Positions 1 to 64,000 of a stretch of 64,000 nucleotides of DNA are shown in pieces; the first letter of the stretch is position 1; the number at the start of each line of letters is the position of its first letter. Origin of the DNA: Auricularia sp. M13 (taxonomy: Eukaryota > Basidiomycota > Agaricomycetes > Auriculariales > Auriculariaceae); assembly GCA_037042915.1 (NCBI GenBank), contig CM073198.1:1240001-1304000 (forward strand), read 5' to 3'. Position numbers and translations under genes: made by a program. The notes below the pieces were generated by a model that saw only the letters and a program-made list of their open reading frames with translations, was not told where the DNA came from and searched no databases.

Positions 1-229
1 GTTGGCGAAGGAGGCGCGGGCGTCTGCTACGACCTCTGCAAACGGGGGGAGCCGGTCGTGAGCATCAATGATACGGGACGGGCGAGCGGGTCGGGTGAAG
101 CGAGGAGAACAAAATGAAGAAACGCACTCTCGACGTTCTGGATCCACAGACTCATCCGGTCGAGCTGGTTCTCCGCGGCGATGCGCTCCGTGCGGATCGC
201 GTGGTGCACCACCGGCAGGCTCGTGTTGG
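1..229 (-). CDS. Partial gene of unknown function at left edge
   Basis: Two exons of a leftward gene that leaves the window. Exon 128-229 starts after an acceptor (CTGCAG on the minus strand) and encodes a helical stretch containing VVHHAIRTERIAAENQLDR. A GTGCGT donor follows at about 127. The next exon, 35 down to 1, encodes KVVADARASFAN in phase after a TTTGCAG acceptor. Third codon positions are nearly all G or C, as in the clear genes of this window. The start and the rest of the protein are not visible and I do not recognise the family. Confidence 0.5.
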
Positions 230-329
230 CTGCAGCGAGCGGCGTCAGTCATCATGAAGCGGAACGGGGAGGGTGTGCTCGGGCCAGCAGCACGACCATT
301 GCCCGGGACAGCGGCACGACCGCTCCTTG

Positions 330-512
330 GAGCAGCTGTCCAGCACTCTTCAGAGCAGCTGTCCTGCACTTTTCAAAGCAGCCGTCCAGCACTCTTCAGA
401 GCAGCCGTCCAGCACATTTCAAAGCAGCCGGCCAGCGCCACTAGAGCAGCCGTCCAGCACTCTTCAGAGCAGAGCAGCCGTCCAGCACTCTTCAGAACAG
501 CAGCCGTCCACC
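330..512. repeat. Minisatellite, about 26-27 bp unit
   Basis: Six to seven imperfect copies of a unit like AGCAGCCGTCCAGCACTCTT followed by CAGAGC or a close variant (CAAAGC). Copies differ by a few substitutions and one AGAGC insertion. It lies just beyond the 3' end of the kinase gene and stays open in one minus-strand frame, so it could form a repetitive C-terminal tail or the 3' UTR of that gene. Confidence 0.8.
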
Positions 513-599
513 AGCCGCGCATTTTCCGAACAAAAGCGAACAGAAACATCAACGCACCTTGCAGCATAACCTCCTCCTCCCAGCTCTCGCGCCGACTCA

Positions 600-2836
600 C
601 GCCCTCATTATCGACGCTCGCGCGCGAGCCAGCGCGGCCCCACGTCGAGCTCTTCGCCAGATTCGCTGTTGCCGTGCGGTCCAAGTGAGTTTTAATAGGA
701 GTTGCGGTTGAGAGTCGTCGAGCGAAGTGCGTTCCAGTGAACCAGTTTTCGAGCGTAATAGCGACCAAGACCGGCGCACGGAGGAATGCAAAAAGAAAGC
801 ATCAAGAAAGCAAGAAAGAAAAAAAAGAAAATCGCATCAGCCTCCCCCACCCAACGCACACACCACATACCCAAAGAGTTGCGCAAACTCGCCTTGAGCT
901 GGCCCAGCCCCAACCCGCTCGGCGTCCGGCTGTGCTTCTGAATCTTCGTCGGCGACTCTGGCTGCGGCGGCATAGCTTCTGCGAGGACTTGGGCGGACCA
1001 CTTGCTCGGCCTCTCCTTCCCATTCCCATTCTGCAACCCAACTCCAACTCCACTCCCCATCGCACCGGCACCGGGCGCAGTAAGCGCAAGCGCAAGCTGA
1101 CTAGCACTCGCAACAGGGGCGACCGCCCGCTTCCCCGTATGTTTCCTCGACGGCGTCGTGGTAGCAGCGGAATTCGAGGGGCAGGCGTTCTCGTCGTTCT
1201 CTGCGCGCTTGCGGCGCGATTTGGGTGTGGCTTTGGTTGGGGAGGGCGAGGTCGGGACGCTGTGGATGGTGGAGAGCATGCTGTGGTGTTGGTGCTGGTC
1301 GAGGAGACGGGTGGCGTTCGCTGCGATTTCGAGGTCGAGCTCGTGCTCGGGGTCGGTGAACATGATTGGGCTTGCGGGCGGTGCTGCGTGGGGGTGTGAG
1401 CGTCAGGGAAGGAAAGGAAGGGAGGAGTGAAGGAGGGGACCGGGACGTACAGATGGGCGCAACCGCAAAGTAGTCGTCCAGCACGACGGCGGAGATGGTC
1501 GCGCGCAGGTCTGCGTTGGGGCAGATCATCTTGCGCAGCAACCGTTCGACGTCTGCAGCTCATCAATTTAATGAATGGACTCAAAATACACGCTCAGGCG
1601 CGAACGCACCCTTGGACAGGCGGACATGGGTGCCGACCCAGCGGCCCTTGACGGTGCGGGCCCAGTAGCGCTCGAGGTCGTCCTTGGTCGCGAAGCTCTC
1701 GCCCTCGGCGGACTCGAACGGCGTGCGGCCCTCGAGGATCTCGAACATGGTCACGCCGAGCGCCCAGACGTCGCTCTTGCGCGTGTCGTGCGCGACGCCG
1801 CGCGCGCGTTCCGGGGACAGGTACTGCAATCGCGCGATCAGCATCCACAATCACCATAAAATAAAATTCAAAACAAAACTGGCAAAGAAACGAACCTCCG
1901 GAGTGCCGTAAGATAATTTCGAGATGAACGCGCCCTCCGCATCGACGTCGTACCGCTGTGCGAAGCCAAAGTCGACGAGCACGGGCGTGTCCTGCGGCGT
2001 GAGCAGGATATTCGCGGGCTTGATGTCGTTGTGCACGACGCCGCGGCGGTGGAGGAAGTCGACGCCCGAGGCGAGCGCGCGGAACCAGTCCTTGGCCTTG
2101 TCCTCGCGCACCTCGACGGGCACGAGCCGCGGGAGGAACTCCATCTCGATCAGCGCGTAGCTGGGCGTGATGATGAACGAGTGGAAGTGCACGATGGCTG
2201 GATGCGACTCTTTGAACGACCGCACGGTCTTCATCTCGTTCCAGCTGTCGCGGCATAATCGGTAGGTCGGTGATAGGTCGGAGTTCGGCGGGGGCAGAAT
2301 GGGCGGCGCGACGAGGGCCATGGATACGGCGTTTGCGGGGGTCGAACGCGTCGGGAGGAGGGCGGGACACGTCGGCGGGGCCAATTGACGCGCGTCGGGT
2401 CGGGGTCGGGCGGGGCAGAGAGTAGAGTAGAGGCGAAAGCACAAGGCCAGGTCAGCGCTCCGTTGCCATCAAAGAAAAGCAAGAAAGCACTCACAGCGAG
2501 CGTACACGCGCAGCACTCGTCTTTGTCTTGTTGCGCCTGTGGACGAGCTTGACGGCGACGACGCCCTTGTTCTTGCCAGAACCCGACCCTGCGCCGGCGT
2601 CCTTGCGCTTGCACATCCTAAGCCGCCCTCTATCAACACCCGGCCCGCCGACGCGCTACGGGGCCACGCACCATACAGAGCCCCAATTGCCCGAGCCAAC
2701 CTAATCCGACACCGTCAGCAGTCAGCAGAGCGCAGGCGAGCGAGCAGAATGGGAGACGGACCTCCTCGAGGAAATGGAACTTTTCGACCAGGTTCTGGTC
2801 GCTGAGCGCGTGCACGTCCGCCATCGACAGGTCCAT
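600..2836 (-). CDS. Serine/threonine protein kinase
   Basis: Multi-exon eukaryotic protein kinase. The start is MDLSMADVHALSDQNLVEKF at 2836. A GT...TTAG intron leads to the glycine-rich loop GSGNWGSVW (about 2690). The next exon carries the VAVKLV lysine (about 2560). The exon around 2260-1890 holds the catalytic loop VVHNDIKPANILL and the DFGFAQ magnesium loop; the next holds YLSPERARG and the subdomain IX motif KSDVWALGVTMFEI. A further exon (about 1560-1450) has LLRKMICPNADLRATI. The C-terminal region (1360-890) is low-complexity and rich in Ser, Thr and Pro with KR patches, likely regulatory. The HNDIKPAN form (D-I-K-P-x-N) marks an active kinase. The final exon is uncertain: a donor at about 890 fits an acceptor near 680, and the stop lies between about 370 and 620. 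Confidence 0.85.
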
Positions 2837-3963
2837 GGCCGTCGTGCGCTGGGGCGGGGCAGGGGCTGGGCGGAGCAGAGCGCGGGATCACCAGAATCGC
2901 ACTCCGACCAACCGTTTGATCCAGCCCGCTGAACTGCCAACTGCCTCCCAGCTATGTAATCTACACGTGCTGGCCTGCAGCTGCTACGGTGGGGCTCCGC
3001 TCTGCGCTGCATTATCCGTGTAGCTTTTAACTATCAGCTTTATCAGCCCTGCGCGGTTACGGCGTCGCTTGGATTGCCAATGCCAGCACTTTACATGCAC
3101 ATGGAAAAATGCTCGGCTAGACCGAGCCTCGCATTTTCATAAGCAGTCTCCAGGGTGGCGCGTGTTTCCCTTCAGCACCGTCGGTAGCAATCTGCTGACA
3201 ATGCGCGCCGCTGCGTCTCACATCCTGATTACCCGTGCGATACCAAGTAGCATTATGAATGCATGCCTATATGCTATGTCTCAGTAGATGGGCTTGGAGG
3301 ACAGCGCGTGGAGTGGGAGGACGGCATCAGACGCGGTCACGTGATCGCGTTGACTCCGCCGCGTGTTTGCCACCGTGTGTCGAGGATGGGGTGAGAAGCG
3401 TCCGCAAACGGGGCTCGCACGTTTTGTTACTATCTGCAATTCGAATGGATTTGCGGGAGGGCCGGTCTCACTTGTGACTCGCATTAATCATCAAAAACCA
3501 AGTCTACCTCCCTCGACTACCGCTGCATAGCTCACAGATTCTGATTACCCGTGCGATACCAAGTAGCATCATGAATGCATGCCTACCTGCTATCTCTCAG
3601 TAGATGGGCTTGGAGGACAGCGCGCGGAGTCGGAGGACGGCCTCAGACGCGGTCACGTGATCGCGTTGACTCCGCCGCGTGTTTGCCACCGCGCCGCATG
3701 AATGTGGGTCCCGCTGTCGGGAATGGGTTGAGAAGCTTACGATAACGGGGGATTCACATCTTGACGTCATTTGTGCGCCGCTTATAGCTGTGGGAGGGCT
3801 GGTCTCACGTGGCAGTAGAATTCAAATCGTGTTTTACCTGGCTAGCGCGTAGAAGATCGCCATTATTGATACATATACCAATTTCCATTATACATGGAGA
3901 GCTGCTGTTACAAAGAAATGGCATAGTGGTCTCCACGAAGTCTAAGACAACTACGGTTCCAGT
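2837..3963. other. Gene-free stretch with duplicated segment
   Basis: No exon-like reading frame seen. It holds the divergent/5' flank of the kinase and the 3' flank of the GH18 gene, plus the direct duplication annotated separately. Confidence 0.6.
3222..3800. repeat. Direct duplication of about 260 bp
   Basis: Copy 1 (about 3222-3482) and copy 2 (about 3536-3800) share long matching runs, for example TGATTACCCGTGCGATACCA at 3227 and 3541, and the segment GCGGTCACGTGATCGCGTTG at about 3334 and 3650. The first 150 bp of each copy is about 95% identical; the second half is more diverged but keeps order (TGAGAAGC, then GGAGGGC.GGTCTCAC). Each copy carries the palindrome CACGTG (an E-box). No terminal repeats or target duplications are seen, so this looks like a local tandem duplication rather than LTRs. 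Confidence 0.8.
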
Positions 3964-5279
3964 TCAAGAGGTTAGGATACACTGAGCGACCAGCGCCCAA
4001 AGTTCACAAACCCCCCTCGCATCCATCACAAACTCCTTCATCGCCTCCTTCGTCCCAAACTTCCACTGCCACGCCATGACACCTCCGATCTTAATCCCAC
4101 CCTCCGAGCCCGCGTCCGCGATACACGCCCCGAGCGCATTGGGGTCGATAAATCCGTTAGCCGCATCGGTCGGCGTCGCAGGCTTGCCGAGGACGAGCTT
4201 CGACGGCGGCATGCCCGTCGACGAGAGGATGCCCGCGACGGACGTGCCGGGGATCGTCGAGGATGTGAGCAGCGACGGGCAGTCTTCGTATAGGCCGGGT
4301 CCTCTACGCAGTGACGGTGCGGAGACAGACGGTCAGTACTGTACCGGCGATGCGCGATGGTGAAAAACGAGGCGTATTGGTTGTAAAATTGCACATTATA
4401 AAAGTCGATCAAGTCTTCATCCCACACCCCATCAGCATCGCCCCACCGCAAAACAGCTAAATACGAAAATTTCAAAGCGCACCTCCAACCTCCTTATGCA
4501 CCGTCAAATACGCCCCACCGGGATACGTTGCGGCACTAGTAGTAAAGTACGGCGCCTGCGGCGCATGCGAAAGATATCCCTCGCTCGCCGGCAGCGTCCG
4601 GGTGAGCTGCACCAAAAACGCCTCCCCACCGCCGTGAAGGCTCGCAAACGCCGGCGTCTCCTCACACGTCCACGCCTAAGCGCGTCAGCGCTTCTCCAAC
4701 AGGCTGAAGCCACGATTTCGAGCCCACAGACTCAGAGCCGCACCGTGCAGATAATTTCCCCTAACAAACGCCGCAGTTGAACGGCCTCGCGGGTCAAACA
4801 CGCCCACAACGATCGTCTTCCCTTCCGAATCTGCGCCGCCGAACATCGACACGCGTAACGTCTTGTACGCGTCGGCGATGCGTTTCCGGTCCGCGGCGGC
4901 GAGCGTGGACCCCATGTCGAACGGCCCTGGCCCGGGGGAGGAGGGCGGGGGGTTGGCCATCCAGAATGAGAGCAGGCTGCGCGATGCGAGTGAGCGCGGT
5001 GAGGGGTTGGAAGAAAAGGGTAGGAGGACAAGACGCACGGATCGTTCCACCCGCCCAAATCCTCGGGCGTCGGCCGGTGTTCATGTACGGCGTCAATGTA
5101 GCGCCCGAAGTCGAATTCGATGCGGTCGTTGAGTTGATCGGGTCGAGGGGGGCCTGCGTCTTGGTACCCGGCCCTGCGCTTGCGAGTGCGAGGGGGAGAG
5201 ATTGGGCGGCGGCCAGCGCCATGCAGTGTGTCACCGCGGCGGACAGAGTGATTCGGAGAGAGTTGAAAGCGGTCGACAT
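3964..5279 (-). CDS. GH18 chitinase-like protein, catalytic motif disrupted
   Basis: Glycoside hydrolase family 18 (TIM-barrel chitinase or chitinase-like lectin). It starts MSTAFNSLRITLSAAVTH, with a hydrophobic segment that fits a signal peptide. Following exons show LLSFWMANPP, the SMFGGAD strand, SHAPQAPYFTT, LIDFYNVQFYNQ, KLVLGKPAT and the C-terminal GGVMAWQWKF, all in the order of the family barrel. At the place of the catalytic DxxDxDxE strand the sequence reads FVRGNYLHG, then an intron (donor GTGCGG, branch CTGAC, acceptor TTAG at about 4680), then GVDV followed by a stop. The expected glutamate is in another frame (CEETPAFAS). So the DxDxE motif cannot be read in one frame. The enzyme may be inactive, or a base error or unusual splice site is involved. 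Confidence 0.7.
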
Positions 5280-5720
5280 CCTGGTCGAGCGAGCAAGCAA
5301 GGTGAACGATTAACGCTGAAAGGTGGTGATAATGAGATCTGAAAGTAGGTGAAGGGTCTGTATTTATACCTCGCTGAGGGCGAGGGACAAGCGACAAAAT
5401 ACAAGAGCGTTGTGCAGCTTGAGCTTGAGCCGTAGAGCGGTGCCGGCGGAATCGCGCTCATGTGCCAGAGAAGCGAGATCGAGTCGTGATGCCCCAGCTG
5501 TGTAGCCGCAATAGCGCATTCTCGAAAGTGCACAGAGGCAGATGGAACAAGTGCAGTCTGCACGTGGAGGAGGATTCGGCGAGGCGGACAGTTACAGAGC
5601 GCGAGCAGAGCAAGTGGTCATGGCAGTACTCGGGATTTCCGAGGAACAGCAGGCTTGTGAGTCTTTGCGCGCTTCAAGTTCGAGGGTCCGGGAAGGTTGT
5701 CCAGGAGCACCTGTGTTCTA

Positions 5721-6223
5721 CAAGGGCCCCTCATCGGCAAAATCCGATATCACGTGGCGGGGGAGGGGGGTCAGCTTTTTGGCCTTATGGGAATTTTTTT
5801 CCGCAAGAATTTTGGCTGAATTGCCTTAAAATTGACATAATTTCCAGTCCAGATCTTGTTCCTTGGAAGGCAGAGAGCATTGGAAGGGTCCCTTAACATG
5901 TCAGAGAGTGTTTATTCAGCTCGTACTGCTTTGTACAGGGTATTGGTGGTTCGGTTGTGGTGTGTCAGGCAATCACCGGAAGTAAATGGTGACAGGTAGC
6001 CGGATGCAAATCAACTCCCGGTGGCTTGTGCTGCCACTCCTGATGACACCAGCTACAACACAGCTGCATTTTTTCGACACTGATGCATTCAGAAAAGCCC
6101 TCAGCACCCATGGGCATGGTATTACTAAGCACCGGAAGCAAATGGGGGGAGGGGGGGTCAGTTTGAGATGCTTATGGGAATTTTTGGCCTTGTGTCTAAA
6201 ATTTTTTTTTCGAGGGGCCCTTG
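5721..6223. mobile_element. Non-autonomous hAT-like MITE
   Basis: A 503-bp element with 12-bp perfect terminal inverted repeats: CAAGGGCCCCTC at 5721-5732 and its complement GAGGGGCCCTTG at 6212-6223. It is flanked by a perfect 8-bp target duplication GTGTTCTA at 5713-5720 and 6224-6231. The inside has no coding frame. Near both ends is a related direct sequence, GGGGAGGGGGGTCAG followed by CTTATGGGAATTTTT (about 5763 and 6140). The 8-bp duplication and short terminal repeats fit the hAT superfamily, but the superfamily cannot be fixed without the partner transposase. Confidence 0.85.
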
Positions 6224-6528
6224 GTGTTCTAAGAGCACAGAGTTCAGACGCCGGGACTCGCAACGCAACACCCCTAAGCACAAGCGTGCGCAGCGACAGA
6301 AGCGTGTGTCTGCGGGCATCCCGCCATCGTCGAACGTAGACCGTGGATAACGTTCAGACGGTTGCGCCGACTGTCCTCGGAGAGCATGACGGAAGCGGAA
6401 TGACAAATCAAGCTGACGCACTCCTTGTCCTCCAATGCGAAGGGCTTACAAAGCGAGGTTTGGTCGCTCGTTGTGACCCTCAAACAAAGGGCATAAATAC
6501 CGCGAAGTCGCCTTCAGCAAGTACCATC

Positions 6529-7599
6529 ATGTCCAACCCAGCTTTCGGCAGCACCACGACAGGCGACGAGGTCGTCGCGTATTTCAAGGATCGCGTCGCT
6601 GGCCGGACCAGTGCGTACTACAGTGTAGCTCTCGCAATGCTTAGTCAGGAACTGACCACGGCGTCGTAGTCCTCGTCACCGGCGTCTCGGACACCGGCAT
6701 CGGCGGCGCCACGGCGGTCGCGCTCGCGCGCGGCGCGCCGAAGACGCTCATCCTCACAGGGCGCCTCGAATCGCGCGTCAAGCCCACGCTCGACGCCGTC
6801 GCGGCAGTGAACAGCAGCGTCCGCGCAGTCTTCCTGCAGCTCGACCTGGCCTCGCAGGCGTCCGTGCGCGCCGCGGCGCAAAAGATCCTCGACGACGAGT
6901 CGATCCCCGCGCTCGACATCCTGATTAATAACGCGGGCCTCGCGACGCAGAAGTTCGCCAAAACTGTGGACGGCATCGAGGAGATGTTCGGCGTGTGCCA
7001 CATCGGGCACTGGCTGCTCACCAGCCGCCTGATGCCCAAGCTCCTCGCGGCGCCCGAGCCGCGCGTCGTCAATGTCTCCAGCGGCGGGTACTTGTACTGG
7101 GACGGAAACTTCGAGGACTACAACTTCGAGACGACCGGAAGGCCGTACGATCCGCTCGTCGCGTACGGCCAGGCGAAGGCTGCGAACGTCCTCTTTTCGC
7201 AGGCGCTGGCGCAGAAGTTCGGCGATCGCGGTCTCAAGTCGTACTCGGTGCAGCCAGGATGTGCGTCGTTCCAGAGACTCGATGAGCTTCGTTTGGGCTG
7301 ATGACACTTCCGCGGCAGACGTCCTAACGCAGATCATTGACAACTGGACGCAGGAGGAAAAGGATCGTTCTTTGCAAGTCGCCATTAAAGCTGGCATCGA
7401 AGCTTCGGGTCCCAAGACACTCGAGCAGGGCTGTGCGACGTCGCTCGTCGCTGCGTTGGACCCGGACCTACCGAACGGCAGTTACATCGACGATTGCCAT
7501 CCGAAGATATTGAAGGGCACTGTGAAAGACTTGGCGCATATCGACGTCCTGTGGAGGGTTTCAGAGAAATGCACAGGGGAGAAGTTTTATAGCCCGTGA
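6529..7599 (+). CDS. Short-chain dehydrogenase/reductase (SDR)
   Basis: NAD(P)-dependent oxidoreductase of the classical SDR fold. Exon 1 begins MSNPAFGSTTTGDEVVAYFK. A GTGCGT...GTAG intron (6611-6669) leads to the cofactor motif VTGVSDTGIGG. NNAG, the serine strand VVNVSSGG and the active-site YGQAK are all present. A second intron (about 7262-7318) interrupts SVQPG. The C-terminal exon contains GCATSLVAALDP, a sequence typical of the retinol dehydrogenase-like/WW-oxidoreductase-like SDRs common in basidiomycetes. About 310 residues. A TATA-like GCATAAATAC lies about 30 bp upstream of the ATG. The substrate cannot be told from sequence. Confidence 0.88.
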
Positions 7600-8887
7600 G
7601 GGGACAGTACTTACGAGTTGGTAACCGACGCGTTCCAATGGCATTGTTGATGATTGACTGTCATGTCATTCTGGATTCCACTCCAGCCATTTTTGCACCA
7701 GTGAGGTGGTGCATCGCGAAGAAAGACTCAGGGCCACTACTACGACGGTCGAAATGCATGAACGGGTGTTGTAACACCCGTCGAGTGGGGTCGTTCAGAT
7801 GTGCTGCGGCCAATTCATGCCCTGCGCGATTCGAACTGTCAAGCGATTGGTCCGATCTGAGCACGCGTTGACAGGAAACTGGAGAAGGCAGCTCGAGGTC
7901 AAGGTGAACGTCTAATGACGAGCAGTGATCGCGCGTTTCAATTGGAGTTATTCAAAACCATTCCGCCGCGCGGACAAACACCATACTAGATACCATCATC
8001 AAGCGCTGCCGCACCGCCCAATGACTTCGGGTCCGCGCAGCCATCGAATCGAACCTGCAGAACGCAAGTTCATCGAAGAGTCTTCTGCAGAGCCAGATCC
8101 TGCGTCAGGGTCGCTGCTACGCCCGCGAAGCCGGTCCTCCACACACAATGCAAGCGGGTGCGCAGGGCCGCAATCGACAGGGATGCGAAAGGAGATCACG
8201 AGCGCAGGAGACAGCGGAAAGTGGTGCGTGAACGCGAACATGTACATATAGCGCGACGACGGTCGATATTTGTAGCCTGAGCGACGACCATGCGGCACAG
8301 CGCCAGAATGCACTCTGCCGTGGGCGCCTCGAGAGCAAGCACGGGTATGAGCTGAGCCAGAGTGTCCATTGGGAGGCCGTCTAGCAGAGAAAGTGACAGA
8401 GCTGATGTCTCAGCGCCGTCGCCACGGGCCCGGCGGCGGAGGCTAGCGAGGAGAATACGCGGTCCGATTCGACCTGCACTATGCCCGTGCGGCCATGTGG
8501 GTGGGCGATTATGTGCATTTCGAGCGTGCTGCAGCTGGGAAAGAGTTATATTCCAGCTCCGACATACAACGCGCGTGGAAAGACAATACAACGAGTTCAG
8601 ACGAACTGTATAGGAAAAACACCCAAATCTATGAGGATGGTCGTGATAAAACTCTTGCTTTGTCGAGAGGTCGTTTTACTGAGACGGACAAATCAAATTA
8701 CAGAGTAAACACCAGCTCGAAGAGGATTTGGAGTGGAAGCTGAGTCTCAGATAGCCGTGCTCATAATGGCGCTCGGCAGAGCTTGTGGTACACCGTTCTG
8801 CAAAATTTGCAGAGACTGGCGGAGATATCGATTTTCCCTTCCCAACTAATTCGCGTCCCGCTCCATCCGCATTGTTAGAGACAATGC
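7600..8887. other. Intergenic stretch, no gene seen
   Basis: Short reading frames in several phases, none with the codon bias or splice pattern of the neighbouring genes. Contains the 20-bp palindrome at 7762. Confidence 0.5.
7762..7781. repeat. 20-bp perfect palindrome
   Basis: ACGGGTGTT-GT-AACACCCGT, nine paired bases either side of a two-base centre. It lies about 165 bp downstream of the SDR stop and could act as a hairpin near the transcript end or as a dimeric protein site. Confidence 0.75.
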
Positions 8888-9893
8888 ATGGGTGGCACTG
8901 AAGCTGTTAAAAGCAGGCTCTTCAGATTGTGGCAAAGTTTACTGGTCTCCCTGCCCCTACCCCACCGTCTCCAGACTCTCCGAATGCACACTACTGGTAG
9001 TCGCACGGCCGTATTGACTGCAGCCCAGGAATGCAACCTCCTCTCTATCTTGCGCAAGAGAGATGCCATAGTCGGCCAGTATGTGGTCGACCTCACTCGG
9101 GCTGTGTCAGACGCATTCCTGCAACCCCTTGCCGGGGACGAGCCTGATGGAGTCCGTAACAATCTGCGTTTGGTCAGCCAAGACGCGGCTGTCGATGCCC
9201 ACGTGTGGGTAAAGGATGCCACATTTATCGACACCACTTCTGCGATGCCGAGTGCCACTCCGGGTTGGGGCAGCACCGCCGGCGGTAGATTGCCACAGTC
9301 TCACATTCTGAGGACTCGCCTGACATTCCAGGCTGCCGGATCCGTTAACGTGCGCCTAGTCAGTATCCCCATCTCCCATTGCTGCTATTCGTTCTCAGTG
9401 AAGCTAACCTATGACTTTCCCTTGTCAAAGCACACTTTGGGCGGCAATCCATGCAGCATCGTTGCTCGGTCGACACTACGGAACGTGACGATCGCCATCC
9501 CACCCAACTTTGTGGGCATGGTAACGACGTACTCTGCCAACGGCATGCCCGACGTACCGCTCTCCTTCACAACGCTGGGAGAAGTGGCTGGCGAAGGCCG
9601 TTTCTTCGTGGGCGAGAGATCCGCCCTAGAGTCAAATGGCGCGGGTGTGTTCCATTTCTTTGAAGTGGATGTACACTGACTAACACGAATCTCGCCGATT
9701 AGGCAGAGACGGCTGGACCGGGAGCTCTCTCACAATTAGTGCGCCCTATGGCCACATCAAAGTCGCATTCAACGAGGACCCGCGCGAAAAGTCCTCGCGC
9801 GATTTCGCATTGCTTTCTAAAGGCATCTTTATCGGGGTTACTGTCTTGTGCGTCGCTGTAGCTCTGGTCTTGGTGGTCGGCCGCTCTATATAG
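8888..9893 (+). CDS. DUF7330-like tail-anchored protein, copy 1
   Basis: First of three tandem paralogues. The N-terminal region contains NLLSILRKRDAIVGQYVVDL and VRNNLRLVSQDAAVDAHVWV, the sequence I associate with the Agaricomycete DUF7330 domain (beta-rich, adhesin-like). An intron (about 9359-9431) precedes NPCSIVARSTLRNVTIAIPP and NFVGMVTTYSANG. A last intron (about 9650-9701) leads to DGWTGSSLTISAPYGHIKV. The protein ends with one hydrophobic helix, GIFIGVTVLCVAVALVLVV, and GRSI, so it is probably membrane-anchored by its tail. The start may be 8888 or the internal Met at 8984. The family name is from memory of the pattern; function is unknown. Confidence 0.7.
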
Positions 9894-10204
9894 TTTCGGC
9901 CTGACTCAGACATTCCCACCGTACTTCTAGTGTTAAGTATTATAGGCATACTGGATCCGCCGTTCTTGACCATAGTCACCATACCGTACACTTTATTCCA
10001 TTCACTCATACATCATAATCATATACTGCCCAGCCATAGTCTCTTCATTTCCTACTCTGCACGGGCGATCTTCAAGACGGGTAGCTTGATGTGACAAATC
10101 ATGAACAACATAGCGAAAGCAAAACTCTTGATGTCGCCATCGCCGCTCTCTGCATTAGCAAGTTGATTCTCCGGCACTAAGATATGACGTGTCTCGTCCC
10201 TTCC

Positions 10205-12000
10205 CTAGTCTCCTTCGCCGACTCTCACGTAGGAAGAAAATCGTTTATCCCTTCCCGGATCGGCGGGCATATTGACAGCCATTTCCTTCTCCTCGGGTTT
10301 GACTTCCTCATCACCATTGCCCTTGATGAGACTGAGTGAATTCGCGGCGACCGTATACGGCCCATTGATTGTCTCGACTGTCTTCTTCAAGAGTTCAGTG
10401 TTCTCAACCTGTGATACGATAAATACCAGACCTCGGGGCCAGAGAGAAAGCAGTTTTACTCACCCAAAACACATAACCGATGCCAGGTTTGCCAGCGCGA
10501 ATATAGAATGCGAGGAATCGAGTCTCTTGATGCACCTTCCCGCATGGATTGGCTCGTTGAGGATGATCTTCCCGTTCATGCCGATACCAATACCGGTTTG
10601 CCGCATGACTGGATGAGTGCTCAGTAATCAGTAGCCTGCTCTCTACGCAACTGAGTGGCTGCACTGGACGTACCCAATCGCGCCGCCGAGCTGTCCACTT
10701 TGTCGACATAGAGGCTGAGTAGCCCAGCGCATACATATCGCGCCTTGGATCCCGGCGTGCGTTTGAGCACTGACAATGCGGCCAGGACCTCGTGCACGCT
10801 TTCAAATTGCTCACTGATATCTAATTGGCGCACCCAGTGCGTGAACACGGAAAACCCGCTGAAGCAAGCGTAAAACGTACCCTCAAAGTCCTCTGGCTTC
10901 GCTAGATCATAGTCGGCTAGATTTTCATAATGTGCAAGGTGGCAAAGGCAAGGCGCGTCGACCACTCCGGACACCAGCCATGAGTTGCTGACGCCTTTCG
11001 ATCGGAAAGTCGGTCCTGTATCCAGCAGGGAGAACGGCTGGTCGTGTTCCTTCTGCGTCCTAACGCAGATGTTGCAGATGCAGGCCTCGGGTTTGTCGAC
11101 GATGGAAGTGGCTGAGTCCTCCGCGATTTGAGGTGTATCCGAGTCTTTGACAGCACATGACGGAGAAAACTCATCGGAAAAGATGGGTCTGATTGAATCA
11201 TAGACGGAAGGTGCCTCCTTCAAGTCCGTGGGCTGATGAGCGCTGGGAGACGGCACTTCCGCATCGTCTGGCCGTGGTTGATTGCTCTCAAACGTCTCCA
11301 TGCCAGATTCAGGCTTCGCCGGAGACCGCTCTGGCATCGCAGTTGTTGGGACAGTCGTTGGTACATAGGCTCTGATTATTTTGACCGTTTTCTTCAGCAG
11401 CTCGCTGTTTGCAACCTACAGAACGATGGTAATGAATAAGCGAGATTGAAGAGAAAGGCCATGATGTGCGCACCGATGCAGTCGATTGTAACTGCGCCGT
11501 ATCCAGTCGAGAATCCAGCTGCGCTGTGCAGGCAGGATCGAGAATGGGCGGCGAATGGACGACTCGGACGTCGGGAGCAGCGGCGGAGTCCGCGGACGGC
11601 CCGGTCGGCCGCTTTGCGCGCACATCGAACACCATCCAACGACTTGGCGACCTCCGAGTCGTCGTCTGCTGATGCTGGCAGCCTAGGCGCGGAGTCCAAT
11701 GGCCTATCGTGCACCTTCAAGTACTGCGCGCGACACCGGCTGCAATTGCAACGACAACGCGCTCGAACCTTGTGCATGCCGCGGCTGATGACCCACGGCA
11801 GGTCCCAAGGCCCTCTCTTTGCATGCCGCTCGTCTTCATACCACATGAATTTGCGCTTCAAGTACGGCATGGGTGGCCGGGGTCGCTGCATCAGGCTCGA
11901 AGTACGTCGCAAGTTGCTACAGGACCCAAGGCTTCTCGAACAGGCTGCTTCCCTGACCAGTGCTTGGCACGCTTTCGCACGCGTTTTCGTGAGTAAAGTC
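10205..12000 (-). CDS. Gene of unknown function inside the DUF7330 cluster
   Basis: Opposite in direction to its neighbours. Exons seen, 5' to 3': an N-terminal Cys/Arg-rich stretch with CRCNCSRC (about 11750); an exon from an acceptor at 11416 with VANSELLKKTVKIIRAYV, a low-complexity acidic region, ACICNICVRTQ, CLCHLAHYENLADYDL and GTFYACFSGFSVF; an exon MRQTGIGIGMNGKIIL...ALANLASVMCFG ending in a GTGAGT donor (about 10463); and a last exon VENTELLKKTVETINGPY. The VANSELLKKTV and VENTELLKKTV exon starts resemble each other, suggesting that two related gene copies abut or that an exon was duplicated. No known domain recognised. Confidence 0.45.
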
Positions 12001-12162
12001 ATCATAGTAATCAAACCCTGTATCACTGAAAATTTTCCCAGCGCGGATTTGGCTGCCGCTCGATGTGGCAACACAATGGATGGGTGGCACTCCAGCTCAT
12101 AAATGCCACGCACTTGACCAGGTCTACCCCCAAGTCCGAACACTCCTTCGAGCCGCGTACCA

Positions 12163-13197
12163 TGGTCGCTATCTCACGCCCTCTTATTGTGCGTGGCAAT
12201 ATGCTCGAAATCGCCCGCAAGAGCGAGCGTATTTTGGGCGCCTTCCTTGTCGACCCAACACTCTCAATTCCCGAAGCCGGTCTCCCGCCGCTCACCGGCA
12301 CTGCGCCTCATGGAGTTCGCCAAAATCTCAGCCTGGCCACCGAAGGGTCAAGCCTGACTGCTATCGTGTCGGTCGCTTACGTGGCGCACGATTTGCGGCG
12401 GAGTGGATCACCGACGAAGACCCGTCTGGCTTTCCACGCTGCAGGGGAGCTCTCCGTCGATCTGGTAGGATCCTCAATTACCAGTTATATGTGTGGCTGA
12501 CTGAAATAACCCATTGCTCATATATAGCATTGTCTCGGGAATCAACCCTGCGCCATTGTCGCGCACTCGGCGCATGGAAACGTCTCCATTGTCCTTCCGC
12601 GCGACTTCGTCGGCGCGCTCACGACGTACTCAATGCTCCCTCTCATGACCTCAATTCCTCGGGAATTCAACATCCTCAGCGAGTTTGGAGCAAAGGGACG
12701 ATATTATCGAGGTTGGCATGCGTTCCTTCACTGGCATATAGCGCCGACTCACAAACAGCTCAGGTTCATTAGGCTGGTGTGGCACAACTCTCTCGGTCTC
12801 CGCTCCCAAAGGGTGGATCACAGTCACGTTCGCGCCTGAATTCAAGACCATGGGTGATAGGCTCGCGACTATCGCCAGTCCGAATGCAGCCTCAGCTCCG
12901 AAGGCTGGCCATGGCAACTCAACGTCGGACGCGCCTCCTAGCGGTCAAGGGCAGACTAGAAATCACAGGAGCACATCGTCTCCTGGCCCCGCGAACGCGC
13001 TTTTCTTCACCAATACCAACCCATTTTTTTGTGAAACAACTTCTCATGGAGTTACGGCCCTTTCACCGGCTGATGACAGTGACTCTTGGATTCATGCCCT
13101 ACTCGGATTTTGTTGTCTTTGCTGCTTTCTCTCTGTTTCTTACGGGCTGCTCATGTCCATATATCGTATCCTGAGCCACTTGGCGCTAGGGAACTGA
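12163..13197 (+). CDS. DUF7330-like protein, copy 2
   Basis: Second paralogue. Starts MVAISRPLIVRGNMLEIARK, then VRQNLSLATEGSSLTAIV and TKTRLAFHAAGELSVDLVG. After an intron (about 12467-12522), NQPCAIVAHSAHGNVSIVLP and RDFVGALTTYS match copy 1 (NPCSIVARSTLRNVTIAIPP). A second intron (about 12711-12757) leads to GWCGTTLSVSAPKGWITVTF. The C-terminus is longer and more Ser/Asn-rich than in copy 1 and ends with a cysteine-rich hydrophobic helix around ALLGFCCLCCFLSVSYGLL, a likely membrane anchor. Confidence 0.65.
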
Positions 13198-13482
13198 GTG
13201 CACCGTGAGCTCGCGCTTGTCTGATATTGCATCGCTTACTGTAGTTCTCGTCGATTATAATCATTGGGCTTCGTGTGTACTTTATCAATTGAACCTGCTA
13301 TTGAAGTGGTCTCTCAGTTTCTCTAAAGGTGAAAGAGTGCTGATCACATTGCATAGCTGCTGCCCAATCTCGACGCCGCTTCGGTCGCAGTTGTCTGCCA
13401 GCTTGTTAGCGGCCGAACTGAGGTGTCTCCGCACCGCTCCGTACCCGCTCCAACCCACCCAGCCCAGGGCTCTTGGCCGTAC

Positions 13483-14307
13483 ATGATGGTCACCACGTCT
13501 ACCTCCGCAGGCCGCGGTGACGAGAACCCGCCACCATCATACCGCGGCAGCAGTGGCTACACCAAGAACGCCAGCAAAGAGTCTTCAGCAGCTTCCAGCA
13601 TCGGGTCAGGCACTGAGCCGCCAGATATCCCGCGCTGCAATCTGCTGAATATCTCGCGGCCGAAGGAGGCCATTAAAGGCGAGTACGTCGTCGACCTGTC
13701 GATCACGGTCCCCGACGCGATGCTGGCGCCGCCGCAAACGGACGATGCTCGTCCCAATCTGCGATTGGCGAGCAACAAAACGGTGGACGCGGACGTCTGG
13801 GTCCTGCCAGGCTCTCCGCCTAGCGAGACAGTACGACTCGTCTTCATCGCACGCGAAGCGGCCCTCAAAGTCCGCATTGTTCGTTATTTAGTTTTTCTGC
13901 AATTGCTTTTCTGCAAAAGATGACAGCGCTTGCAGCATGAAATGGGTACGGGCCGATGTCTCGTGGAGGCGCGCGGGGGACGCAACGTCACCCTCGTGAT
14001 TCCGCGCGACTTCGTGGGCACCGTGACGACGAGCACAACGCGCGGACCGGCTGCAATGCCCGCGCAATTCGCGACTTTGAGTGAGGTGGACGGTCAGGGG
14101 AAGTACTTTATGGGAAACCTGGCTCTGATTGGTGCGACACATTGCTCTGCATTGAACGTTATATTGTGCTGACAGCGTTTCCGCATTGTCGGGATCTCAG
14201 CCACGAACGCCTGGGAAGGAACAGCGATCGACGTTGCGGCGTCCACAGGATGGATCAGGGTCATATTGGCAGGAGACGCAGCGCCCGGCGAGTGCATCGT
14301 GTCCTGA
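13483..14307 (+). CDS. DUF7330-like protein, copy 3
   Basis: Third paralogue. The N-terminus is Ser/Gly-rich, then CNLLNISRPKEAIKGEYVVD, RPNLRLASNKTVDADVWVLP and RLVFIAREAALKVRI. Introns at about 13882-13933 and 14133-14174. The middle exon has NVTLVIPRDFVGTVTTSTTR and the last exon ATNAWEGTAIDVAASTGWIR and stop TGA at 14305. Unlike copies 1 and 2 it has no C-terminal hydrophobic helix, so it is probably soluble. The domain order matches its neighbours, showing a local amplification. Confidence 0.65.
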
Positions 14308-14814
14308 CGGCGATGTCAAATAGCTATATAGCGAGAGGCGCGGAGCAATCGGCACTGGCACAGTCTTCCTCTGGAGCCTAAACAACCAGGACGCTGGCTG
14401 TCAAGACTCGACGCTCCATCGTGCACCGCTCGAGCTGTGCGAAGTGGCGCGCCTGGCCTCGAAGAGACGGCGTGTGTCGAAAGCAAGGCACCCAGTGGCG
14501 ACCACGGCCTCGCCTACTCGCGCCTGCATAGCCGTAGCACCCAGGAACAGATAGCGCGTCTTATACAAGCAAAAGAACAGCCGTTCGGGAGCCTGGGCGA
14601 GAGTGCATGCTTCCAGCGAGCGGAGGAAAGTCGGACTTGGCGCTTGCTACAGCTAAAGCGAGCTGGAATGAAGCTCACACATCATTAGTCCAAAATGTTA
14701 ACGCAAACATGCGCCAAATGCCGAGGTCTGGCTCAACCGTAGCTTCGAGTAAACCTCATGATATTCTCGATGTTGCATTCAGCGTTGGTATTGTACACAT
14801 TGATTTGTATCTTC

Positions 14815-15987
14815 TCAGTTGATGACGACGCCGCCGTTGACGTGGATAATTTGGCCGGTGATGTAGCTCGAGTCGGCGCTCGCGAGGAAGACAAAGCACG
14901 TCGCGACCTCGACAGGCTGGCCGGGGCGGCCCATCGGTACACTCTCGCCGAACTGTAGGCGCATAAGTCGCTACTCAAAAAAGCTAAGGAAAGACGCACC
15001 GACTTGATGCCCTCGTCGAGCATCGTCGCCGGTATGAGTGGCGTCCAGATAGGCCCCGGTGCAACGGCTATCGCAAGGTGCATATGTGAGCACTTCGTCG
15101 AGTAAAGGCAGACATGGCGCATCAAACTACGTACCGTTCACCCGGATGCCCTTCTCGCCAACGATCTGGTTGCTCAGCGCGCGCATGAACGCAATAATCG
15201 CGCCCTTCGTCGCCGTATAGTCGAGTAACTCGGGGTGCCCGACGGCCTGGTTGATCGACGCGTTGTAGACGATAGAGCTGCCGCGCGGCATGTGCGGGAT
15301 GGCGGCCTTGGAGAGGTAGAAGAACGAGTGGATGTTGGTGTCGAACACGTCGCGCCACTGCTGCGAGGTGATCTTCTCGATGTCGTCGTGCGCCTGCTGC
15401 GTGCCGTGGTTCAACACACTGGTTTGAATCCGATTAGCATGAGGGATAGAAATAAATGGTAAACAAACGCACAGAACGTCAAGCCGGCCCCATTTCTTCA
15501 TGTGCGCGGCGATAAGGCCGACACAAGCGTCTTCGGAGCGCAGGTCGCCTGGGACGAGGAGGACCTCCGACTTTGGCGCCTTCGACTTTATTACCTTCTC
15601 GACGTCGCGCGCTTCAGTCTCCTCCTGCGGCGTGTATGCGACGGTCACGTGCGCTCCTTCAAGCGCTAGCGGCACGATCTGCGTTAAATTATTTTCCCAG
15701 TGAGCAGCGCGGGTGACGCACCGAACAACAGCGCTGTAGCGCGCCCGATGCCCGAGTCGCCGCCCGTAATCAGCGCGACGCGGCCTTCGAGCTTTCTGCA
15801 TACAAAAATGAGCTCAGACCTGGGCTAAAAGGACCGCGAGCACATACCCTGCAGCTTTGTACGGCTTGCCGTCGGCCGTAACATCGTCAATTGGCGCGGG
15901 GTCAAGCTTGCGCTGGGCGCCGGGCGCGCGCTCTTGCGTCTGAAACGGCGGCTTCCAACCTTTTTGAAACGACGCTGGGATTGACAT
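14815..15987 (-). CDS. SDR oxidoreductase of YghA/YhdF type
   Basis: Short-chain dehydrogenase with the extended N-terminus seen in general-stress SDRs. Start [20 protein letters not shown] at 15987; then [20 protein letters not shown], and after an intron [19 protein letters not shown] (cofactor motif TGGDSGIG). Following exons give [43 protein letters not shown] (where many SDRs have NNAG), [10 protein letters not shown], the catalytic DYTATKGAI and [10 protein letters not shown]. The last exon reads [20 protein letters not shown] and ends [13 protein letters not shown] with TGA at 14815. Five or six short introns. Probably reduces aldehydes or ketones with NAD(P)H in the cytosol; substrate unknown. 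Confidence 0.88.
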
Positions 15988-17469
15988 GATAGTAGCGGGG
16001 AGAGAGACAGAATGACCGCCGCCGCCGAAGCTGCCTTTATAGCCTCGACGTCGTACCTGACGTCATCCAGGACCCCAGGTGGAGAATGCAAGGCGCCCAG
16101 ACCGGTCAGGAGCCCATTGGGCGGCGCTGTATTGGGTGCTCAAACGTGCGCTGTCGAAGACCGCGATGGCAATGGGAGTATGAGGAGAGTCGGAGTTATG
16201 CGTGCCAACTCCGATTCCTCACTTGGTCTGCTTCAAAATGAGCGCTCATCCGAGCCTGCGCGAGGTCGTCTTGCATTCGAGGTCGACCATTTGCAGAGAA
16301 CTCGTATTCTGCTCTGCATTTCTTTGCTGTCATTTCGGGCGACCGTGACTATTCGGCCGCTTTCTACGCAAACCAGCTCCATGCTTCGTTATGCGGCGAC
16401 AACCGTAGTCCTTCCTGTGAATTGCTGAATTTAAATAGCACTAAACTGCAAGGAAGGTCCGTGTTGTCCTTTCGAGCTGCCGTACACTCACGCTCACACG
16501 CTCATATTATTTACAGATCGCGATGCTCCCGCTCTCTGGCTACCGTTCTCGTCGCAATACAGTGCCGATAGACCCTAGCTGCCTACCTACGTCCACCATT
16601 CTATGACCTGGACTCACTGTTTTCTTGTGGTACTCAGAATGCACCTGGTTTCTTCTGGAGCCAGGCGCCGACAGAGAGGCTCACAGGCTTGAACCGCGCG
16701 CAGTCAAGACGCTGTCCTCGCACAGTGACGGCGCATGTCGCGCTAGATATTAGGTACCCGCCATGGTGTTTCTCCGGAAGGGTTGCGGTATCAGCCACTC
16801 GTGTATGGAGTTGACTGGTTTGTTATTTTGTCCTGCTTCATTGCACGGCGCTGAGTCATCTGTAGCTCGTGTCCAACCTCGTTCAGCTCGACGAAATATC
16901 CATTTCCTCGCCTACGAGACCTCTGTTCGATGGACAGGACGCAAACCCAAGAACGAGGCGCAGAACGTGTCCAGCGTAAAGCGAACTGCGAGGCTCTGGT
17001 TGCCCAGCTACATCTGCGAGCCTCATTGCTGAGCTTGCTCGATCTATAGAACCTCGCCCACGTTGCTGCTCATCGCGCCTGACAGCGCGATATACCATGG
17101 CTTTGAAAGGCGGAGCCATCTTCCGTTCCTGCTCCCTGTCGTGCCCACGTGGTGACGCGAAAGGCGATTCCTGCAATTCTTCTGCGCGCCGACGCTTCGT
17201 TCGTTTTCTCACTCCATGATGCCGTCTATTTATGCTCACTTTTTTTGCTAGATCACGACGCCTTGTATACGAACGCTGTGTGCTCTTTGCTCTCGTATTA
17301 TGGCGCACCGGCAACGATTTAACCACTGTATGGACGTGATGGACATGGAGGGCTGAGGGTTCTCTCTCTGCATCGTGACTACTCTATGACGATCTCAAGC
17401 ACTCACCGGACCGGCGCATAGCCTCGAACAACAGAGCGCTCGTCCCATTATCCCCGCGTCACCGCCTGT
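15988..17469. other. Intergenic stretch, no gene seen
   Basis: About 1.5 kb with no frame of convincing codon bias. A basic minus-strand frame at 16883-17326 exists but lacks splice or codon support. Confidence 0.5.
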
Positions 17470-17880
17470 TCAGCTCGCGCCCGGCTCCGTCGACGCCACG
17501 CCCTCGTGAATATCCCCGATGCGGTCCATCTCGCGCTGGCCCAAGGAGCCCGTGGACTCGTACACGTCATCCGGTGGCGGCATCAGCGGCTTCCCGCCCT
17601 GGAAAAGGCAAGATCTCTAAGCACCTGCTCTGTGCCTATGCCGAGGACGAGACATACGACGTCCACTGCGCTCTCCCGGCCGACGCCTGCCGCACACAGC
17701 ACGCGCCGCCCATCCACGCTACCTCGATAAGGTGCACGTCCGGTCACTCGCGCGGAGCAGCAAGTGTGCAAAGCACGAGTGCGAGGTGCTGATGCCGGCG
17801 ACGACGACGCCCTCCTGCCCGTCCAGCCATGTCGTGCGGAGACCCACGTGTCTTTCGTCCGCGTCATCTACTGTTGGTGC
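17470..17880 (-). pseudogene. Remnant of an unknown leftward gene
   Basis: The terminal exon (17470-17594) after a CTTTTCCAG acceptor encodes KPLMPPPDDVYESTGSLGQR and ends STEPGAS. Upstream minus-strand segments with strong G/C third-base bias read HVGLRTTWLDGQEGVVVAGI and VAWMGGACCVRQASAGRAQW, but I could not join them in frame with ordinary introns. The family is not recognised; a decayed gene or an unusual gene structure are both possible. Confidence 0.35.
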
Positions 17881-18367
17881 TCGAATATGCCTTCTTGCAT
17901 AGCGGGACGTGCGCACTCGTCGTTCTATGTGCAGTCTGGGATGCACGACTCTATGCTGCACTGGTACGGTACTTTTGGCTGCACGGAATGGGCGATCACA
18001 GTGTGGACCTGACTTGTACGTATTTGAATCCTTGTTAGATGTTGCTAACGGCGAGTTCTCACAGGCACATGCCCGACTTGTTTGGGCTCGATCAGTAGAC
18101 TCGACCAGCTGGCCCTGCCCAGCCATTCAAGTTGTCGCGCGTCAGTATTTCAACAAACGGCGCGCTTGGACCCGGCCACGACGGCTGGGATGTATTCCGG
18201 GGCGTTATGGGAAGAAGGCGAGCTTGCGGATGCGCGCATCGCCGTCGCGCTGCGCCGTGGCACGAACCCGGACGAGCACCTGCCGTGTGACCCCGGCAGC
18301 GGTTCAGACGAGTTGCCGATATGATCGGCCCGGCCATGCTTCCAGCCCTTTCCCTTCAACCATCAGC

Positions 18368-21300
18368 ATGTCTGCGACCACCACCACCGAACAGGTCTCT
18401 CCATGCCCTAGCATGGACGATCGCTCCAGTTAGTGAATCGCCGCCATCGATCAGCTCGCGCTGATTTATCACTGTGAGCAGGTGGCAAAGATCGCTTTGG
18501 CGAAGAGCTCGGGGACGACGCGCATATCTGGAGACTGTACGACCAAGTCGCCAAGGACGATGACGAGAAACGCGTCAGCAATTGGGACCGCGGTCTCAAC
18601 AATCTGGCTCTATTCGTACGCTATCGCTTTCCTTCCTCGCTCGTCACTGACCGCGAGTCCATCGCAGGCCGGTCTATTTTCAGCAGTGACAACCGCGTTC
18701 ATTATAGAAGCTAGGAAGGACATGCAACCAGACTTTGCCCAGCTGACGTTCCTTGTCCTCAATGCCAGCGCGTTCGGCCGCCCGTTCGTCCAGGAGCAAT
18801 TTATTGTTTCTGACAGCGCCCGCACTGTGAACTGTTTCTGGATCGCGAGCCTCATGCTCAGTCTGACCGCAGCATTCATCGCAATCATGGGCAAGGACTG
18901 GATCGGCATGTATTCGGCTCGTCCCTCGTGCAATCCCCGCCAGTGGGCCGAAATCAGGACGTTTCGCCTGCAGTGTGTCGAGCGCTGGCATATGGCCACT
19001 GTCATTGCGACTGCGCCAGTCCTCCTGCATATTTCGCTCATTCTCTTCGGGGCTGGCCTTGTCATGTTCATCTCGGGCGACGCGATCACGCATCGTCTAA
19101 CGCTCTGTCTCTCTGCTACTGCAGGTGGTTTATACCTCGTCACTGTGCTCTCTGCCGTCTGCTTCTCCACTAGTCCGTTCCAGTCTCCGGCTACTCAAGC
19201 TGTTCGGAGGTTTCTGCTCCTATACGTCCGCAGGTTACGTGGTTTGCTTGAAAAGCACCCGCTGGAAGCTTTTCGGGGGGCTATTCTTGTCTTTTGGACG
19301 GCGCTCCGGTCGATTCCTATGTCATCCCTGGATCTCATGCGCAGAATGCGCGGCAGAAGGTGGTGGCGACGGAGAAGCGCCCATGCACGCCAAGCTTGGC
19401 ATCTTGAAGCTCTTGAAGCAGATGTGAAATCCTGGCGAGATTGTATTCGGGCCTTCGGCGATGCCACCGTTCGTTTCGTACGGTCCGGGCCCGCACTGCT
19501 GCATTATGGTCTGGATGAACTTCGCTACCGGCGCCAACGACCTCGCACGAGGCCCAGTTCCAAACTCACTGAGATCTTCCTGTCGACGCGCTGGACTGAC
19601 ATACCTTGCGAGCCCACGCCTGAGGTCCTTGCCGAGTCGCTTGATTGGCTCAGCCAAGCGTCTCCGGCTCCGGGGACCCTGCGATCCATGATTTTCGCTT
19701 TGGGAGATCTTAGCCTCGGATCCAGTGTGGCAAATTGCCATGCGTCCAGGGCACTCTGTCGCAGGATCAATCATGAAATACACCACAACTGGAACAAAGT
19801 GGACTTTGACACGTTCGCCCGGTATATGCTGGCCAACGTGCACATTAAGCTTTGGAAGTCTTGGGACAATGCCGATCTCACCGTTTGTTCACGCTTCCCA
19901 GAGTTACAGAACCCATCGTTGTGGTCCGAGACCGTCTTGGCTGCGCTTTTTGCGTGTAACGGCGGATTGGTCTACCCGGACAGTATTGCCACGGTCCGCG
20001 AAATGTGTCAAAATGCTGCACTCTGTCCGCGGGCCATTACCTATTTGCTATCAACATTGGCAGCAGGCTTATGCGAGGAGTTTCTTCTCTTGGTGCATCG
20101 TGGTTGGGATTACCTGCGTTTGAACACGAATTTCAATATCACACACGAGTTTCAGCGTCATCTTCTGTATGAACACCGACTAGGGCGCTGCGGTATTGAT
20201 ATTTCATCTAAGACTAAAAATGACCAGCAAGAACGGGACTACTTCCTCCATGAGGTTCAAGTACGTGACTTTTCCGGCGAACTGATCGCACCAAATAAAT
20301 CCAAACATTTTAGGACTTTACTGGGGGTACAGGTGCCATCGAGCTCTTGTGTTTTTTTCTGCAGGCTTCTGGCACGCGTGATGCTGCTGCTACAACTGCC
20401 GCACTTGATCTTATAGCCGAGATCCTGCGGTTGGACGCGTTGGCCGGAATTGACAAGGAACACCCCTGCATTGTCTACATTTTTGGAGGCGTTGATATGG
20501 AAGCCGTCTGGCAGGGTCGCCGGCGGGTCCTCTTAACGCACGGAGGTCTTCGTAGTGCCCTGCCAATGTCGCAATACCGGTGTTCCGATTGGGCTGAAAC
20601 CCATGCAGCAGTGATATCCAGTCAGCGCATTGATTTCGATGCGCATCTTGTGCGTATCGTAATCAGACTCCTGTCACCCTCGGAGTGGTGTCCCTCAGAA
20701 TGGTGGAGATCTCTCTCGGAATACGGGACATCAGACCTAGAGCTCTACGTGCGCTGCGTTCATTTTCAGCTTTGCCACCCCAACAGCCTTCTGCGAGAGA
20801 ACGAAAAGGAGGAGGTTATCGATCTCACATTGAAGCAATGCGTCCTTATCACAGCCTCTGCTATCCATGACTATCGACTCTGGGATATCCTCGCCGCCAT
20901 CAGTCGTCGTATCCATCGTCACCTGCGCCTGGCGCAGACGCAGGATGAGGGTATCCGACTCCTGCGTTGCTTCATATCGTCACATGTGAAACGCTTGAAT
21001 GGCTCTCATCACTCAACTTGGGACCTGGAGCAGTATATTCGCCAGGGCCTAGCTCGCCTTTCCAGCGAATCTCATCGCCTACGAGAAATGCTTTCCGCGG
21101 GTTGGTTTATCTACGAATTCATAAAGCTATTGCCGTTCTTAACGTTTGAGCGACATCACTTTTGGGCCACGCTGCCGAGTTTTTACGACGAATGGGTACG
21201 CATTTATAATTGGGTAACGTCAACAAAGGTCAGCACTGATACCTTGGACTTTACAGTTGTACTTTTGGGACATTGATTTGGCTTTGTTCTTCGACCTTGC

Positions 21301-21533
21301 CTGTGAGCCGGAACGCGTTGGCACAGCTGCTGTAAGCCCATGCAATCTACCCCTTTCCCTCGACATCAACGATCAACTAACTTAGAATTCGCGAATAGTC
21401 TTCCCTATGGGATTGGGATCTGGCCCTGGACGAGTTTTTCGACGAGCCTGTTGTCGGGCCGGAGCATGACATCACATGTATCCATCAAATCGGCTCGGAT
21501 GGTGGCAATATGCCCGTGGCGCAGGCAAACTGA
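18368..21533 (+). CDS. DUF6535 family membrane protein
   Basis: Large multi-exon protein. Exon 1 is MSATTTTEQVSPCPSMDDRS (donor GTTAGT), exon 2 the acidic KDRFGEELGDDAHIWRLYDQ and NWDRGLNNLALF, then AGLFSAVTTAFIIEARKDMQ, the hallmark of the Agaricomycete DUF6535 domain. Transmembrane helices follow around CFWIASLMLSLTAAFIAIMG, ATAPVLLHISLILFGAGLVM and LCLSATAGGLYLVTVLSAVC. The remaining roughly 700 residues form a long soluble helical region. Introns near 20256-20313 and 20327-20364 join HEVQ, DFTG and ASGTRDAAATTAALDL. After YNWVTSTK a CAG acceptor gives LYFWDIDLALFFDLACEPER, and the last exon ends EPVVGPEHDITCIHQIGSDG and VAQAN with TGA at 21531. Cellular role unknown. Confidence 0.8.
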
Positions 21534-22214
21534 CGTCTCACATATTAGTATTACACGCTTTCCGTGTATGCTATGGTCGCGGCTTCCTGAACCTACCAGG
21601 AACTCATTTGAATCTTGTTTGAGAGTCGCATCATTTGATGGCAAGCTGCTTGCCGGGAGTCCATGCACACAGAAGAAGAAGAAATGGAAAATGGTGCCTG
21701 TCGAACACATGAGGATGGAAACGCAACCTGCAAGCGGCTGGCACGACAAAATTGGAACAAGACTCCTTAGAAAGCCGTCCAGATAGTACAACTGATTACT
21801 TCCACTCTTACGGCCCGGGTTACAGAGGGGCCATTCCGAGCTCTCGAGCACAAGCCTCAAGTCTGCCCGGTTCTCCAGCATGCCATCCACAAAACAGCAG
21901 CAGACGGGCAGAGAAGGTGCGCCCGAGTCGCAGTGCACGTAGGCCAGAATATCTTCCGCCAATTTGCCTTGGAGCACGACCATACTGCCCAGCTTCCCGA
22001 AGCGCAAGCTCTGCATCAGGCGAGACTGGTCCTCAGATTTTGGGAGCCCATACAGAAGATTGACCGTCTGTCCATCACTGCAATGATCTTTGTGAATGAA
22101 CTCCCACGCGCCGTCGACGATGCGCAGTTCGTCAATGTCGCTGGCAACGCGAGGGCTCGCGCACTTGAGGATCATGGCGTCCTCATCTACGGGACCATGA
22201 CGTGACGATCTCAA
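21405..22214 (-). CDS. Possible gene of unknown function, convergent with DUF6535 gene
   Basis: An open frame from ATG at 22214 whose first 125 residues look protein-like: DEDAMILKCASPRVASDIDE, LRIVDGAWEFIHK, VNLLYGLPKSEDQSRLMQSL, LAYVHCDSGAPSLPVCCCFV and ENRADLRLVLE. Downstream (below about 21850) composition drifts, and the frame runs antisense to the last exons of the DUF6535 gene, so the real stop or an intron probably lies near 21650-21850. No domain recognised. Confidence 0.45.
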   Translation of the reverse strand: MRSSRHGPVDEDAMILKCASPRVASDIDELRIVDGAWEFIHKDHCSDGQTVNLLYGLPKSEDQSRLMQSLRFGKLGSMVVLQGKLAEDILAYVHCDSGAPSLPVCCCFVDGMLENRADLRLVLESSEWPLCNPGRKSGSNQLYYLDGFLRSLVPILSCQPLAGCVSILMCSTGTIFHFFFFCVHGLPASSLPSNDATLKQDSNEFLVGSGSRDHSIHGKRVILICETSVCLRHGHIATIRADLMDTCDVMLRPDNRLVEKLVQGQIPIP

Positions 22215-22340
22215 CTCAGACTGTGGGATGGGTGCTGTAGGCGTACGCTCCGCTGCTCATCGTCAACCGTGGTGTCCACGAGAAACGCATTGGCGGAAAA
22301 TTCTGGCATTAGAATACAATACAATACAATACAGCCGTCG

Positions 22341-23417
22341 TTATCCGATGCGCCACTTGGACAGCGCGCCGTGCACGAGCCGGCTCATCTCGTCCTTGGC
22401 CTGCTTCTTCGCGCTGTCCGAGATGCCTTCGAGCCTGTCGATGGCGGAGGGCGAGGCGGAGAGCGGGTCGAGCTCGATAACCTTGGAATATCGGTCAGTC
22501 TGCGATGAATCAGTCCGAGTGAGCGCACCTGGCCGTCTTTCGTAGGAACGCTGATGAGCGCCATGGCTTCCTTTGCACCAGACGCGCTCGGCGCCGCCTG
22601 AACGGCGAAAGACGGTTGGCGGCGCAGGACGGCCGTGCGGGAGGGGAACGCGGGTGTCTTCGGCAGGAGTGGGTTGAAGTGTGCGGTGCTAGGCGGCCGC
22701 TTGCTGGTTCCTGTCAGCTTCGACGGCGATACCATCGGTGAGCCAAATGCAGGCGGGCCACGCCCAAGCTAGAATTCGACGTCTTAGCGCCGAGATTCAC
22801 GGCGGTTGAATTAAGATTGAGACGAACCACTCGACCCGGCGTCTTTGGCGTTGCGCGACCGGGTATGCCGCTTGGCTTGCTCTTCGTGGGTGACGCGTGC
22901 GTTCGAACTGTCAGCGCCCGTCAGTATCCGCACAAGTAATGACAAGCAAACAAAGCGCACATACCGGTCTTGAGCGGCCGCGCTGCCTCCTCCTCGCGCT
23001 CGCGATCCCATTTGCGCTTCTTGACGCTCATCTGGAGCTGCTCGCGCGAAGCGTCGGGAATGGCGTCCATTCGGTCCTTGGCTAAGGCATGCATGGCGCG
23101 CTTGATATCGCCGCCGTACCGCGCGAAATCGCTGAGCAGCATCGCGCGTACCGCCCGCGGGACCTTGGTCACTTCGTTCTCCGAACGGACGACGAAGGCA
23201 GCCACGACGTCTGCTATTTGCTTTTCAAATTTGTACGCGCGGTCGGATACTGTGCGGTGCGTCAGCAACGGCGAGCAGCTGAGCGGTTAGCGGCTATGGC
23301 ACCTTCGAGCTCTAGGTTGTTGAGCATATGCTGCTTCTCCGCAGCACTGTATATCTTGCGCGGCTGCGCGTTGAAGGATACTGACGCCGATGCCTGGCGC
23401 GGTGGTGTCGAGGTCAT
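22341..23417 (-). CDS. Borealin/Nbl1-like chromosomal passenger complex subunit
   Basis: Exon 1 is MTSTPPRQASASVSFNAQPR, then YSAAEKQHMLNNLELE; after an intron, VSDRAYKFEKQIADVVAAFV, then VTKVPRAVRAMLLSDFARYG. This matches the Nbl1/borealin N-terminal domain (a helix that forms the three-helix bundle with survivin and INCENP) in order and spacing: LLxNLxLE, long helix, then the IPxxVRxM-type motif. The middle is basic and Ser/Pro-rich with RKWDREREEEAARPLKT. The C-terminal exons give LTGTSKRPPSTAHFNPLLPK and end with IELDPLSASPSAIDRLEG and LVHGALSKWRIG. Expected to target Aurora B kinase to centromeres in mitosis. An in-frame ATG at 23489 is an alternative start. Confidence 0.75.
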
Positions 23418-24103
23418 CCCGGACGTGGAAGTAAGGGAGAAAAGAGCGTGTTCAGATTGGGGCTCCGACCTGTTGGCAGGTGGTGACAACGCGTGCTGTC
23501 ACGTCACCCTTTTGCCAGTTTTCCTATAACGAAGCATCCAGACCGTTAATTCTTCGACGCAGGCCACTAGAGAGCCTTCTCTGCTTCCCGCGCTGCAACG
23601 ACGGCTATCCCGAGTTGGTTGATACCCTTTGCCGTCGAATATCGACTCGGTTACGACACATTTATGGTTCGTGTAGACCTCCAGTCATTAGCTTGCCTCT
23701 GAGTTTCTTTCACGACTCTTAGAGTGCGTATTTTAGCGTAAATATAGGCTATACTGAGCTGTCGGCTCGAAGACAATCGACTCGCCTACGATATCGAGAC
23801 GGTGAGTTTTCATCTTTGGGTTGCCCTCTTGGGCCTTCGCCGCCCCCATACATTGTGCCACGCTAAAGCCTGACGAAACCTAGTGCCTCTGAGCGTGGTG
23901 CAGCACTGTGCTCGCTGCGCTGGACTTCCGACTTCGCAGTAATTCGCATGCCCACATATGTTGTCAGACTGACGACGCCCCTCTGTGTCAGTGCCTTTAC
24001 TGCTGGGACTGCTCGAAGTTGAAAACCCGGCTGCCAGTGAGCCTTTTCTTTGTCCAATGACTGAGCGGTGTGTGATAAGATTCTTGGTGCGCATATTCAC
24101 TGG
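23418..24103. other. Intergenic stretch, no gene seen
   Basis: Lies between the borealin-like gene and the 3' end of the FAD monooxygenase. No frame with coding bias, no repeats recognised. Confidence 0.5.
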
Positions 24104-25297
24104 CTAATTGTCTAGCTGATGGGGTGCAATCTGCTCCACAAACTTCCTAGCGATCACCTTGGCCCCATTCCCATCGAACATCGTAATGTTCATGTTCTTC
24201 TCAGTCAGCGCAGCGTCCTTCTCTGCAATGGGGACCATCTCCTTCTCGTATTCGGCGACCTTGGCGTCCAACTCCTCCAGGGAACGACCAGCCGCTGACG
24301 CGATGGCCAGCCCGAGCTTGAGGCCGGCAAGCATCGCAACGTTCGCGCCTCGCCCCGCGAAGGGCGTCATGAGGTTCAAGGCGTCGCCGATGAGCGTCAC
24401 GCCGCGTTTGTGCGGCCACGAATGGCCAACGGGGAGCATGTACAGCGGGCGCGCGTATATGGCGTGGCGGTCGGCGGCCTCGACGAGCTGGCGCTGCCAC
24501 GGCGCCCAGTCCGCATAGCGCGTGAGCACCTCGGCCACCGCGCGATCGGGGTCCGCCACTATGGACGGGATGTACTCCGGGTCGTCGTGGTGGAAGAAGG
24601 CGTAGGTGCGGATGCGCCCATCGCCGTTGCGCTGCGCGAGCAGGCACTGGTTGTCTGCGAAGACGAAGAGCGAGCCGGCGCCGACGCGCGCGGCGAGCGC
24701 GGGCTGCGCGCTCGCCTCAAAGGAGGTCTCGATGCCCGTGATGCCGACGAAGCGCGCCGCGGCGTCCGACACGAGCGGGCGCACGCGCGAGCGCCCGCCG
24801 TCTGCGCCGACGAGCAGGTCGACGACGGTCTTCACGCCGTTTGCGAAAGTCAGCTCCCACTCCGCGGACTCGGGCCCGACGGCAGCCGCGCCGACGAGCT
24901 CGTGCCCCCACTGGATGCTGCCCGGAGGCGCGGCGTCGACCATGATCCTGCGCAGCGCCGTCCTGTCGATCTCGGGGCGCGCATGCTGCGCCGCGCCGGC
25001 GGGCGGGACGAAGTGCCACGCCGTCTCGCCCGTCTTGTCGAAGATGATGATCTCCTGGCCCTCCGGCCTTGCGTGCTGTGCGAACGCGTCCCACACGCCC
25101 GCGGCCTTGAGGGCGGCCTGCCCCGCGTCGGCGTGCAGGTCGAGCGTGCCGCCGAGGTGCGCGCGCGCGCCGAACTCCGCGTCGCGCTCGTACAGCGTCG
25201 CCCCGACGCCGTTCCGCGCGAGCACGTTGAGCAGGACGAGCCCGCTGGGGCCCGCGCCAATGATCGCGATTTTGGGCGGCCGCGGCTGCGCAGTCAT
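24104..25297 (-). CDS. FAD-dependent monooxygenase (TetX/PHBH-like), intact copy A
   Basis: Uninterrupted 397-residue frame, no introns needed. N-terminal FAD motif IAIIGAGPSGLVLLNVLARN, acidic residue at YERDAEFGARAHLGGTLDLH, the second-turn motif LLVGADGGRSRVRPLVS (the DG motif), and the FAD-ribityl motif LIGDALNLMTPFAGRGANVA near residue 300. These define class A flavoprotein hydroxylases (PF01494-type) that use NAD(P)H and O2 to hydroxylate small aromatic or polyketide substrates. One of five related loci in this window: intact copy B at 56458, split copy at 28092/47306, and an edge fragment at 63862. GC content is very high, giving a long antisense frame that is not a gene. Substrate unknown. 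Confidence 0.92.
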   Translation of the reverse strand: MTAQPRPPKIAIIGAGPSGLVLLNVLARNGVGATLYERDAEFGARAHLGGTLDLHADAGQAALKAAGVWDAFAQHARPEGQEIIIFDKTGETAWHFVPPAGAAQHARPEIDRTALRRIMVDAAPPGSIQWGHELVGAAAVGPESAEWELTFANGVKTVVDLLVGADGGRSRVRPLVSDAAARFVGITGIETSFEASAQPALAARVGAGSLFVFADNQCLLAQRNGDGRIRTYAFFHHDDPEYIPSIVADPDRAVAEVLTRYADWAPWQRQLVEAADRHAIYARPLYMLPVGHSWPHKRGVTLIGDALNLMTPFAGRGANVAMLAGLKLGLAIASAAGRSLEELDAKVAEYEKEMVPIAEKDAALTEKNMNITMFDGNGAKVIARKFVEQIAPHQLDN

Positions 25298-27162
25298 GTT
25301 CGTATGAATTGTTTGAATTCTGCGAATCGCAGCTGCGCACCTTCTCCTCCCTTGAACTTATACCCCCCTCCTGCACGTGTCCTCGCCGTGCCGGGACGCG
25401 CAACCCTCCTTCGGATCCAGTCGTTGGAGAAATGACGCTTACTCTCGCGAATGACGCTCAGTTGCTACGATGGACGGATTCATCTGCAGCTGGCAGCTGG
25501 CAAGAGAACCTGCACATCTCACCGTCGTTGCCTAGTCGACTTTGGCGTCGTGAGCCACCTCGGGCTCTATCGATTCATAACTACCACACTGTGACCTTGA
25601 ATAGCAACAAGGTATGTTTGTGTTTTTACGCGATGCGAGATCTGCCGCAGCGCATGCGGATCTTGCAGCGTCGTTGACATTGCTATGCCGCTACTCGCAA
25701 TCGGATTACGCATGGGCCGCTCGGCCATCTCTTCGTATGTAGTCTTGACGCAGTCACGAGCTTCCCATACTCAGTGCACTCTCACCAACAGGTTGCTTGT
25801 ACAATCCTCAAATGCTTTGAGCTATCTCAAACACTGCGCGCCCTGTCACTCATGCCGCATTCTATATCCTCACACTTCGACCATCGCAACCCCCTGTGGA
25901 TTTTGCATGAACATCGAGTAATGACCATGCCATGAATTTGGCCATGGACACTGTTACAGTGCATTGGCATCGGCCCACTGTCTGTCGATTCGCGCTCTGC
26001 TCGACCGAGGTTATAGGCCCGTAGGCAATCCAACTTGGAGAGTGAAAATCTCTCGTCCGGTGATGCTTATACACCTTTCACACTATCCGGTCATATTGAA
26101 ATCTCAAGACACCGAGCCGGTAGATCTGCGCGACGAGCAGGAACACATGAAGCTGTGCCGTGAGAGAGTCCCTGTGCTCGAGAACTCTTCTGGGCCGCCG
26201 GCGCATTCGCGACGCGCACATGCCTCTCCCCTGTTCTGATGCTCGCCCTCAAATACCGCGTCCGGTAAAAGGGTGAGCTTGTACTACCTTCTAGATCTTG
26301 CAGTATGGCACTCGCGCCGTGTCACTGAGGCATCTGGCACCCATTCTTGTGGATTCTGGAATCCCTCGTTCTAGGGCGGGAACCGAGCTCGCGTCGCTAG
26401 GCAGCCGTTTGGCATGAAAGCATGGGTCAGTGTGCGTTAACCAGCCAATGAACGACTAGCTCTGACTAGCTTGATGATATGCACCAAATCAGTCGCACGT
26501 GGCTGGGATCGACGTAACTGAACCCCAGAGTCGGTGATCAGGCACTCGGGCGCGAAGGCACAACGTCATGTCAGATGAATGTCGTGCCTGCTGTCCCTAG
26601 ACCATTCCAGCATGCTAGGGTGAGCCGCGACCAGACTCTGGAAACATCCAGACGGGCTTTAGGTCATTCTGGCGGCTTTGTGCGGTTCTCCGAAGTAATG
26701 TAACTTCGCCATGAGGATCTCCCTGAATAACCGCCCGTGCATCTCTGTCACTGTCACGTACGGAAAATTGGTTAGGATTATTTCCAACATGTGTGTGATT
26801 CTCAGCAAAATCTGAGATCGTCAAAAACACGTTGGGATCACACGTGATGATCATCTTCCCACGACAAATGACCAATTCGGATTCGTCGCCACGATTTTTC
26901 GGCTGCGGCTAAAAGGCTATCCTAACGCTTCTTTTCTCCGCTCCCACCCGCCGTCCAGCGCTGCCCAGCCGTCCGAGCCTCCTGTGCCCTCGCGCTGCTC
27001 GATTGGCGCCGGGCGTGGACCTGTCCATCTCCGATTGGTAGTCTGGGGCGCCTAAAATCGCAGGACACCCAAAAGCGGACTGCGGCCACAATTCTTTCCT
27101 GACTTTCGCACAACACGCCACGCCAAAGCCGGCCCATTCCTTTGAGCTTCACTCCTTGCCCA
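25298..27162. other. Intergenic stretch, no gene seen
   Basis: About 1.9 kb with no frame of coding bias and no terminal repeats recognised. Lower GC than the genes. Confidence 0.5.
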
Positions 27163-27186
27163 AGCACCAGCACCAGCACCAGCACC
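27163..27186. repeat. (AGCACC)4 hexanucleotide repeat before a start codon
   Basis: Four perfect AGCACC units abut the ATG at 27187. Probably 5' UTR; it would read as STSTSTST in frame if an upstream start were used. Confidence 0.85.
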
Positions 27187-27390
27187 ATGCCTGTCCTCGC
27201 CGTCCTGCGCAACGACGCCTTTATTGGCATCGCCATCGCCATTTTCCTCGGCGCGCTCTGCACGACGCTCCGCATGCGCCGCGTGCCCACCCGGTTCCGC
27301 CACCTCGCGCGCGACGCCTATATCAACCCGCACCCCGCTGTCGGCCGCCGCAAGGCCAGGCACAAGGCGGGGCCGTATAAGCCGTCCTAG
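27187..27390 (+). CDS. Small single-pass membrane protein, unknown
   Basis: A 67-residue frame, MPVLAVLRNDAFIGIAIAIF then LGALCTTLRMRRVPTRF, with one hydrophobic helix (about residues 10-27) followed by a basic tail ending KARHKAGPYKPS. Third positions are mostly G/C and the context before ATG (CACC) is favourable. A positively charged tail after one helix would suit a mitochondrial or ER membrane protein. No family recognised. Confidence 0.5.
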   Translation: MPVLAVLRNDAFIGIAIAIFLGALCTTLRMRRVPTRFRHLARDAYINPHPAVGRRKARHKAGPYKPS

Positions 27391-28091
27391 ACCCGCTCCC
27401 TATTGTACATGGCCCGCCTGAACGTGCGGGACGCCGCCAGGCATTGTACAGCTGCCTCCTCCGTTGGTGCATCTCGCCCACGTGTATAACGTGCGTTGTT
27501 CTGACTTGCCGGGCGAAGCAGGCTCTTGACAGCTGTCACGATTCGCAGTTGTACATGTCGCCCGATGCCGTGCGCCACTTGGCCAATCGCTCTTGCTCCT
27601 CTGCCCTTTCACCAAGGGTCTCCATCTGTCACTCCTCAAGACTTCGTCTTCTGTGCCCGAGCCCGGCTGGTGCCACACTGCCCGCCTTCACGCTTCACGC
27701 TTCACGCAGCACACTATTCCGGTGGCGCACATTTCACGCTTGCTATCCGGTAGCGTGCTCTCAAAAGTTGTTCCTCGAACTACCCCATATGGGGTTCCCA
27801 GCGTTTGGACGATCTAGGACAATACCGCTTGCTCTTCTTCTTGTGTGGCACCGTGCTTTTGTCCTGTACGTAGGATGCTGCCTAATTGGACCTGCCACTC
27901 CCTGTGGCGACGACTGTTCTTTATCGCAGTCCGGCGAGATGCTTCACGCAGTTCTCAGCGTGGGCGATACCTCGTCATTGTGCCAATCAAGGCGTCTTGG
28001 GTTATCTGAAAGTGGCTGACCTTGCGTTATCGGGGGAAACGGAAGATACGATGTTCGCATCGCAAGTCCGACTCAACGACAGTCGTCCAAT

Positions 28092-28502
28092 TTACGTATA
28101 GTTCATTGGAAAGGGAGGAAATGAAGGCGCGTGCGTTTCCCTCGCTGAAAATATTCTCATGTTCTTCGTGGACTGTCCAGCTGCAGCTGAGGCGATCGAG
28201 ACGCTCTCGCGCTCGTACTCCTCCAGACGCTTGTCGACCTCCTCGATGGGGCGTTCTTTCACCTCGCTAAGGGCTGTGCCAAGCTTCGTCCCGGCTGGCA
28301 TGGCGACATTGCCGCCGGCGCCGGCGAACGGCGACATCAGGTTCATGGCGTTGCCTAGGAGCGTCACGACGGCGCAGTGCGGCCACGAGGAGCTGACGGG
28401 CAGCATGCAGTACGAGCGCGGCTTCACCGTCTCAGGTGCGGCGGGGCTGATAAAATCTTGCAGCCATGGCGCCCAGCCGTCGTTGAAGCGCGACGAGAGG
28501 AC
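28092..28502 (-). pseudogene. FAD monooxygenase, 3' part of a gene split by the KDZ element
   Basis: Opens at the transposon edge with VLSSRFNDGWAPWLQDF, then PRSYCMLPVSSSWPHCAVV, LLGNAMNLMSPFAGAGGNVA (FAD motif) and IEEVDKRLEEYERESVSI, which aligns with copies A and B from about residue 240 to the end. It begins exactly where the 5' part at 47306-47986 stops, and both share the 8-bp duplication. It is the downstream half of a minus-strand gene interrupted by insertion. LLGNAMN in place of LIGDAMN changes the conserved Asp of the motif. Confidence 0.85.
28495..28502. repeat. Target-site duplication GAGAGGAC, left
   Basis: Identical to 47298-47305. On the minus strand it reads GTCCTCTC, codons for V-L-S in the FAD monooxygenase frame on both sides. 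Confidence 0.88.
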
Positions 28503-28606
28503 AGCTCAGGCCTCCCTTCTATAGACCTAAGTAGGCGTATCCCTTCCGTGTATAAGATGGTCCCTGCCGGTGGTGCAGGATACAGTCCTGACTAGCCGGG
28601 ACTTTC
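28503..28606. repeat. Left terminal inverted repeat of the KDZ element
   Basis: Aligned ungapped with the complement of 47194-47297. Best cores: CCTAAGTAGGCGTATCCC at offset 24 and GACTAGCCGGGACTTT at offset 88. The outermost 23 bp match poorly (7 of 23). The second core overlaps a degenerate palindrome AGTCCTGACT (28584-28593). Confidence 0.75.
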
Positions 28607-28641
28607 TCCCCTCGTACCCTCGTTGCCTGTGGGTTTACCTC

Positions 28642-29174
28642 AGTCGCGACTGAGCTGGCGACTGCACCCTGGCCATGACGCACCAGTCTTGACTAGACCC
28701 CGATCAAGATCTCCATCCCTGGCTATAAGAGGCGCAACTCCGTAAACGTTGCCTATTTGAGCACAGCAGTCGTCTCCGTGTTCAAGAGCCATGCCTAGAG
28801 CCCGCAGTGACAGCCTAAGTCTCGTACCCGAGCGTGAGAGCAGTGACCTGATGCTTCTCTACTACTACTTGTGGTTTCGCGTACATCCCATTCGTGCGAA
28901 CGGTGCGCTGATACAGACTTTGGTGGTCGTATTCCAATTCTCATAACCGGATTAATCAAGAGTCTGTTCAACAACACGCTGATAGGGCTATGACGGCATA
29001 TACCTCGTTTGCGCAGGGGTTAACACCACAGCAGCACGAGCGGCTACACATGGTTTTCAGAGCACTGTATGAGCTGCTACAGCTGTGGTAATCTAGACCA
29101 GATCCCTCAGCCCCTTCGCAAAGTCGCGACTTCCATCAGAGTCCCCCAGCGCGGCCTACCTGGTAGTCACGACT
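28642..29174. repeat. Palindrome copies, left subterminal region
   Basis: AGTCGCGACT at 28642 and variant AGTCTTGACT at 28685 (43 bp apart); AGTCGCGACT at 29122 and AGTCACGACT at 29165 (also 43 bp apart). No gene in 28503-29689. Confidence 0.8.
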
Positions 29175-29491
29175 TTCTCGGTTTCCGTCATATTATAACT
29201 GCAATTGGCCTACGCGGGCTTCCCAGCCTTCCTTTCTGACCGCACTCATGTCCTCCCCCCCCTCCAAGACAGAGGCCCGTCCGTCCTCACCAGCCACCGA
29301 GATTCGCTGCCGCGGGACTCCACGGTCGACTCGCCCTCAGCTTGACGTGCTCGATCACGCACAACAGATGTTGTTTACTCGCCTCCGTCTCTTATCGATG
29401 TCTTCATCTCCCTAGGCTTGCGTTGTCTCAGTCTCTACATAAGCGCGCCTCGTCTGAACAACACCGTCGGTCGCAACTACACTGAAGCATT

Positions 29492-29613
29492 AGTCGTGAC
29501 TGAATCCGCACATCAGTCGCGACTGAACTGCAGCCATAGTCGCGACTGAGCCGCACCACAGCCTGTACAAAGTCGTGACTGAGCCGCACCACAGCCTGTA
29601 CAAAGTCGTGACT
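29492..29613. repeat. Palindrome array downstream of cargo gene A
   Basis: Copies at 29492, 29514, 29538, 29571 and 29604, preceded by the variant GGTCGCAACT at 29470. Spacings are 22, 22, 24, 33 and 33 bp. The last two intervals are the same 33-bp unit duplicated (GAGCCGCACCACAGCCTGTA within it). Confidence 0.85.
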
Positions 29614-29689
29614 GGCTTTTATCGTGCTCGCGACGGTTGATTGGCTCAGTCACTTCAAGGCGAAAGTTATCTATTACACGAAACCGAGA

Positions 29690-31218
29690 CTACAGCTCCG
29701 GGGACATCACTCCAGGCGGTACAGCAGCGATTACAACATCAGACGAGTCATCGGAGGATTCAGCCTCGACGTCGGTGGACGCGGCACGAGGTGCTACGGC
29801 CTTTACCAACCTGCGCAGCTCCCCACGGAGTTCGTTGATGCTCTCCTGGGTTTCCTTCTGCCCCTTCTCGAGTTTTGTCAGCTTGCGCCGAATGCTTTTC
29901 ATTGCCTTCGTGACCGTCGCGTCCTTGCCCTCATTGTCGCCATCGGAATCGACGTGGTTTCCGCGACGAGTCGCGCGGGACGCCTTGGGCTTTGCTTTCC
30001 GCGCCCGGCGCGGTCGCTTCTGGGCGGATCGAGTGTTTGACGCGGGGCCCGACGCCGCCGGCCTCCGCCGCTTTGCTGACACGGTTGGCAGGTCAAGCTA
30101 TGCAGTTCGTCAGCGGCAAATCCATGAGAAAGTTCTCAGACTCACCTCGGTTGCGCCGCGGTCCGCGTCGCCGTCCGTGTCGCCGGCCGCGCTCATGGTT
30201 GCGTCCGAGTCGACTTCGGCGTCCGGGTCGAAGCAAATGCGAAACCGCCGACTCTGTATGTCACAGCCCAGGCAGCACCGGCGGTTCGAAAACACCATGC
30301 ACACGCGTAGGATGCGGTTTTTGCGGGCCTTTCCCTTCGCGTTCGGGTCGTTATGGCAGTATATGCAAGCCTTGAACGCCGGCAGAGAGTTCGAGAGACC
30401 GTGCTGGTAGTAATCGAAGGCAACTTGGGCCTTCTCGAGTGGGACTCCGAGCGCAGCAGGCATGCGGGACGGATCATCGAGCATCTCCACGAAAGCAGCC
30501 CCAAGAGCCAGCGAGATGTTCCACAGCTTTGAGCCCTCGTCGATCACATGGTCAGCGAGCGCAGGCTCGATCAGTCTAGACGCGCGATCTGCCCAGTGCT
30601 TCTTGGAACGTATAATGACAGCCCTCGGGCGCCCTTTGAACGCTGATGTGACGAGTCTATACGTGAGGAAGATGCGAACGAGCAACTCGAACAGCCGCTT
30701 CATCCAGTCAGGTGAACGAGGCCCAGTGTTCAGCAGGTCGGCGGCGATGGGGGCGTACGCAGCCAGAAGATAGCAGCAGACGATACCGTCGCCGTTCACG
30801 AAGACTACCGGCTGTGGCGTGCGTTAGCATTGAACAGCGAACCAGGCTGCGGGCAGCTTACAAAGAGGTCACGAGGGTATCTCACAGGCTCACAGGCCTT
30901 CGGCAGGCGTCCAACGCAGTTGAGACACTCAGTGTTCTCCGACAGCAGTTCGTCGCGGTGGTCGTCGTTGCAACACACAAAGTCCTCTGGCAGGTCCGCC
31001 AGGGTGTCCACAGACTCGAGCACATAGCCGAACTGCGCGACCTCGTCGGCAGCGTTTGTCGGCATAACGTAGGCAGCGCGGACCATGGTGGGGATAATCA
31101 GACAAACACGGTCGACGCGCGCGAGGGCTCCCAGTATTTGACCCAACGCGCTTGTGGCAGTGCTCGGGGCCGTGCAAGCCTGTTTTGAACAGGTGGCTGT
31201 GCGCCTTCCATTCTTCAC
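29690..31218 (-). CDS. KDZ-element cargo gene A, unknown function
   Basis: Three exons. Exon 1 from 31218 encodes ALGQILGALARVDRVCLIIP, MVRAAYVMPTNAADEVAQFG and LSENTECLNCVGRLPKACEP, with donor GTAAGC. Exon 2 (about 30812-30140) has LLAAYAPIAADLLNTGPRSP, SKLWNISLALGAAFVEMLDD and a cysteine cluster, CIYCHN...RVCMVFSNRRCCLGCD, which looks metal-binding. Exon 3 is very basic (KRRRPAASGPASNTRSAQKR), then a coiled coil KSIRRKLTKLEKGQKETQES, ending PPGVMSPEL. The basic patch and Cys cluster suggest a nuclear DNA-associated protein. No 2OG-dioxygenase (TET/JBP) motif seen. Palindrome arrays flank both ends of the gene. Confidence 0.65.
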
Positions 31219-31300
31219 TTTCTATGGCGGCGCGCCTCCGCGGCGGTTCGCCTCCAAACTTACTCTCTGCAGCTGCGAGCGCGCAGCCCCCAGGATCCAG

Positions 31301-31389
31301 AAAGTCGTGACTGCCCGCGTCAGCCAAAGTCGCGGAGCAGCGCGCGAGCCAAAGTCGCGACTTTGGCTGACGCGGGCAGTCACGACTTT
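31301..31389. repeat. 34-bp perfect inverted repeat (hairpin)
   Basis: Arm 1 31301-31334 begins AAAGTCGTGACTGCCCGCGT; arm 2 31356-31389 is its exact complement; the loop is 21 bp. Each arm contains a palindrome copy. Located about 85 bp upstream of gene A's start codon. Could form a cruciform or a stable RNA hairpin. Confidence 0.9.
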
Positions 31390-31481
31390 GGCGCGCGCCA
31401 GTCACGACTTTGGCGCGCGCCAACGACTTTAGCGCGCGCTAGTCACGACTTTGCTTTGCTCCGCACTTGATTAGTCGTGAC
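31303..31481. repeat. Palindrome array upstream of cargo gene A
   Basis: Copies at 31303, 31353, 31379, 31400, 31441 and 31472, with half-sites between (for example CAACGACTTT at about 31421). Spacings 50, 26, 21, 41 and 31 bp. Linked by CGCGCGCCA-like GC runs. Confidence 0.85.
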
Positions 31482-31489
31482 TAGAGTCA

Positions 31490-32160
31490 ATCATCTTGTC
31501 CTTTCTTTCGCGGTCCTATCATCCCATCCTTCCTCTTCCCCTCATCTCCCCGATGCTACCCACATCCGGAGCAGTTTCTAGGACCTACCGCGAGACTGCG
31601 CCGCGGACGGGCTTCAGACGCTGCACCGTGTTCAGCGCCTTCCTTGACCATTGGGTGCAGTCCAACCCGATTTCTGTGAACGGCACGTCTGCCGCATCCG
31701 CACAACGTATTTCGTTCATGAAATAAATACCCAGAGTCCCCCTCGGAATACCGGCGACGCGCTGGCGCTGCATACTACGAATGCAGGGCGGCTCTCTCGA
31801 TCCGGCTGAGCCGCTGCACTGTCTACCACCTCTTCATTCACCGCTGGTATGCAGTCCACACCAGGCTAGATGGTGAGTCAAGGCTTGAATCCCTTCATTG
31901 GACTTCTCTGAGAGCCGCACAACACGTAGAGACGACCTCCAACTTCAGGCAGCGGGCCATTCGCGATTATCGCGCCGCCATCGCCGGCACATCTCGTGCT
32001 CAACGTCAGGTCATGCGCATCCAGCTGGCTGCGTGGTCAATTCATTACAGTACTTGTACTCGCGACATGGAGCGCGCTTGAAGTTGTCCTTAATGAAGTT
32101 GGTCTTGCTTATGTCTGCTCGGAGCGGATAGGCACGACTATGTGATCTCGTGCGGGAATT
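31490..32160. other. Cargo-region stretch without a clear gene
   Basis: Pyrimidine-rich tract at about 31495-31560, then short plus-strand frames (31553-31726) too short to judge. Nothing recognised. Confidence 0.4.
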
Positions 32161-32166
32161 CTGCGT

Positions 32167-32430
32167 AGTCGTGACTAGCTGCAATTCACTGAACGGACAG
32201 TCACGACTATGGTTAGCCAGAGCTCTTTCAGTCGTGACTCGTTCGCCACGATCCAATCTCAGTCCCGACTTTCTCGGAGATACCCATTTTGTTTTGTCTC
32301 TCGTGCTTTGCAGGTAGCATATCCACGACTACGGGTCTTGTCTGGAAATCCATCGTAGTCACGACTACACGCAGCGCACCTGAGAATCAGTCACGACTAT
32401 GGCTGCCCAGTCGCTGTTTCAGTCGCGACT
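32167..32430. repeat. Phased palindrome array
   Basis: AGTCGTGACT 32167, AGTCACGACT 32199, AGTCGTGACT 32230, variant AGTCCCGACT 32261, then AGTCACGACT 32357, 32389 and AGTCGCGACT 32421. Spacings 32, 31, 31, 96, 32, 32 bp. The sequences between copies are unrelated. Confidence 0.9.
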
Positions 32431-32690
32431 ATCTCATGTTTATGCAGCCGGAGTGAACCAATACGACTGTCAATCAGTATACCACCTCACCCACGTACCT
32501 TTGCATTGCTTCTGTCGAGACGATGTGGCCGACGGTCGCACTGCGGCAAATCCCGGGATTCCTGTGAGTCGAGCAGTTATGACTATAAAGCACATCGCGT
32601 AAGGGCACCACACTCAGCAAATGGATCCTGAAAGGGCGCATAAGATCGATGAGCTCTTGCAAAGAATCCGTTCATTTTGCCCCTCTGCCT

Positions 32691-32795
32691 AGTCGCGACT
32701 GTTCTCTTGCAAAAAAGCACGACTATGATGATTTTGCAGTCGTGACTGTCTCATCGCCGGGTATCCTGCTAGCAGTGTCGCGCCTAGTCGTGACT
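32691..32795. repeat. Palindromes just downstream of the transposase gene
   Basis: Copies at 32691, 32738 and 32786 with a degenerate half-site GCACGACT at about 32717. Spacing 47-48 bp. Ends about 95 bp from the transposase stop codon. Confidence 0.8.
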
Positions 32796-32888
32796 ACAGC
32801 CACAGGAGAGTGCTAGCATGCTATCAAAAGCCTATATTCGTTCAGCAGTTTATGTACGGACGCCTGCACCAATCTTCATCAAGCACGC

Positions 32889-35800
32889 CTAGTCAGATAT
32901 CTCTATAACCTCGATCGCTACACCCGTCGCGGCACTGCGAGCCTTTTCACTGTCTATGACCCTGAGTGGACGCACCGCAGCAACCATACGTTCCCGCCAG
33001 TTCATCATGTCGCTCTGCGTCAATGAACTCGGAATATCCGCGGTCATCAGATTCACCGCATCGGCCGCCGCGAACGGACCGCAGTCCCAGCCGTTGGTCT
33101 GCCTGCTCTCACGCTGTAATGGTGTCATTCCCTCCCCGGTCATATAGCAAAGCACGGATCGCGTACCTGTTCCCCATGCCACTGGAAGTCTTTGCCGCTG
33201 ACGTCGTCACCAAAAACCTCGCCGCATATGTCCAAGAGCATGCGCGTCAGTTTTTCTAGACGGTTTGCGTACCCCCGACGCGAGAAGCTGTCGTAGAAGT
33301 GGATCGCTCGCTGCGGCCACCGGATTTCCAGAAGCGTCCAGTGTCCCGGGTTCGGTACATGGCCTAGCATCAACCATTTCCGAGCCCGAGACGGCGCAAC
33401 GGCCTGCAAAGTCAACTTGGAGCCGCAATCATACGTGAATTGAATGTGCGAACCCTTTTGAGAGCCAGAACCACATGCTTCTTGCTGGTCTCGGCTCCCG
33501 CCGCGTTGCCGTCCGTACTGAAATTTGCATACGACTCGATGTCGGCCAGAATGACCGAGTGCAAGACGCTGATGTTCTGCTGGCCCGATTGCTCCAGTGA
33601 GTGCTGCAAGAAAACCGTAAGGCCCGGTCCCGATAACCAGGCGGTACGCTGGGCCATACGGTCGACGTCTTCGTCCCAGCACCTGAAGTCGCCAGCCTGA
33701 TATACCCAGCGGACCGCCCGCGTTCTCTTCGGTCGCGTCGCGTCGCGTATAGACTCAGGTTCAGAGTCCTCCATGACGTCCTGCTGCGTCGACGAGGTCT
33801 GTATCAGTAGCACCTTCCTCCAACTCGAAGTGCTCACCTGAGCGTCTGCCCGTATATCCGCAGCATCTTGCAGCTGCGACGCCATCGCGTTCACCTCCTC
33901 CCCCTCCCCCTCTCCATCTCCTTCATCCTTCAGCACCATCGCATCGAGGATATCCACGAGGAATGGGTCGTCATCTTCCTGGATATCGGAATATGCGTCT
34001 GACGCGTCATCCGAGTCGACCTCGCGCGGCGACGGCGGCGGCGACATTGAGAAACTCCGCGCTTCTTCTTCTCGGGCTGTTGTATCTGTAGCGGCTGCGA
34101 AGCGGAGCCCAAGCGCGCAGGACCTGAGATCGTGCTGCCAGACCTGCAGCATACGTCGGTGAGTCTCCAATCGACGCTCTATCGCGCCCAGAACACTGCT
34201 ACCCCCTAATAGTGATGTCAGCGATGCTCTGGCAGCTATCACGCAGCGCGTACCGAAGCCTCTGCGCAGAACGCGCGCATGGCACTGTCTTCTTCCTTCC
34301 ACCACTGCGCCAACGCGGCTTGCTCGGCGTCGAGCCGCTCCATCTCCTCCAGACACCGATCTTCCTCCAGCAATGCGAGTATGCCACGCTTGACGTTGTC
34401 GTCGGCCTGCCAGCGCGGGATGTCGCCTTCGTCCTGTGGCCCGAGGCCTGGGTCTTCCTGCCAGATTTCGTCGTCTACGTCCAGCTTGAACAGCTTCTTC
34501 GCCTCCAACGTCTTGGGCAGTGGTGACCGCCCAGGAGGCTTTAGACCCTGCCGCGCGAGCCGTCTCATGTTGTCGACCAAGGCGTTGTACTTCTTGACCT
34601 GTGCCGTTAGGGTTTGCTCGCGACGCTGGATTGCGTCTTTCGTTTGGCTGTGCTCGCGGGCCTCTGGACCTGGCGTTAGGATGCGTGCCGGCCTATTGCA
34701 CTGCAATGCAACTCACCGAGAACTTGGTGCCTGTACGCGCGTTCCACCTTGCGATGTTCGAACTTGTGCTTGACGAGATTAGCCCGAATGGCCGCACGCA
34801 TAGCGCGTGCATTGACACGCGCGCACACGTATGCATTGCCGCGCATCTCCTCCAGGCGGCGACAGCGCTCGGTGCCCAACGTCGCGTGTAATGCAACGAC
34901 GCGCGACTCCGTCGTCTCGAGGTTTCGTCGCGCGGCTTCCAGCGCCGCGGTGGTCTTTTGCAACTGGCCAGCGGTGAGCGCGTGCGCCTTCCGTAGCTCC
35001 TTGCGCAGGTCGCGGATTTCGTCCTTGTAGTCCTGCACTGTCGCGAGGGCGACAAGGATCTCGTCGATCGCCTTGTCGCCCGCATTGGCCGAAAGTCCTG
35101 AAATGCGGTCAGCGTGTACATATGCTTCGGGTGCCGTGAAGTGAGCATACGAGTGTTTTTCGCCAGCTGTGCATCCACTTGCAGCTTCCACTGAGCGCGC
35201 AGCTCGACGCGCGGCACGCCCGTGCCCAACAGGATCGCCGCGCCTCACCAAGACGCCTCTGGGCCTCGAGGTACTTCCGTCGCAACCACGTGCCTATTTT
35301 CCACAGCGCGCTCTTGCTCAGCGCATCCATCTGACGGTTCAGCACAAACAAGCGGCGGTAGAACTGCACGCGTCAGTTAATTTGCCTCATACTGTGCGGG
35401 ATTGTACACGCACCCCAGAGACGCGAAGCCCGGATATCAGGTGTCGAATAGAGCTCCAGAACCGTTCACACCCTTCGCCGTCGCTCAAGCCAAAGCCTTC
35501 GCATTTGCGGGGGTGGAACACGACTTGGCATTCCCACTGATGCCCGTACGCGTGAAAGACCGAAACAGCAAACTCGAATCGATCCGCAAATTCTGGAAGA
35601 TAACCCCACTGAATGTCCTGTTAGCGCACGTCATCTTCGGGAGAGCACAACTGTCACAGACCTTTTCTATGCCACGACTCAGCTGACACGCGATGTCGTA
35701 GAGCAAACCGACCCTCCAGTGCCGGGGGATCTCCTCGCCGAGCTTGCGCAGAAGCGTGAGCGCGTAGAACTGCCGCTCGCCCGGTGTGGATATACTGACG

Positions 35801-37583
35801 ACCCAGAGGACGCGGTCGTGACGGCAGAGCAAGGCCATCAGGCCAGTGTCCGCAAAATAATTCTTAGAGGCCTTTGTGACCTTCTCCTGCGCGGCGATGA
35901 ACGACTGCTCGCACTGGTCGAGGACCTCATCGTTCACGCGCGCGGCCTTGCCCTTCCTGCGCCGCCGGACTGGTCGTTTCTGCAAAGTCTCCATCTCGGC
36001 GGCCATCGAGGACGCTCAGCCTCCGTCGCAAAGCGCGACGGAAGAAACTCGAGGGGTGGGTCGCCATCCGCGCATTTGCGTCGCTTCTGCGCAAAATTGG
36101 CATCGAGACAGACTATGACGTGCGCTCTGTGCACAGCGTCAGCCCTGTACAAAATTGAGCGATACCGCGACGCACTTTGAATGCACAAGCGCAGGTCTTT
36201 CGCCGCCGAAGCATAACGCGCACTTCTGTCTCAGAGATGCGGACGGACGGCGCTGCGCAGTCGCCTCCACGCCGTCGCCGTCGCCGTCGCCGTCGCCGAC
36301 GCCGACGCCGGCGGCGACTGCCTGCACCCCATCGCCCTCGCCGCGCACGACGGCGCGGCGATTGACAGCCGCGGCGTGCCCGTCGTCTTGCTGCGCGCGA
36401 TCTGCTGCCCCGTCGTCGTCGCGCTCGGGCGGCACGCTGTTCCCGTGAGCTGGGCGATGTTCTGTAGCAGGGGAAATCACGCTGTCATCAGCTGTCGGCG
36501 GCGCACATTCCTCAAACGCAACCGCGGTGCTCACTGTGCAGTTCCGACTCGACAAGAAGGTCCGCCTTGTTCAGAACGACCTGGTACCAGGTAAGCGCCA
36601 TCCCTAGACGCTTGCGCAGCCGTCCCTGAAAGCAGCGGTCGATCCGTCAGTCGCTGGCGAAATGCGATCACGTTGCAAATACCGTAAGTTTTTCCTGCGG
36701 CGCGTCGCGCGTCCAGAAAGTCTCGAGGGTCTCTGCCCAGGCCGTCACGTTCGGGGCAACGAGGAGGGAATGGATGGAGATGAAATGCAGGAGATCCAAG
36801 TGGAACGCCATGGACGGGCAGATCGGAGCGCAAGGGAAATATCCGCGCGCGATGAGCTGCTCTGCTGCGGGGCGACAGTCGCAAATCGTTATGAATAAGC
36901 TGTGCGAGCCTGCAGCAGTTCAATTAGCATCTGCACGGACGACACGAACCGCACGGGTTTCAAGCACCTGCCCAGTCCGCACACATCACTTTCAGCGCCC
37001 TGCTTTTCCCGCAGCCGCACATCGCGATATCCTCGACGCCCTGCCCGTGCTTGAGGTCCAGGTACAGTCGAGGGAGCCGTTCAGCCGCCATTTCCCGCCA
37101 ACGCAGGTTCTGCGCCACGCGTCGCCGACGGTGCCTCGATTTGTTCGACTCCTTCGGTATATGCACATGGAACCCGTGATCGCGGTCCCAGTCGTCGGAG
37201 TCGTCCTGGTCGACACCGAGCGCAGCGTCCACGTCGAACCATTCAGGGCGGGGGGCCTCCTGGCGAGCTGCGAAGAGCGCCGCTGTGGCCGATCGCCCCG
37301 GCACGGTAGATGGCGGGATCCCGGGTTTCTGGAACAGTTTCTTGCCGCCAGGGAGAGAGAGCGCGACGTCACGATGAATACCGCGCGGTAGCTTGGGTTC
37401 ACCGGGCAATCGGCGGCGGCGCGGTAGTTGTGACTTGGTCACCAACTTGTAGTCGTCCAGGTTCACGGGCGGGGGCGGTCGGTCGGGATCCGCGAGCGCT
37501 GCATTAACGCGCTCCGCTGCGTCTGCACGCGCGCCCGCGCGCCGGCGCTTGGTCCCTGTGCCTGTGCGGAACGCGGCGCTCAT
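32889..37583 (-). CDS. KDZ transposase fused to Ulp1/C48 protease
   Basis: Many exons. The N-terminus (37583) is basic: TGTKRRRAGARADAAERVNA. CxC1-like zinc motif MCGCGKSRALKVMCADW, then ICDCRPAAEQLIARGYFPCA and NVTAWAETLETFW. The transposase core has VIVCLDANFAQKR (first Asp, about 36110), VGLLYDIACQL (second Asp, about 35700), FHAYGHQWECQVVFHPRKCE and GFGLSDGEGCERFW (Glu, about 35470): the D-D-E set of KDZ transposases. Then RRLFVLNRQMDALSKSALWK, coiled coils, and IERRLETHRRMLQVWQHDL. A Ser/acidic linker leads to the protease: GHWTLLEIRWPQRAIHFYDS (His, Asp) and QTNGWDCGPF (Gln, Cys). It ends at 32889. The fusion is read as one gene because a GTACGC...TTAG intron (about 34250-34205) bridges the two parts in frame; two adjacent genes remain possible. 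Confidence 0.85.
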
Positions 37584-37654
37584 CGTGACGGCGAATAGAA
37601 CGACGGGTCGGAGTCTAGAAACGCGTCTCGGATGAACACATCGCCATCCAAATT

Positions 37655-37693
37655 AGTCGCGACTGAACTGTGTTTCTGTCCCGAGTCGCGACT
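37655..37693. repeat. Palindrome pair upstream of the transposase start
   Basis: AGTCGCGACT at 37655 and 37684, in a 29-bp direct repeat (TGAACTGTGTTTCTGTCCCG between). Begins 72 bp upstream of the transposase ATG, i.e. in its likely promoter. Confidence 0.85.
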
Positions 37694-37962
37694 GAACTGT
37701 GTTTCTGTCCCGAAATGAGAAATGGTTTCTCTCCAGAAGCCTGAGCAGGTTTTTATCCCGAAGCCGGAAAGCGTTTCTTTTGGCCAGTGGTCTGCTGAAG
37801 TCCCCAAGACATTACAGTATGGCTGAATGAATGTACACCATCCCTCATAACATCGTGCAATTGCACTCCACATGCTACCTCTGAACCAGTTTCGAAATGC
37901 GCGCGAAGTGGCGCGTTTCGATCCAGAAGCCAAAAACCGGATTTCGATCCAGAAGGTCTGGG
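37667..37962. repeat. Degenerate 24-29 bp repeats (TTTCT.TCCCGAAGCC)
   Basis: Units around 37669, 37698, 37722, 37749 and again 37912-37960 share the core TTTC followed by (G)ATCC(C/A)GAAGCC. Diverged, partly tandem. Located between the transposase promoter and cargo gene C. Confidence 0.6.
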
Positions 37963-38207
37963 ATGTTCTCCTGTAGTCCGTCCCGCGCCCCTCAGCACGC
38001 GATAATGAAGGGAAACAAATCGAGTGTATATGCCCTTCAGTGTGCACTAATTTTCTGTTGCATATCTTCCAACAGTGCGGCTGGAGGCCATGCAGTTCAT
38101 AGTTGCGGGAGAAAGCCGGCGACTCCTCTCTTCCATTCCATTCACACTTGTGAACTGACCGCTCGGGAATCGACTGTCAAGTGGTCTTTTAGGCTCTCCT
38201 TCAGCTC

Positions 38208-38829
38208 ATGGGACGACCGCCGAAGTACCTCACCGAGGAGGAGCGCCAAGAGGCGCGCAGGCGCGCCCGCCGCAAGTACTACGCAAGGTGCGTCGTCCGG
38301 CGCTCCTGCTCGTGTTTCTCTCAGCCGAAGTCCTCGCAGCCATGCGGAGCAGGAGAGACTGTCAGCCTTGAAACGCTGGCACTCTCGCAAAGACACGCAG
38401 AAACAACGCAGGAGACAACGTCACGGAGAGCTGGATCCACTGCCATGCACTACATCGGTACGTTCTCGTTCGCTCCCTGCAGACCACCCATTGCCTAAAT
38501 GCACCGATGTTTTGCAGCTACTTGGCAGTCCTGCAAAGATCCAGGATTCGACGCCCTTGCAAGCAGCGGCCGCGGCTCTCCGCGCCGACTTGGCGCGGTG
38601 GAAGGCCCACGACGTCGATGATGACGCCGCATGGACGGAATACACGACCCGCCTTCTCAAAACGATGCTCAACAGCAAGAAGCAGGCAAAAGTTCATTTG
38701 GAACTACGCAAAAAGGCCAATTTGGCCCAGCAGGTTCTCGACATAGCGCAGGCAGGCTGGCACGGCGCGTGGCGTCGGCGCATCAAGTCGGAGGAGAGCG
38801 AGCTGGACGAACTCGCAGCGTGCTCATGA
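38208..38829 (+). CDS. KDZ-element cargo gene C, basic DNA-binding-like protein
   Basis: Exon 1 MGRPPKYLTEEERQEARRRA then RRKYYA (donor GTGCGT at 38289). Exon 2 from about 38340 gives SHAEQERLSALKRWHSRKDT then QKQRRRQRHGELDPL and donor GTACGT. Exon 3 from a TTTTGCAG acceptor (about 38518) reads LLGSPAKIQDSTPLQAAAAA, an amphipathic helical region with WTEYTTRLLKTMLNSKKQAK, ending SELDELAACS. About 165 residues, strongly basic N-terminal half starting like the GRPPKYLTEEER motif seen at the front of many Agaricomycete transposon-linked proteins. A candidate binder of the element's palindromes, by inference only. Confidence 0.65.
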
Positions 38830-39047
38830 TATTGCTCACGGGCTCAGAGAGCTGCTCACGCTTCATGAGGCTGGGGAGTCCTTGCTTCAAGAAATGTACG
38901 ACTCGGAAAAGTTGGCGTGGCAGTGTATTTAGCATCACGGTATACATGCCTTGGCTCCCATCTCCTCTCCCGTGCGCTGGTCGTCTGATTGGCAAAGTGT
39001 GAGGATGAGAAACGAGGATAGCACTTAATCACTCACCTCTCAGTCGC

Positions 39048-39719
39048 TCAGCTCGATGTCGCTCTCCGTGACCGGGCGTTCAGGACCAAAAACAGGACGG
39101 CTAGTCCCCTCCTCCTGCGCTGGAGACGATCGGTCCGCGACCACGGGCGTTGCGGCCGAATGCTGCGGCGGACCAAAGATGAGACGAGGAGCATGCAAGT
39201 TGGGGAGCCGCGTCGAGCGCCAGACGGAAGCGAAGGCCGGCGCGCGAGATACTCCGCGACGTGCGCCTGCAGGCTGGCGCCGCTGATGGTCTGCCAGAAC
39301 GTGCTAGGAAAGTACGCGCCGTCGTGCTCGGCACAGTCGTCGCAGGGGTCCAGTCTGGTGCAAGTCCGCGGCTGCAGCCCAGCATTTCGGCGGCGAGTCG
39401 CGCAGTCCCGCTGGTGCAAGACAAACTCGAGGTAGGCGCGGTCCTCCTGGGGGTCGGGAAACTCGTCGTCCGGGGGCAACTCGCGGTCGCTGTCGCTGCC
39501 GTCGCTGTCGTGGTACCATTTCGCGTCGGTGCCACCGGGCGGGGGCGGGAGACCCCAGCCCCTGATGCGGCGGAATACAGGTTCGGGCCAGCCGGACCCA
39601 TGCTGAACCTCGTCGGTCTGGTCGTCGTCCCATGTTGATGACCAACTGGAGACCGTCTGAGAGGCACCGTTAACCGGGCGCGTCTGAGCATCCGCCGTCG
39701 GCCGGAGTCTAATGCGCAC
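39048..39719 (-). CDS. KDZ-element cargo gene D, acidic protein of unknown function
   Basis: Frame from 39719: VSSWSSTWDDDQTDEVQHGS, RIRGWGLPPPPGGTDAKWYH, DSDGSDSDRELPPDDEFPDP, AYLEFVLHQRDCATRRRNAG, a Cys motif CTRLDPCDDCAEH, and STFWQTISGASLQAHVAEYL. Near the 3' end another frame looks more natural (RLIFGPPQHSAATPVVADRS ... VTESDIELSD), so an unrecognised intron or a frameshift lies near 39215. Divergent from gene E across the 39969-40406 palindrome array. Confidence 0.55.
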   Translation of the reverse strand: MRIRLRPTADAQTRPVNGASQTVSSWSSTWDDDQTDEVQHGSGWPEPVFRRIRGWGLPPPPGGTDAKWYHDSDGSDSDRELPPDDEFPDPQEDRAYLEFVLHQRDCATRRRNAGLQPRTCTRLDPCDDCAEHDGAYFPSTFWQTISGASLQAHVAEYLARRPSLPSGARRGSPTCMLLVSSLVRRSIRPQRPWSRTDRLQRRRRGLAVLFLVLNARSRRATSS

Positions 39720-39968
39720 GATGAGGAATACCCAATATAGAATGTGTGCCTACACACCTGTGGCTACCAACGTCGTCGGGAGGCTCCTGCACCGGTGCTT
39801 CAGAACTTCAGAGAGGTTTGTCAGTCATGAGAGTGCGGATGCGAGGACGAGCTCACGGAAGTTGAGGTGAGTGCGACATCTGCAGTGTGAACCAGCGAGA
39901 GAAAGAGGGCAGGTCTCTGAAATGCGCGCAGACCTCTAGGGTATGTAAGCGACGCTTGGGAAGGGTAA

Positions 39969-40406
39969 AGTCGCGACTAGACCACGCGCCGCACCGCTCA
40001 GTCGCGACTGAGTACTGCATGATGCAGAGCAACGCGTCGTCCGAGGAAGTCAATGATACTGCAGTCGCGACTGGGACATCATTGCAGAGCCAAAAGTCGT
40101 GACTAAGGTCGATTGGAGCGGGAGAAGTCGCGACTGAAATTTGACCGCATATGCGTAAGTCGCGACTGATATCTGATTGGAGATGGAATTCATGATCGTC
40201 CGCAGCAGTCCCATCGTAGTCGTGACTAGCTCGGCTAGATTGCGTGCAAAATAGGGTGTGTGATGACCGTTCTGCGGGATTCGCCGGATCCCTCTTGCTC
40301 ACCTCCCACGCGCGCGCAAGGCACCGTATCACGCCCGCGCTGGCGGCAGCCCAGCGCGGGCGTGTAGTCGCGACTACGATCGGGTGGCGCAGCTGCAGTC
40401 GTGACT
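39969..40406. repeat. Phased palindrome array between divergent genes D and E
   Basis: Copies at 39969, 40000, 40063, 40095, 40126, 40158, 40218, 40366 and 40397, plus degenerate AGTCGCGCC sites at about 40416 and 40432. Spacings 31, 63, 32, 31, 32, 60, 148 and 31 bp. The last copies lie within 70-110 bp of the gene E start codon. Spacer sequences are unrelated to each other. Confidence 0.9.
40331..40363. repeat. 13-bp perfect inverted repeat
   Basis: ACGCCCGCGCTGG (40331-40343) and CCAGCGCGGGCGT (40351-40363), 7-bp loop, directly before the palindrome at 40366 in the gene E promoter region. Confidence 0.8.
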
Positions 40407-40472
40407 TAAAAGGTCAGTCGCGCCCAGCATCAGTCGCGCCTTGTCCTGACTCTCCCGACGTCGTACTCACGC

Positions 40473-43400
40473 CATGCCTCTCACGCGCGCGCAGCTTAAG
40501 GATTCCACCGTCTCCGAGCCGCGCAAAATTACGCCAGGACCCGAGGCTCCGGACAACGCGCCTTCAGTGCTCGCGGATGGTACGTCGTCTGCTTGAACAT
40601 AATAACTTTCCGTTACTGACTCGCGACGTAGAAACACAATTGCAGGGACAACGGGGTACCTCTGTCATCGCGCGTGAAGCACAGGTAAGCCTCTTGTGAT
40701 TGCGACTCATGGTGATGTCAGGCTTATGCGTCCACCAGCCGCCTTCGGTGGGCACGCATGCCGACCGCGAGGAGTCGAACCCGTTGCACGGCCCGCGGTC
40801 TCTGACGTTATGCTCGCCACGGTATGTCATTGATTCAGTCTGTTATACATGGTGCTCACGATTCCTCACATTGCTTAGAGTCGCGGTCTGCTCGTCCGAA
40901 AAGAAAGACGAGACAGGAACTTGAAGCGGAAAAAGAGGCAGAAAGGGTACGCGGTCAGCGTTTGCCTGAAGGTCGGCCGCATCTGACGAGCACCACCCGT
41001 TTGTGCAGGCCGCCCGCTGGGAGGCGCAAAATGCGGACGTCCTTCATCAGACGGTACCGCCGGACCCGCTCAAGCCGCCTGCGCAGAAGACAGCCGCGCA
41101 GGCGGCGTCAACGTCGACCGCGCAGGTGAAGGCGGGTGGACAGGCCTCGTCGACGAAGGCGAAGCCGCAGCCCACCTCCAACACGCGCGCCCCGCTGGTG
41201 CCAAAGTCGGCCAAGCAGGCAAAGTCCAACGCGCGCGCGCCCGACCAGGCGGAGTCAGACGACGGCGCTGCGACTCGTGCTCTCGGCGCGTCGAAGCACG
41301 ACACGTCAGAGCGGCCATTGGATGGCGAGGAGGCGGATACGGAGGAGCACGGGGTCCTTGACGACGGCGCGCCTGCCTCGGCGCGCGGGCGTGGTCGCGG
41401 GCGTGGACGCGGTCGGGCTCGAGGTCGTGGTGCACGAGGCGGCGGACACCTTGTACCGTCCGAACCACTACAACCGGCTCCTAACGCCGCTGGCGACGAG
41501 GACAAGGTCACGGCGACCGCAGATGGCGCGCAGGTGCGTTTGCCCGCTATGTAGTTCATGAGTTAATACTGACTCAAGACCGCGGCGGCCGAATTGTAGG
41601 CCGCTACTTTTAGCGACATCAACGACGAGGACGATGGCCTCAGGTTCGACCCGAGGGCGGTGGAGGGCTACGAGAGCGAAGAAAGCGACGACGACAGCGA
41701 CGGCGCTCATCGACCTGCGGGTGCATATAAGCCAGGTCCTCTCCCCAAGGCGTACGCGGACGAGTTCGATGCAGGCGGGAAGAAGTTCCTGAAGTGGGTC
41801 GAGGACAAGGCCAAGGAGTATGGTGTTTCGCCGCAGTCCCTCATCAAGCGGCTCGGCGTGGTGCTCCACGCGCTGCAGTCCAAGGGTCCGACGACATGGA
41901 ACCTCTGGCAGACGAAGTTCTGGGCAGAAGTTCGCAAGGCGTTCGAAGCGAGTGAAGGTGAGCGGACCTGGTAATTCGCAGTGTCCTTGGACGCGACTAA
42001 CAAACCCGCAGACCCCGACAAGAAAATTGTCTTCGCGAGAAGATGCCGCGAAGAATACGAGGCGGAAATGGCCAAACTGAAGACGCAGCCCGAACGCGAC
42101 GCTTTCCACAAGAAGCTCCTGGTATGGAACAAGCGCCTGGATGCTGAGCTGGCGACGACAGAAGTGAGCCTGGGCAACACGGCGAAGGTCATGCGTCGCC
42201 TCACAAATCACATCGAGTCGGAAGTAAGCTCAATAGCTTGCTACTGCCCGACACTTGAACCTGTCTAACCTGGACTCGCAGATGGAGCCGTACTACTACA
42301 ACTTCGGCATCTCGGTCTTCGGGTGGATGATCTGCGTTCGCCCGGGGCAAACGCTGGCACAGCAGGCAAGTTGCTGCTTCGCGAACAATCGGATAGCGCG
42401 CAAGATGGCGGCCTCAAACGGAGTAGCCCTCGCGACGGCAGCCAACGAGCAGGTGCTCCTGCAAGGGTGCGTGTAACGGCGGCGCGAGCGTCGAGAACGT
42501 CGCTGACTTGACTGTGTATTGTTAATTAGCGCGCTCAATTTGAAGGAGCAGGCGTTTGAAGATTACAGCGAGGACATGCAGGCGAAATTGAAGCGCGAGA
42601 AAAAGGACCAGGGCATGGTTCGCAGTGCACTCCGCAAGGCACTCCAGAGGTGGCTCGGTATGGTTTTTCCATTCACGACGGCGATGAATGCTGATGCGCA
42701 GAAAGGTACCATCGACGCAGACGTTGCGGACAGCTCAAAGGGAACGTATGCGAAGTTCGGCACCAAGGTCCACGAAAACGATCACCACGTCGAGGGCTGG
42801 CCGGACGGCGTCAGGCTGCCGATGGACATCGTTCAGACTCACTACAGCCGGTCGGAAATGATCAAGCTCATCGACGCTCTGTGGCCTTTATTGCGCTCGC
42901 CGACGGACAGCGTCATCGGACTGCGCTTGGTGCCGTACACTGAAGGTTAGTGGATCACAGAGACCGCGCGACAAGTCGAAGCTGATGACACCCAGAGGAA
43001 CGTCAGCTGCGCTATGAGCCAGGCTCGTATAGCGACTGGAAGAACCTGCCTTTCTGGACGACAGATCAAGGCACCGTGTTGCTGCGCATCGCCGATGTCA
43101 TGAGAGCGCAGGACGCGGCAACCGGCAGCGGGCAGGTCGACAGCAAGTCTGGCGCAAAATCGTCCAAGGCGACAGGTGTCGCTAAGAAGGCGAAGGCGGA
43201 TGACGAAGCCGACCAGGTCGACGACAAGCCTGGCGCGAGTTCGTCGAAGGCGAAGGCGCGCGCGAAGAGCCGGCAAGGAAGCGCAAGAAGGCGACAGAGG
43301 AGACGGACGCGCCGCAGAAGAAGCGCCGCGCGGCACCGGCGGCGGGTCGCCAGGCGGAGCCGCGGAACACTCAGCGTGGAGGCGGCGGTGCGATCGAGGA

Positions 43401-44168
43401 CGCGATGGAGGAGGAGGAGGAGGAGAGCGTGGCAACGGTACGCACAGAGCAACAGAAATACGTCACTCAGAACTGACGCGCACATGACCATAGAATGCAG
43501 AACTGTTGCGCGAACACAACCGTGAGCCCTCGGAGAGTATCTTCGACCAACTGGAGAGGGAAAACCCGGGGATATTTCCCAAGGGCGACAACGCTTGGCG
43601 CGCGCTAGACGGGACTGGAAAGGGGCCACTCTTTTTGGACTACGATGAGCATGAGGCACAGGCGTTCGATCTGCAGCAGCCGGTGCAAGGCGGATATGTC
43701 GACACGACGAACCTGCTGCTGAGGCCGTCGGAACCCGGGACTATCGACCCCGCGAGCGTGTTCTCCGCCTCCGCCGCCACGCCGTCCGCAGGGCTCGCAC
43801 CGTTTCCCGCTCAGTCTGTGCCTGCTGCGCAGGCAAACAGGGCGCCGATGGCTGGCCCCATCGGCGACCGCGCGCAGCCGCAGCTCCAGTCATCCCTGCC
43901 AGTTCCCGACTCGCGTATTCCGGCCGTTACGCATTTTGACGCGGGGAGCGCATTGTTGCCATCCACTTCCGGTGCGGGGCAAGGCCAGCCACTCCCACCT
44001 TTGCCCCCTCCGACTGCGCCTGCCTCGCACCTTGCGCAAGAACCATGGGCGCCGATGGCTGCAGGAACAGTGGGCGCCACGCCGGTAGATCCTGAGCTCA
44101 TGCGCAGATTTGAGCTGTTCCTCCAGTTCGAGAACTTTGCCAATGGGAGCGGGATGCGTCCGCTGTAG
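40473..44168 (+). CDS. KDZ-element cargo gene E, large protein of unknown function
   Basis: About nine exons. Starts MPLTRAQLKDSTVSEPRKIT. A long Ala/Lys-rich linker (41003-41530) holds an RG-rich patch, ARGRGRGRGRGRARGRG. Then FSDINDEDDGLRFDPRAVEG, DEFDAGGKKFLKWVEDKAKE, TTWNLWQTKFWAEVRKAFEA, KLLVWNKRLDAELATTE, MEPYYYNFGISVFGWMICVR and KFGTKVHENDHHVEGWPDGV. The C-terminal part is Lys-rich, then REHNREPSESIFDQLEREN and a Pro-rich tail ending NFANGSGMRPL. The WNLWQxxFW ... helical block ... YYxxGISVFG layout is one I have seen in Agaricomycete proteins of unknown role that accompany KDZ elements; that link is from memory. RG patches suggest nucleic-acid binding. Confidence 0.65.
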
Positions 44169-44226
44169 TGACTGCGTCCAACGTCGTGTCTTTGACAATA
44201 TAATGCAGTGAATGCGCCAGTGCGGT

Positions 44227-44344
44227 AGTCCCGACTACTTATGACCACAGTAACGACTGCGAATAATCATAGTCACGACTCTCGCGAGATGCAACTAATG
44301 ATAGTCACGACTCTCGCGAGATATGCTTCTCGTTAGTCGCGACT
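44227..44344. repeat. Phased palindromes downstream of gene E
   Basis: Variant AGTCCCGACT 44227, AGTCACGACT 44271 and 44303, AGTCGCGACT 44335; spacings 44, 32, 32 bp. The last three share CTCGCGAGAT-like spacer starts. Begins 59 bp after the gene E stop. Confidence 0.88.
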
Positions 44345-44872
44345 ATCGCGGAAAATAATGGTCGGATTGAATCTTTGTGCCAGCGGCGAGACCGGCGCTA
44401 AAAATCGCGCGTCTCGCACAAACTCGCGCGGCTTTAGAACTAGTGCGACAACAGCATTTATTGCACGCGTCACACGGAGAACGACAAGCAGATGCGGGAT
44501 TGAGAATGAGGTACATCCAAGGCGACAGGTTCGAACGCGAAGAGGTAAAGGAGGGTGATTCTACCGATGAAATACTATGAGTATGCGGCTGGCAGTATCG
44601 TCTCAAACTTTACCTGAAAGTGCAATCAGCGGCCGCCAGCGAGCGTGTTGAGCTCGTCAATGAGATCTCTGATGGTCACGTGCTGTGAGGCGAGGTGTGC
44701 GCGAACATCGTGAGCACTGAGGAAGGCCTGCGGCACCCCGTTCGGTGTGGGATGCTGGTTTTGCCGCGCAATTAGACAGCGCATTGAGGACATGGTGAGA
44801 TGGAAAGAACATCTGGAACGGCGGGCGTGTTACTTATAAGAGGAGGCCGGAGTCGGACTTGGTCCACAGTAG

Positions 44873-45298
44873 AGTCGCGACTACAAGACTCAAGTTACGA
44901 CTGGCACAGCTTACAGTCACGACTTGGCGCACTTCGCATGCCGCCAGTCGCGACTTCGACAGCTCTCAGAAGTCACGACTTGAGCGTTTTCCCCGTAGTG
45001 CTAGTCACGACTGCTGACCGATTTCCCCGTCTCTAGTCACGACTTGAGCTGTTTCACCGTCTCGATAGTCACGACTTGCCCGGCTTTTCCGCGATACTAG
45101 TCACGACTGCTGACCGATTTCCCGTCTCTAGTCACGACTTGAGCTGTTTCACCGTCTCGATAGTCACGACTTGCCCGGCTTTTCCGCGATACTAGTCACG
45201 ACTGCTGACCGATTTCCCGTCTCTAGTCACGACTTGAGCTGTTTCACTGTCTCGATAGTCACGACTTGCCCGACTTGTCCGCAATACTAGTCACGACT
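44873..45298. repeat. Main phased palindrome array with 95-bp higher-order repeat
   Basis: Palindromes at 44873, (44893 variant AGTTACGACT), 44915, 44946, 44971, 45003, 45035, 45067, 45099, 45130, 45162, 45194, 45225, 45257 and 45289. From 44971 every spacing is 31 or 32 bp. From 45003 three different spacers repeat in fixed order (starting GCTGACCGATTTCCC, TTGAGCTGTTTCACC, TTGCCCGGCTTTTCC), giving a 95-96 bp unit present about three times. All copies in this part are AGTCACGACT in one orientation. Confidence 0.93.
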
Positions 45299-45588
45299 GC
45301 AGACGATGAGACTTGCCACAGACGCGCGCGCGACGGCGAACGGCACAGACTCAAAACCGAAGTGGCATTGTGCGGCGGGCTTAGCAGTGACAACTTGACC
45401 GGCAAGTTCAAGATGACCCGTTGGTCGTCTGGGCGTCATGACCTTGTCCAGAAAACGTAGCATCGTATGCATGCACCCGTGCGTAGAACGGAATAAAATC
45501 GCCGCGAGAATGGCCCTTGGTCAGCTGTCTCCGCGCGCATTCTATGTCGCGCCGACTACAGGAAATTGGTGAGACAAGGCCGGCCGAG

Positions 45589-46047
45589 TCAGAGCAAGTA
45601 GTCTACGCACCGAGATTCCTGTGCGGCCGCGAATGCACGCTGATGGTACTCGTCCTGTTCCAAGCACTGAGATGCGTCCGAAAGCTTGTAGAACTGAACG
45701 AGATAGTAGACCATGCGCTCGCGAAATTGGAGTGAGGTGTCGTAGAGCAGGGTATACTCCTCGCGGAGCGACTTTTGCAATGCCTTAGCCTTGGCGAGAT
45801 CCGCTTCAAGGACATCGCAGATGGACTTCAGGCGGGCGTTCTCCTGAGTAATCTGGTCCTTCTCGTACAGCAGGCCGAGGTGCGTGGTCCAGTCTAAATT
45901 CTGGCGGACTAAGTCGAGCTTGGACAGGGCAGCAAACAGCTGAGCCGTATCGCCCGCGGGGGGAGGAGGAGAAGGTGTCCGCGGGCCTCCGGAGTCGCAA
46001 GCGGGGTCGTAGAGAGGGCCACAGCGGTCGGGCACGGCACCGGACAT
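45589..46047 (-). CDS. KDZ-element cargo gene F, coiled-coil protein
   Basis: A single open frame of about 152 residues from ATG at 46047: MSGAVPDRCGPLYDPACDSG, a Pro-rich stretch, then a heptad-rich helix LFAALSKLDLVRQNLDWTTH, KDQITQENARLKSICDVLEA and DLAKAKALQKSLREEYTLLY, and RERMVYYLVQFYKLSDASQC. Ends SRCVDYLL. Codon bias is clear. Divergent from gene G; the 250 bp between their starts holds four palindromes. Probably forms homo- or hetero-oligomers; role unknown. Confidence 0.65.
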   Translation of the reverse strand: MSGAVPDRCGPLYDPACDSGGPRTPSPPPPAGDTAQLFAALSKLDLVRQNLDWTTHLGLLYEKDQITQENARLKSICDVLEADLAKAKALQKSLREEYTLLYDTSLQFRERMVYYLVQFYKLSDASQCLEQDEYHQRAFAAAQESRCVDYLL

Positions 46048-46119
46048 GGGATAAACCTGAGGAGCACAGCGTAAGTGCTTGTATAAGAAAGGGTGGAACT
46101 GCACATGATTGGCGTCGAT

Positions 46120-46219
46120 AGTCGCGACTTGTGCCTCTGTACAGGTTGTTCAGTCGCGACTTCTGAGGTTGTTCAGTCGCGACTATGCCGGCGAGAGAAG
46201 CAAGAGAGAAGTCGTGACT
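46120..46219. repeat. Palindromes in the F/G bidirectional promoter
   Basis: Copies at 46120, 46152, 46174 and 46210; spacings 32, 22 and 36 bp. The site nearest gene F is 73 bp from its ATG and the site nearest gene G 78 bp from its ATG. Confidence 0.88.
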
Positions 46220-46296
46220 GTGGAAATGAGGTCGGCGCGCCAGCATCACCGACTCTGAGAAACCTTGTACTCTCCTTCGCCGCGTCGCACACCGCA

Positions 46297-46680
46297 ATGC
46301 CCGAGCCCGCCTCAGAGACGACGGACATCCCTCCTCGCATTATCCGCCGTGTGCCCGCATCTCTATATCTCCTTCTCTTCGGGCAGATACGCTACGCCGT
46401 CCACACCGGCTTGGACTCTGACTTCAAGAAGTTGGACGAACAACTCCTGGATCTTCTGTCCTACCAGCAGCCCGAAAACGAGTTCTGCAAGATGCAACGG
46501 ACGTTCAATAACTGGACGAAGAGGCTCGAGGCCAAGGAAGCGCAGTTGGACGAGCTGATCACGAGGCTTATCGTCCGCTGCATCGAGCTCAACGTCGCGA
46601 CGGACGCCGAGATCGCGGAGATCGAGGAGGTGCGCAGGCGCGGCAGCGCCGGACCGAGTCAGGCCGACAGTGCGACTTAG
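46297..46680 (+). CDS. KDZ-element cargo gene G, small helical protein
   Basis: Open frame of 127 residues, MPEPASETTDIPPRIIRRVP, then ASLYLLLFGQIRYAVHTGLD, a helical region FCKMQRTFNNWTKRLEAKEA, QLDELITRLIVRCIELNVAT and a charged end IEEVRRRGSAGPSQADSAT. Strong G/C third-base bias, no intron needed. Size and coiled-coil character suit a partner of gene F, with which it shares a promoter region (inference). No family recognised. Confidence 0.65.
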   Translation: MPEPASETTDIPPRIIRRVPASLYLLLFGQIRYAVHTGLDSDFKKLDEQLLDLLSYQQPENEFCKMQRTFNNWTKRLEAKEAQLDELITRLIVRCIELNVATDAEIAEIEEVRRRGSAGPSQADSAT

Positions 46681-47149
46681 GGGTTGGTGAGTCTAGAGCG
46701 TTTGCGGCTGGTATTTCACAGGACTCATGGACGCTTCGCTGAAGATCTCACGAGCTCGATCCAGCCGCAGAAAGCAATGCGGATGCTTGAGAGATGCAAT
46801 GTAATTGATGTTTTCTTTCGTTGTGTGTCTACGTGCAACCTGGTATATTGGCTTTTGCGCGGATATTGTATGATGTCGAAAGGGAAATGCACATAAGAGA
46901 CGGGCCTCGGACAAAACAATTGCGAGACTGAGAGCGGCGGTGAATGTGGTCTAGTAATCCACTAGCAGGACTAATTGCGCTATGAGATCGTATGCAGTCT
47001 TGGTTTCGTAGTCGCGGTTAAATGCGGGAAGGCTGGCGACGTCTTGCGGTGTTTGGTTGGGAGAGGTCATTGCGGAGAAGGAGTGTGCACGGCCGGGGCT
47101 TGTATGCACCACACAGCAACCTGCAATAGGCGCGACTTAGAGCAGGCAT
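46681..47149. other. Non-coding right subterminal region of the KDZ element
   Basis: No frame of coding bias. Holds degenerate sites such as AGTCGCGGTT (about 47010) and GGCGCGACTT (about 47129). Confidence 0.5.
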
Positions 47150-47216
47150 AGTCACGACTGACTCGGCATCACAGGGATTGCTTTGGATTGCTGAAAAGTC
47201 CTGGCTAGTCGCGACT
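47150..47216. repeat. Palindromes in the right terminal repeat
   Basis: AGTCACGACT at 47150 and AGTCGCGACT at 47207. The latter lies at offset 82-91 from the element's right end, matching the degenerate AGTCCTGACT at the same offset from the left end, which ties the palindrome to the transposon termini. Confidence 0.88.
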
Positions 47217-47297
47217 GCGCCCAGGAAGGCCCTCGAGGTCCAACTTCAAATGAGTCGGGATGCGCCTTGTTGGGCCGGTTTGCGGCAACCTATGGTG
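47194..47297. repeat. Right terminal inverted repeat of the KDZ element
   Basis: Complement aligns ungapped with 28503-28606: 58 of 104 positions identical by my count, with cores CAACAAGGCGCATCCC (offset 26) and GACTAGCCAGGACTTT (offset 88), read on the minus strand. Confidence 0.75.
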
Positions 47298-47305
47298 GAG
47301 AGGAC
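47298..47305. repeat. Target-site duplication GAGAGGAC, right
   Basis: Identical to 28495-28502 and in the corresponding position of the FAD monooxygenase coding frame. Confidence 0.88.
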
Positions 47306-47986
47306 GTCCTCGATGATCTGCGCGGTGGGCAGGACTCGGACATACCCGCGGTCCTGCGCCTGGAACATCGTGCCCGTCGCCGTCATGATCGTGCGGTGAC
47401 AGTTGTTGACGAGCCGTTCACCAATCGCGCAGCGAGCGCCGGGTGGTCCTGCGCCTGCAAGGCGCCCTCGATGCCGGTGACGCCGGTGTACGCGGTCTCG
47501 ACATCGGACAGCAGCGCGCGCACGTGGGAGCGCCCGCCGGCGGCGCCGACGACGAAATTAACGGTCGTCTTGAACCCGTTCTCGAAGTCGGACGGGACCT
47601 CCGAGTCCCACTGCGACGTACCCAGCACCGGCGATGCTAAGACGAAGCGGTGCCACGCTCCACTTGATGCTGCCCTCAGGGGGAGCTTGCGGAGGACGAC
47701 GCAGTCGATCTCCGTGTGCAGGCGGCGGGACGAAGTGGAAGAACGGCACGCCCGTGCGGTCGGACGCGAGGATTTCCTGCCCGGAGAAGCGGGCGCTCTG
47801 GGTGAACGCGTCCCAGCCCGAGTCGGGGGTGCAGGTCGAGCGAGCCGCCGAGGCGTGCAGCGCTGGCGACCTCCCTCTCGCGCTCGTAGACTGTCGCGGC
47901 GATGCCGTGTCGTGTGAGAACATTGAGCAGCGTGAGGCCGCCGGGGCCGGCGCGATGCTTGCGATGAGGTGAATCTGGGATGACAT
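47306..47986 (-). pseudogene. FAD monooxygenase, 5' part of the split gene
   Basis: Starts MSSQIHLIASI (47986) and carries in several frames the family landmarks of residues 1-240: LLNVLTRHGIAATVYERE, GWDAFTQSARFSGQEILASD, TGVPFFHFVPP, TTVNFVVGAAGGRSHVRALL, VTGIEGALQAQDHPALAARL and TAQIIEDVLS at the junction. It needs several frameshifts to read through, so the locus has decayed, either before or after the transposon arrived. It stops where the 3' part at 28502 resumes (V-L-S shared through the target duplication). Confidence 0.82.
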
Positions 47987-48669
47987 GGTGCTGTGGACTT
48001 GACGCCGTTCTGCACTATCTGCCACCTGCGCTTTATACCGGATTCGGCCGGCGTGATGGACGGTGCGTTGTCATAGGGCCGGCGCCAGACGCAAGCTTTT
48101 GAGCAAATGCGGTCGAGTCCTTAGCGCTTAGTGCGCGACTGTTGCACAAGCGCAGCAAGCAGCAATTAAACTCAATATCTTCTGCGCCATATTCAGCAGC
48201 GGTTTCGCGTCTGGCTGGGGCCTCTCGCGTCGTGTTGACAACATTTGGAACGATTATATTCCTTCATAAAGTCTGCAAAGGAGACTACGCGCCGTGCGGC
48301 TCCCGAAACAGAACTTTACGAGTCATGTAGGATGAGATCGCGGCTGCAACTACATCGTTGTATCTTCAGTGTATCCCTAGAAGCTGTCTTTATGCAAGCG
48401 AGTCAAGGAAACGTCTTGATCCTTGCCTTTGTACGAGGCAGATGAGTTTGGAACAGTGGGGAGGGCGGCGAAGACATTCTACCGAGACTTCCCCTCAGTC
48501 GGCTAGCAAAAGAAACCTCCGCGCAAGTACAGAGTACAGGAACCCGCGATGAATCAATGAAGCCGACATTATGGGATGTGGGTGGGATCCGCAGCACCAT
48601 TTCCAGAGTCGCCGAGCGGTAAGCGGCCGCGCAGACTTTCCTCGACGGCGCCCGCATCGGCAGCCAGAC

Positions 48670-48812
48670 TGTCAGCAATGACGAGGGGAGCGGCCTGAGA
48701 CATGGCCAAAGGGAGACAAGAGACAAGGATGGCATTGGGACTCCATGAGGTATATATACATCAGGAGGGACAATGTATGGTGGCAAACAATGTAGAGGAG
48801 ACAATACTAACA
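48670..48812. repeat. LTR, left copy
   Basis: 143 bp, includes a TATA-like GTATATATACATC in its middle. Confidence 0.85.
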
Positions 48813-49634
48813 CCCCCCCTTCTCCGAATACGTTGTGCACTACTGAAGAGATACACATGAGTAACAAGAGCACGGGAAAGTGACAATAGAAAATGTAAAA
48901 CAGTCAGAGATTCGGTCATAGAGCCGATACCACCTTCATACCGCCGCCGTCTCAAATCTGGCCCGTTTATCGTCTAAGCGTCGGGAAGTCATGCGGAGCG
49001 GTCGTGCGGGTGTTGAGGTAGATGTGGATGCTGCGAACCGGAATAGAATTGAACAACGCGTTGAGGGCGCAGTGGTCAGGTGCGGCAGTCGTAGCCTGGG
49101 CATCACGTCACTGCTACGAGAAGCGTCCGTAGTGCGAAGGTATCGCCGGATGGTGCTGTCGTGCGGATGTCATCGAAGACTCGGCGCCGCGGACCATAGA
49201 AGAAAGAGGAATAGCGCCAATGTTTGACGCATAGCCGCGCTATCGTGCGCGTAGGCCGCAGAAGCATCGCCGCCTCGCCTCGGTGTCGCGTCCTTCGCAT
49301 ATATCGCGGGATCGTCGGTATTCGGGCGTCAAGTCGGGTGCCGAAGGGCAGTCGTCGCAGTGGCGGTTGAGAACAAAGAAGGCACAATGCAGGCATTTCG
49401 CACAATGCAAAGGCTGAGGTCGGCCGCGGATCCATCGCAAGCGGCCGTAAGCGTCGAAGGCAGGGATGCAACTGAGGCAGCGCCAATTGAACCGGTCCGC
49501 GAAGAGGAAGAGCGAGCACGAGTAGAAAGAAGCCGCCTGGCAGCGCGTCATGCGTGGCCACTATGAGAAAGGCGGGGCCTCCCGTCCCAAGCAAGGCACA
49601 AAGTCAACAGTGCTGCCGCAAAGGGCTCATAACC

Positions 49635-49777
49635 TGTCAGCAATGACGAGGGGAGCGGCCTGAGACATGGCCAAAGGGAGACAAGAGACAAGGATGGCAT
49701 TGGGACTCCATGAGGTATATATACATCAGGAGGGACAATGTATGGTGGCAAACAATGTAGAGGAGACAATACTAACA
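49635..49777. repeat. LTR, right copy
   Basis: 143 bp, same sequence as 48670-48812 by eye. Confidence 0.85.
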
Positions 49778-50226
49778 CAGACGACAGTCCAACGTGTGCA
49801 GGTATAGCGTAACGAGACGGGGGGGGTGCCTTGCCAATGCCAGGTGACGAGCAGAGCCAGCAAACGACCGCTTTGATGGCGAGCTGTGCCGTGGGAACGA
49901 AGCGTACCGGTTTGCTTCCATGCTCAAGGACAGCGAAGTAAAGTGTTAAGTGGAACTGTGACGGAGTCTACTGTTCAATGCTGGAAAATTTGTATGTGCG
50001 GCTGTCCTGTGGCACTTACATTTGGAAAGATTATCTTTTTCTGCAAAGTCTGCAAAGGTGACTAACTAGGCCGTTGCACTTGAATAAATAGTTGTGAAAA
50101 TGAATTGGGTTCACAATACCTTCTAGGCATCTGACAAGGCTGTCAGACAATATTTATGTCCGGTGGCAACAGTATTCGCCAGTCAAGGACTATATGATAC
50201 ATTCGCTTGAGGCATGAACGCAGCGA

Positions 50227-52045
50227 TTAGTTTGCGTACACCCATGCCTTCCAGCGCGGGAACGTGCATCTCCACCAGAAGACGATCTGGGACCACGGAT
50301 AGAGTCCCATGTTCCAGCCCTCGTCCATCTTGTACCACTATAACAGGATCAGCTGCACGCCTTCCTGCGGATAGGACTTAAAAGACACGCACACTGTGAC
50401 ATCCGCTCCATACTTTGGTGCGGAGAACTTTCTGTACCTTCATGACGAAGGCGACCTCTTCCTCCGCTTTGACTTCGACAGTGGCTTTCCGGCCGTTGAT
50501 GATGGGCGGGATGAGCTTGAGGATCAGGTTCACGATGCTAGAGCAATGCGTAAGTGATCTGGACGACTAACGTTTCGCGTGGAGACACGCACTTCTCGAT
50601 AGCGATGAGCGTGCTCGTATGTCCTGTCGCGGTATTCGGGCCCAGGATCATGAGGAAGTTGGGGAAACCCGCGCAGGCAAGCGTGTCGAATGCGCCGGGC
50701 CCGCCAAGCGCTTCCCAGTGCTTCTGGATGCTGATTCCGCCGCGGCCGATGAGCGGGAAGGGGACATAGCTGTCAAGGATCGAGAAGCCCGTAGCGAGCA
50801 CGATCACGTCGGCAGGGTGCGTCCCGGCGTCCGTGCGCACGGCGTTGGGCAGGATCTCGCGGACGGTAGTCTTGTAGAGATGCACGTTCTCACGGTTCAG
50901 CGTTTTCAAGTATTCCGATGAGTCGATCACCCTACGCTGGGAAGAGCGCGTCAGTGTGAGGAGCGCTGAATGAAGACAACCACGGCTGGCCGACCTTGCA
51001 CCCCATGCCGAACTTAGGGACGAGGATGTCGTGGTATTCCTTGGGCGCTGTCGTGCGCACATACTCCTTGACGGTCTTCTCATAACCGTCCCGCAGGTAC
51101 TTGCCCAGCGGATTCAGGGAGAAGCTGAGGAAAGTGATCTCCGCGAACGTTGCGATCAACTGGCGGAGGAGCTGCTGGCCATACGGTGCGTGCGTGAAGA
51201 ACCAATTGCCGACGGGGCCGAAGAGCTTGCGCACGGGCTGGACCCACTGCGGCGTGCGCACAATCTGAGTCAGCGAGCGCACCGTCGGCGCCACCTCAGG
51301 CACGATTTGATTCGCCGAGCCTGTGGAGAAACATCTGAATCAGCCGTTGGTTTGTTTACACGGCTGCGCAGCCAGCAGTCCCCGGTCCGGGGAGGAAATC
51401 ATGCGCGCACGCGACGACGTACATCCGTTCCCAATGACCACGACGTCCTTGCCGCTAAGGTCGACCGAGTGGTCCCAGCGTGCGGAATGGAAGACGGGCC
51501 CTTTGAACGCGGTGAAGTCCGCCGTGACGCTCGACGGCACGGGCTCGGTCAGGATCCCGACGGAGGATATGAAGACCTTGCACTCCTTGACGGACGTCTC
51601 GCCGGTTTCGACGTGCACGAGGTGTACGCGCCAGCGCTTGCGGTCCTCGAGCCACTCCGCGCGCACGCACTTGGTGTTGAACGTCGTGCGCTCGCGCAGC
51701 CCGTACTCCTCGGCCACGGACACAACGTACTTGAGGATCTCCTTCTGCGGCGGGAACGCGCCCGTCCAGTTTGGCTTCTGCGCGAACGAGTACGAGTACA
51801 GCACCGCAGGCACGTCGCACGCGCAGCCTAGTAGGACGCGTCATGGCATATGAGGGCCCCGGTTCTCGCGAGCGTTGCAGGGACTCGCCTGGGTATGTGT
51901 TTGCCCACCAGGTGCCTCCGAACTCGGGCATCTTCTCGAAGATGTGAAACTCAGTGAACCCAAGCTTGCGCTGGAGCTGCACGCCGAGGCAGACGCCCCC
52001 CATGCCGGCGCCGATGCAGATGACAGGTATGTACTCGGCGGCCAT
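50227..52045 (-). CDS. Flavin-binding monooxygenase of Baeyer-Villiger type
   Basis: Starts MAAEYIPVICIGAGMGGVCL at 52045 with the FAD Rossmann motif GAGMGG, then FHIFEKMPEFGGTWWANTYP. After an intron come CACDVPAVLYSYSF and FPPQKEILKYVVSVAEEYGL. The Baeyer-Villiger fingerprint is present as FKGPVFHSARWDHS (FxGxxxHxxxW), followed by the NADPH Rossmann motif DVVVIGNGCSANQIVPEVAP. Later exons give VIVLATGFSILDSYVPFPLI, FLMILGPNTATGHTSTLIAI and a C-terminal domain ending WWRCTFPRWKAWVYAN. Six or so short introns. Likely oxidises ketones to esters, or steroid/terpenoid or xenobiotic substrates, using NADPH and O2; substrate unknown. Confidence 0.88.
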
Positions 52046-52525
52046 GGTGAGTGGGGACGACGTTAGAGAATAGATTCGCTCGCAAGTCGTCAAGTGATAT
52101 CTGTCATGAGACTCCGCTTTTGCGCGGAGATGGTCCAGTGTAAATCATGGATCCCATGACCTGAAAACGCCGGGTCCGTGGCGAGAATCCGGGAAGAATG
52201 CAGCCGTCTCCAAGCCGTCAAAGAAACTCTTTGTCCGGTCAGATCTCGAGAAGTCGTATGAGGAGGCACGAGTGTCAGGAAACAGCAAGAAATTTCCCTT
52301 TCTTGCTGCCAGCAAGAGGACTTATTTATGGACCCCCGACTCTTGACGCCAAAGGACCCGCAGTAATACCTGTTAGGCAGTTCGATTGACTCTGCCTTTC
52401 AGTCCACTGGTTGAGGCATTTTTCCGCATCACAGCCTGGAGTATAAATGCCTATATATTCTTGGAGATGAGGAACTCGGGAGAGAAGCACCGGAAGCATT
52501 TGTGACTTGAACCGAAACTATCATC

Positions 52526-53489
52526 ATGCCGCGTTCGCGCTCTCGTTCACGGTCGCGCTCGCGCACACCCGAAGACCTGCCGCTTCCGGGAGGCGCAGCG
52601 CGCATCTCAGAGTCCGATTACTTTCTTAAAGCCGACGAATTTCGGACCTGGCTCAAGGACGAGAAGGACCGATACTTTGACGAATTGTCCAGCGACAAAG
52701 CTCGCAAGTACACATTTCAACTGAACTTCAATCTTAATCAGAACTAATGCTATTTAAATTGCAGGTATTTCAAGAAATTTGTGAAAGCGTGGAACCGCGG
52801 CCAGCTCTCGCGGCGATTGTACTCTGGCGTCGACCCGACTGAAGTCAAGCAAACGGCGTATAAATGGAAATTCGTCGACAGGGAAGGCGGGAAAGCCGAC
52901 CGCGACGCTATGAAGCGTGTGCGCGCTGCCGTCGCTGAAGAAACGTATGGACCGTCATTGCCAGCAGCAAGTGGCAGCGGACGCGTCCAAGGCCCGACTC
53001 TGCCCACCGCGGCCGACTTACAGCTTGCTCGGGAAGAATCACGGGATCTGCAAGCCGCTGAGCGCGTGGCTGGCAAGAAACGCGCGCGGGCTGAGGACCG
53101 CGACCGCATCGAAGATCTGGTTGGCCCTCGTGAAGTCGGCCGAGAGGCCCTGCTCGAGAAGAAACGTGTCAAGCGGGAGGCGGACAAGTCGTTCAGAGAC
53201 GCCAAGGACGATGACGGCGGAGATCTGGACGCAGACGCGCTCATGGGCGGTGATAGCTTTCAGGCAGCGTCAGTTGAAGCTGCATATTGCTTTTGCTTCT
53301 TTTGTGCTGACTATACTTTGTTTTAGAATCGCTCGCCGCGACGCCGCCAGGAAGCGTTTCGCGGAGAAGCGTGCAGGCGGCACGGAAGAGCGCGACATGG
53401 CTGTCAGAGAACGGCAGAACGCCTTTCGCGACAAGGAGAAGGCAACGATGGAGATGTTTAAGCAGCTGGCCAAAGAGCGCTTCGGTTGA
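52526..53489 (+). CDS. SR-rich SCI1/NKAP-like nuclear protein
   Basis: Starts MPRSRSRSRSRSRTPEDLPL, an RS domain, followed by ISESDYFLKADEFRTWLKDE, FDELSSDKARK, then after an intron (about 52706-52764) YFKKFVKAWNRGQLSRRLYS. That order (SExDYFxKxxEFxxWLKxE, LSSxxAR, FVxxWNxxxLxxxxY) matches the family of plant STYLE CELL-CYCLE INHIBITOR 1 and its fungal and animal homologues. The rest is charged and helical with nuclear-localisation-like KKRARAEDRDR, and a last exon (about 53326) RKRFAEKRAGGTEERDMAVR ending QLAKERFG. Expected in the nucleus, linked to splicing or transcription. Confidence 0.72.
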
Positions 53490-54257
53490 TCTTGCTGTGT
53501 ACCAGTATCCTCCTCAGCTTGATGCTTTCGACGCTTTATACCAGCAGCTTACTCCTCTCGACAGTTTGCTAGCGCTCGCAATTGCGGTGGAACGTATGTC
53601 TGCCTGACCACCCCTCCACACGCGCAGCTGGCACATATACAAGGCCGATGCAACAACGAATATGCTGATCTTTTTCGAGGTCGTCTGCGCCGTGCGTTTT
53701 GGTTTTCTCGAAGGACTTCCGTGCCCGGCATTGCATTGGCGTCCCTGTGTCGAGGCCGGACTTTGCCTGATCGAATGACGACGAGCGGCGGGCTGCAAGG
53801 CGCATACAACTACGCAGACGAATTGCACAATCAGGCGCGTCGTGCTGCAGCACTTCCGCGCGCGCTCCACTCCCCTATATTGGGCCGCGACCCTACAGAC
53901 CTCGAGTCCCTGTCTGTGACGACTGACAACTTCCATATCTCCTCTTCCCGGTGCGTACATTAGCTCGGACGCTCGTGCATATTGCCGGATGCAGTGACGC
54001 GCTTTTGACTCGCATGGCTGACTGCTCAATGTGCCACAGATTGTAGAATATCCTCACGAGAACGACTCGATGACGATCCCGGCTAAAACACGGTGGCCCC
54101 TCGCGCGACTTGAATGCCGACCCGACGTTCCTCTTAGGGGGCGAAATTGTCCCTAAAAGGCGCGCCGCTGTAGCTCATTGTCTGCCACATCCCCACGTCC
54201 CCGGGTCCAGCAACTCCACCCTATCCAACGCGCCCCTTACACCCCCCTTCGCACGCC
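53490..54257. other. Intergenic stretch, no gene seen
   Basis: Short frames on both strands only; nothing with codon bias. Contains the promoter of the aspartic protease. Confidence 0.5.
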
Positions 54258-55557
54258 ATGTTGACCGTCGCTGCTGCCCTCTCCACTATCATTCTCTCTG
54301 CGCAGGCCGCAGTACCGTACGCGCCGCTGCCGACGGGCACCGCGCAGGCCGACGGCGCGGACCTGTTCGACGAGGCGATGATGACGCTCGACCGCGCGCG
54401 CGTCCAGGCCAAGTATCAGAACGCAGCCAGCGCCCTCGCCGGCATCGGCCTCGTCGAAATGCCCAACCTCAACTTGACGGACACGCCGGACGACGTGTCG
54501 TCGCTCAACGCGAAGCACGGCGTGCAGGCGCTGACCAACTACGGCGGCGACTCGTTCTATTACGGCCCCGTTTCGATCGGCACGCCCGGCCAAATCCTCA
54601 ACGTCGACGTCGACACGGGCTCCGCCGACCTCTGGGTCCAGTCCGGCTGCCCTGACTGCTCGAGCGCGCAGTTCCAGACGCGGCGGTCCAAGACGTACAA
54701 GAGCGCCAACAAGCGCTTCAGCATCCAATACGTGCGTGCCTGCGCAGCCCGCGCGCGTCGTGCTCGTGCTGACTGTGGTGCAGGGGTCGGGGTCCGCTAC
54801 CGGCATGCTTGCGAGCGACACGGTGTCTGTGGGCGGCCTGTCAGTCGCCCAGCAGTACTTCGGCGTCGTCAACCGCCCCTCGGACGACTTCAAGAGCACC
54901 CCGTCTAGCGGGCTCATCGGCATGGCCTTCTCATCGATCGCGACGTCTGGCAAGCCGACGTTCTTCGAGAACCTGCTCGCAAGCGATTCGGGCGTGGCGC
55001 CGCTGTTCGCGGTGCATCTGACCCGCGGCGCGGTGCGCGGCTCGGAGGTCTGCCTGGGCTGCTACGACCCGAGCAAGGCGGCGTCGCCGATCACGTGGCT
55101 GCCCGTGCGCTCGAAGACGTACTGGACGGTCGCGATGACGGGCGCTGTCGTGAATCGCCAGCCGGCGACGTCGAGCACGGCGCTCTACGCGGCCATCGAC
55201 ACGGGCACGACGCTCATCTACGTGCCTGCCGCGCTCGCGCAGACCATCTACTCGCGCATTCCCAACTCGGCGCTGACGTCCTCGGGCTACTACACCGCGC
55301 CGTGCGCCGACTTCGCGTCGATGAAGGTCTCGCTCATGCTCAACGGGTTCCCGTATCCTATCGACATGCGCGACTTCAACCTTGGCCGCGTCTCGAGCGG
55401 GTCGACCCAGTGCGTCGCGGGAATTCTGGGCCTCGGCGACGGCTTCCCGTCCAACCTCGCTATCGTCGGCGACGAGTTCCTCAAGTCTTGGTACAGCACG
55501 TACGATTATTCGAACGGCGCGCGGGTGGGGCTGTCGCGCAGCGTCAATCAAGTTTAA
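54258..55557 (+). CDS. Secreted aspartic protease (pepsin family A1)
   Basis: Signal peptide MLTVAAALSTIILSAQAAVP, a propeptide with a basic/aromatic region, then GGDSFYYGPVSIGTPGQILN and the first active site VDVDTGSADLWVQSG. One intron (about 54732-54782, donor GTGCGT, acceptor GTGCAG) splits the flap region before GSGSATGMLASDTVSVGG. ADLWVQ, GLIGMAF and the second active site AAIDTGTTLIYVP follow, and the C-terminus has GDEFLKSWYSTYDYSNGARV, as in polyporopepsin-like basidiomycete proteases. Cysteine pairs CPDC and EVCLGC suggest disulfides. About 415 residues; complete. Acts outside the cell on proteins at acid pH. Confidence 0.92.
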
Positions 55558-56457
55558 TGTGTATCTATAGCTTATGCTCTGGGAGCTGGCTCTATATATT
55601 GACTGCGCACCCGGGACATATGCGTTGGACCGGTGAGGATGAAAGTGGGGGATCAAATGCCTCTTTGCCTTGAGAGGCTCGATATTTGGGAATGAGCGCT
55701 AAGTTAACCTCGCTGGGAATCAGACACCCTGCGCCTGCGCTGACGAATGATTGTATGCACCCGGTGGTGCAGGGCTATTTTGTCCCCCCTTCGGCCTGGT
55801 CAGCAGCTGTACGCCCATTGGTGGGCGCAAGCATGGCTGACCTATTCTGCAGAGGTTCTCGTCTTCCGCACTTGGCGGTTTCCCGGTGAGCTTGTGTATG
55901 TAAGCACTGAGAAAAAACGAAGCGTTTCCATGCAGAGGAACGGTGTGTAGGACACACCTCCACCGGTGCCGGTAACGAGACACAGCCGTAAGGACCGGTT
56001 TCCTGCAGTCGATGCCGCCGGCCGCGTGGCTCAGAGCATTGTGGGAATTGAATGCCGCGAATGCTTCTCAATCTGTCCGCGCTGACGAAATAAACGTTGA
56101 CTGTACGCCCGAACGTACTGCTAGCGGACAATGCTCATATAATAGTAGTTTTGCCACAATCCCAAAACACCCACTCTACGGGATCAAGAGCACCTGCTCC
56201 GCGGTATTCCGTGGATGGTTGGAATGGGAAATCCTTGGCAGTTTACCTGTGTAATCCGGAGGAGCGAATTAACGGTGGCAAGCGCAGTATTTCCCACCAC
56301 CAACGGAGGGGCACCCAATCGCACCAAGCCGGTGACCACATCGGCTTACGCTTCGGAGCAGATCCTTTCCGTGATTTCAGACTCGAATTCAAGTTTTGAG
56401 ACCTATTAAAGAGTGCACACCGTCGCTGAGCATGTCCCACATCTCCCTCAGTCGAAC
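55558..56457. other. Intergenic stretch, no gene seen
   Basis: No coding bias in any frame. Contains the 3' UTR of the protease and the promoter of monooxygenase copy B. Confidence 0.5.
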
Positions 56458-57657
56458 ATGTCCAACCAGCCTCCCCGTATTGCCATTGTCGGTGGCGGCC
56501 CCAGCGGTCTCGTCCTTCTCAACATCCTCGCGCGCCGCAACATCCCTGCGACACTTTACGAGCGCGACCCCGAGTTTGGGACGCGTGCTCACCTTGGTGG
56601 GATGCTTGACCTGCACGTCGGAACCGGCCAGGCTGCCATCAAGGCCGCGGGGCTCTGGGACCCGTTCGTGAAGCATTCGCGCATGGAAGGGCAAGAGATG
56701 ATCGTCACAGACCGCACTGGCGCCGACTTCTTCCACTACGTGCCACCCGCACCTGAGGAGGACAAGAACCCGCGTCCTGAGATCGACAGGACGGACCTCC
56801 GCAAGATTATGGTCGAGGGAGCCGCTCCCAACGTCATCAAGTGGGGGCACGCCTTCGTCTCAGCCACGCCCGTCGCCGGAACAGCGCAGTGGGAGCTGGC
56901 CTTCGAGAACGGACACAAGACCGTCGTCGACCTCCTCATCGGCGCCGACGGTGCTAGCTCTCGTGTGCGCCCGCTCGTCTCAGACGCACGCCCTAGCTAC
57001 ACCAAGGTCACGGGCGTCGAGGTCTCGTTCAAGGCTGCCGCTCACCCCGAACTCGCCGCCCGCGTCGGAGCGGGATCGATGTACGCCTTCGACGAGCGCA
57101 AGAACATCATCGGCCAGTGCAACGGCGACGGGCGCATTCGCGTCTACGCGTTCTTCCTCTCGGACGAGAAGTACACCCACCCGGACGCTGCTGACCCGGC
57201 ACGCACCGTTGCGGACGTGCTGACGCGTTTCGAGGGCTGGGCGCCGTGGCTGCGCGAGCTCGTCCAGGTCAGCGACCTGGACGCCGTGTACCCACGCTCG
57301 CTCTCCGCCCTTCCCATCAACCACACCTGGCCTCACCGTGCGGGAATCACACTCGTCGGTGACGCGATGTCTCTCATGACGCCGTACGCCGGCAAGGGCG
57401 CGAACACGGCGATGCAAGGCGCGCTGAAGCTGGCTGATGCGTTGGAGGCAGTCTGGGGCCGTCCCATGGAGGAGATCGACGCGAAGGTCGCTGAGTTCGA
57501 GAAGGAGATGTGCGCCATCGCAGCGAAGGATGCCGCCGAGACCGACAGGAACTTGAAGTGGCTCATGTACGAGGAGCACGGCGCGCGCGACAACTGGCCG
57601 AAGGTCGCAGCTGATATGTTTCCTCATGCCGATGCTCAGACGTACTTGAAGAAGTAG
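56458..57657 (+). CDS. FAD-dependent monooxygenase, intact copy B
   Basis: Uninterrupted 399-residue frame. MSNQPPRIAIVGGGPSGLVL gives the FAD motif GGGPSG; YERDPEFGTRAHLGGMLDLH, LLIGADGASSRVRPLVSDAR and LVGDAMSLMTPYAGKGANTA follow as in class A flavoprotein hydroxylases. It is clearly homologous over its whole length to copy A (24104-25297), sharing for example GQAA.KAAG.WD.F..H and the AE.EKEM region, but with many substitutions, so duplication is old. Start chosen at the ATG just before the FAD motif; an in-frame ATG at 56413 adds 15 unlikely residues. Substrate unknown; paralogue copies suggest an expanded detoxification or secondary-metabolism family. Confidence 0.93.
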   Translation: MSNQPPRIAIVGGGPSGLVLLNILARRNIPATLYERDPEFGTRAHLGGMLDLHVGTGQAAIKAAGLWDPFVKHSRMEGQEMIVTDRTGADFFHYVPPAPEEDKNPRPEIDRTDLRKIMVEGAAPNVIKWGHAFVSATPVAGTAQWELAFENGHKTVVDLLIGADGASSRVRPLVSDARPSYTKVTGVEVSFKAAAHPELAARVGAGSMYAFDERKNIIGQCNGDGRIRVYAFFLSDEKYTHPDAADPARTVADVLTRFEGWAPWLRELVQVSDLDAVYPRSLSALPINHTWPHRAGITLVGDAMSLMTPYAGKGANTAMQGALKLADALEAVWGRPMEEIDAKVAEFEKEMCAIAAKDAAETDRNLKWLMYEEHGARDNWPKVAADMFPHADAQTYLKK

Positions 57658-57705
57658 GATTGATGTATAGCTCGCCAACTGTTACATGGGTACTCGATAG
57701 AAATC

Positions 57706-58823
57706 CTACGATTCCTTGCGTCTGTGAGCCTCCGCGAACTCGAGCGAGTTGATGTCGATGCCAGCCGCCTTCAGTGCCGCTTCCTGTGCGGCGCCACGAG
57801 CCAGGATACGCTCGCGCGCAGCACTCGCCACAGTGGACGACACTCTAGAGAACTGCTTCCGCAGGCCAGCGAGTGTGTCCTTCATCAGGCTTGCCCACTG
57901 CCAGGGCTGGCCTTGTGCCGGGAGCGAAGCGAAGTATTCCCATCCAGCAATGCCACCGAAGCGCGAGCCGTACAGCTGAACCAGATCCTTCAGGCTCGCC
58001 GTGACATTCTCCGGAGAGACGTATCCAAAGCCAAGCGAGGGGTTCGTCAGCACCGACGCCACGACCTTATTCGGCGGGAAGATGCCTCCAGAGTATTCCG
58101 TAATCTGAACGTATTGGCTGTCCGGGAAGATAGAACCGAAGCCAGAGTAGAATTGGGCGTTGTACCAGCTGATGTTTGCGCCGACCGTCTGCTCCAGCGT
58201 AACATAGTTGAACCCAGAAAGGTTGCCACCGCCTCTTAGGGCGGATGCGACGGGAGCGAGCGTGATGATGAAGTCGGGGCCGAAATCCGCCTGAAGAGCA
58301 TCGTCAGCATTCTAAAAGCAGTGATGAGCACCGCGACGTGCTTTGAGCTGAGTGATGAGCCGAATGACAACATTGATGTCCGTTGACTGCTCGACGTCGA
58401 GGTCCATGCCATCGAGCTGGTAGCTGAAGCGGCGCAAGGATATGAGCGTAGCTTTGAGGATAAGTAGGCCGGGACGAACTCAGCAATGGTCTTGCGCAAG
58501 TCAGGGTAGTACGTGTCCCAGTTCGCAGGCGTCAGACAGCTGTAGGTGCCAGGAGCGGCGCCGCCCAACATGCCCACAATCTTGATGCCGTTCGCCTTGA
58601 GCTGGGCGATGTCCTGCCACATCTGGTCGTAGTATGGCGCATACGGCTTGTTGTCGTTGAGCGTAATGGAGTCGTTGATCTTGCCAGAGTTGATGTGGTA
58701 TGCGGCCAGATACAAGTGCGTGATGAGCCCGATCAGCGGCAGCGGCGAGACGTATACGGCGTTGTTGCCCCAGTCGTACTGGGTCTGATAGTACAGCGCA
58801 ACGCGGTGGCCGTCTGCGGACAT
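57706..58823 (-). CDS. GH18 glycosidase, probably endo-beta-N-acetylglucosaminidase or chitinase
   Basis: Starts MSADGHRVALYYQTQYDWGN, then PLIGLITHLYLAAYHINSGK, QLKANGIKIVGMLGGAAPGT and LRKTIAEFVPAYL. After an intron (about 58465-58445) the catalytic strand YQLDGMDLDVEQ is intact (DGMDLDVE, the DxxDxDxE motif with the acid Glu). Then FGPDFIITLAPVASALRGGG, LEQTVGANISWYNAQFYSGF, and SLGFGYVSPENVTASLKDLV and GIAGWEYFASLP near the C-terminus. No signal peptide with this start; an upstream ATG at 58958 would add a basic extension. Sequence character is closer to cytosolic or endo-type GH18 enzymes than to the 3964 gene. Confidence 0.78.
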
Positions 58824-58958
58824 GGCGGTGGCGGGCAAGCGGCGGGCGGGCCTGATGGGCTCTGGGGGCGACCGTGGCTTTATCATGCTGCGACGAATGC
58901 GCATGCGCGCGCGTGGCTTGGCGAGAAGCGCAGGATAGACGCGGAGTAGCATGTGCAC

Positions 58959-59755
58959 GCGAGGCCGCGGGCTCGAGATGCCATAGCCTTAGGGAGATCG
59001 TCAAAGGAACCCTGCGGCGAATGCAAATTCTGACAGCGCATCGAGCGTAGTTGCGAGCCTCAAACTGAAGCAGACTCGACGGCGCCGCCCAAAAGCCGGA
59101 CTGAAACAGTCCACGTAGCAGAGAGCTATGACCGTATGCACTTGCACAGTCCAACGCTCGGGTTGTTATCGCAGATTTGACTGAGCGGGCAATCGTCCCG
59201 AGAGCAGTGCACGTGACCACAGACAGCAGACAGAGATCATGTCGCCAGAGATGGTTGCTGTCCAGGACCTTGATAAGATTGTGCAAACTAGGCGCAGGTG
59301 ACGGTTTGCAGAAGAGCGTCAAACTCAGCAGCAGGGCCTACTCCGCTGCCCACCGAGCTTACTAACTCGTCTTCTGCCACCTCGACGCAGGAGTCTGGCA
59401 AACACAAATGTCAAGACTTTCATATCATCCCAAAGTCTTCCAAATGTTGAGATCCACGCTCATACGAATCTTCCGGAACCGTCCACTGCCACTTGATATA
59501 TGTACGGACGCAACCCCTGCGCAGTATTAGTCTTCGAGCTTGAGATATTTCATTCAACGACAACCCGGAAATGTTACTGGTGTACACGGTGATACGGTAC
59601 AACGCAGACCTATTCTATCCACGACTGGCTACACAGCGCAAACACAGCAGACGGGCCACGAGAGATACTGCACGAAACACAGCGCGCACGACTGCCGGCG
59701 CGAAACAAAGACAAAGTCCTGGACCCCTATCCTACTTGCACGCGGCAGACGAACT
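58959..59755. other. Intergenic stretch, no gene seen
   Basis: Lies between the GH18 start and the hexokinase 3' end; no coding bias. Confidence 0.45.
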
Positions 59756-62700
59756 TCAAAGATTGGGATACTTGCCGGCCTCCTTGCGGCGCTTGGTCAT
59801 CGCGGCGATGATCGCGCTCCCGACGCCGCTGCCGTCCTCGGCGTGGTGCGTGGTGACGTTGCGGCCCTTCTCGCCGAAGATGTCGACGAGGCCCTCGTGG
59901 ATTCTGTCCGCGAACCCGGGGTACTTCTGCAAGAGAGCGCGCATGGGGGTTAGGTCCTGGAAACACGATGGGCGATGGAGGGATGTGAAGCGCACATTGT
60001 ACAGGCTGCCGTCGGCGCCGACGGAGCATCCCTCCTCGAGGCAGTCCATCTTGCTGACGAGCGCGGCAATGCCGCACGCGGAGAGGCGCGCGGCGCGGCG
60101 CGAGATGAGGCGCGCGAGCGCGCGGAAGAACTGGCGCTCGGCGAGCGTCGTCTCGAGCTGGAAGAAGTGCGTGAAGATGCCGACGATCGTCAGCAGCTCG
60201 TCCGTCTGGTCGCTGCGAGCCAGTCAGCGGCAGGCGGCGCAGCGGATGCGGGCGCTGGGCATACCTTTCCATGAGGCTGAGGAAGGCGGTGTCGAGCGAG
60301 TAGGACCTTTCGAGCTTGTACGTGTTCTGGCCGAGGAAGACGACGCCCTCGTCGATCAGCTCGCACAGCACGAGCCGCAGGATCTCGCCCAGGTATCGTC
60401 CGGAGATCAGTTTCTACAAAACCCAAATCAGCAAGACGCAACGACACAGCGCGCACTCCTCGACGCACCTCGAACGACTGCTCGCCAGGCTTATTCGACG
60501 CCTTGTCCACCACATCGTCGAACCGCGTGCGCGGCAAATTCGCATGGGTGAACGAATCGAACGCGCCCCACTCGCAGTTGATCGCCATCCACTCGTCGCC
60601 GTCGATGCCGAGCGGCGCGATCTTGTCGATGTTGCGCACGCGCTCCATGTACGCCGCGTTGCAGCCCGTGCCGAAGATGACGCCGATGCGCGTGCGCGGG
60701 TTGACGTACTGCGACGCGATGAGGGTGCCCGTCGTGTCGTTGATCACGCTCTCCAGCACCACCGGCACCGCGTGCTTCGCCAGCGCGGCGCGGAAGAGCT
60801 GCGCACAGTCCACGCCCTCCGCGCCGCTGACGCCGAAGCCCTTCGTCCAGCGGATGAGCACGGCGTGGTCGATGCGCTCCTGGTGGCAGGGATACGAGAA
60901 CTGCGCAGGTAAATCAGTAAGGTGCGCAGCGCGAGTTATGCAGGATGAACGAGACGATTTGTGAGGGTGTAGACCAACAGGTACAGGGCGAAAAGCCAAG
61001 GGAACTGGGCTGGTGGCGTTGACGGAGGCGGACGAGGACGTGTCGCAAGTGAACTGCCGGACACTACGATCACGACATTGTCATCCTCGTCCACGGCCAG
61101 CAGAATCTGGACCTGCGCGGGCCGGCGTCCCTCCACATTGCGCAGACGCTGCGCGGCGGCGGCAGCGCGAGGACGTGGGCGGACATCCGCGACACCGAGG
61201 GCTGCGAGGTCCTGCTCAAGTTCGAGCGCCGCGTCGCCGAAGAGGCCTCCATTGGCAACATGGCCCCCAACGTGCACCTCTTCATGGACGTACGACATGC
61301 CCACCGGCTGCAGGCTGCTCTCGCCGCCGTCCACGGTGTCCAGCGCATCTAACGTTCGGCTGCTCCGTCAACAGCTTAACGAGCGTCTCATGTACGCAAC
61401 TAGACACGCCCAGTGCGAGCAGCGCGGCAGGAGCCACTGTGCGGGCTGCATGTGCCCAAGCCACCTCGCTGCTCCCAGAGCCACGGCTTACGTGTTGACA
61501 GCAGACTGAGCACATTGGGCTGCACACCCGTGCATGTTGTACTGGCTAGGCGCCGGCAGACTGGCGAACGCCCAAGTGCAGCTGCCGGATCCAGCAACGG
61601 CGGCGACCATCCGTGCGCTCTGTGCCGCACCGAGCATGCCGCTCGCCAGAACGACAAATCGCTGGCTGATCCCAAGCTGAAGTGCGCATTTTGCAAACCA
61701 GATGGCCGTCGTCGCCACAGGACCGCACACGAGCGGACGCGGGCATGACCGCGACCGGCTTTGCGCGATGCAACGGACAGAAAATGGCGAGGGGTATCCG
61801 CAACGGACAGAAAATGGCGACGGGTATCCGCTACATTGCAGCGACCAGCACGCGAGCGTGCGCGTGGATGGAAGGGGCGACGACTGCGACGGCGTGCGAC
61901 GCGCCCGACGTGCGCGCCAGGAAACCGGTCAACGCAAGACCGCACTGTCGTGGCTCGTCATCGCGCGGTCGTGACCATCACTTCGCCGCGGGACCGGCAT
62001 GACGACGCCCGTCTCTCACAGCGGCGCTGTTCAGGCTGGCCATCGAGGCCGCCGCACGTAACAAGCCGCACTCGCGTGTGCTTGCAGATTGCGCATGTGT
62101 TTAAGTGGCCACGGCGAGTCGCCCACGACCGACGCAGGCGGTGCGCAGCAGCCCGAAGTGGAGAATGCCAAGATCAACGAGACGGACGCATGGCGAGGAA
62201 GGATGCCATTGGTGTTGCAGACACACGCGAACAGAGCTAACGTGTGCCTGAAGACGCCGAGCACCGGCGCGAGACGTGATGAGCAGTGCGGGCGCACGAA
62301 GGCTTTATAGCCGTCGAAGCGCGACACGGCGATGAGCTCCGCGCTCGCGCAGCTCGATGCAGCCATGAAGAATACGATGAGCAGCGACATGGCGCCGCGC
62401 GTGCCAAGCAATGCGGAAGCGGAGAACGCTGCTGCTAGACAGCTGGGTATTCGCGCTTCTCTGGGGAGCGAACGTTCGGCTTCGCATGCTGGATTCGCCA
62501 GAGCGACGAAACCCGGACAGATCTCAAACTGCAAACTAGACTCACCGTGAAGCCTAAAGGCAATTCGGCGCCAGGTTGGATGAGGCCGCCTTCTGCTGTG
62601 TGGCCGCGAACGAAATCCCCGAGTGACGACGCGCAGAAGTCGAATAAATCCTCGGCGGTGCCTTGCTTCATTTCTTCTGAAAGACGGTACTTGGTCTGGG

Positions 62701-63085
62701 TTATAGCAAATTTGCCCTGGCCGCTCAGAGTGACGAGGCAGACGCGCAGGTTGGTTCCACCTGAGTTGTCGCCATTTAGAGCTGATCTAATCGTGCTAAA
62801 AGCTTGCTCACCAAGATCAACGGCAAGATAATCACCCCGTTCTTCGCCGGTTGGCCATCCAAAGACGAATGTAGGAATCATGGGCTGCGATGAAGCTGCT
62901 GAGTGCTGCTGCGAGCAACCAGAATGCGCTGTACTGACCACAATTTGACCCGGTTCCTTCAGCCCCTTGTCGAGTGTTTCCTCGAATACGTGGGTGATAA
63001 TTCGCATGCGCTGGGGCGTGAGGACGAATAAATTCTCGTAGCGGCGCAGGTAGTCGCTCATCTGGACGGTGCCGGTGGATGCCAT
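59756..63085 (-). CDS. Hexokinase
   Basis: ATP-dependent hexose kinase, first step of glycolysis. The 5' exons (63085-62536) give MASTGTVQMSDYLRRYENLF, KGLKEPGQIV, PTFVFGWPTGEERGDYLAVD, LG then GTNLRVCLVTLSGQGKF (phosphate motif LAVDLGGTNLRV across an intron), and end GGLIQPGAELPLGFT with donor GTGAGT. The next exon (60902) is FSYPCHQERIDHAVLIRWTK, then VINDTTGTLIASQYVNPRTR, GVIFGTGCNAAYME (adenosine motif), NCEWGAFD, DELLTIVGIFTHFFQLETTL and the end FGEKGRNVTTHHAEDGSGVG, SAIIAAMTKRRKEAGKYPNL. Two-thirds of the coding sequence is separated from the first third by a 1.63-kb intron, far longer than the 50-70 bp introns elsewhere. All catalytic motifs seem present. Confidence 0.9.
61053..61352 (+). 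pseudogene. Captured 3' gene fragment inside the hexokinase intron
   Basis: About 99 codons with very strong G/C third-base bias and a natural stop: YDHDIVILVHGQQNLDLRGP, SLHIAQTLRGGGSARTWADI, EVLLKFERRVAEEASIGNMA and VHLFMDVRHAHRLQAALAAV. No start codon; an in-frame stop lies just upstream (61050). Looks like the terminal exon of a gene copied from elsewhere. Family not recognised. Confidence 0.6.
61771..61830. repeat. 30-bp tandem duplication
   Basis: Two adjacent units starting CAACGGACAGAAAATGGCGA with one mismatch between them. Confidence 0.85.
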
Positions 63086-63100
63086 CGTCGCGGTGAGGAA

Positions 63101-63367
63101 TCAGGATGATGCCCAGATCAGCGGATACATAAATCCAAGGTCAGCTGGGCGCACCGTGCGCTTGGTCGCATGGGGCAGATCCTCGGGCGTGTTGGCGTCT
63201 GAGCGCGAGTACTCAGGCTGGCCCCTGCTCGAGATGCTCGCGCCCGAGTGGTGTCGCAGCAGCTCCGGCGGGCGCTCGGGCGAGATGACGCGCGCCGGCG
63301 GCGTGGGTGGCTCGGGGGCGCGGTCGTCGGCGTCTACGGCGATGGTAAACTTGACAGAGCGCGCCAT
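63101..63367 (-). CDS. Small ORF directly upstream of hexokinase
   Basis: 88 codons: MARSVKFTIAVDADDRAPEP, RVISPERPPELLRHHSGASI, PEYSRSDANTPEDLPHATKR and RPADLGFMYPLIWASS, then TGA. Third positions are almost all G or C, as in real genes here. The stop codon is only 15 nt upstream of the hexokinase ATG on the same strand. It may be a short upstream cistron of the hexokinase mRNA, or an exon of a larger leftward gene (the frame stays open further upstream to about 63598). No family recognised. Confidence 0.5.
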   Translation of the reverse strand: MARSVKFTIAVDADDRAPEPPTPPARVISPERPPELLRHHSGASISSRGQPEYSRSDANTPEDLPHATKRTVRPADLGFMYPLIWASS

Positions 63368-63385
63368 AGACCGCAGAGGCAGAGG

Positions 63386-63861
63386 CGTCACCGGCGGAGT
63401 TGAGCGCCTTTTTTTCTTTCCCGCGCGTGCGGATGACGCCCGCGCTTCCGAATCCGACGGCACTGCATTCGCGGGATCGATACTTTTGGCAAATCGGGAG
63501 ATCTTGCACCATCCCCCGGTTCCCGACAACAGAGCAAGACTCGCGGTGGGAAGGCATTGCACGACCGTGGCATGCAGGCGCTGTCCGAGCCCTAACATCT
63601 TCTGAGAGTATTCCGGCCAGCATCTATAAATCTTGCTTTGGAAAATCGTTGGTTCATCACAAGTCTACAGGCTGTGTAGTGTACATCCATCCTATACGGC
63701 CAGGAGAATGAAAATGTATTCGTACTCGGGGGCTTTGGATGCACGAGAATGCCAGACTACTGCATAGAGCTCTCTCACTCTCCTAAGACTTGCCGCCATA
63801 TGACAAGCTCACTGCAACGCACGACTGCTGCATGCTTCCCGTCAGCCATTTGTCAGCGTAA
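63386..63861. other. Intergenic stretch, no gene seen
   Basis: Likely promoter region of the small ORF/hexokinase unit; T-rich run at 63409-63420. No coding bias beyond 63600. Confidence 0.4.
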
Positions 63862-64000
63862 GAGGACGGCGTTACGCTCATCGGGGATGTCATGAATCTC
63901 ATGACACCCTCCGCGGGACGATGCGCGAACGTCGCGATATTGGCCGACCCTCCAGCTCGGGCAGAGTATTGCCCATACCCTGAACGAGATGGATGCCAAG
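63862..64000 (+). pseudogene. Decayed FAD monooxygenase fragment at window edge
   Basis: Encodes GVTLIGDVMNLMTPSAGRCA then NVAIL, matching the GD...P..G FAD motif of copies A and B, and after a one-base shift LQLGQSIAHTLNEMDAK, matching LKLGLAIA...LEELDAK. It begins without the upstream two-thirds of the gene, and the frameshift marks it as a remnant. It continues past the window. Confidence 0.72.

Follow-up and report, generated by a model that had tools for sequence, protein, structure and literature searches.

Introduction

It is an open question how transposons of the same kind avoid activating one another, and by what means each family separately escapes silencing; the case that we found in print is that of the Arabidopsis VANDALs. 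According to the parts of PMC5735166 and PMC10398659 available to us, these Mutator-like plant elements carry arrays of family-specific motifs in their non-coding DNA, and the binder has been identified. Related families have different motifs (YAGTATTAY for VANC21, AGTTGTCC/AGTTGTAC for VANC6), and the transposase is more conserved than the motifs are. In the CACTA transposons (En/Spm, Tgm), the accessible text of PMC2613891 describes a repeated motif that varies by subfamily, conserved termini and a proposed element-encoded binder, TNPA. The CACTA repeats are subterminal, and the elements have terminal inverted repeats (TIRs) and a 3-bp duplication.

Two groups of KDZ transposons are also relevant. 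The Kyakuja elements of Agaricomycetes have a KDZ transposase, CA..TG termini, no evident TIR and a 7-bp duplication (PMC12730594). The available text of that paper concerns TET/JBP cargo, describes Zisupton with an 8-bp duplication, and has no uses of 'tandem repeat' or 'subterminal'. The KDZ1-KDZ3 elements of Cryptococcus neoformans are 9-11 kb long and still mobile, with KDZ and CxC1 domains, 4-8 bp duplications and TIRs of 139-241 bp; in the text of PMC12810828 accessible to us, motif arrays are not described and 'subterminal' does not occur. According to the same text their copies are almost methylation-free, and methylation need therefore not be the opponent of such elements.

Here, we analyse a window of 64,000 nucleotides from the fungus Auricularia sp. 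M13, in which a sequence-only reading had noticed arrays of the palindrome AGTCRYGACT confined to one transposon. That reading knew of no described system of this kind; the two plant systems above are such systems, both of them belonging to other superfamilies. We will argue that the best reading of the locus is a system that may work much as VANC/VANDAL or TNPA/CACTA do, in another superfamily and another kingdom.

Results and Discussion

The element is a Kyakuja-like KDZ DNA transposon of 18.8 kb, located at 28502-47298 (terminal base uncertain by 1-2), with the termini 5'-CAGCTCAGG...CAACCTATGGTG-3' and the 7-bp duplication GAGAGGA on both flanks. Its membership of the KDZ superfamily follows from Pfam matches above cut-off to the transposase domain PF18758 (E 5.2e-22 and 4.1e-21, in two overlapping ORF pieces) and to the CxC1 zinc domain alongside it (32.5 bits vs a cut-off of 26.9, E 1e-7). 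The genome holds three copies, 98.8-99.6% identical and sharing end points, two of which are split by inserts. All three start with CAGCTC and end with GGTG, and by eye their ends are not mutual inverted repeats. The CA..TG termini without TIR agree with Kyakuja and differ from KDZ1-KDZ3 and CACTA. The target-site duplications are 7, 7 and 8 bp long, and 8 bp in two copies of the related TAGGC family discussed below. Unlike the Kyakuja cargo, no TET/JBP domain was found among the 20 ORF pieces scanned.

The gene models predicted in this analysis cover 65% of the element:

29692..31086, minus strand: gene A, cysteine pairs of the CxxC type, a basic stretch and a tail resembling a coiled coil (by eye; frames)
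32900..37583, minus strand: gene T, KDZ transposase, Pfam KDZ and CxC1 zinc domains, weak C48 (Ulp1) protease-like C-terminus (Pfam 0.016, below cut-off)
38208..38932, plus strand: gene B, GRPPKY N-terminus, homologue in Auricularia
39051..39749, minus strand: gene C, contains cysteines, start uncertain, also present in the TAGGC family (tblastn)
40474..44168, plus strand: gene D, large accessory protein, related versions present in other KDZ families (tblastn; by eye; frames)
44639..44793, minus strand: small ORF E, ~50 aa, uncertain (frames)
45597..46047, minus strand: gene F, divergent from G, coiled-coil-like by eye, weak TAGGC-family relative (30% over 60 aa)
46297..46680, plus strand: gene G, lying within a stretch 81% nucleotide-identical to the CAGAT-family element on C8

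The window contains exactly 57 copies of AGTCRYGACT, all between 28642 and 47216 and none outside the element. This bears out the earlier count of about 57, and also the expectation of less than one copy by chance, since dinucleotide shuffles of the window give a mean of 0.27 and a maximum of 2. When dispersed 8-mers are ranked without bias, the words of this motif stand out, with z up to 13.8. Genome-wide (52.1 Mb) there are 395 sites, and the pattern read backward, used as control, gives 341. The three element copies account for 57+55+57 = 169 of them, and the inserts interrupting two of the copies contain none. That leaves 226 elsewhere, where base composition predicts 179 and a first-order Markov model 250. 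Scattered single sites outside the element copies are thus at chance level, and there is no visible host set of clustered sites. Of the 194 close pairs (gap 0-61 bp; 7 and 0 in backward-pattern controls), 193 are located within the three element copies and the remaining one near another KDZ transposase.

Two properties of the motif itself were considered. The centre AT occurs in 0 of the 57 sites, where about 5 are expected (p 0.0035). CpG decay was looked at as a source of the RY centre, and the element is not CpG-depleted (observed/expected 1.19). Between element copies, 0 of 98 substitutions fall in motifs vs about 3 expected, which is a weak indication.

The sites form 12 clusters across the whole element, distributed as follows:

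28642..29174: left-end sites at 28642, 29122 and 29165 (motif scan)
29492..29613: 5-site cluster, 3' of gene A (motif scan)
31303..31482: 6-site cluster, 216 bp 5' of the start of gene A (motif scan)
32167..32795: 9 sites in two clusters, immediately beyond the 3' end of transposase gene T (motif scan)
37655..37693: two sites, the closer one 71 bp 5' of the T start codon (motif scan)
39969..40406: 9-site cluster between C and D, its closest site 67 bp 5' of the D start (motif scan)
44271..44344: 3 sites at 32-bp steps, 3' of D (motif scan)
44873..45298: 14-site cluster with ten successive 31/32-bp steps from 44971; distance of the closest site to the E start 79 bp
46120..46219: 4 sites in the region separating the divergent genes F and G (distance to the F start 72 bp, to the G start 77 bp)
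47150..47216: two right-end sites (motif scan)

All 57 sites lie outside the predicted gene spans, in keeping with the earlier statement that they are non-coding. T, D, E, F and G each have their nearest site 67-79 bp ahead of the start codon. The claim that clusters stand beside every cargo gene is mostly right; the exception is gene B, with no site within 514 bp upstream, which counts against the explanation preferred below.

It should be noted that the spacing is less regular than was proposed from the sequence alone. Most neighbours had been said to be 31 or 32 bp apart. The preference for this spacing is strong, but it applies to 24 of the 56 neighbour gaps. Gaps of 21-22 bp, described as common, are not: there is one 22, next to three 23 and two 25. 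With homologous spacers collapsed and gaps of up to 110 bp kept, 26 gaps remain, 12 of which are 31-32 bp. These 26 have a weak 10.5-bp period (Rayleigh p 0.012, jitter control p 0.014), and a period of 9.5 bp fits them better. The weak signal is due to the 31-32 mode, as the other 14 gaps (23, 25, 25, 29, 33, 35, 42, 43, 47, 48, 50, 57, 60, 63) have no 10.5-bp periodicity (p 0.76). The claim that all gaps are close to multiples of 10.5 bp, and with it general phasing, is therefore rejected: helical phasing in this family amounts to one preferred spacing of 31-32 bp. The spacers are mostly unrelated, as had been noted: the exact 10-mers are flanked by spacers that fall into 26 unrelated groups. 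Tandem duplication is clear in some blocks, at 44971-45304 (95-bp unit) and 29538-29614 (33-bp unit).

We now consider the related KDZ elements. The comparison set consisted of the window element and four others (C11, C9, C8, C1b), with four host stretches and a 35-kb insert as background. In the order window/C11/C9/C8/C1b, the counts are 57/0/0/0/0 for AGTCRYGACT, 1/38/37/1/2 for TAGGCRNT and 0/0/0/13/11 for CAGAT-N5-CAGAT, and all three motifs are at background in the host stretches and the insert. The other families examined thus lack AGTCRYGACT, and three have motifs of their own. The motifs of the relatives were discovered and counted in the same sequences, the CAGAT family alone having two diverged elements as a check. 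In the dispersed 8-mer ranking, the best words of the relatives (z 8.0 and 8.5 vs 7.2 for the best host word) do not surpass the top word of the 35-kb insert (9.3).

The TAGGC family comprises two near-identical copies, C11 and C9, in which the nearest site to gene D is 82 bp upstream of its start codon. Its T promoter has no exact site, which counts against the preferred explanation. Only TAGGCRNT is enriched; a dyad reading was dropped, the 13-bp dyad occurring 7 times genome-wide vs 6 for the backward control. The TAGGCGCAG block of C11 (2481960-2482400) was taken as a repeat rich in Pro/Ala within the region of gene D, and stands outside the TAGGCRNT count.

The CAGAT family consists of C8 and C1b, which are about 70% identical and carry CAGAT at 10-bp steps. 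Each has six clusters whose positions match between the two elements, while single sites turn over. All 7 of the 10-bp CAGAT triples in the genome lie in these two elements. Three observations count against the preferred explanation: 2 of the 8 places with CAGATGC-N3-CAGATGC are outside them, CAGATGC alone is high in one host stretch (8 vs a simulated mean of 2.15 and maximum of 6), and gene G of this family has no site within about 400 bp. A repeat block beside C8 (1722.2-1722.9 kb) was dropped, being outside the element boundary at 1723.8 kb.

The third motif, AGGCRCGACT, is one base from AGTCRYGACT and likewise has 32-bp steps; all 4 genomic pairs with gaps of 10-40 bp are found within 18 kb around one other KDZ transposase. 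A fourth family, C11b, was not counted as a motif case, because its TGCGGGTCCC lies largely in one tandem block. Two families share the right-end CAACCTATGGTG exactly and C1b differs from it at one base, so the end sequence is not what varies.

On balance, we consider it somewhat more probable than not that AGTCRYGACT is the target of a DNA-binding protein which is specific to the family and encoded by the element, and which would mark this family and activate it. The dyad recognised by such a protein would be 10 bp long and include at least one CGACT half-site, and the favoured distance between neighbouring dimers would be three helical turns (31-32 bp). The protein would cover the non-coding DNA of its own family only, at the two termini as well as beside core promoters and the 3' ends of genes, and may keep the element genes open and expressed, either by activation or by anti-silencing. 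Related KDZ families would follow the same scheme with different motifs, which amounts to a private address code per family. The earlier proposal of dimeric-protein sites is thus kept as the best, element-specific reading, strengthened by the motifs of the three related families; its helical phasing holds for the 31-32 bp spacing only.

Gene A is a plausible candidate for the binder. It has no homologue in the homology search and no significant match in C11, C9, C8 or C1b. Naming the binder by homology was dropped: residues 320-760 of D likewise matched nothing in such a search, and B found one Auricularia protein. For the predicted fold of the latter, a long basic N-terminal helix and a helical bundle (mean pLDDT 80), the PDB holds no match at E<=0.001. 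It counts against the preferred explanation that T, B and D are common to different KDZ families while the motif differs.

The motif arrays in non-coding DNA, different between families, are shared with the VANDALs. The differences are the fungal KDZ element with a candidate binder, the dyad motif and the preferred spacing of 31-32 bp (or 10 bp); no VANC-type match was found by Pfam in 20 unspliced ORF pieces. Compared to CACTA, the sites are spread over intergenic regions and the duplication is 7-8 bp.

The alternative that survives best is that an accessory protein binds the arrays in the manner of TNPA, compacting the long element and joining its ends for transposition, with secondary effects on expression. 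CACTA motifs are family-specific, presumed bound by a separate element protein and accompanied by conserved termini (as given in the available text of PMC2613891); here, too, the ends are similar and the motifs different, and sites are present near both ends (28642; 47150-47216). However, the interior of the element holds the majority of the sites, which lie in the promoters and 3' regions of single genes, the nearest being 67-79 bp from five start codons, whereas the CACTA motifs are subterminal. We regard this scenario as rather unlikely.

Another option is that the arrays are sites for a hijacked host activator or repressor. A palindromic site is typical of a dimeric factor, and the promoter-proximal positions would fit. 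Nevertheless, 52 Mb contain no close pair outside KDZ loci, the single sites are at chance level, and different families would require different host factors, which makes this option improbable. That the 10-mer spread by slippage and local duplication without function is very improbable, since, despite the plainly tandem 95-bp and 33-bp blocks, exact 10-mers stand between mostly unrelated spacers in 12 clusters with none in genes, and the CAGAT clusters keep their positions at about 70% identity despite the turnover of single sites.

Conclusion

The preferred reading, an element-encoded protein binding the sites of its own family, points to family-specific labels on the DNA, to be read by a putative protein. 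More tentatively, fungal KDZ transposons may have a diversifying code. Each family would repeat a dimer-sized motif of its own in comparable non-coding places, with the spacing (three turns or one turn) set by the protein. The reader would be a fast-diverging factor encoded by the element, which would mark its own family against silencing and keep sister families from cross-activating one another; AGTCRYGACT and AGGCRCGACT, one base apart and both at 32-bp steps, would be this code caught changing.

If this is an independent second case, in another kingdom and another superfamily, private binding-site arrays would be suggested as a general strategy. With three or four motif versions in one fungal genome, of which two differ by a single base, it would be possible to test directly how motif and binder have evolved together.

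The element and its copies

The sites considered here belong to an 18.8-kb Kyakuja-like KDZ transposon, whose boundaries are sharp according to alignment to two other genomic copies, on contigs C1 and C4. The relevant features (window coordinates) are:

28502 to about 47298: the transposon, with genes A, T (KDZ transposase), B, C, D, E, F and G
28290-28490 and 47410-47960, minus strand: insertion site of the window copy, by eye seemingly a flavin monooxygenase gene
33143-33754: weak similarity to C48/Ulp1 proteases at the C-terminus of T (15.5 bits, where the cut-off is 20.7)

Aligned pieces of the C1 and C4 copies share 98.8-99.6% identity with the copy in the window. The former contains a 35-kb insert (C1:4677133-4712390) that divides the large 32-bp array, and the latter two further inserts of ca 5.6 and 4.3 kb, with the flanks of each overlapping by an apparent 5 bp. 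The flanking duplications, by reading, are 7 bp in the window, 8 bp on C1 and 7 bp on C4. Both flanks of the window copy also match C1 2606569-2607092, at places 156 bp apart, which fits two halves of one gene.

The element starts with CAGCTC and ends with GGTG; its transposase, of the KDZ type, has a CxC1 domain. Kyakuja elements are described with CA..TG ends, no TIR and a 7-bp duplication (PMC12730594, section 3.2.1), and the window element fits this description in its ends and transposase, with duplications of 7 or 8 bp in its copies.

The motif, its confinement and its spacing

The window contains 57 AGTCRYGACT sites, all at 28642-47216, and their rarity by chance, as asserted from the sequence alone, is borne out by shuffled sequence (mean 0.27, maximum 2). 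In an unbiased ranking of dispersed 8-mers, the motif words stand far above all others, with z up to 13.8. Among the centres, GC and AC occur 22 times each and GT 13 times, while AT is absent where ca 5 are expected under independent halves (p 0.0035); every site thus keeps at least one CGACT half. Sites with one mismatch are scarce, and 11 of the 13 in the window lie within the element.

The motif was also proposed to be restricted to the transposon, and a scan of the genome (52.1 Mb, 14 contigs; the window is on C6) agrees with this. Of 395 sites, the three copies hold 57, 55 and 57, and the 226 elsewhere, at least two of which belong to a KDZ locus at 3.05 Mb on C4, compare with 179 expected from composition and 250 from a first-order Markov model; the backward-pattern control has 341 sites. 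A sharper measure is given by close pairs. All 101 pairs with gaps of 0-30 bp (control 7) and 92 of the 93 with gaps of 31-61 bp (control 0) are in the three copies, the sole outlier being at C4 3047886, ca 3.4 kb from another KDZ transposase. The inserts splitting the C1 and C4 copies have no AGTCRYGACT.

Using gene models read from the reading frames, we find none of the 57 sites in gene spans, which make up 65% of the element, so the non-coding location holds. The suggested clustering beside every cargo gene mostly holds. The nearest site upstream of the start codon is at 71 bp for T, 67 for D, 79 for E (a small, uncertain ORF), 72 for F and 77 for G, and at 216 bp for A, but B has none nearer than 514 bp; C, with its uncertain start, is excluded from these distances. 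By reading, T, B, D and G begin alike in related elements. Further clusters are found 3' of A, T and D and close to both element ends.

Gaps of 31/32 bp account for 24 of the 56 neighbour gaps and, with related spacers collapsed, for 12 of 26 gaps up to 110 bp, where a flat 20-65 bp distribution predicts ca 1 of 26 (binomial p 2.5e-10). The 26 gaps together have a weak 10.5-bp periodicity (p 0.012), with 9.5 bp fitting better, and the 14 gaps other than 31-32 have none (p 0.76). The general helical phasing claimed in the sequence-only reading therefore fails, and one preferred three-turn spacing remains.

Related KDZ families

A search with the element finds many diverged KDZ transposases in the genome. 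Five related loci were compared whole or mostly (C11, C9, C8, C1b at C1 8.69 Mb, and C11b), together with 3.8 kb of the C4 locus at 3.05 Mb, in a genome with at least ten further KDZ loci outside this comparison.

Motif counts in the window element, related loci and controls (four host stretches and the 35-kb insert)
Motif; window; C11; C9; C8; C1b; C11b; controls
AGTCRYGACT; 57; 0; 0; 0; 0; 0; 0
TAGGCRNT; 1; 38; 37; 1; 2; 0; 0-5
CAGATGC; 3; 0; 0; 25; 23; 6; 2-8
CAGAT-N5-CAGAT; 0; 0; 0; 13; 11; 0; 0

The window motif is thus absent from all five loci; TAGGCRNT is instead carried by C11 and C9, near-identical and so counted as one case, and CAGAT by C8 and C1b, which are ca 70% identical. CAGATGC is weakened as a motif by one 10.8-kb host stretch on C1, which has 8 (simulated mean 2.15, maximum 6). 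As the best words of the relatives (z 8.0 for TAGGC, 8.5 for CAGAT) do not exceed that of the insert (9.3; host best 7.2), their support comes from counts, spacing and matching positions, not from the ranking.

Same-strand CAGAT pairs exactly 10 bp apart number 13 in C8 and 11 in C1b, and those 20 bp apart 6 in each. All seven triples with 10-bp steps in the genome are in these two elements (control 0), as are six of the eight CAGATGC-N3-CAGATGC, the other two being on C3 and C6. Both elements carry six clusters of three or more sites, whose order and positions correspond, with individual sites gained and lost. The conserved coding parts of C8 (53% of the element) hold 2 of 25 CAGATGC and 17 of 72 CAGAT, and the ca 400 bp upstream of G have no CAGAT in C8 or C1b.

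Further sites and repeats were observed. Two TAGGCRNYGCCTA sites at C7:655549-655655, spaced as in C11 and C9, lie by another KDZ transposase, and this locus is probably a third TAGGC-family copy. C11b has TGCGGGTCCC at a 32-bp period (C11:1724231-1724660). The window sites have this step too; the geometry may be common to both and the motif different. Short AACCT/AGGTT repeats occur within two different KDZ loci, at C11:1717514-1717724 and C9:3461845-3462055, the latter within a stretch missing from the near-identical C11 copy.

At the right end, the window and TAGGC families share CAACCTATGGTG exactly; C1b departs from it by one base and C8, by reading, by two, and no end of this kind was found in C11b. 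At the left end, the window, C11 and C9 have similar forms of CAGCYCAGG, and C1b has a single mismatch. By sequence search, T is found in all five loci, and B and D in C11, C9 and C11b. In C8, B and D are seen by eye and loose alignment only, B being 20% identical to an Auricularia protein, and tblastn with B gives no match there. Since ends and transposase are alike and the internal motif differs, the motif is the changing part.

The gene G region (46245-46903) is 81% identical in nucleotides to C8:1725374-1726052, compared to ca 65-72% for the transposase genes, which hints at exchange between KDZ families. The match starts 26 bp past the end of the last AGTC site (46219); the two elements thus have the gene in common but not the array.

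We now consider the C4 locus, whose 3.8 kb contain 2 exact AGTCRYGACT and 12 one-mismatch sites, against none of either in six size-matched host pieces. The commonest version is AGGCRCGACT, which reads AGTCGCGCCT on the opposite strand and includes an array of 32-bp period, and all four AGGCRCGACT pairs in the genome with gaps of 10-40 bp are within 18 kb around the C4 transposase. These sites probably belong to one element. A one-base motif change that leaves the 32-bp step intact suggests a putative binder whose specificity changed while its oligomer geometry stayed.

Candidate binders and known systems

Gene A encodes basic and cysteine-rich parts and has no significant match in C11, C9, C8 or C1b. 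For B, the AlphaFold model of an Auricularia homologue (mean pLDDT 80, five sequences) places a long, basic helix at the N-terminus, with no PDB match for the model; the start of B, GRPPKY, is nearly identical across families with different motifs.

In the titles and abstracts searched, mostly without subscription papers, we found no description of motif arrays in KDZ elements. A 2014 paper reportedly concerns KDZ and TET/JBP genes.

Arabidopsis VANC21 and VANC6 each bind a short motif of their own, tandemly repeated in non-coding DNA of the VANDAL family to which the protein belongs, and remove DNA methylation there (PMC5735166, PMC10398659). The window system resembles VANC in its family-own motifs, but a limited test found no VANC homologue in the element. 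In Cryptococcus, moving KDZ elements are nearly unmethylated (PMC12810828), so an anti-methylation role is not taken for granted here.

The main rival is a TNPA-like role in transposition. CACTA elements do have subfamily-specific motifs with proposed TNPA-like binding (PMC2613891); those, however, are subterminal, while the sites of the window element are not subterminal only. With no VANC homologue found in this limited test and with sites beyond the subterminal regions, the system is placed under neither VANC nor CACTA.

The system is most simply explained by a dimeric protein, encoded by the element, that maintains expression. In favour are the promoter-near position of the sites, their family specificity and the finding that no clusters occur outside KDZ loci. 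Such a protein would bind the non-coding DNA of its own family and, once bound, would keep the genes of the element expressed.
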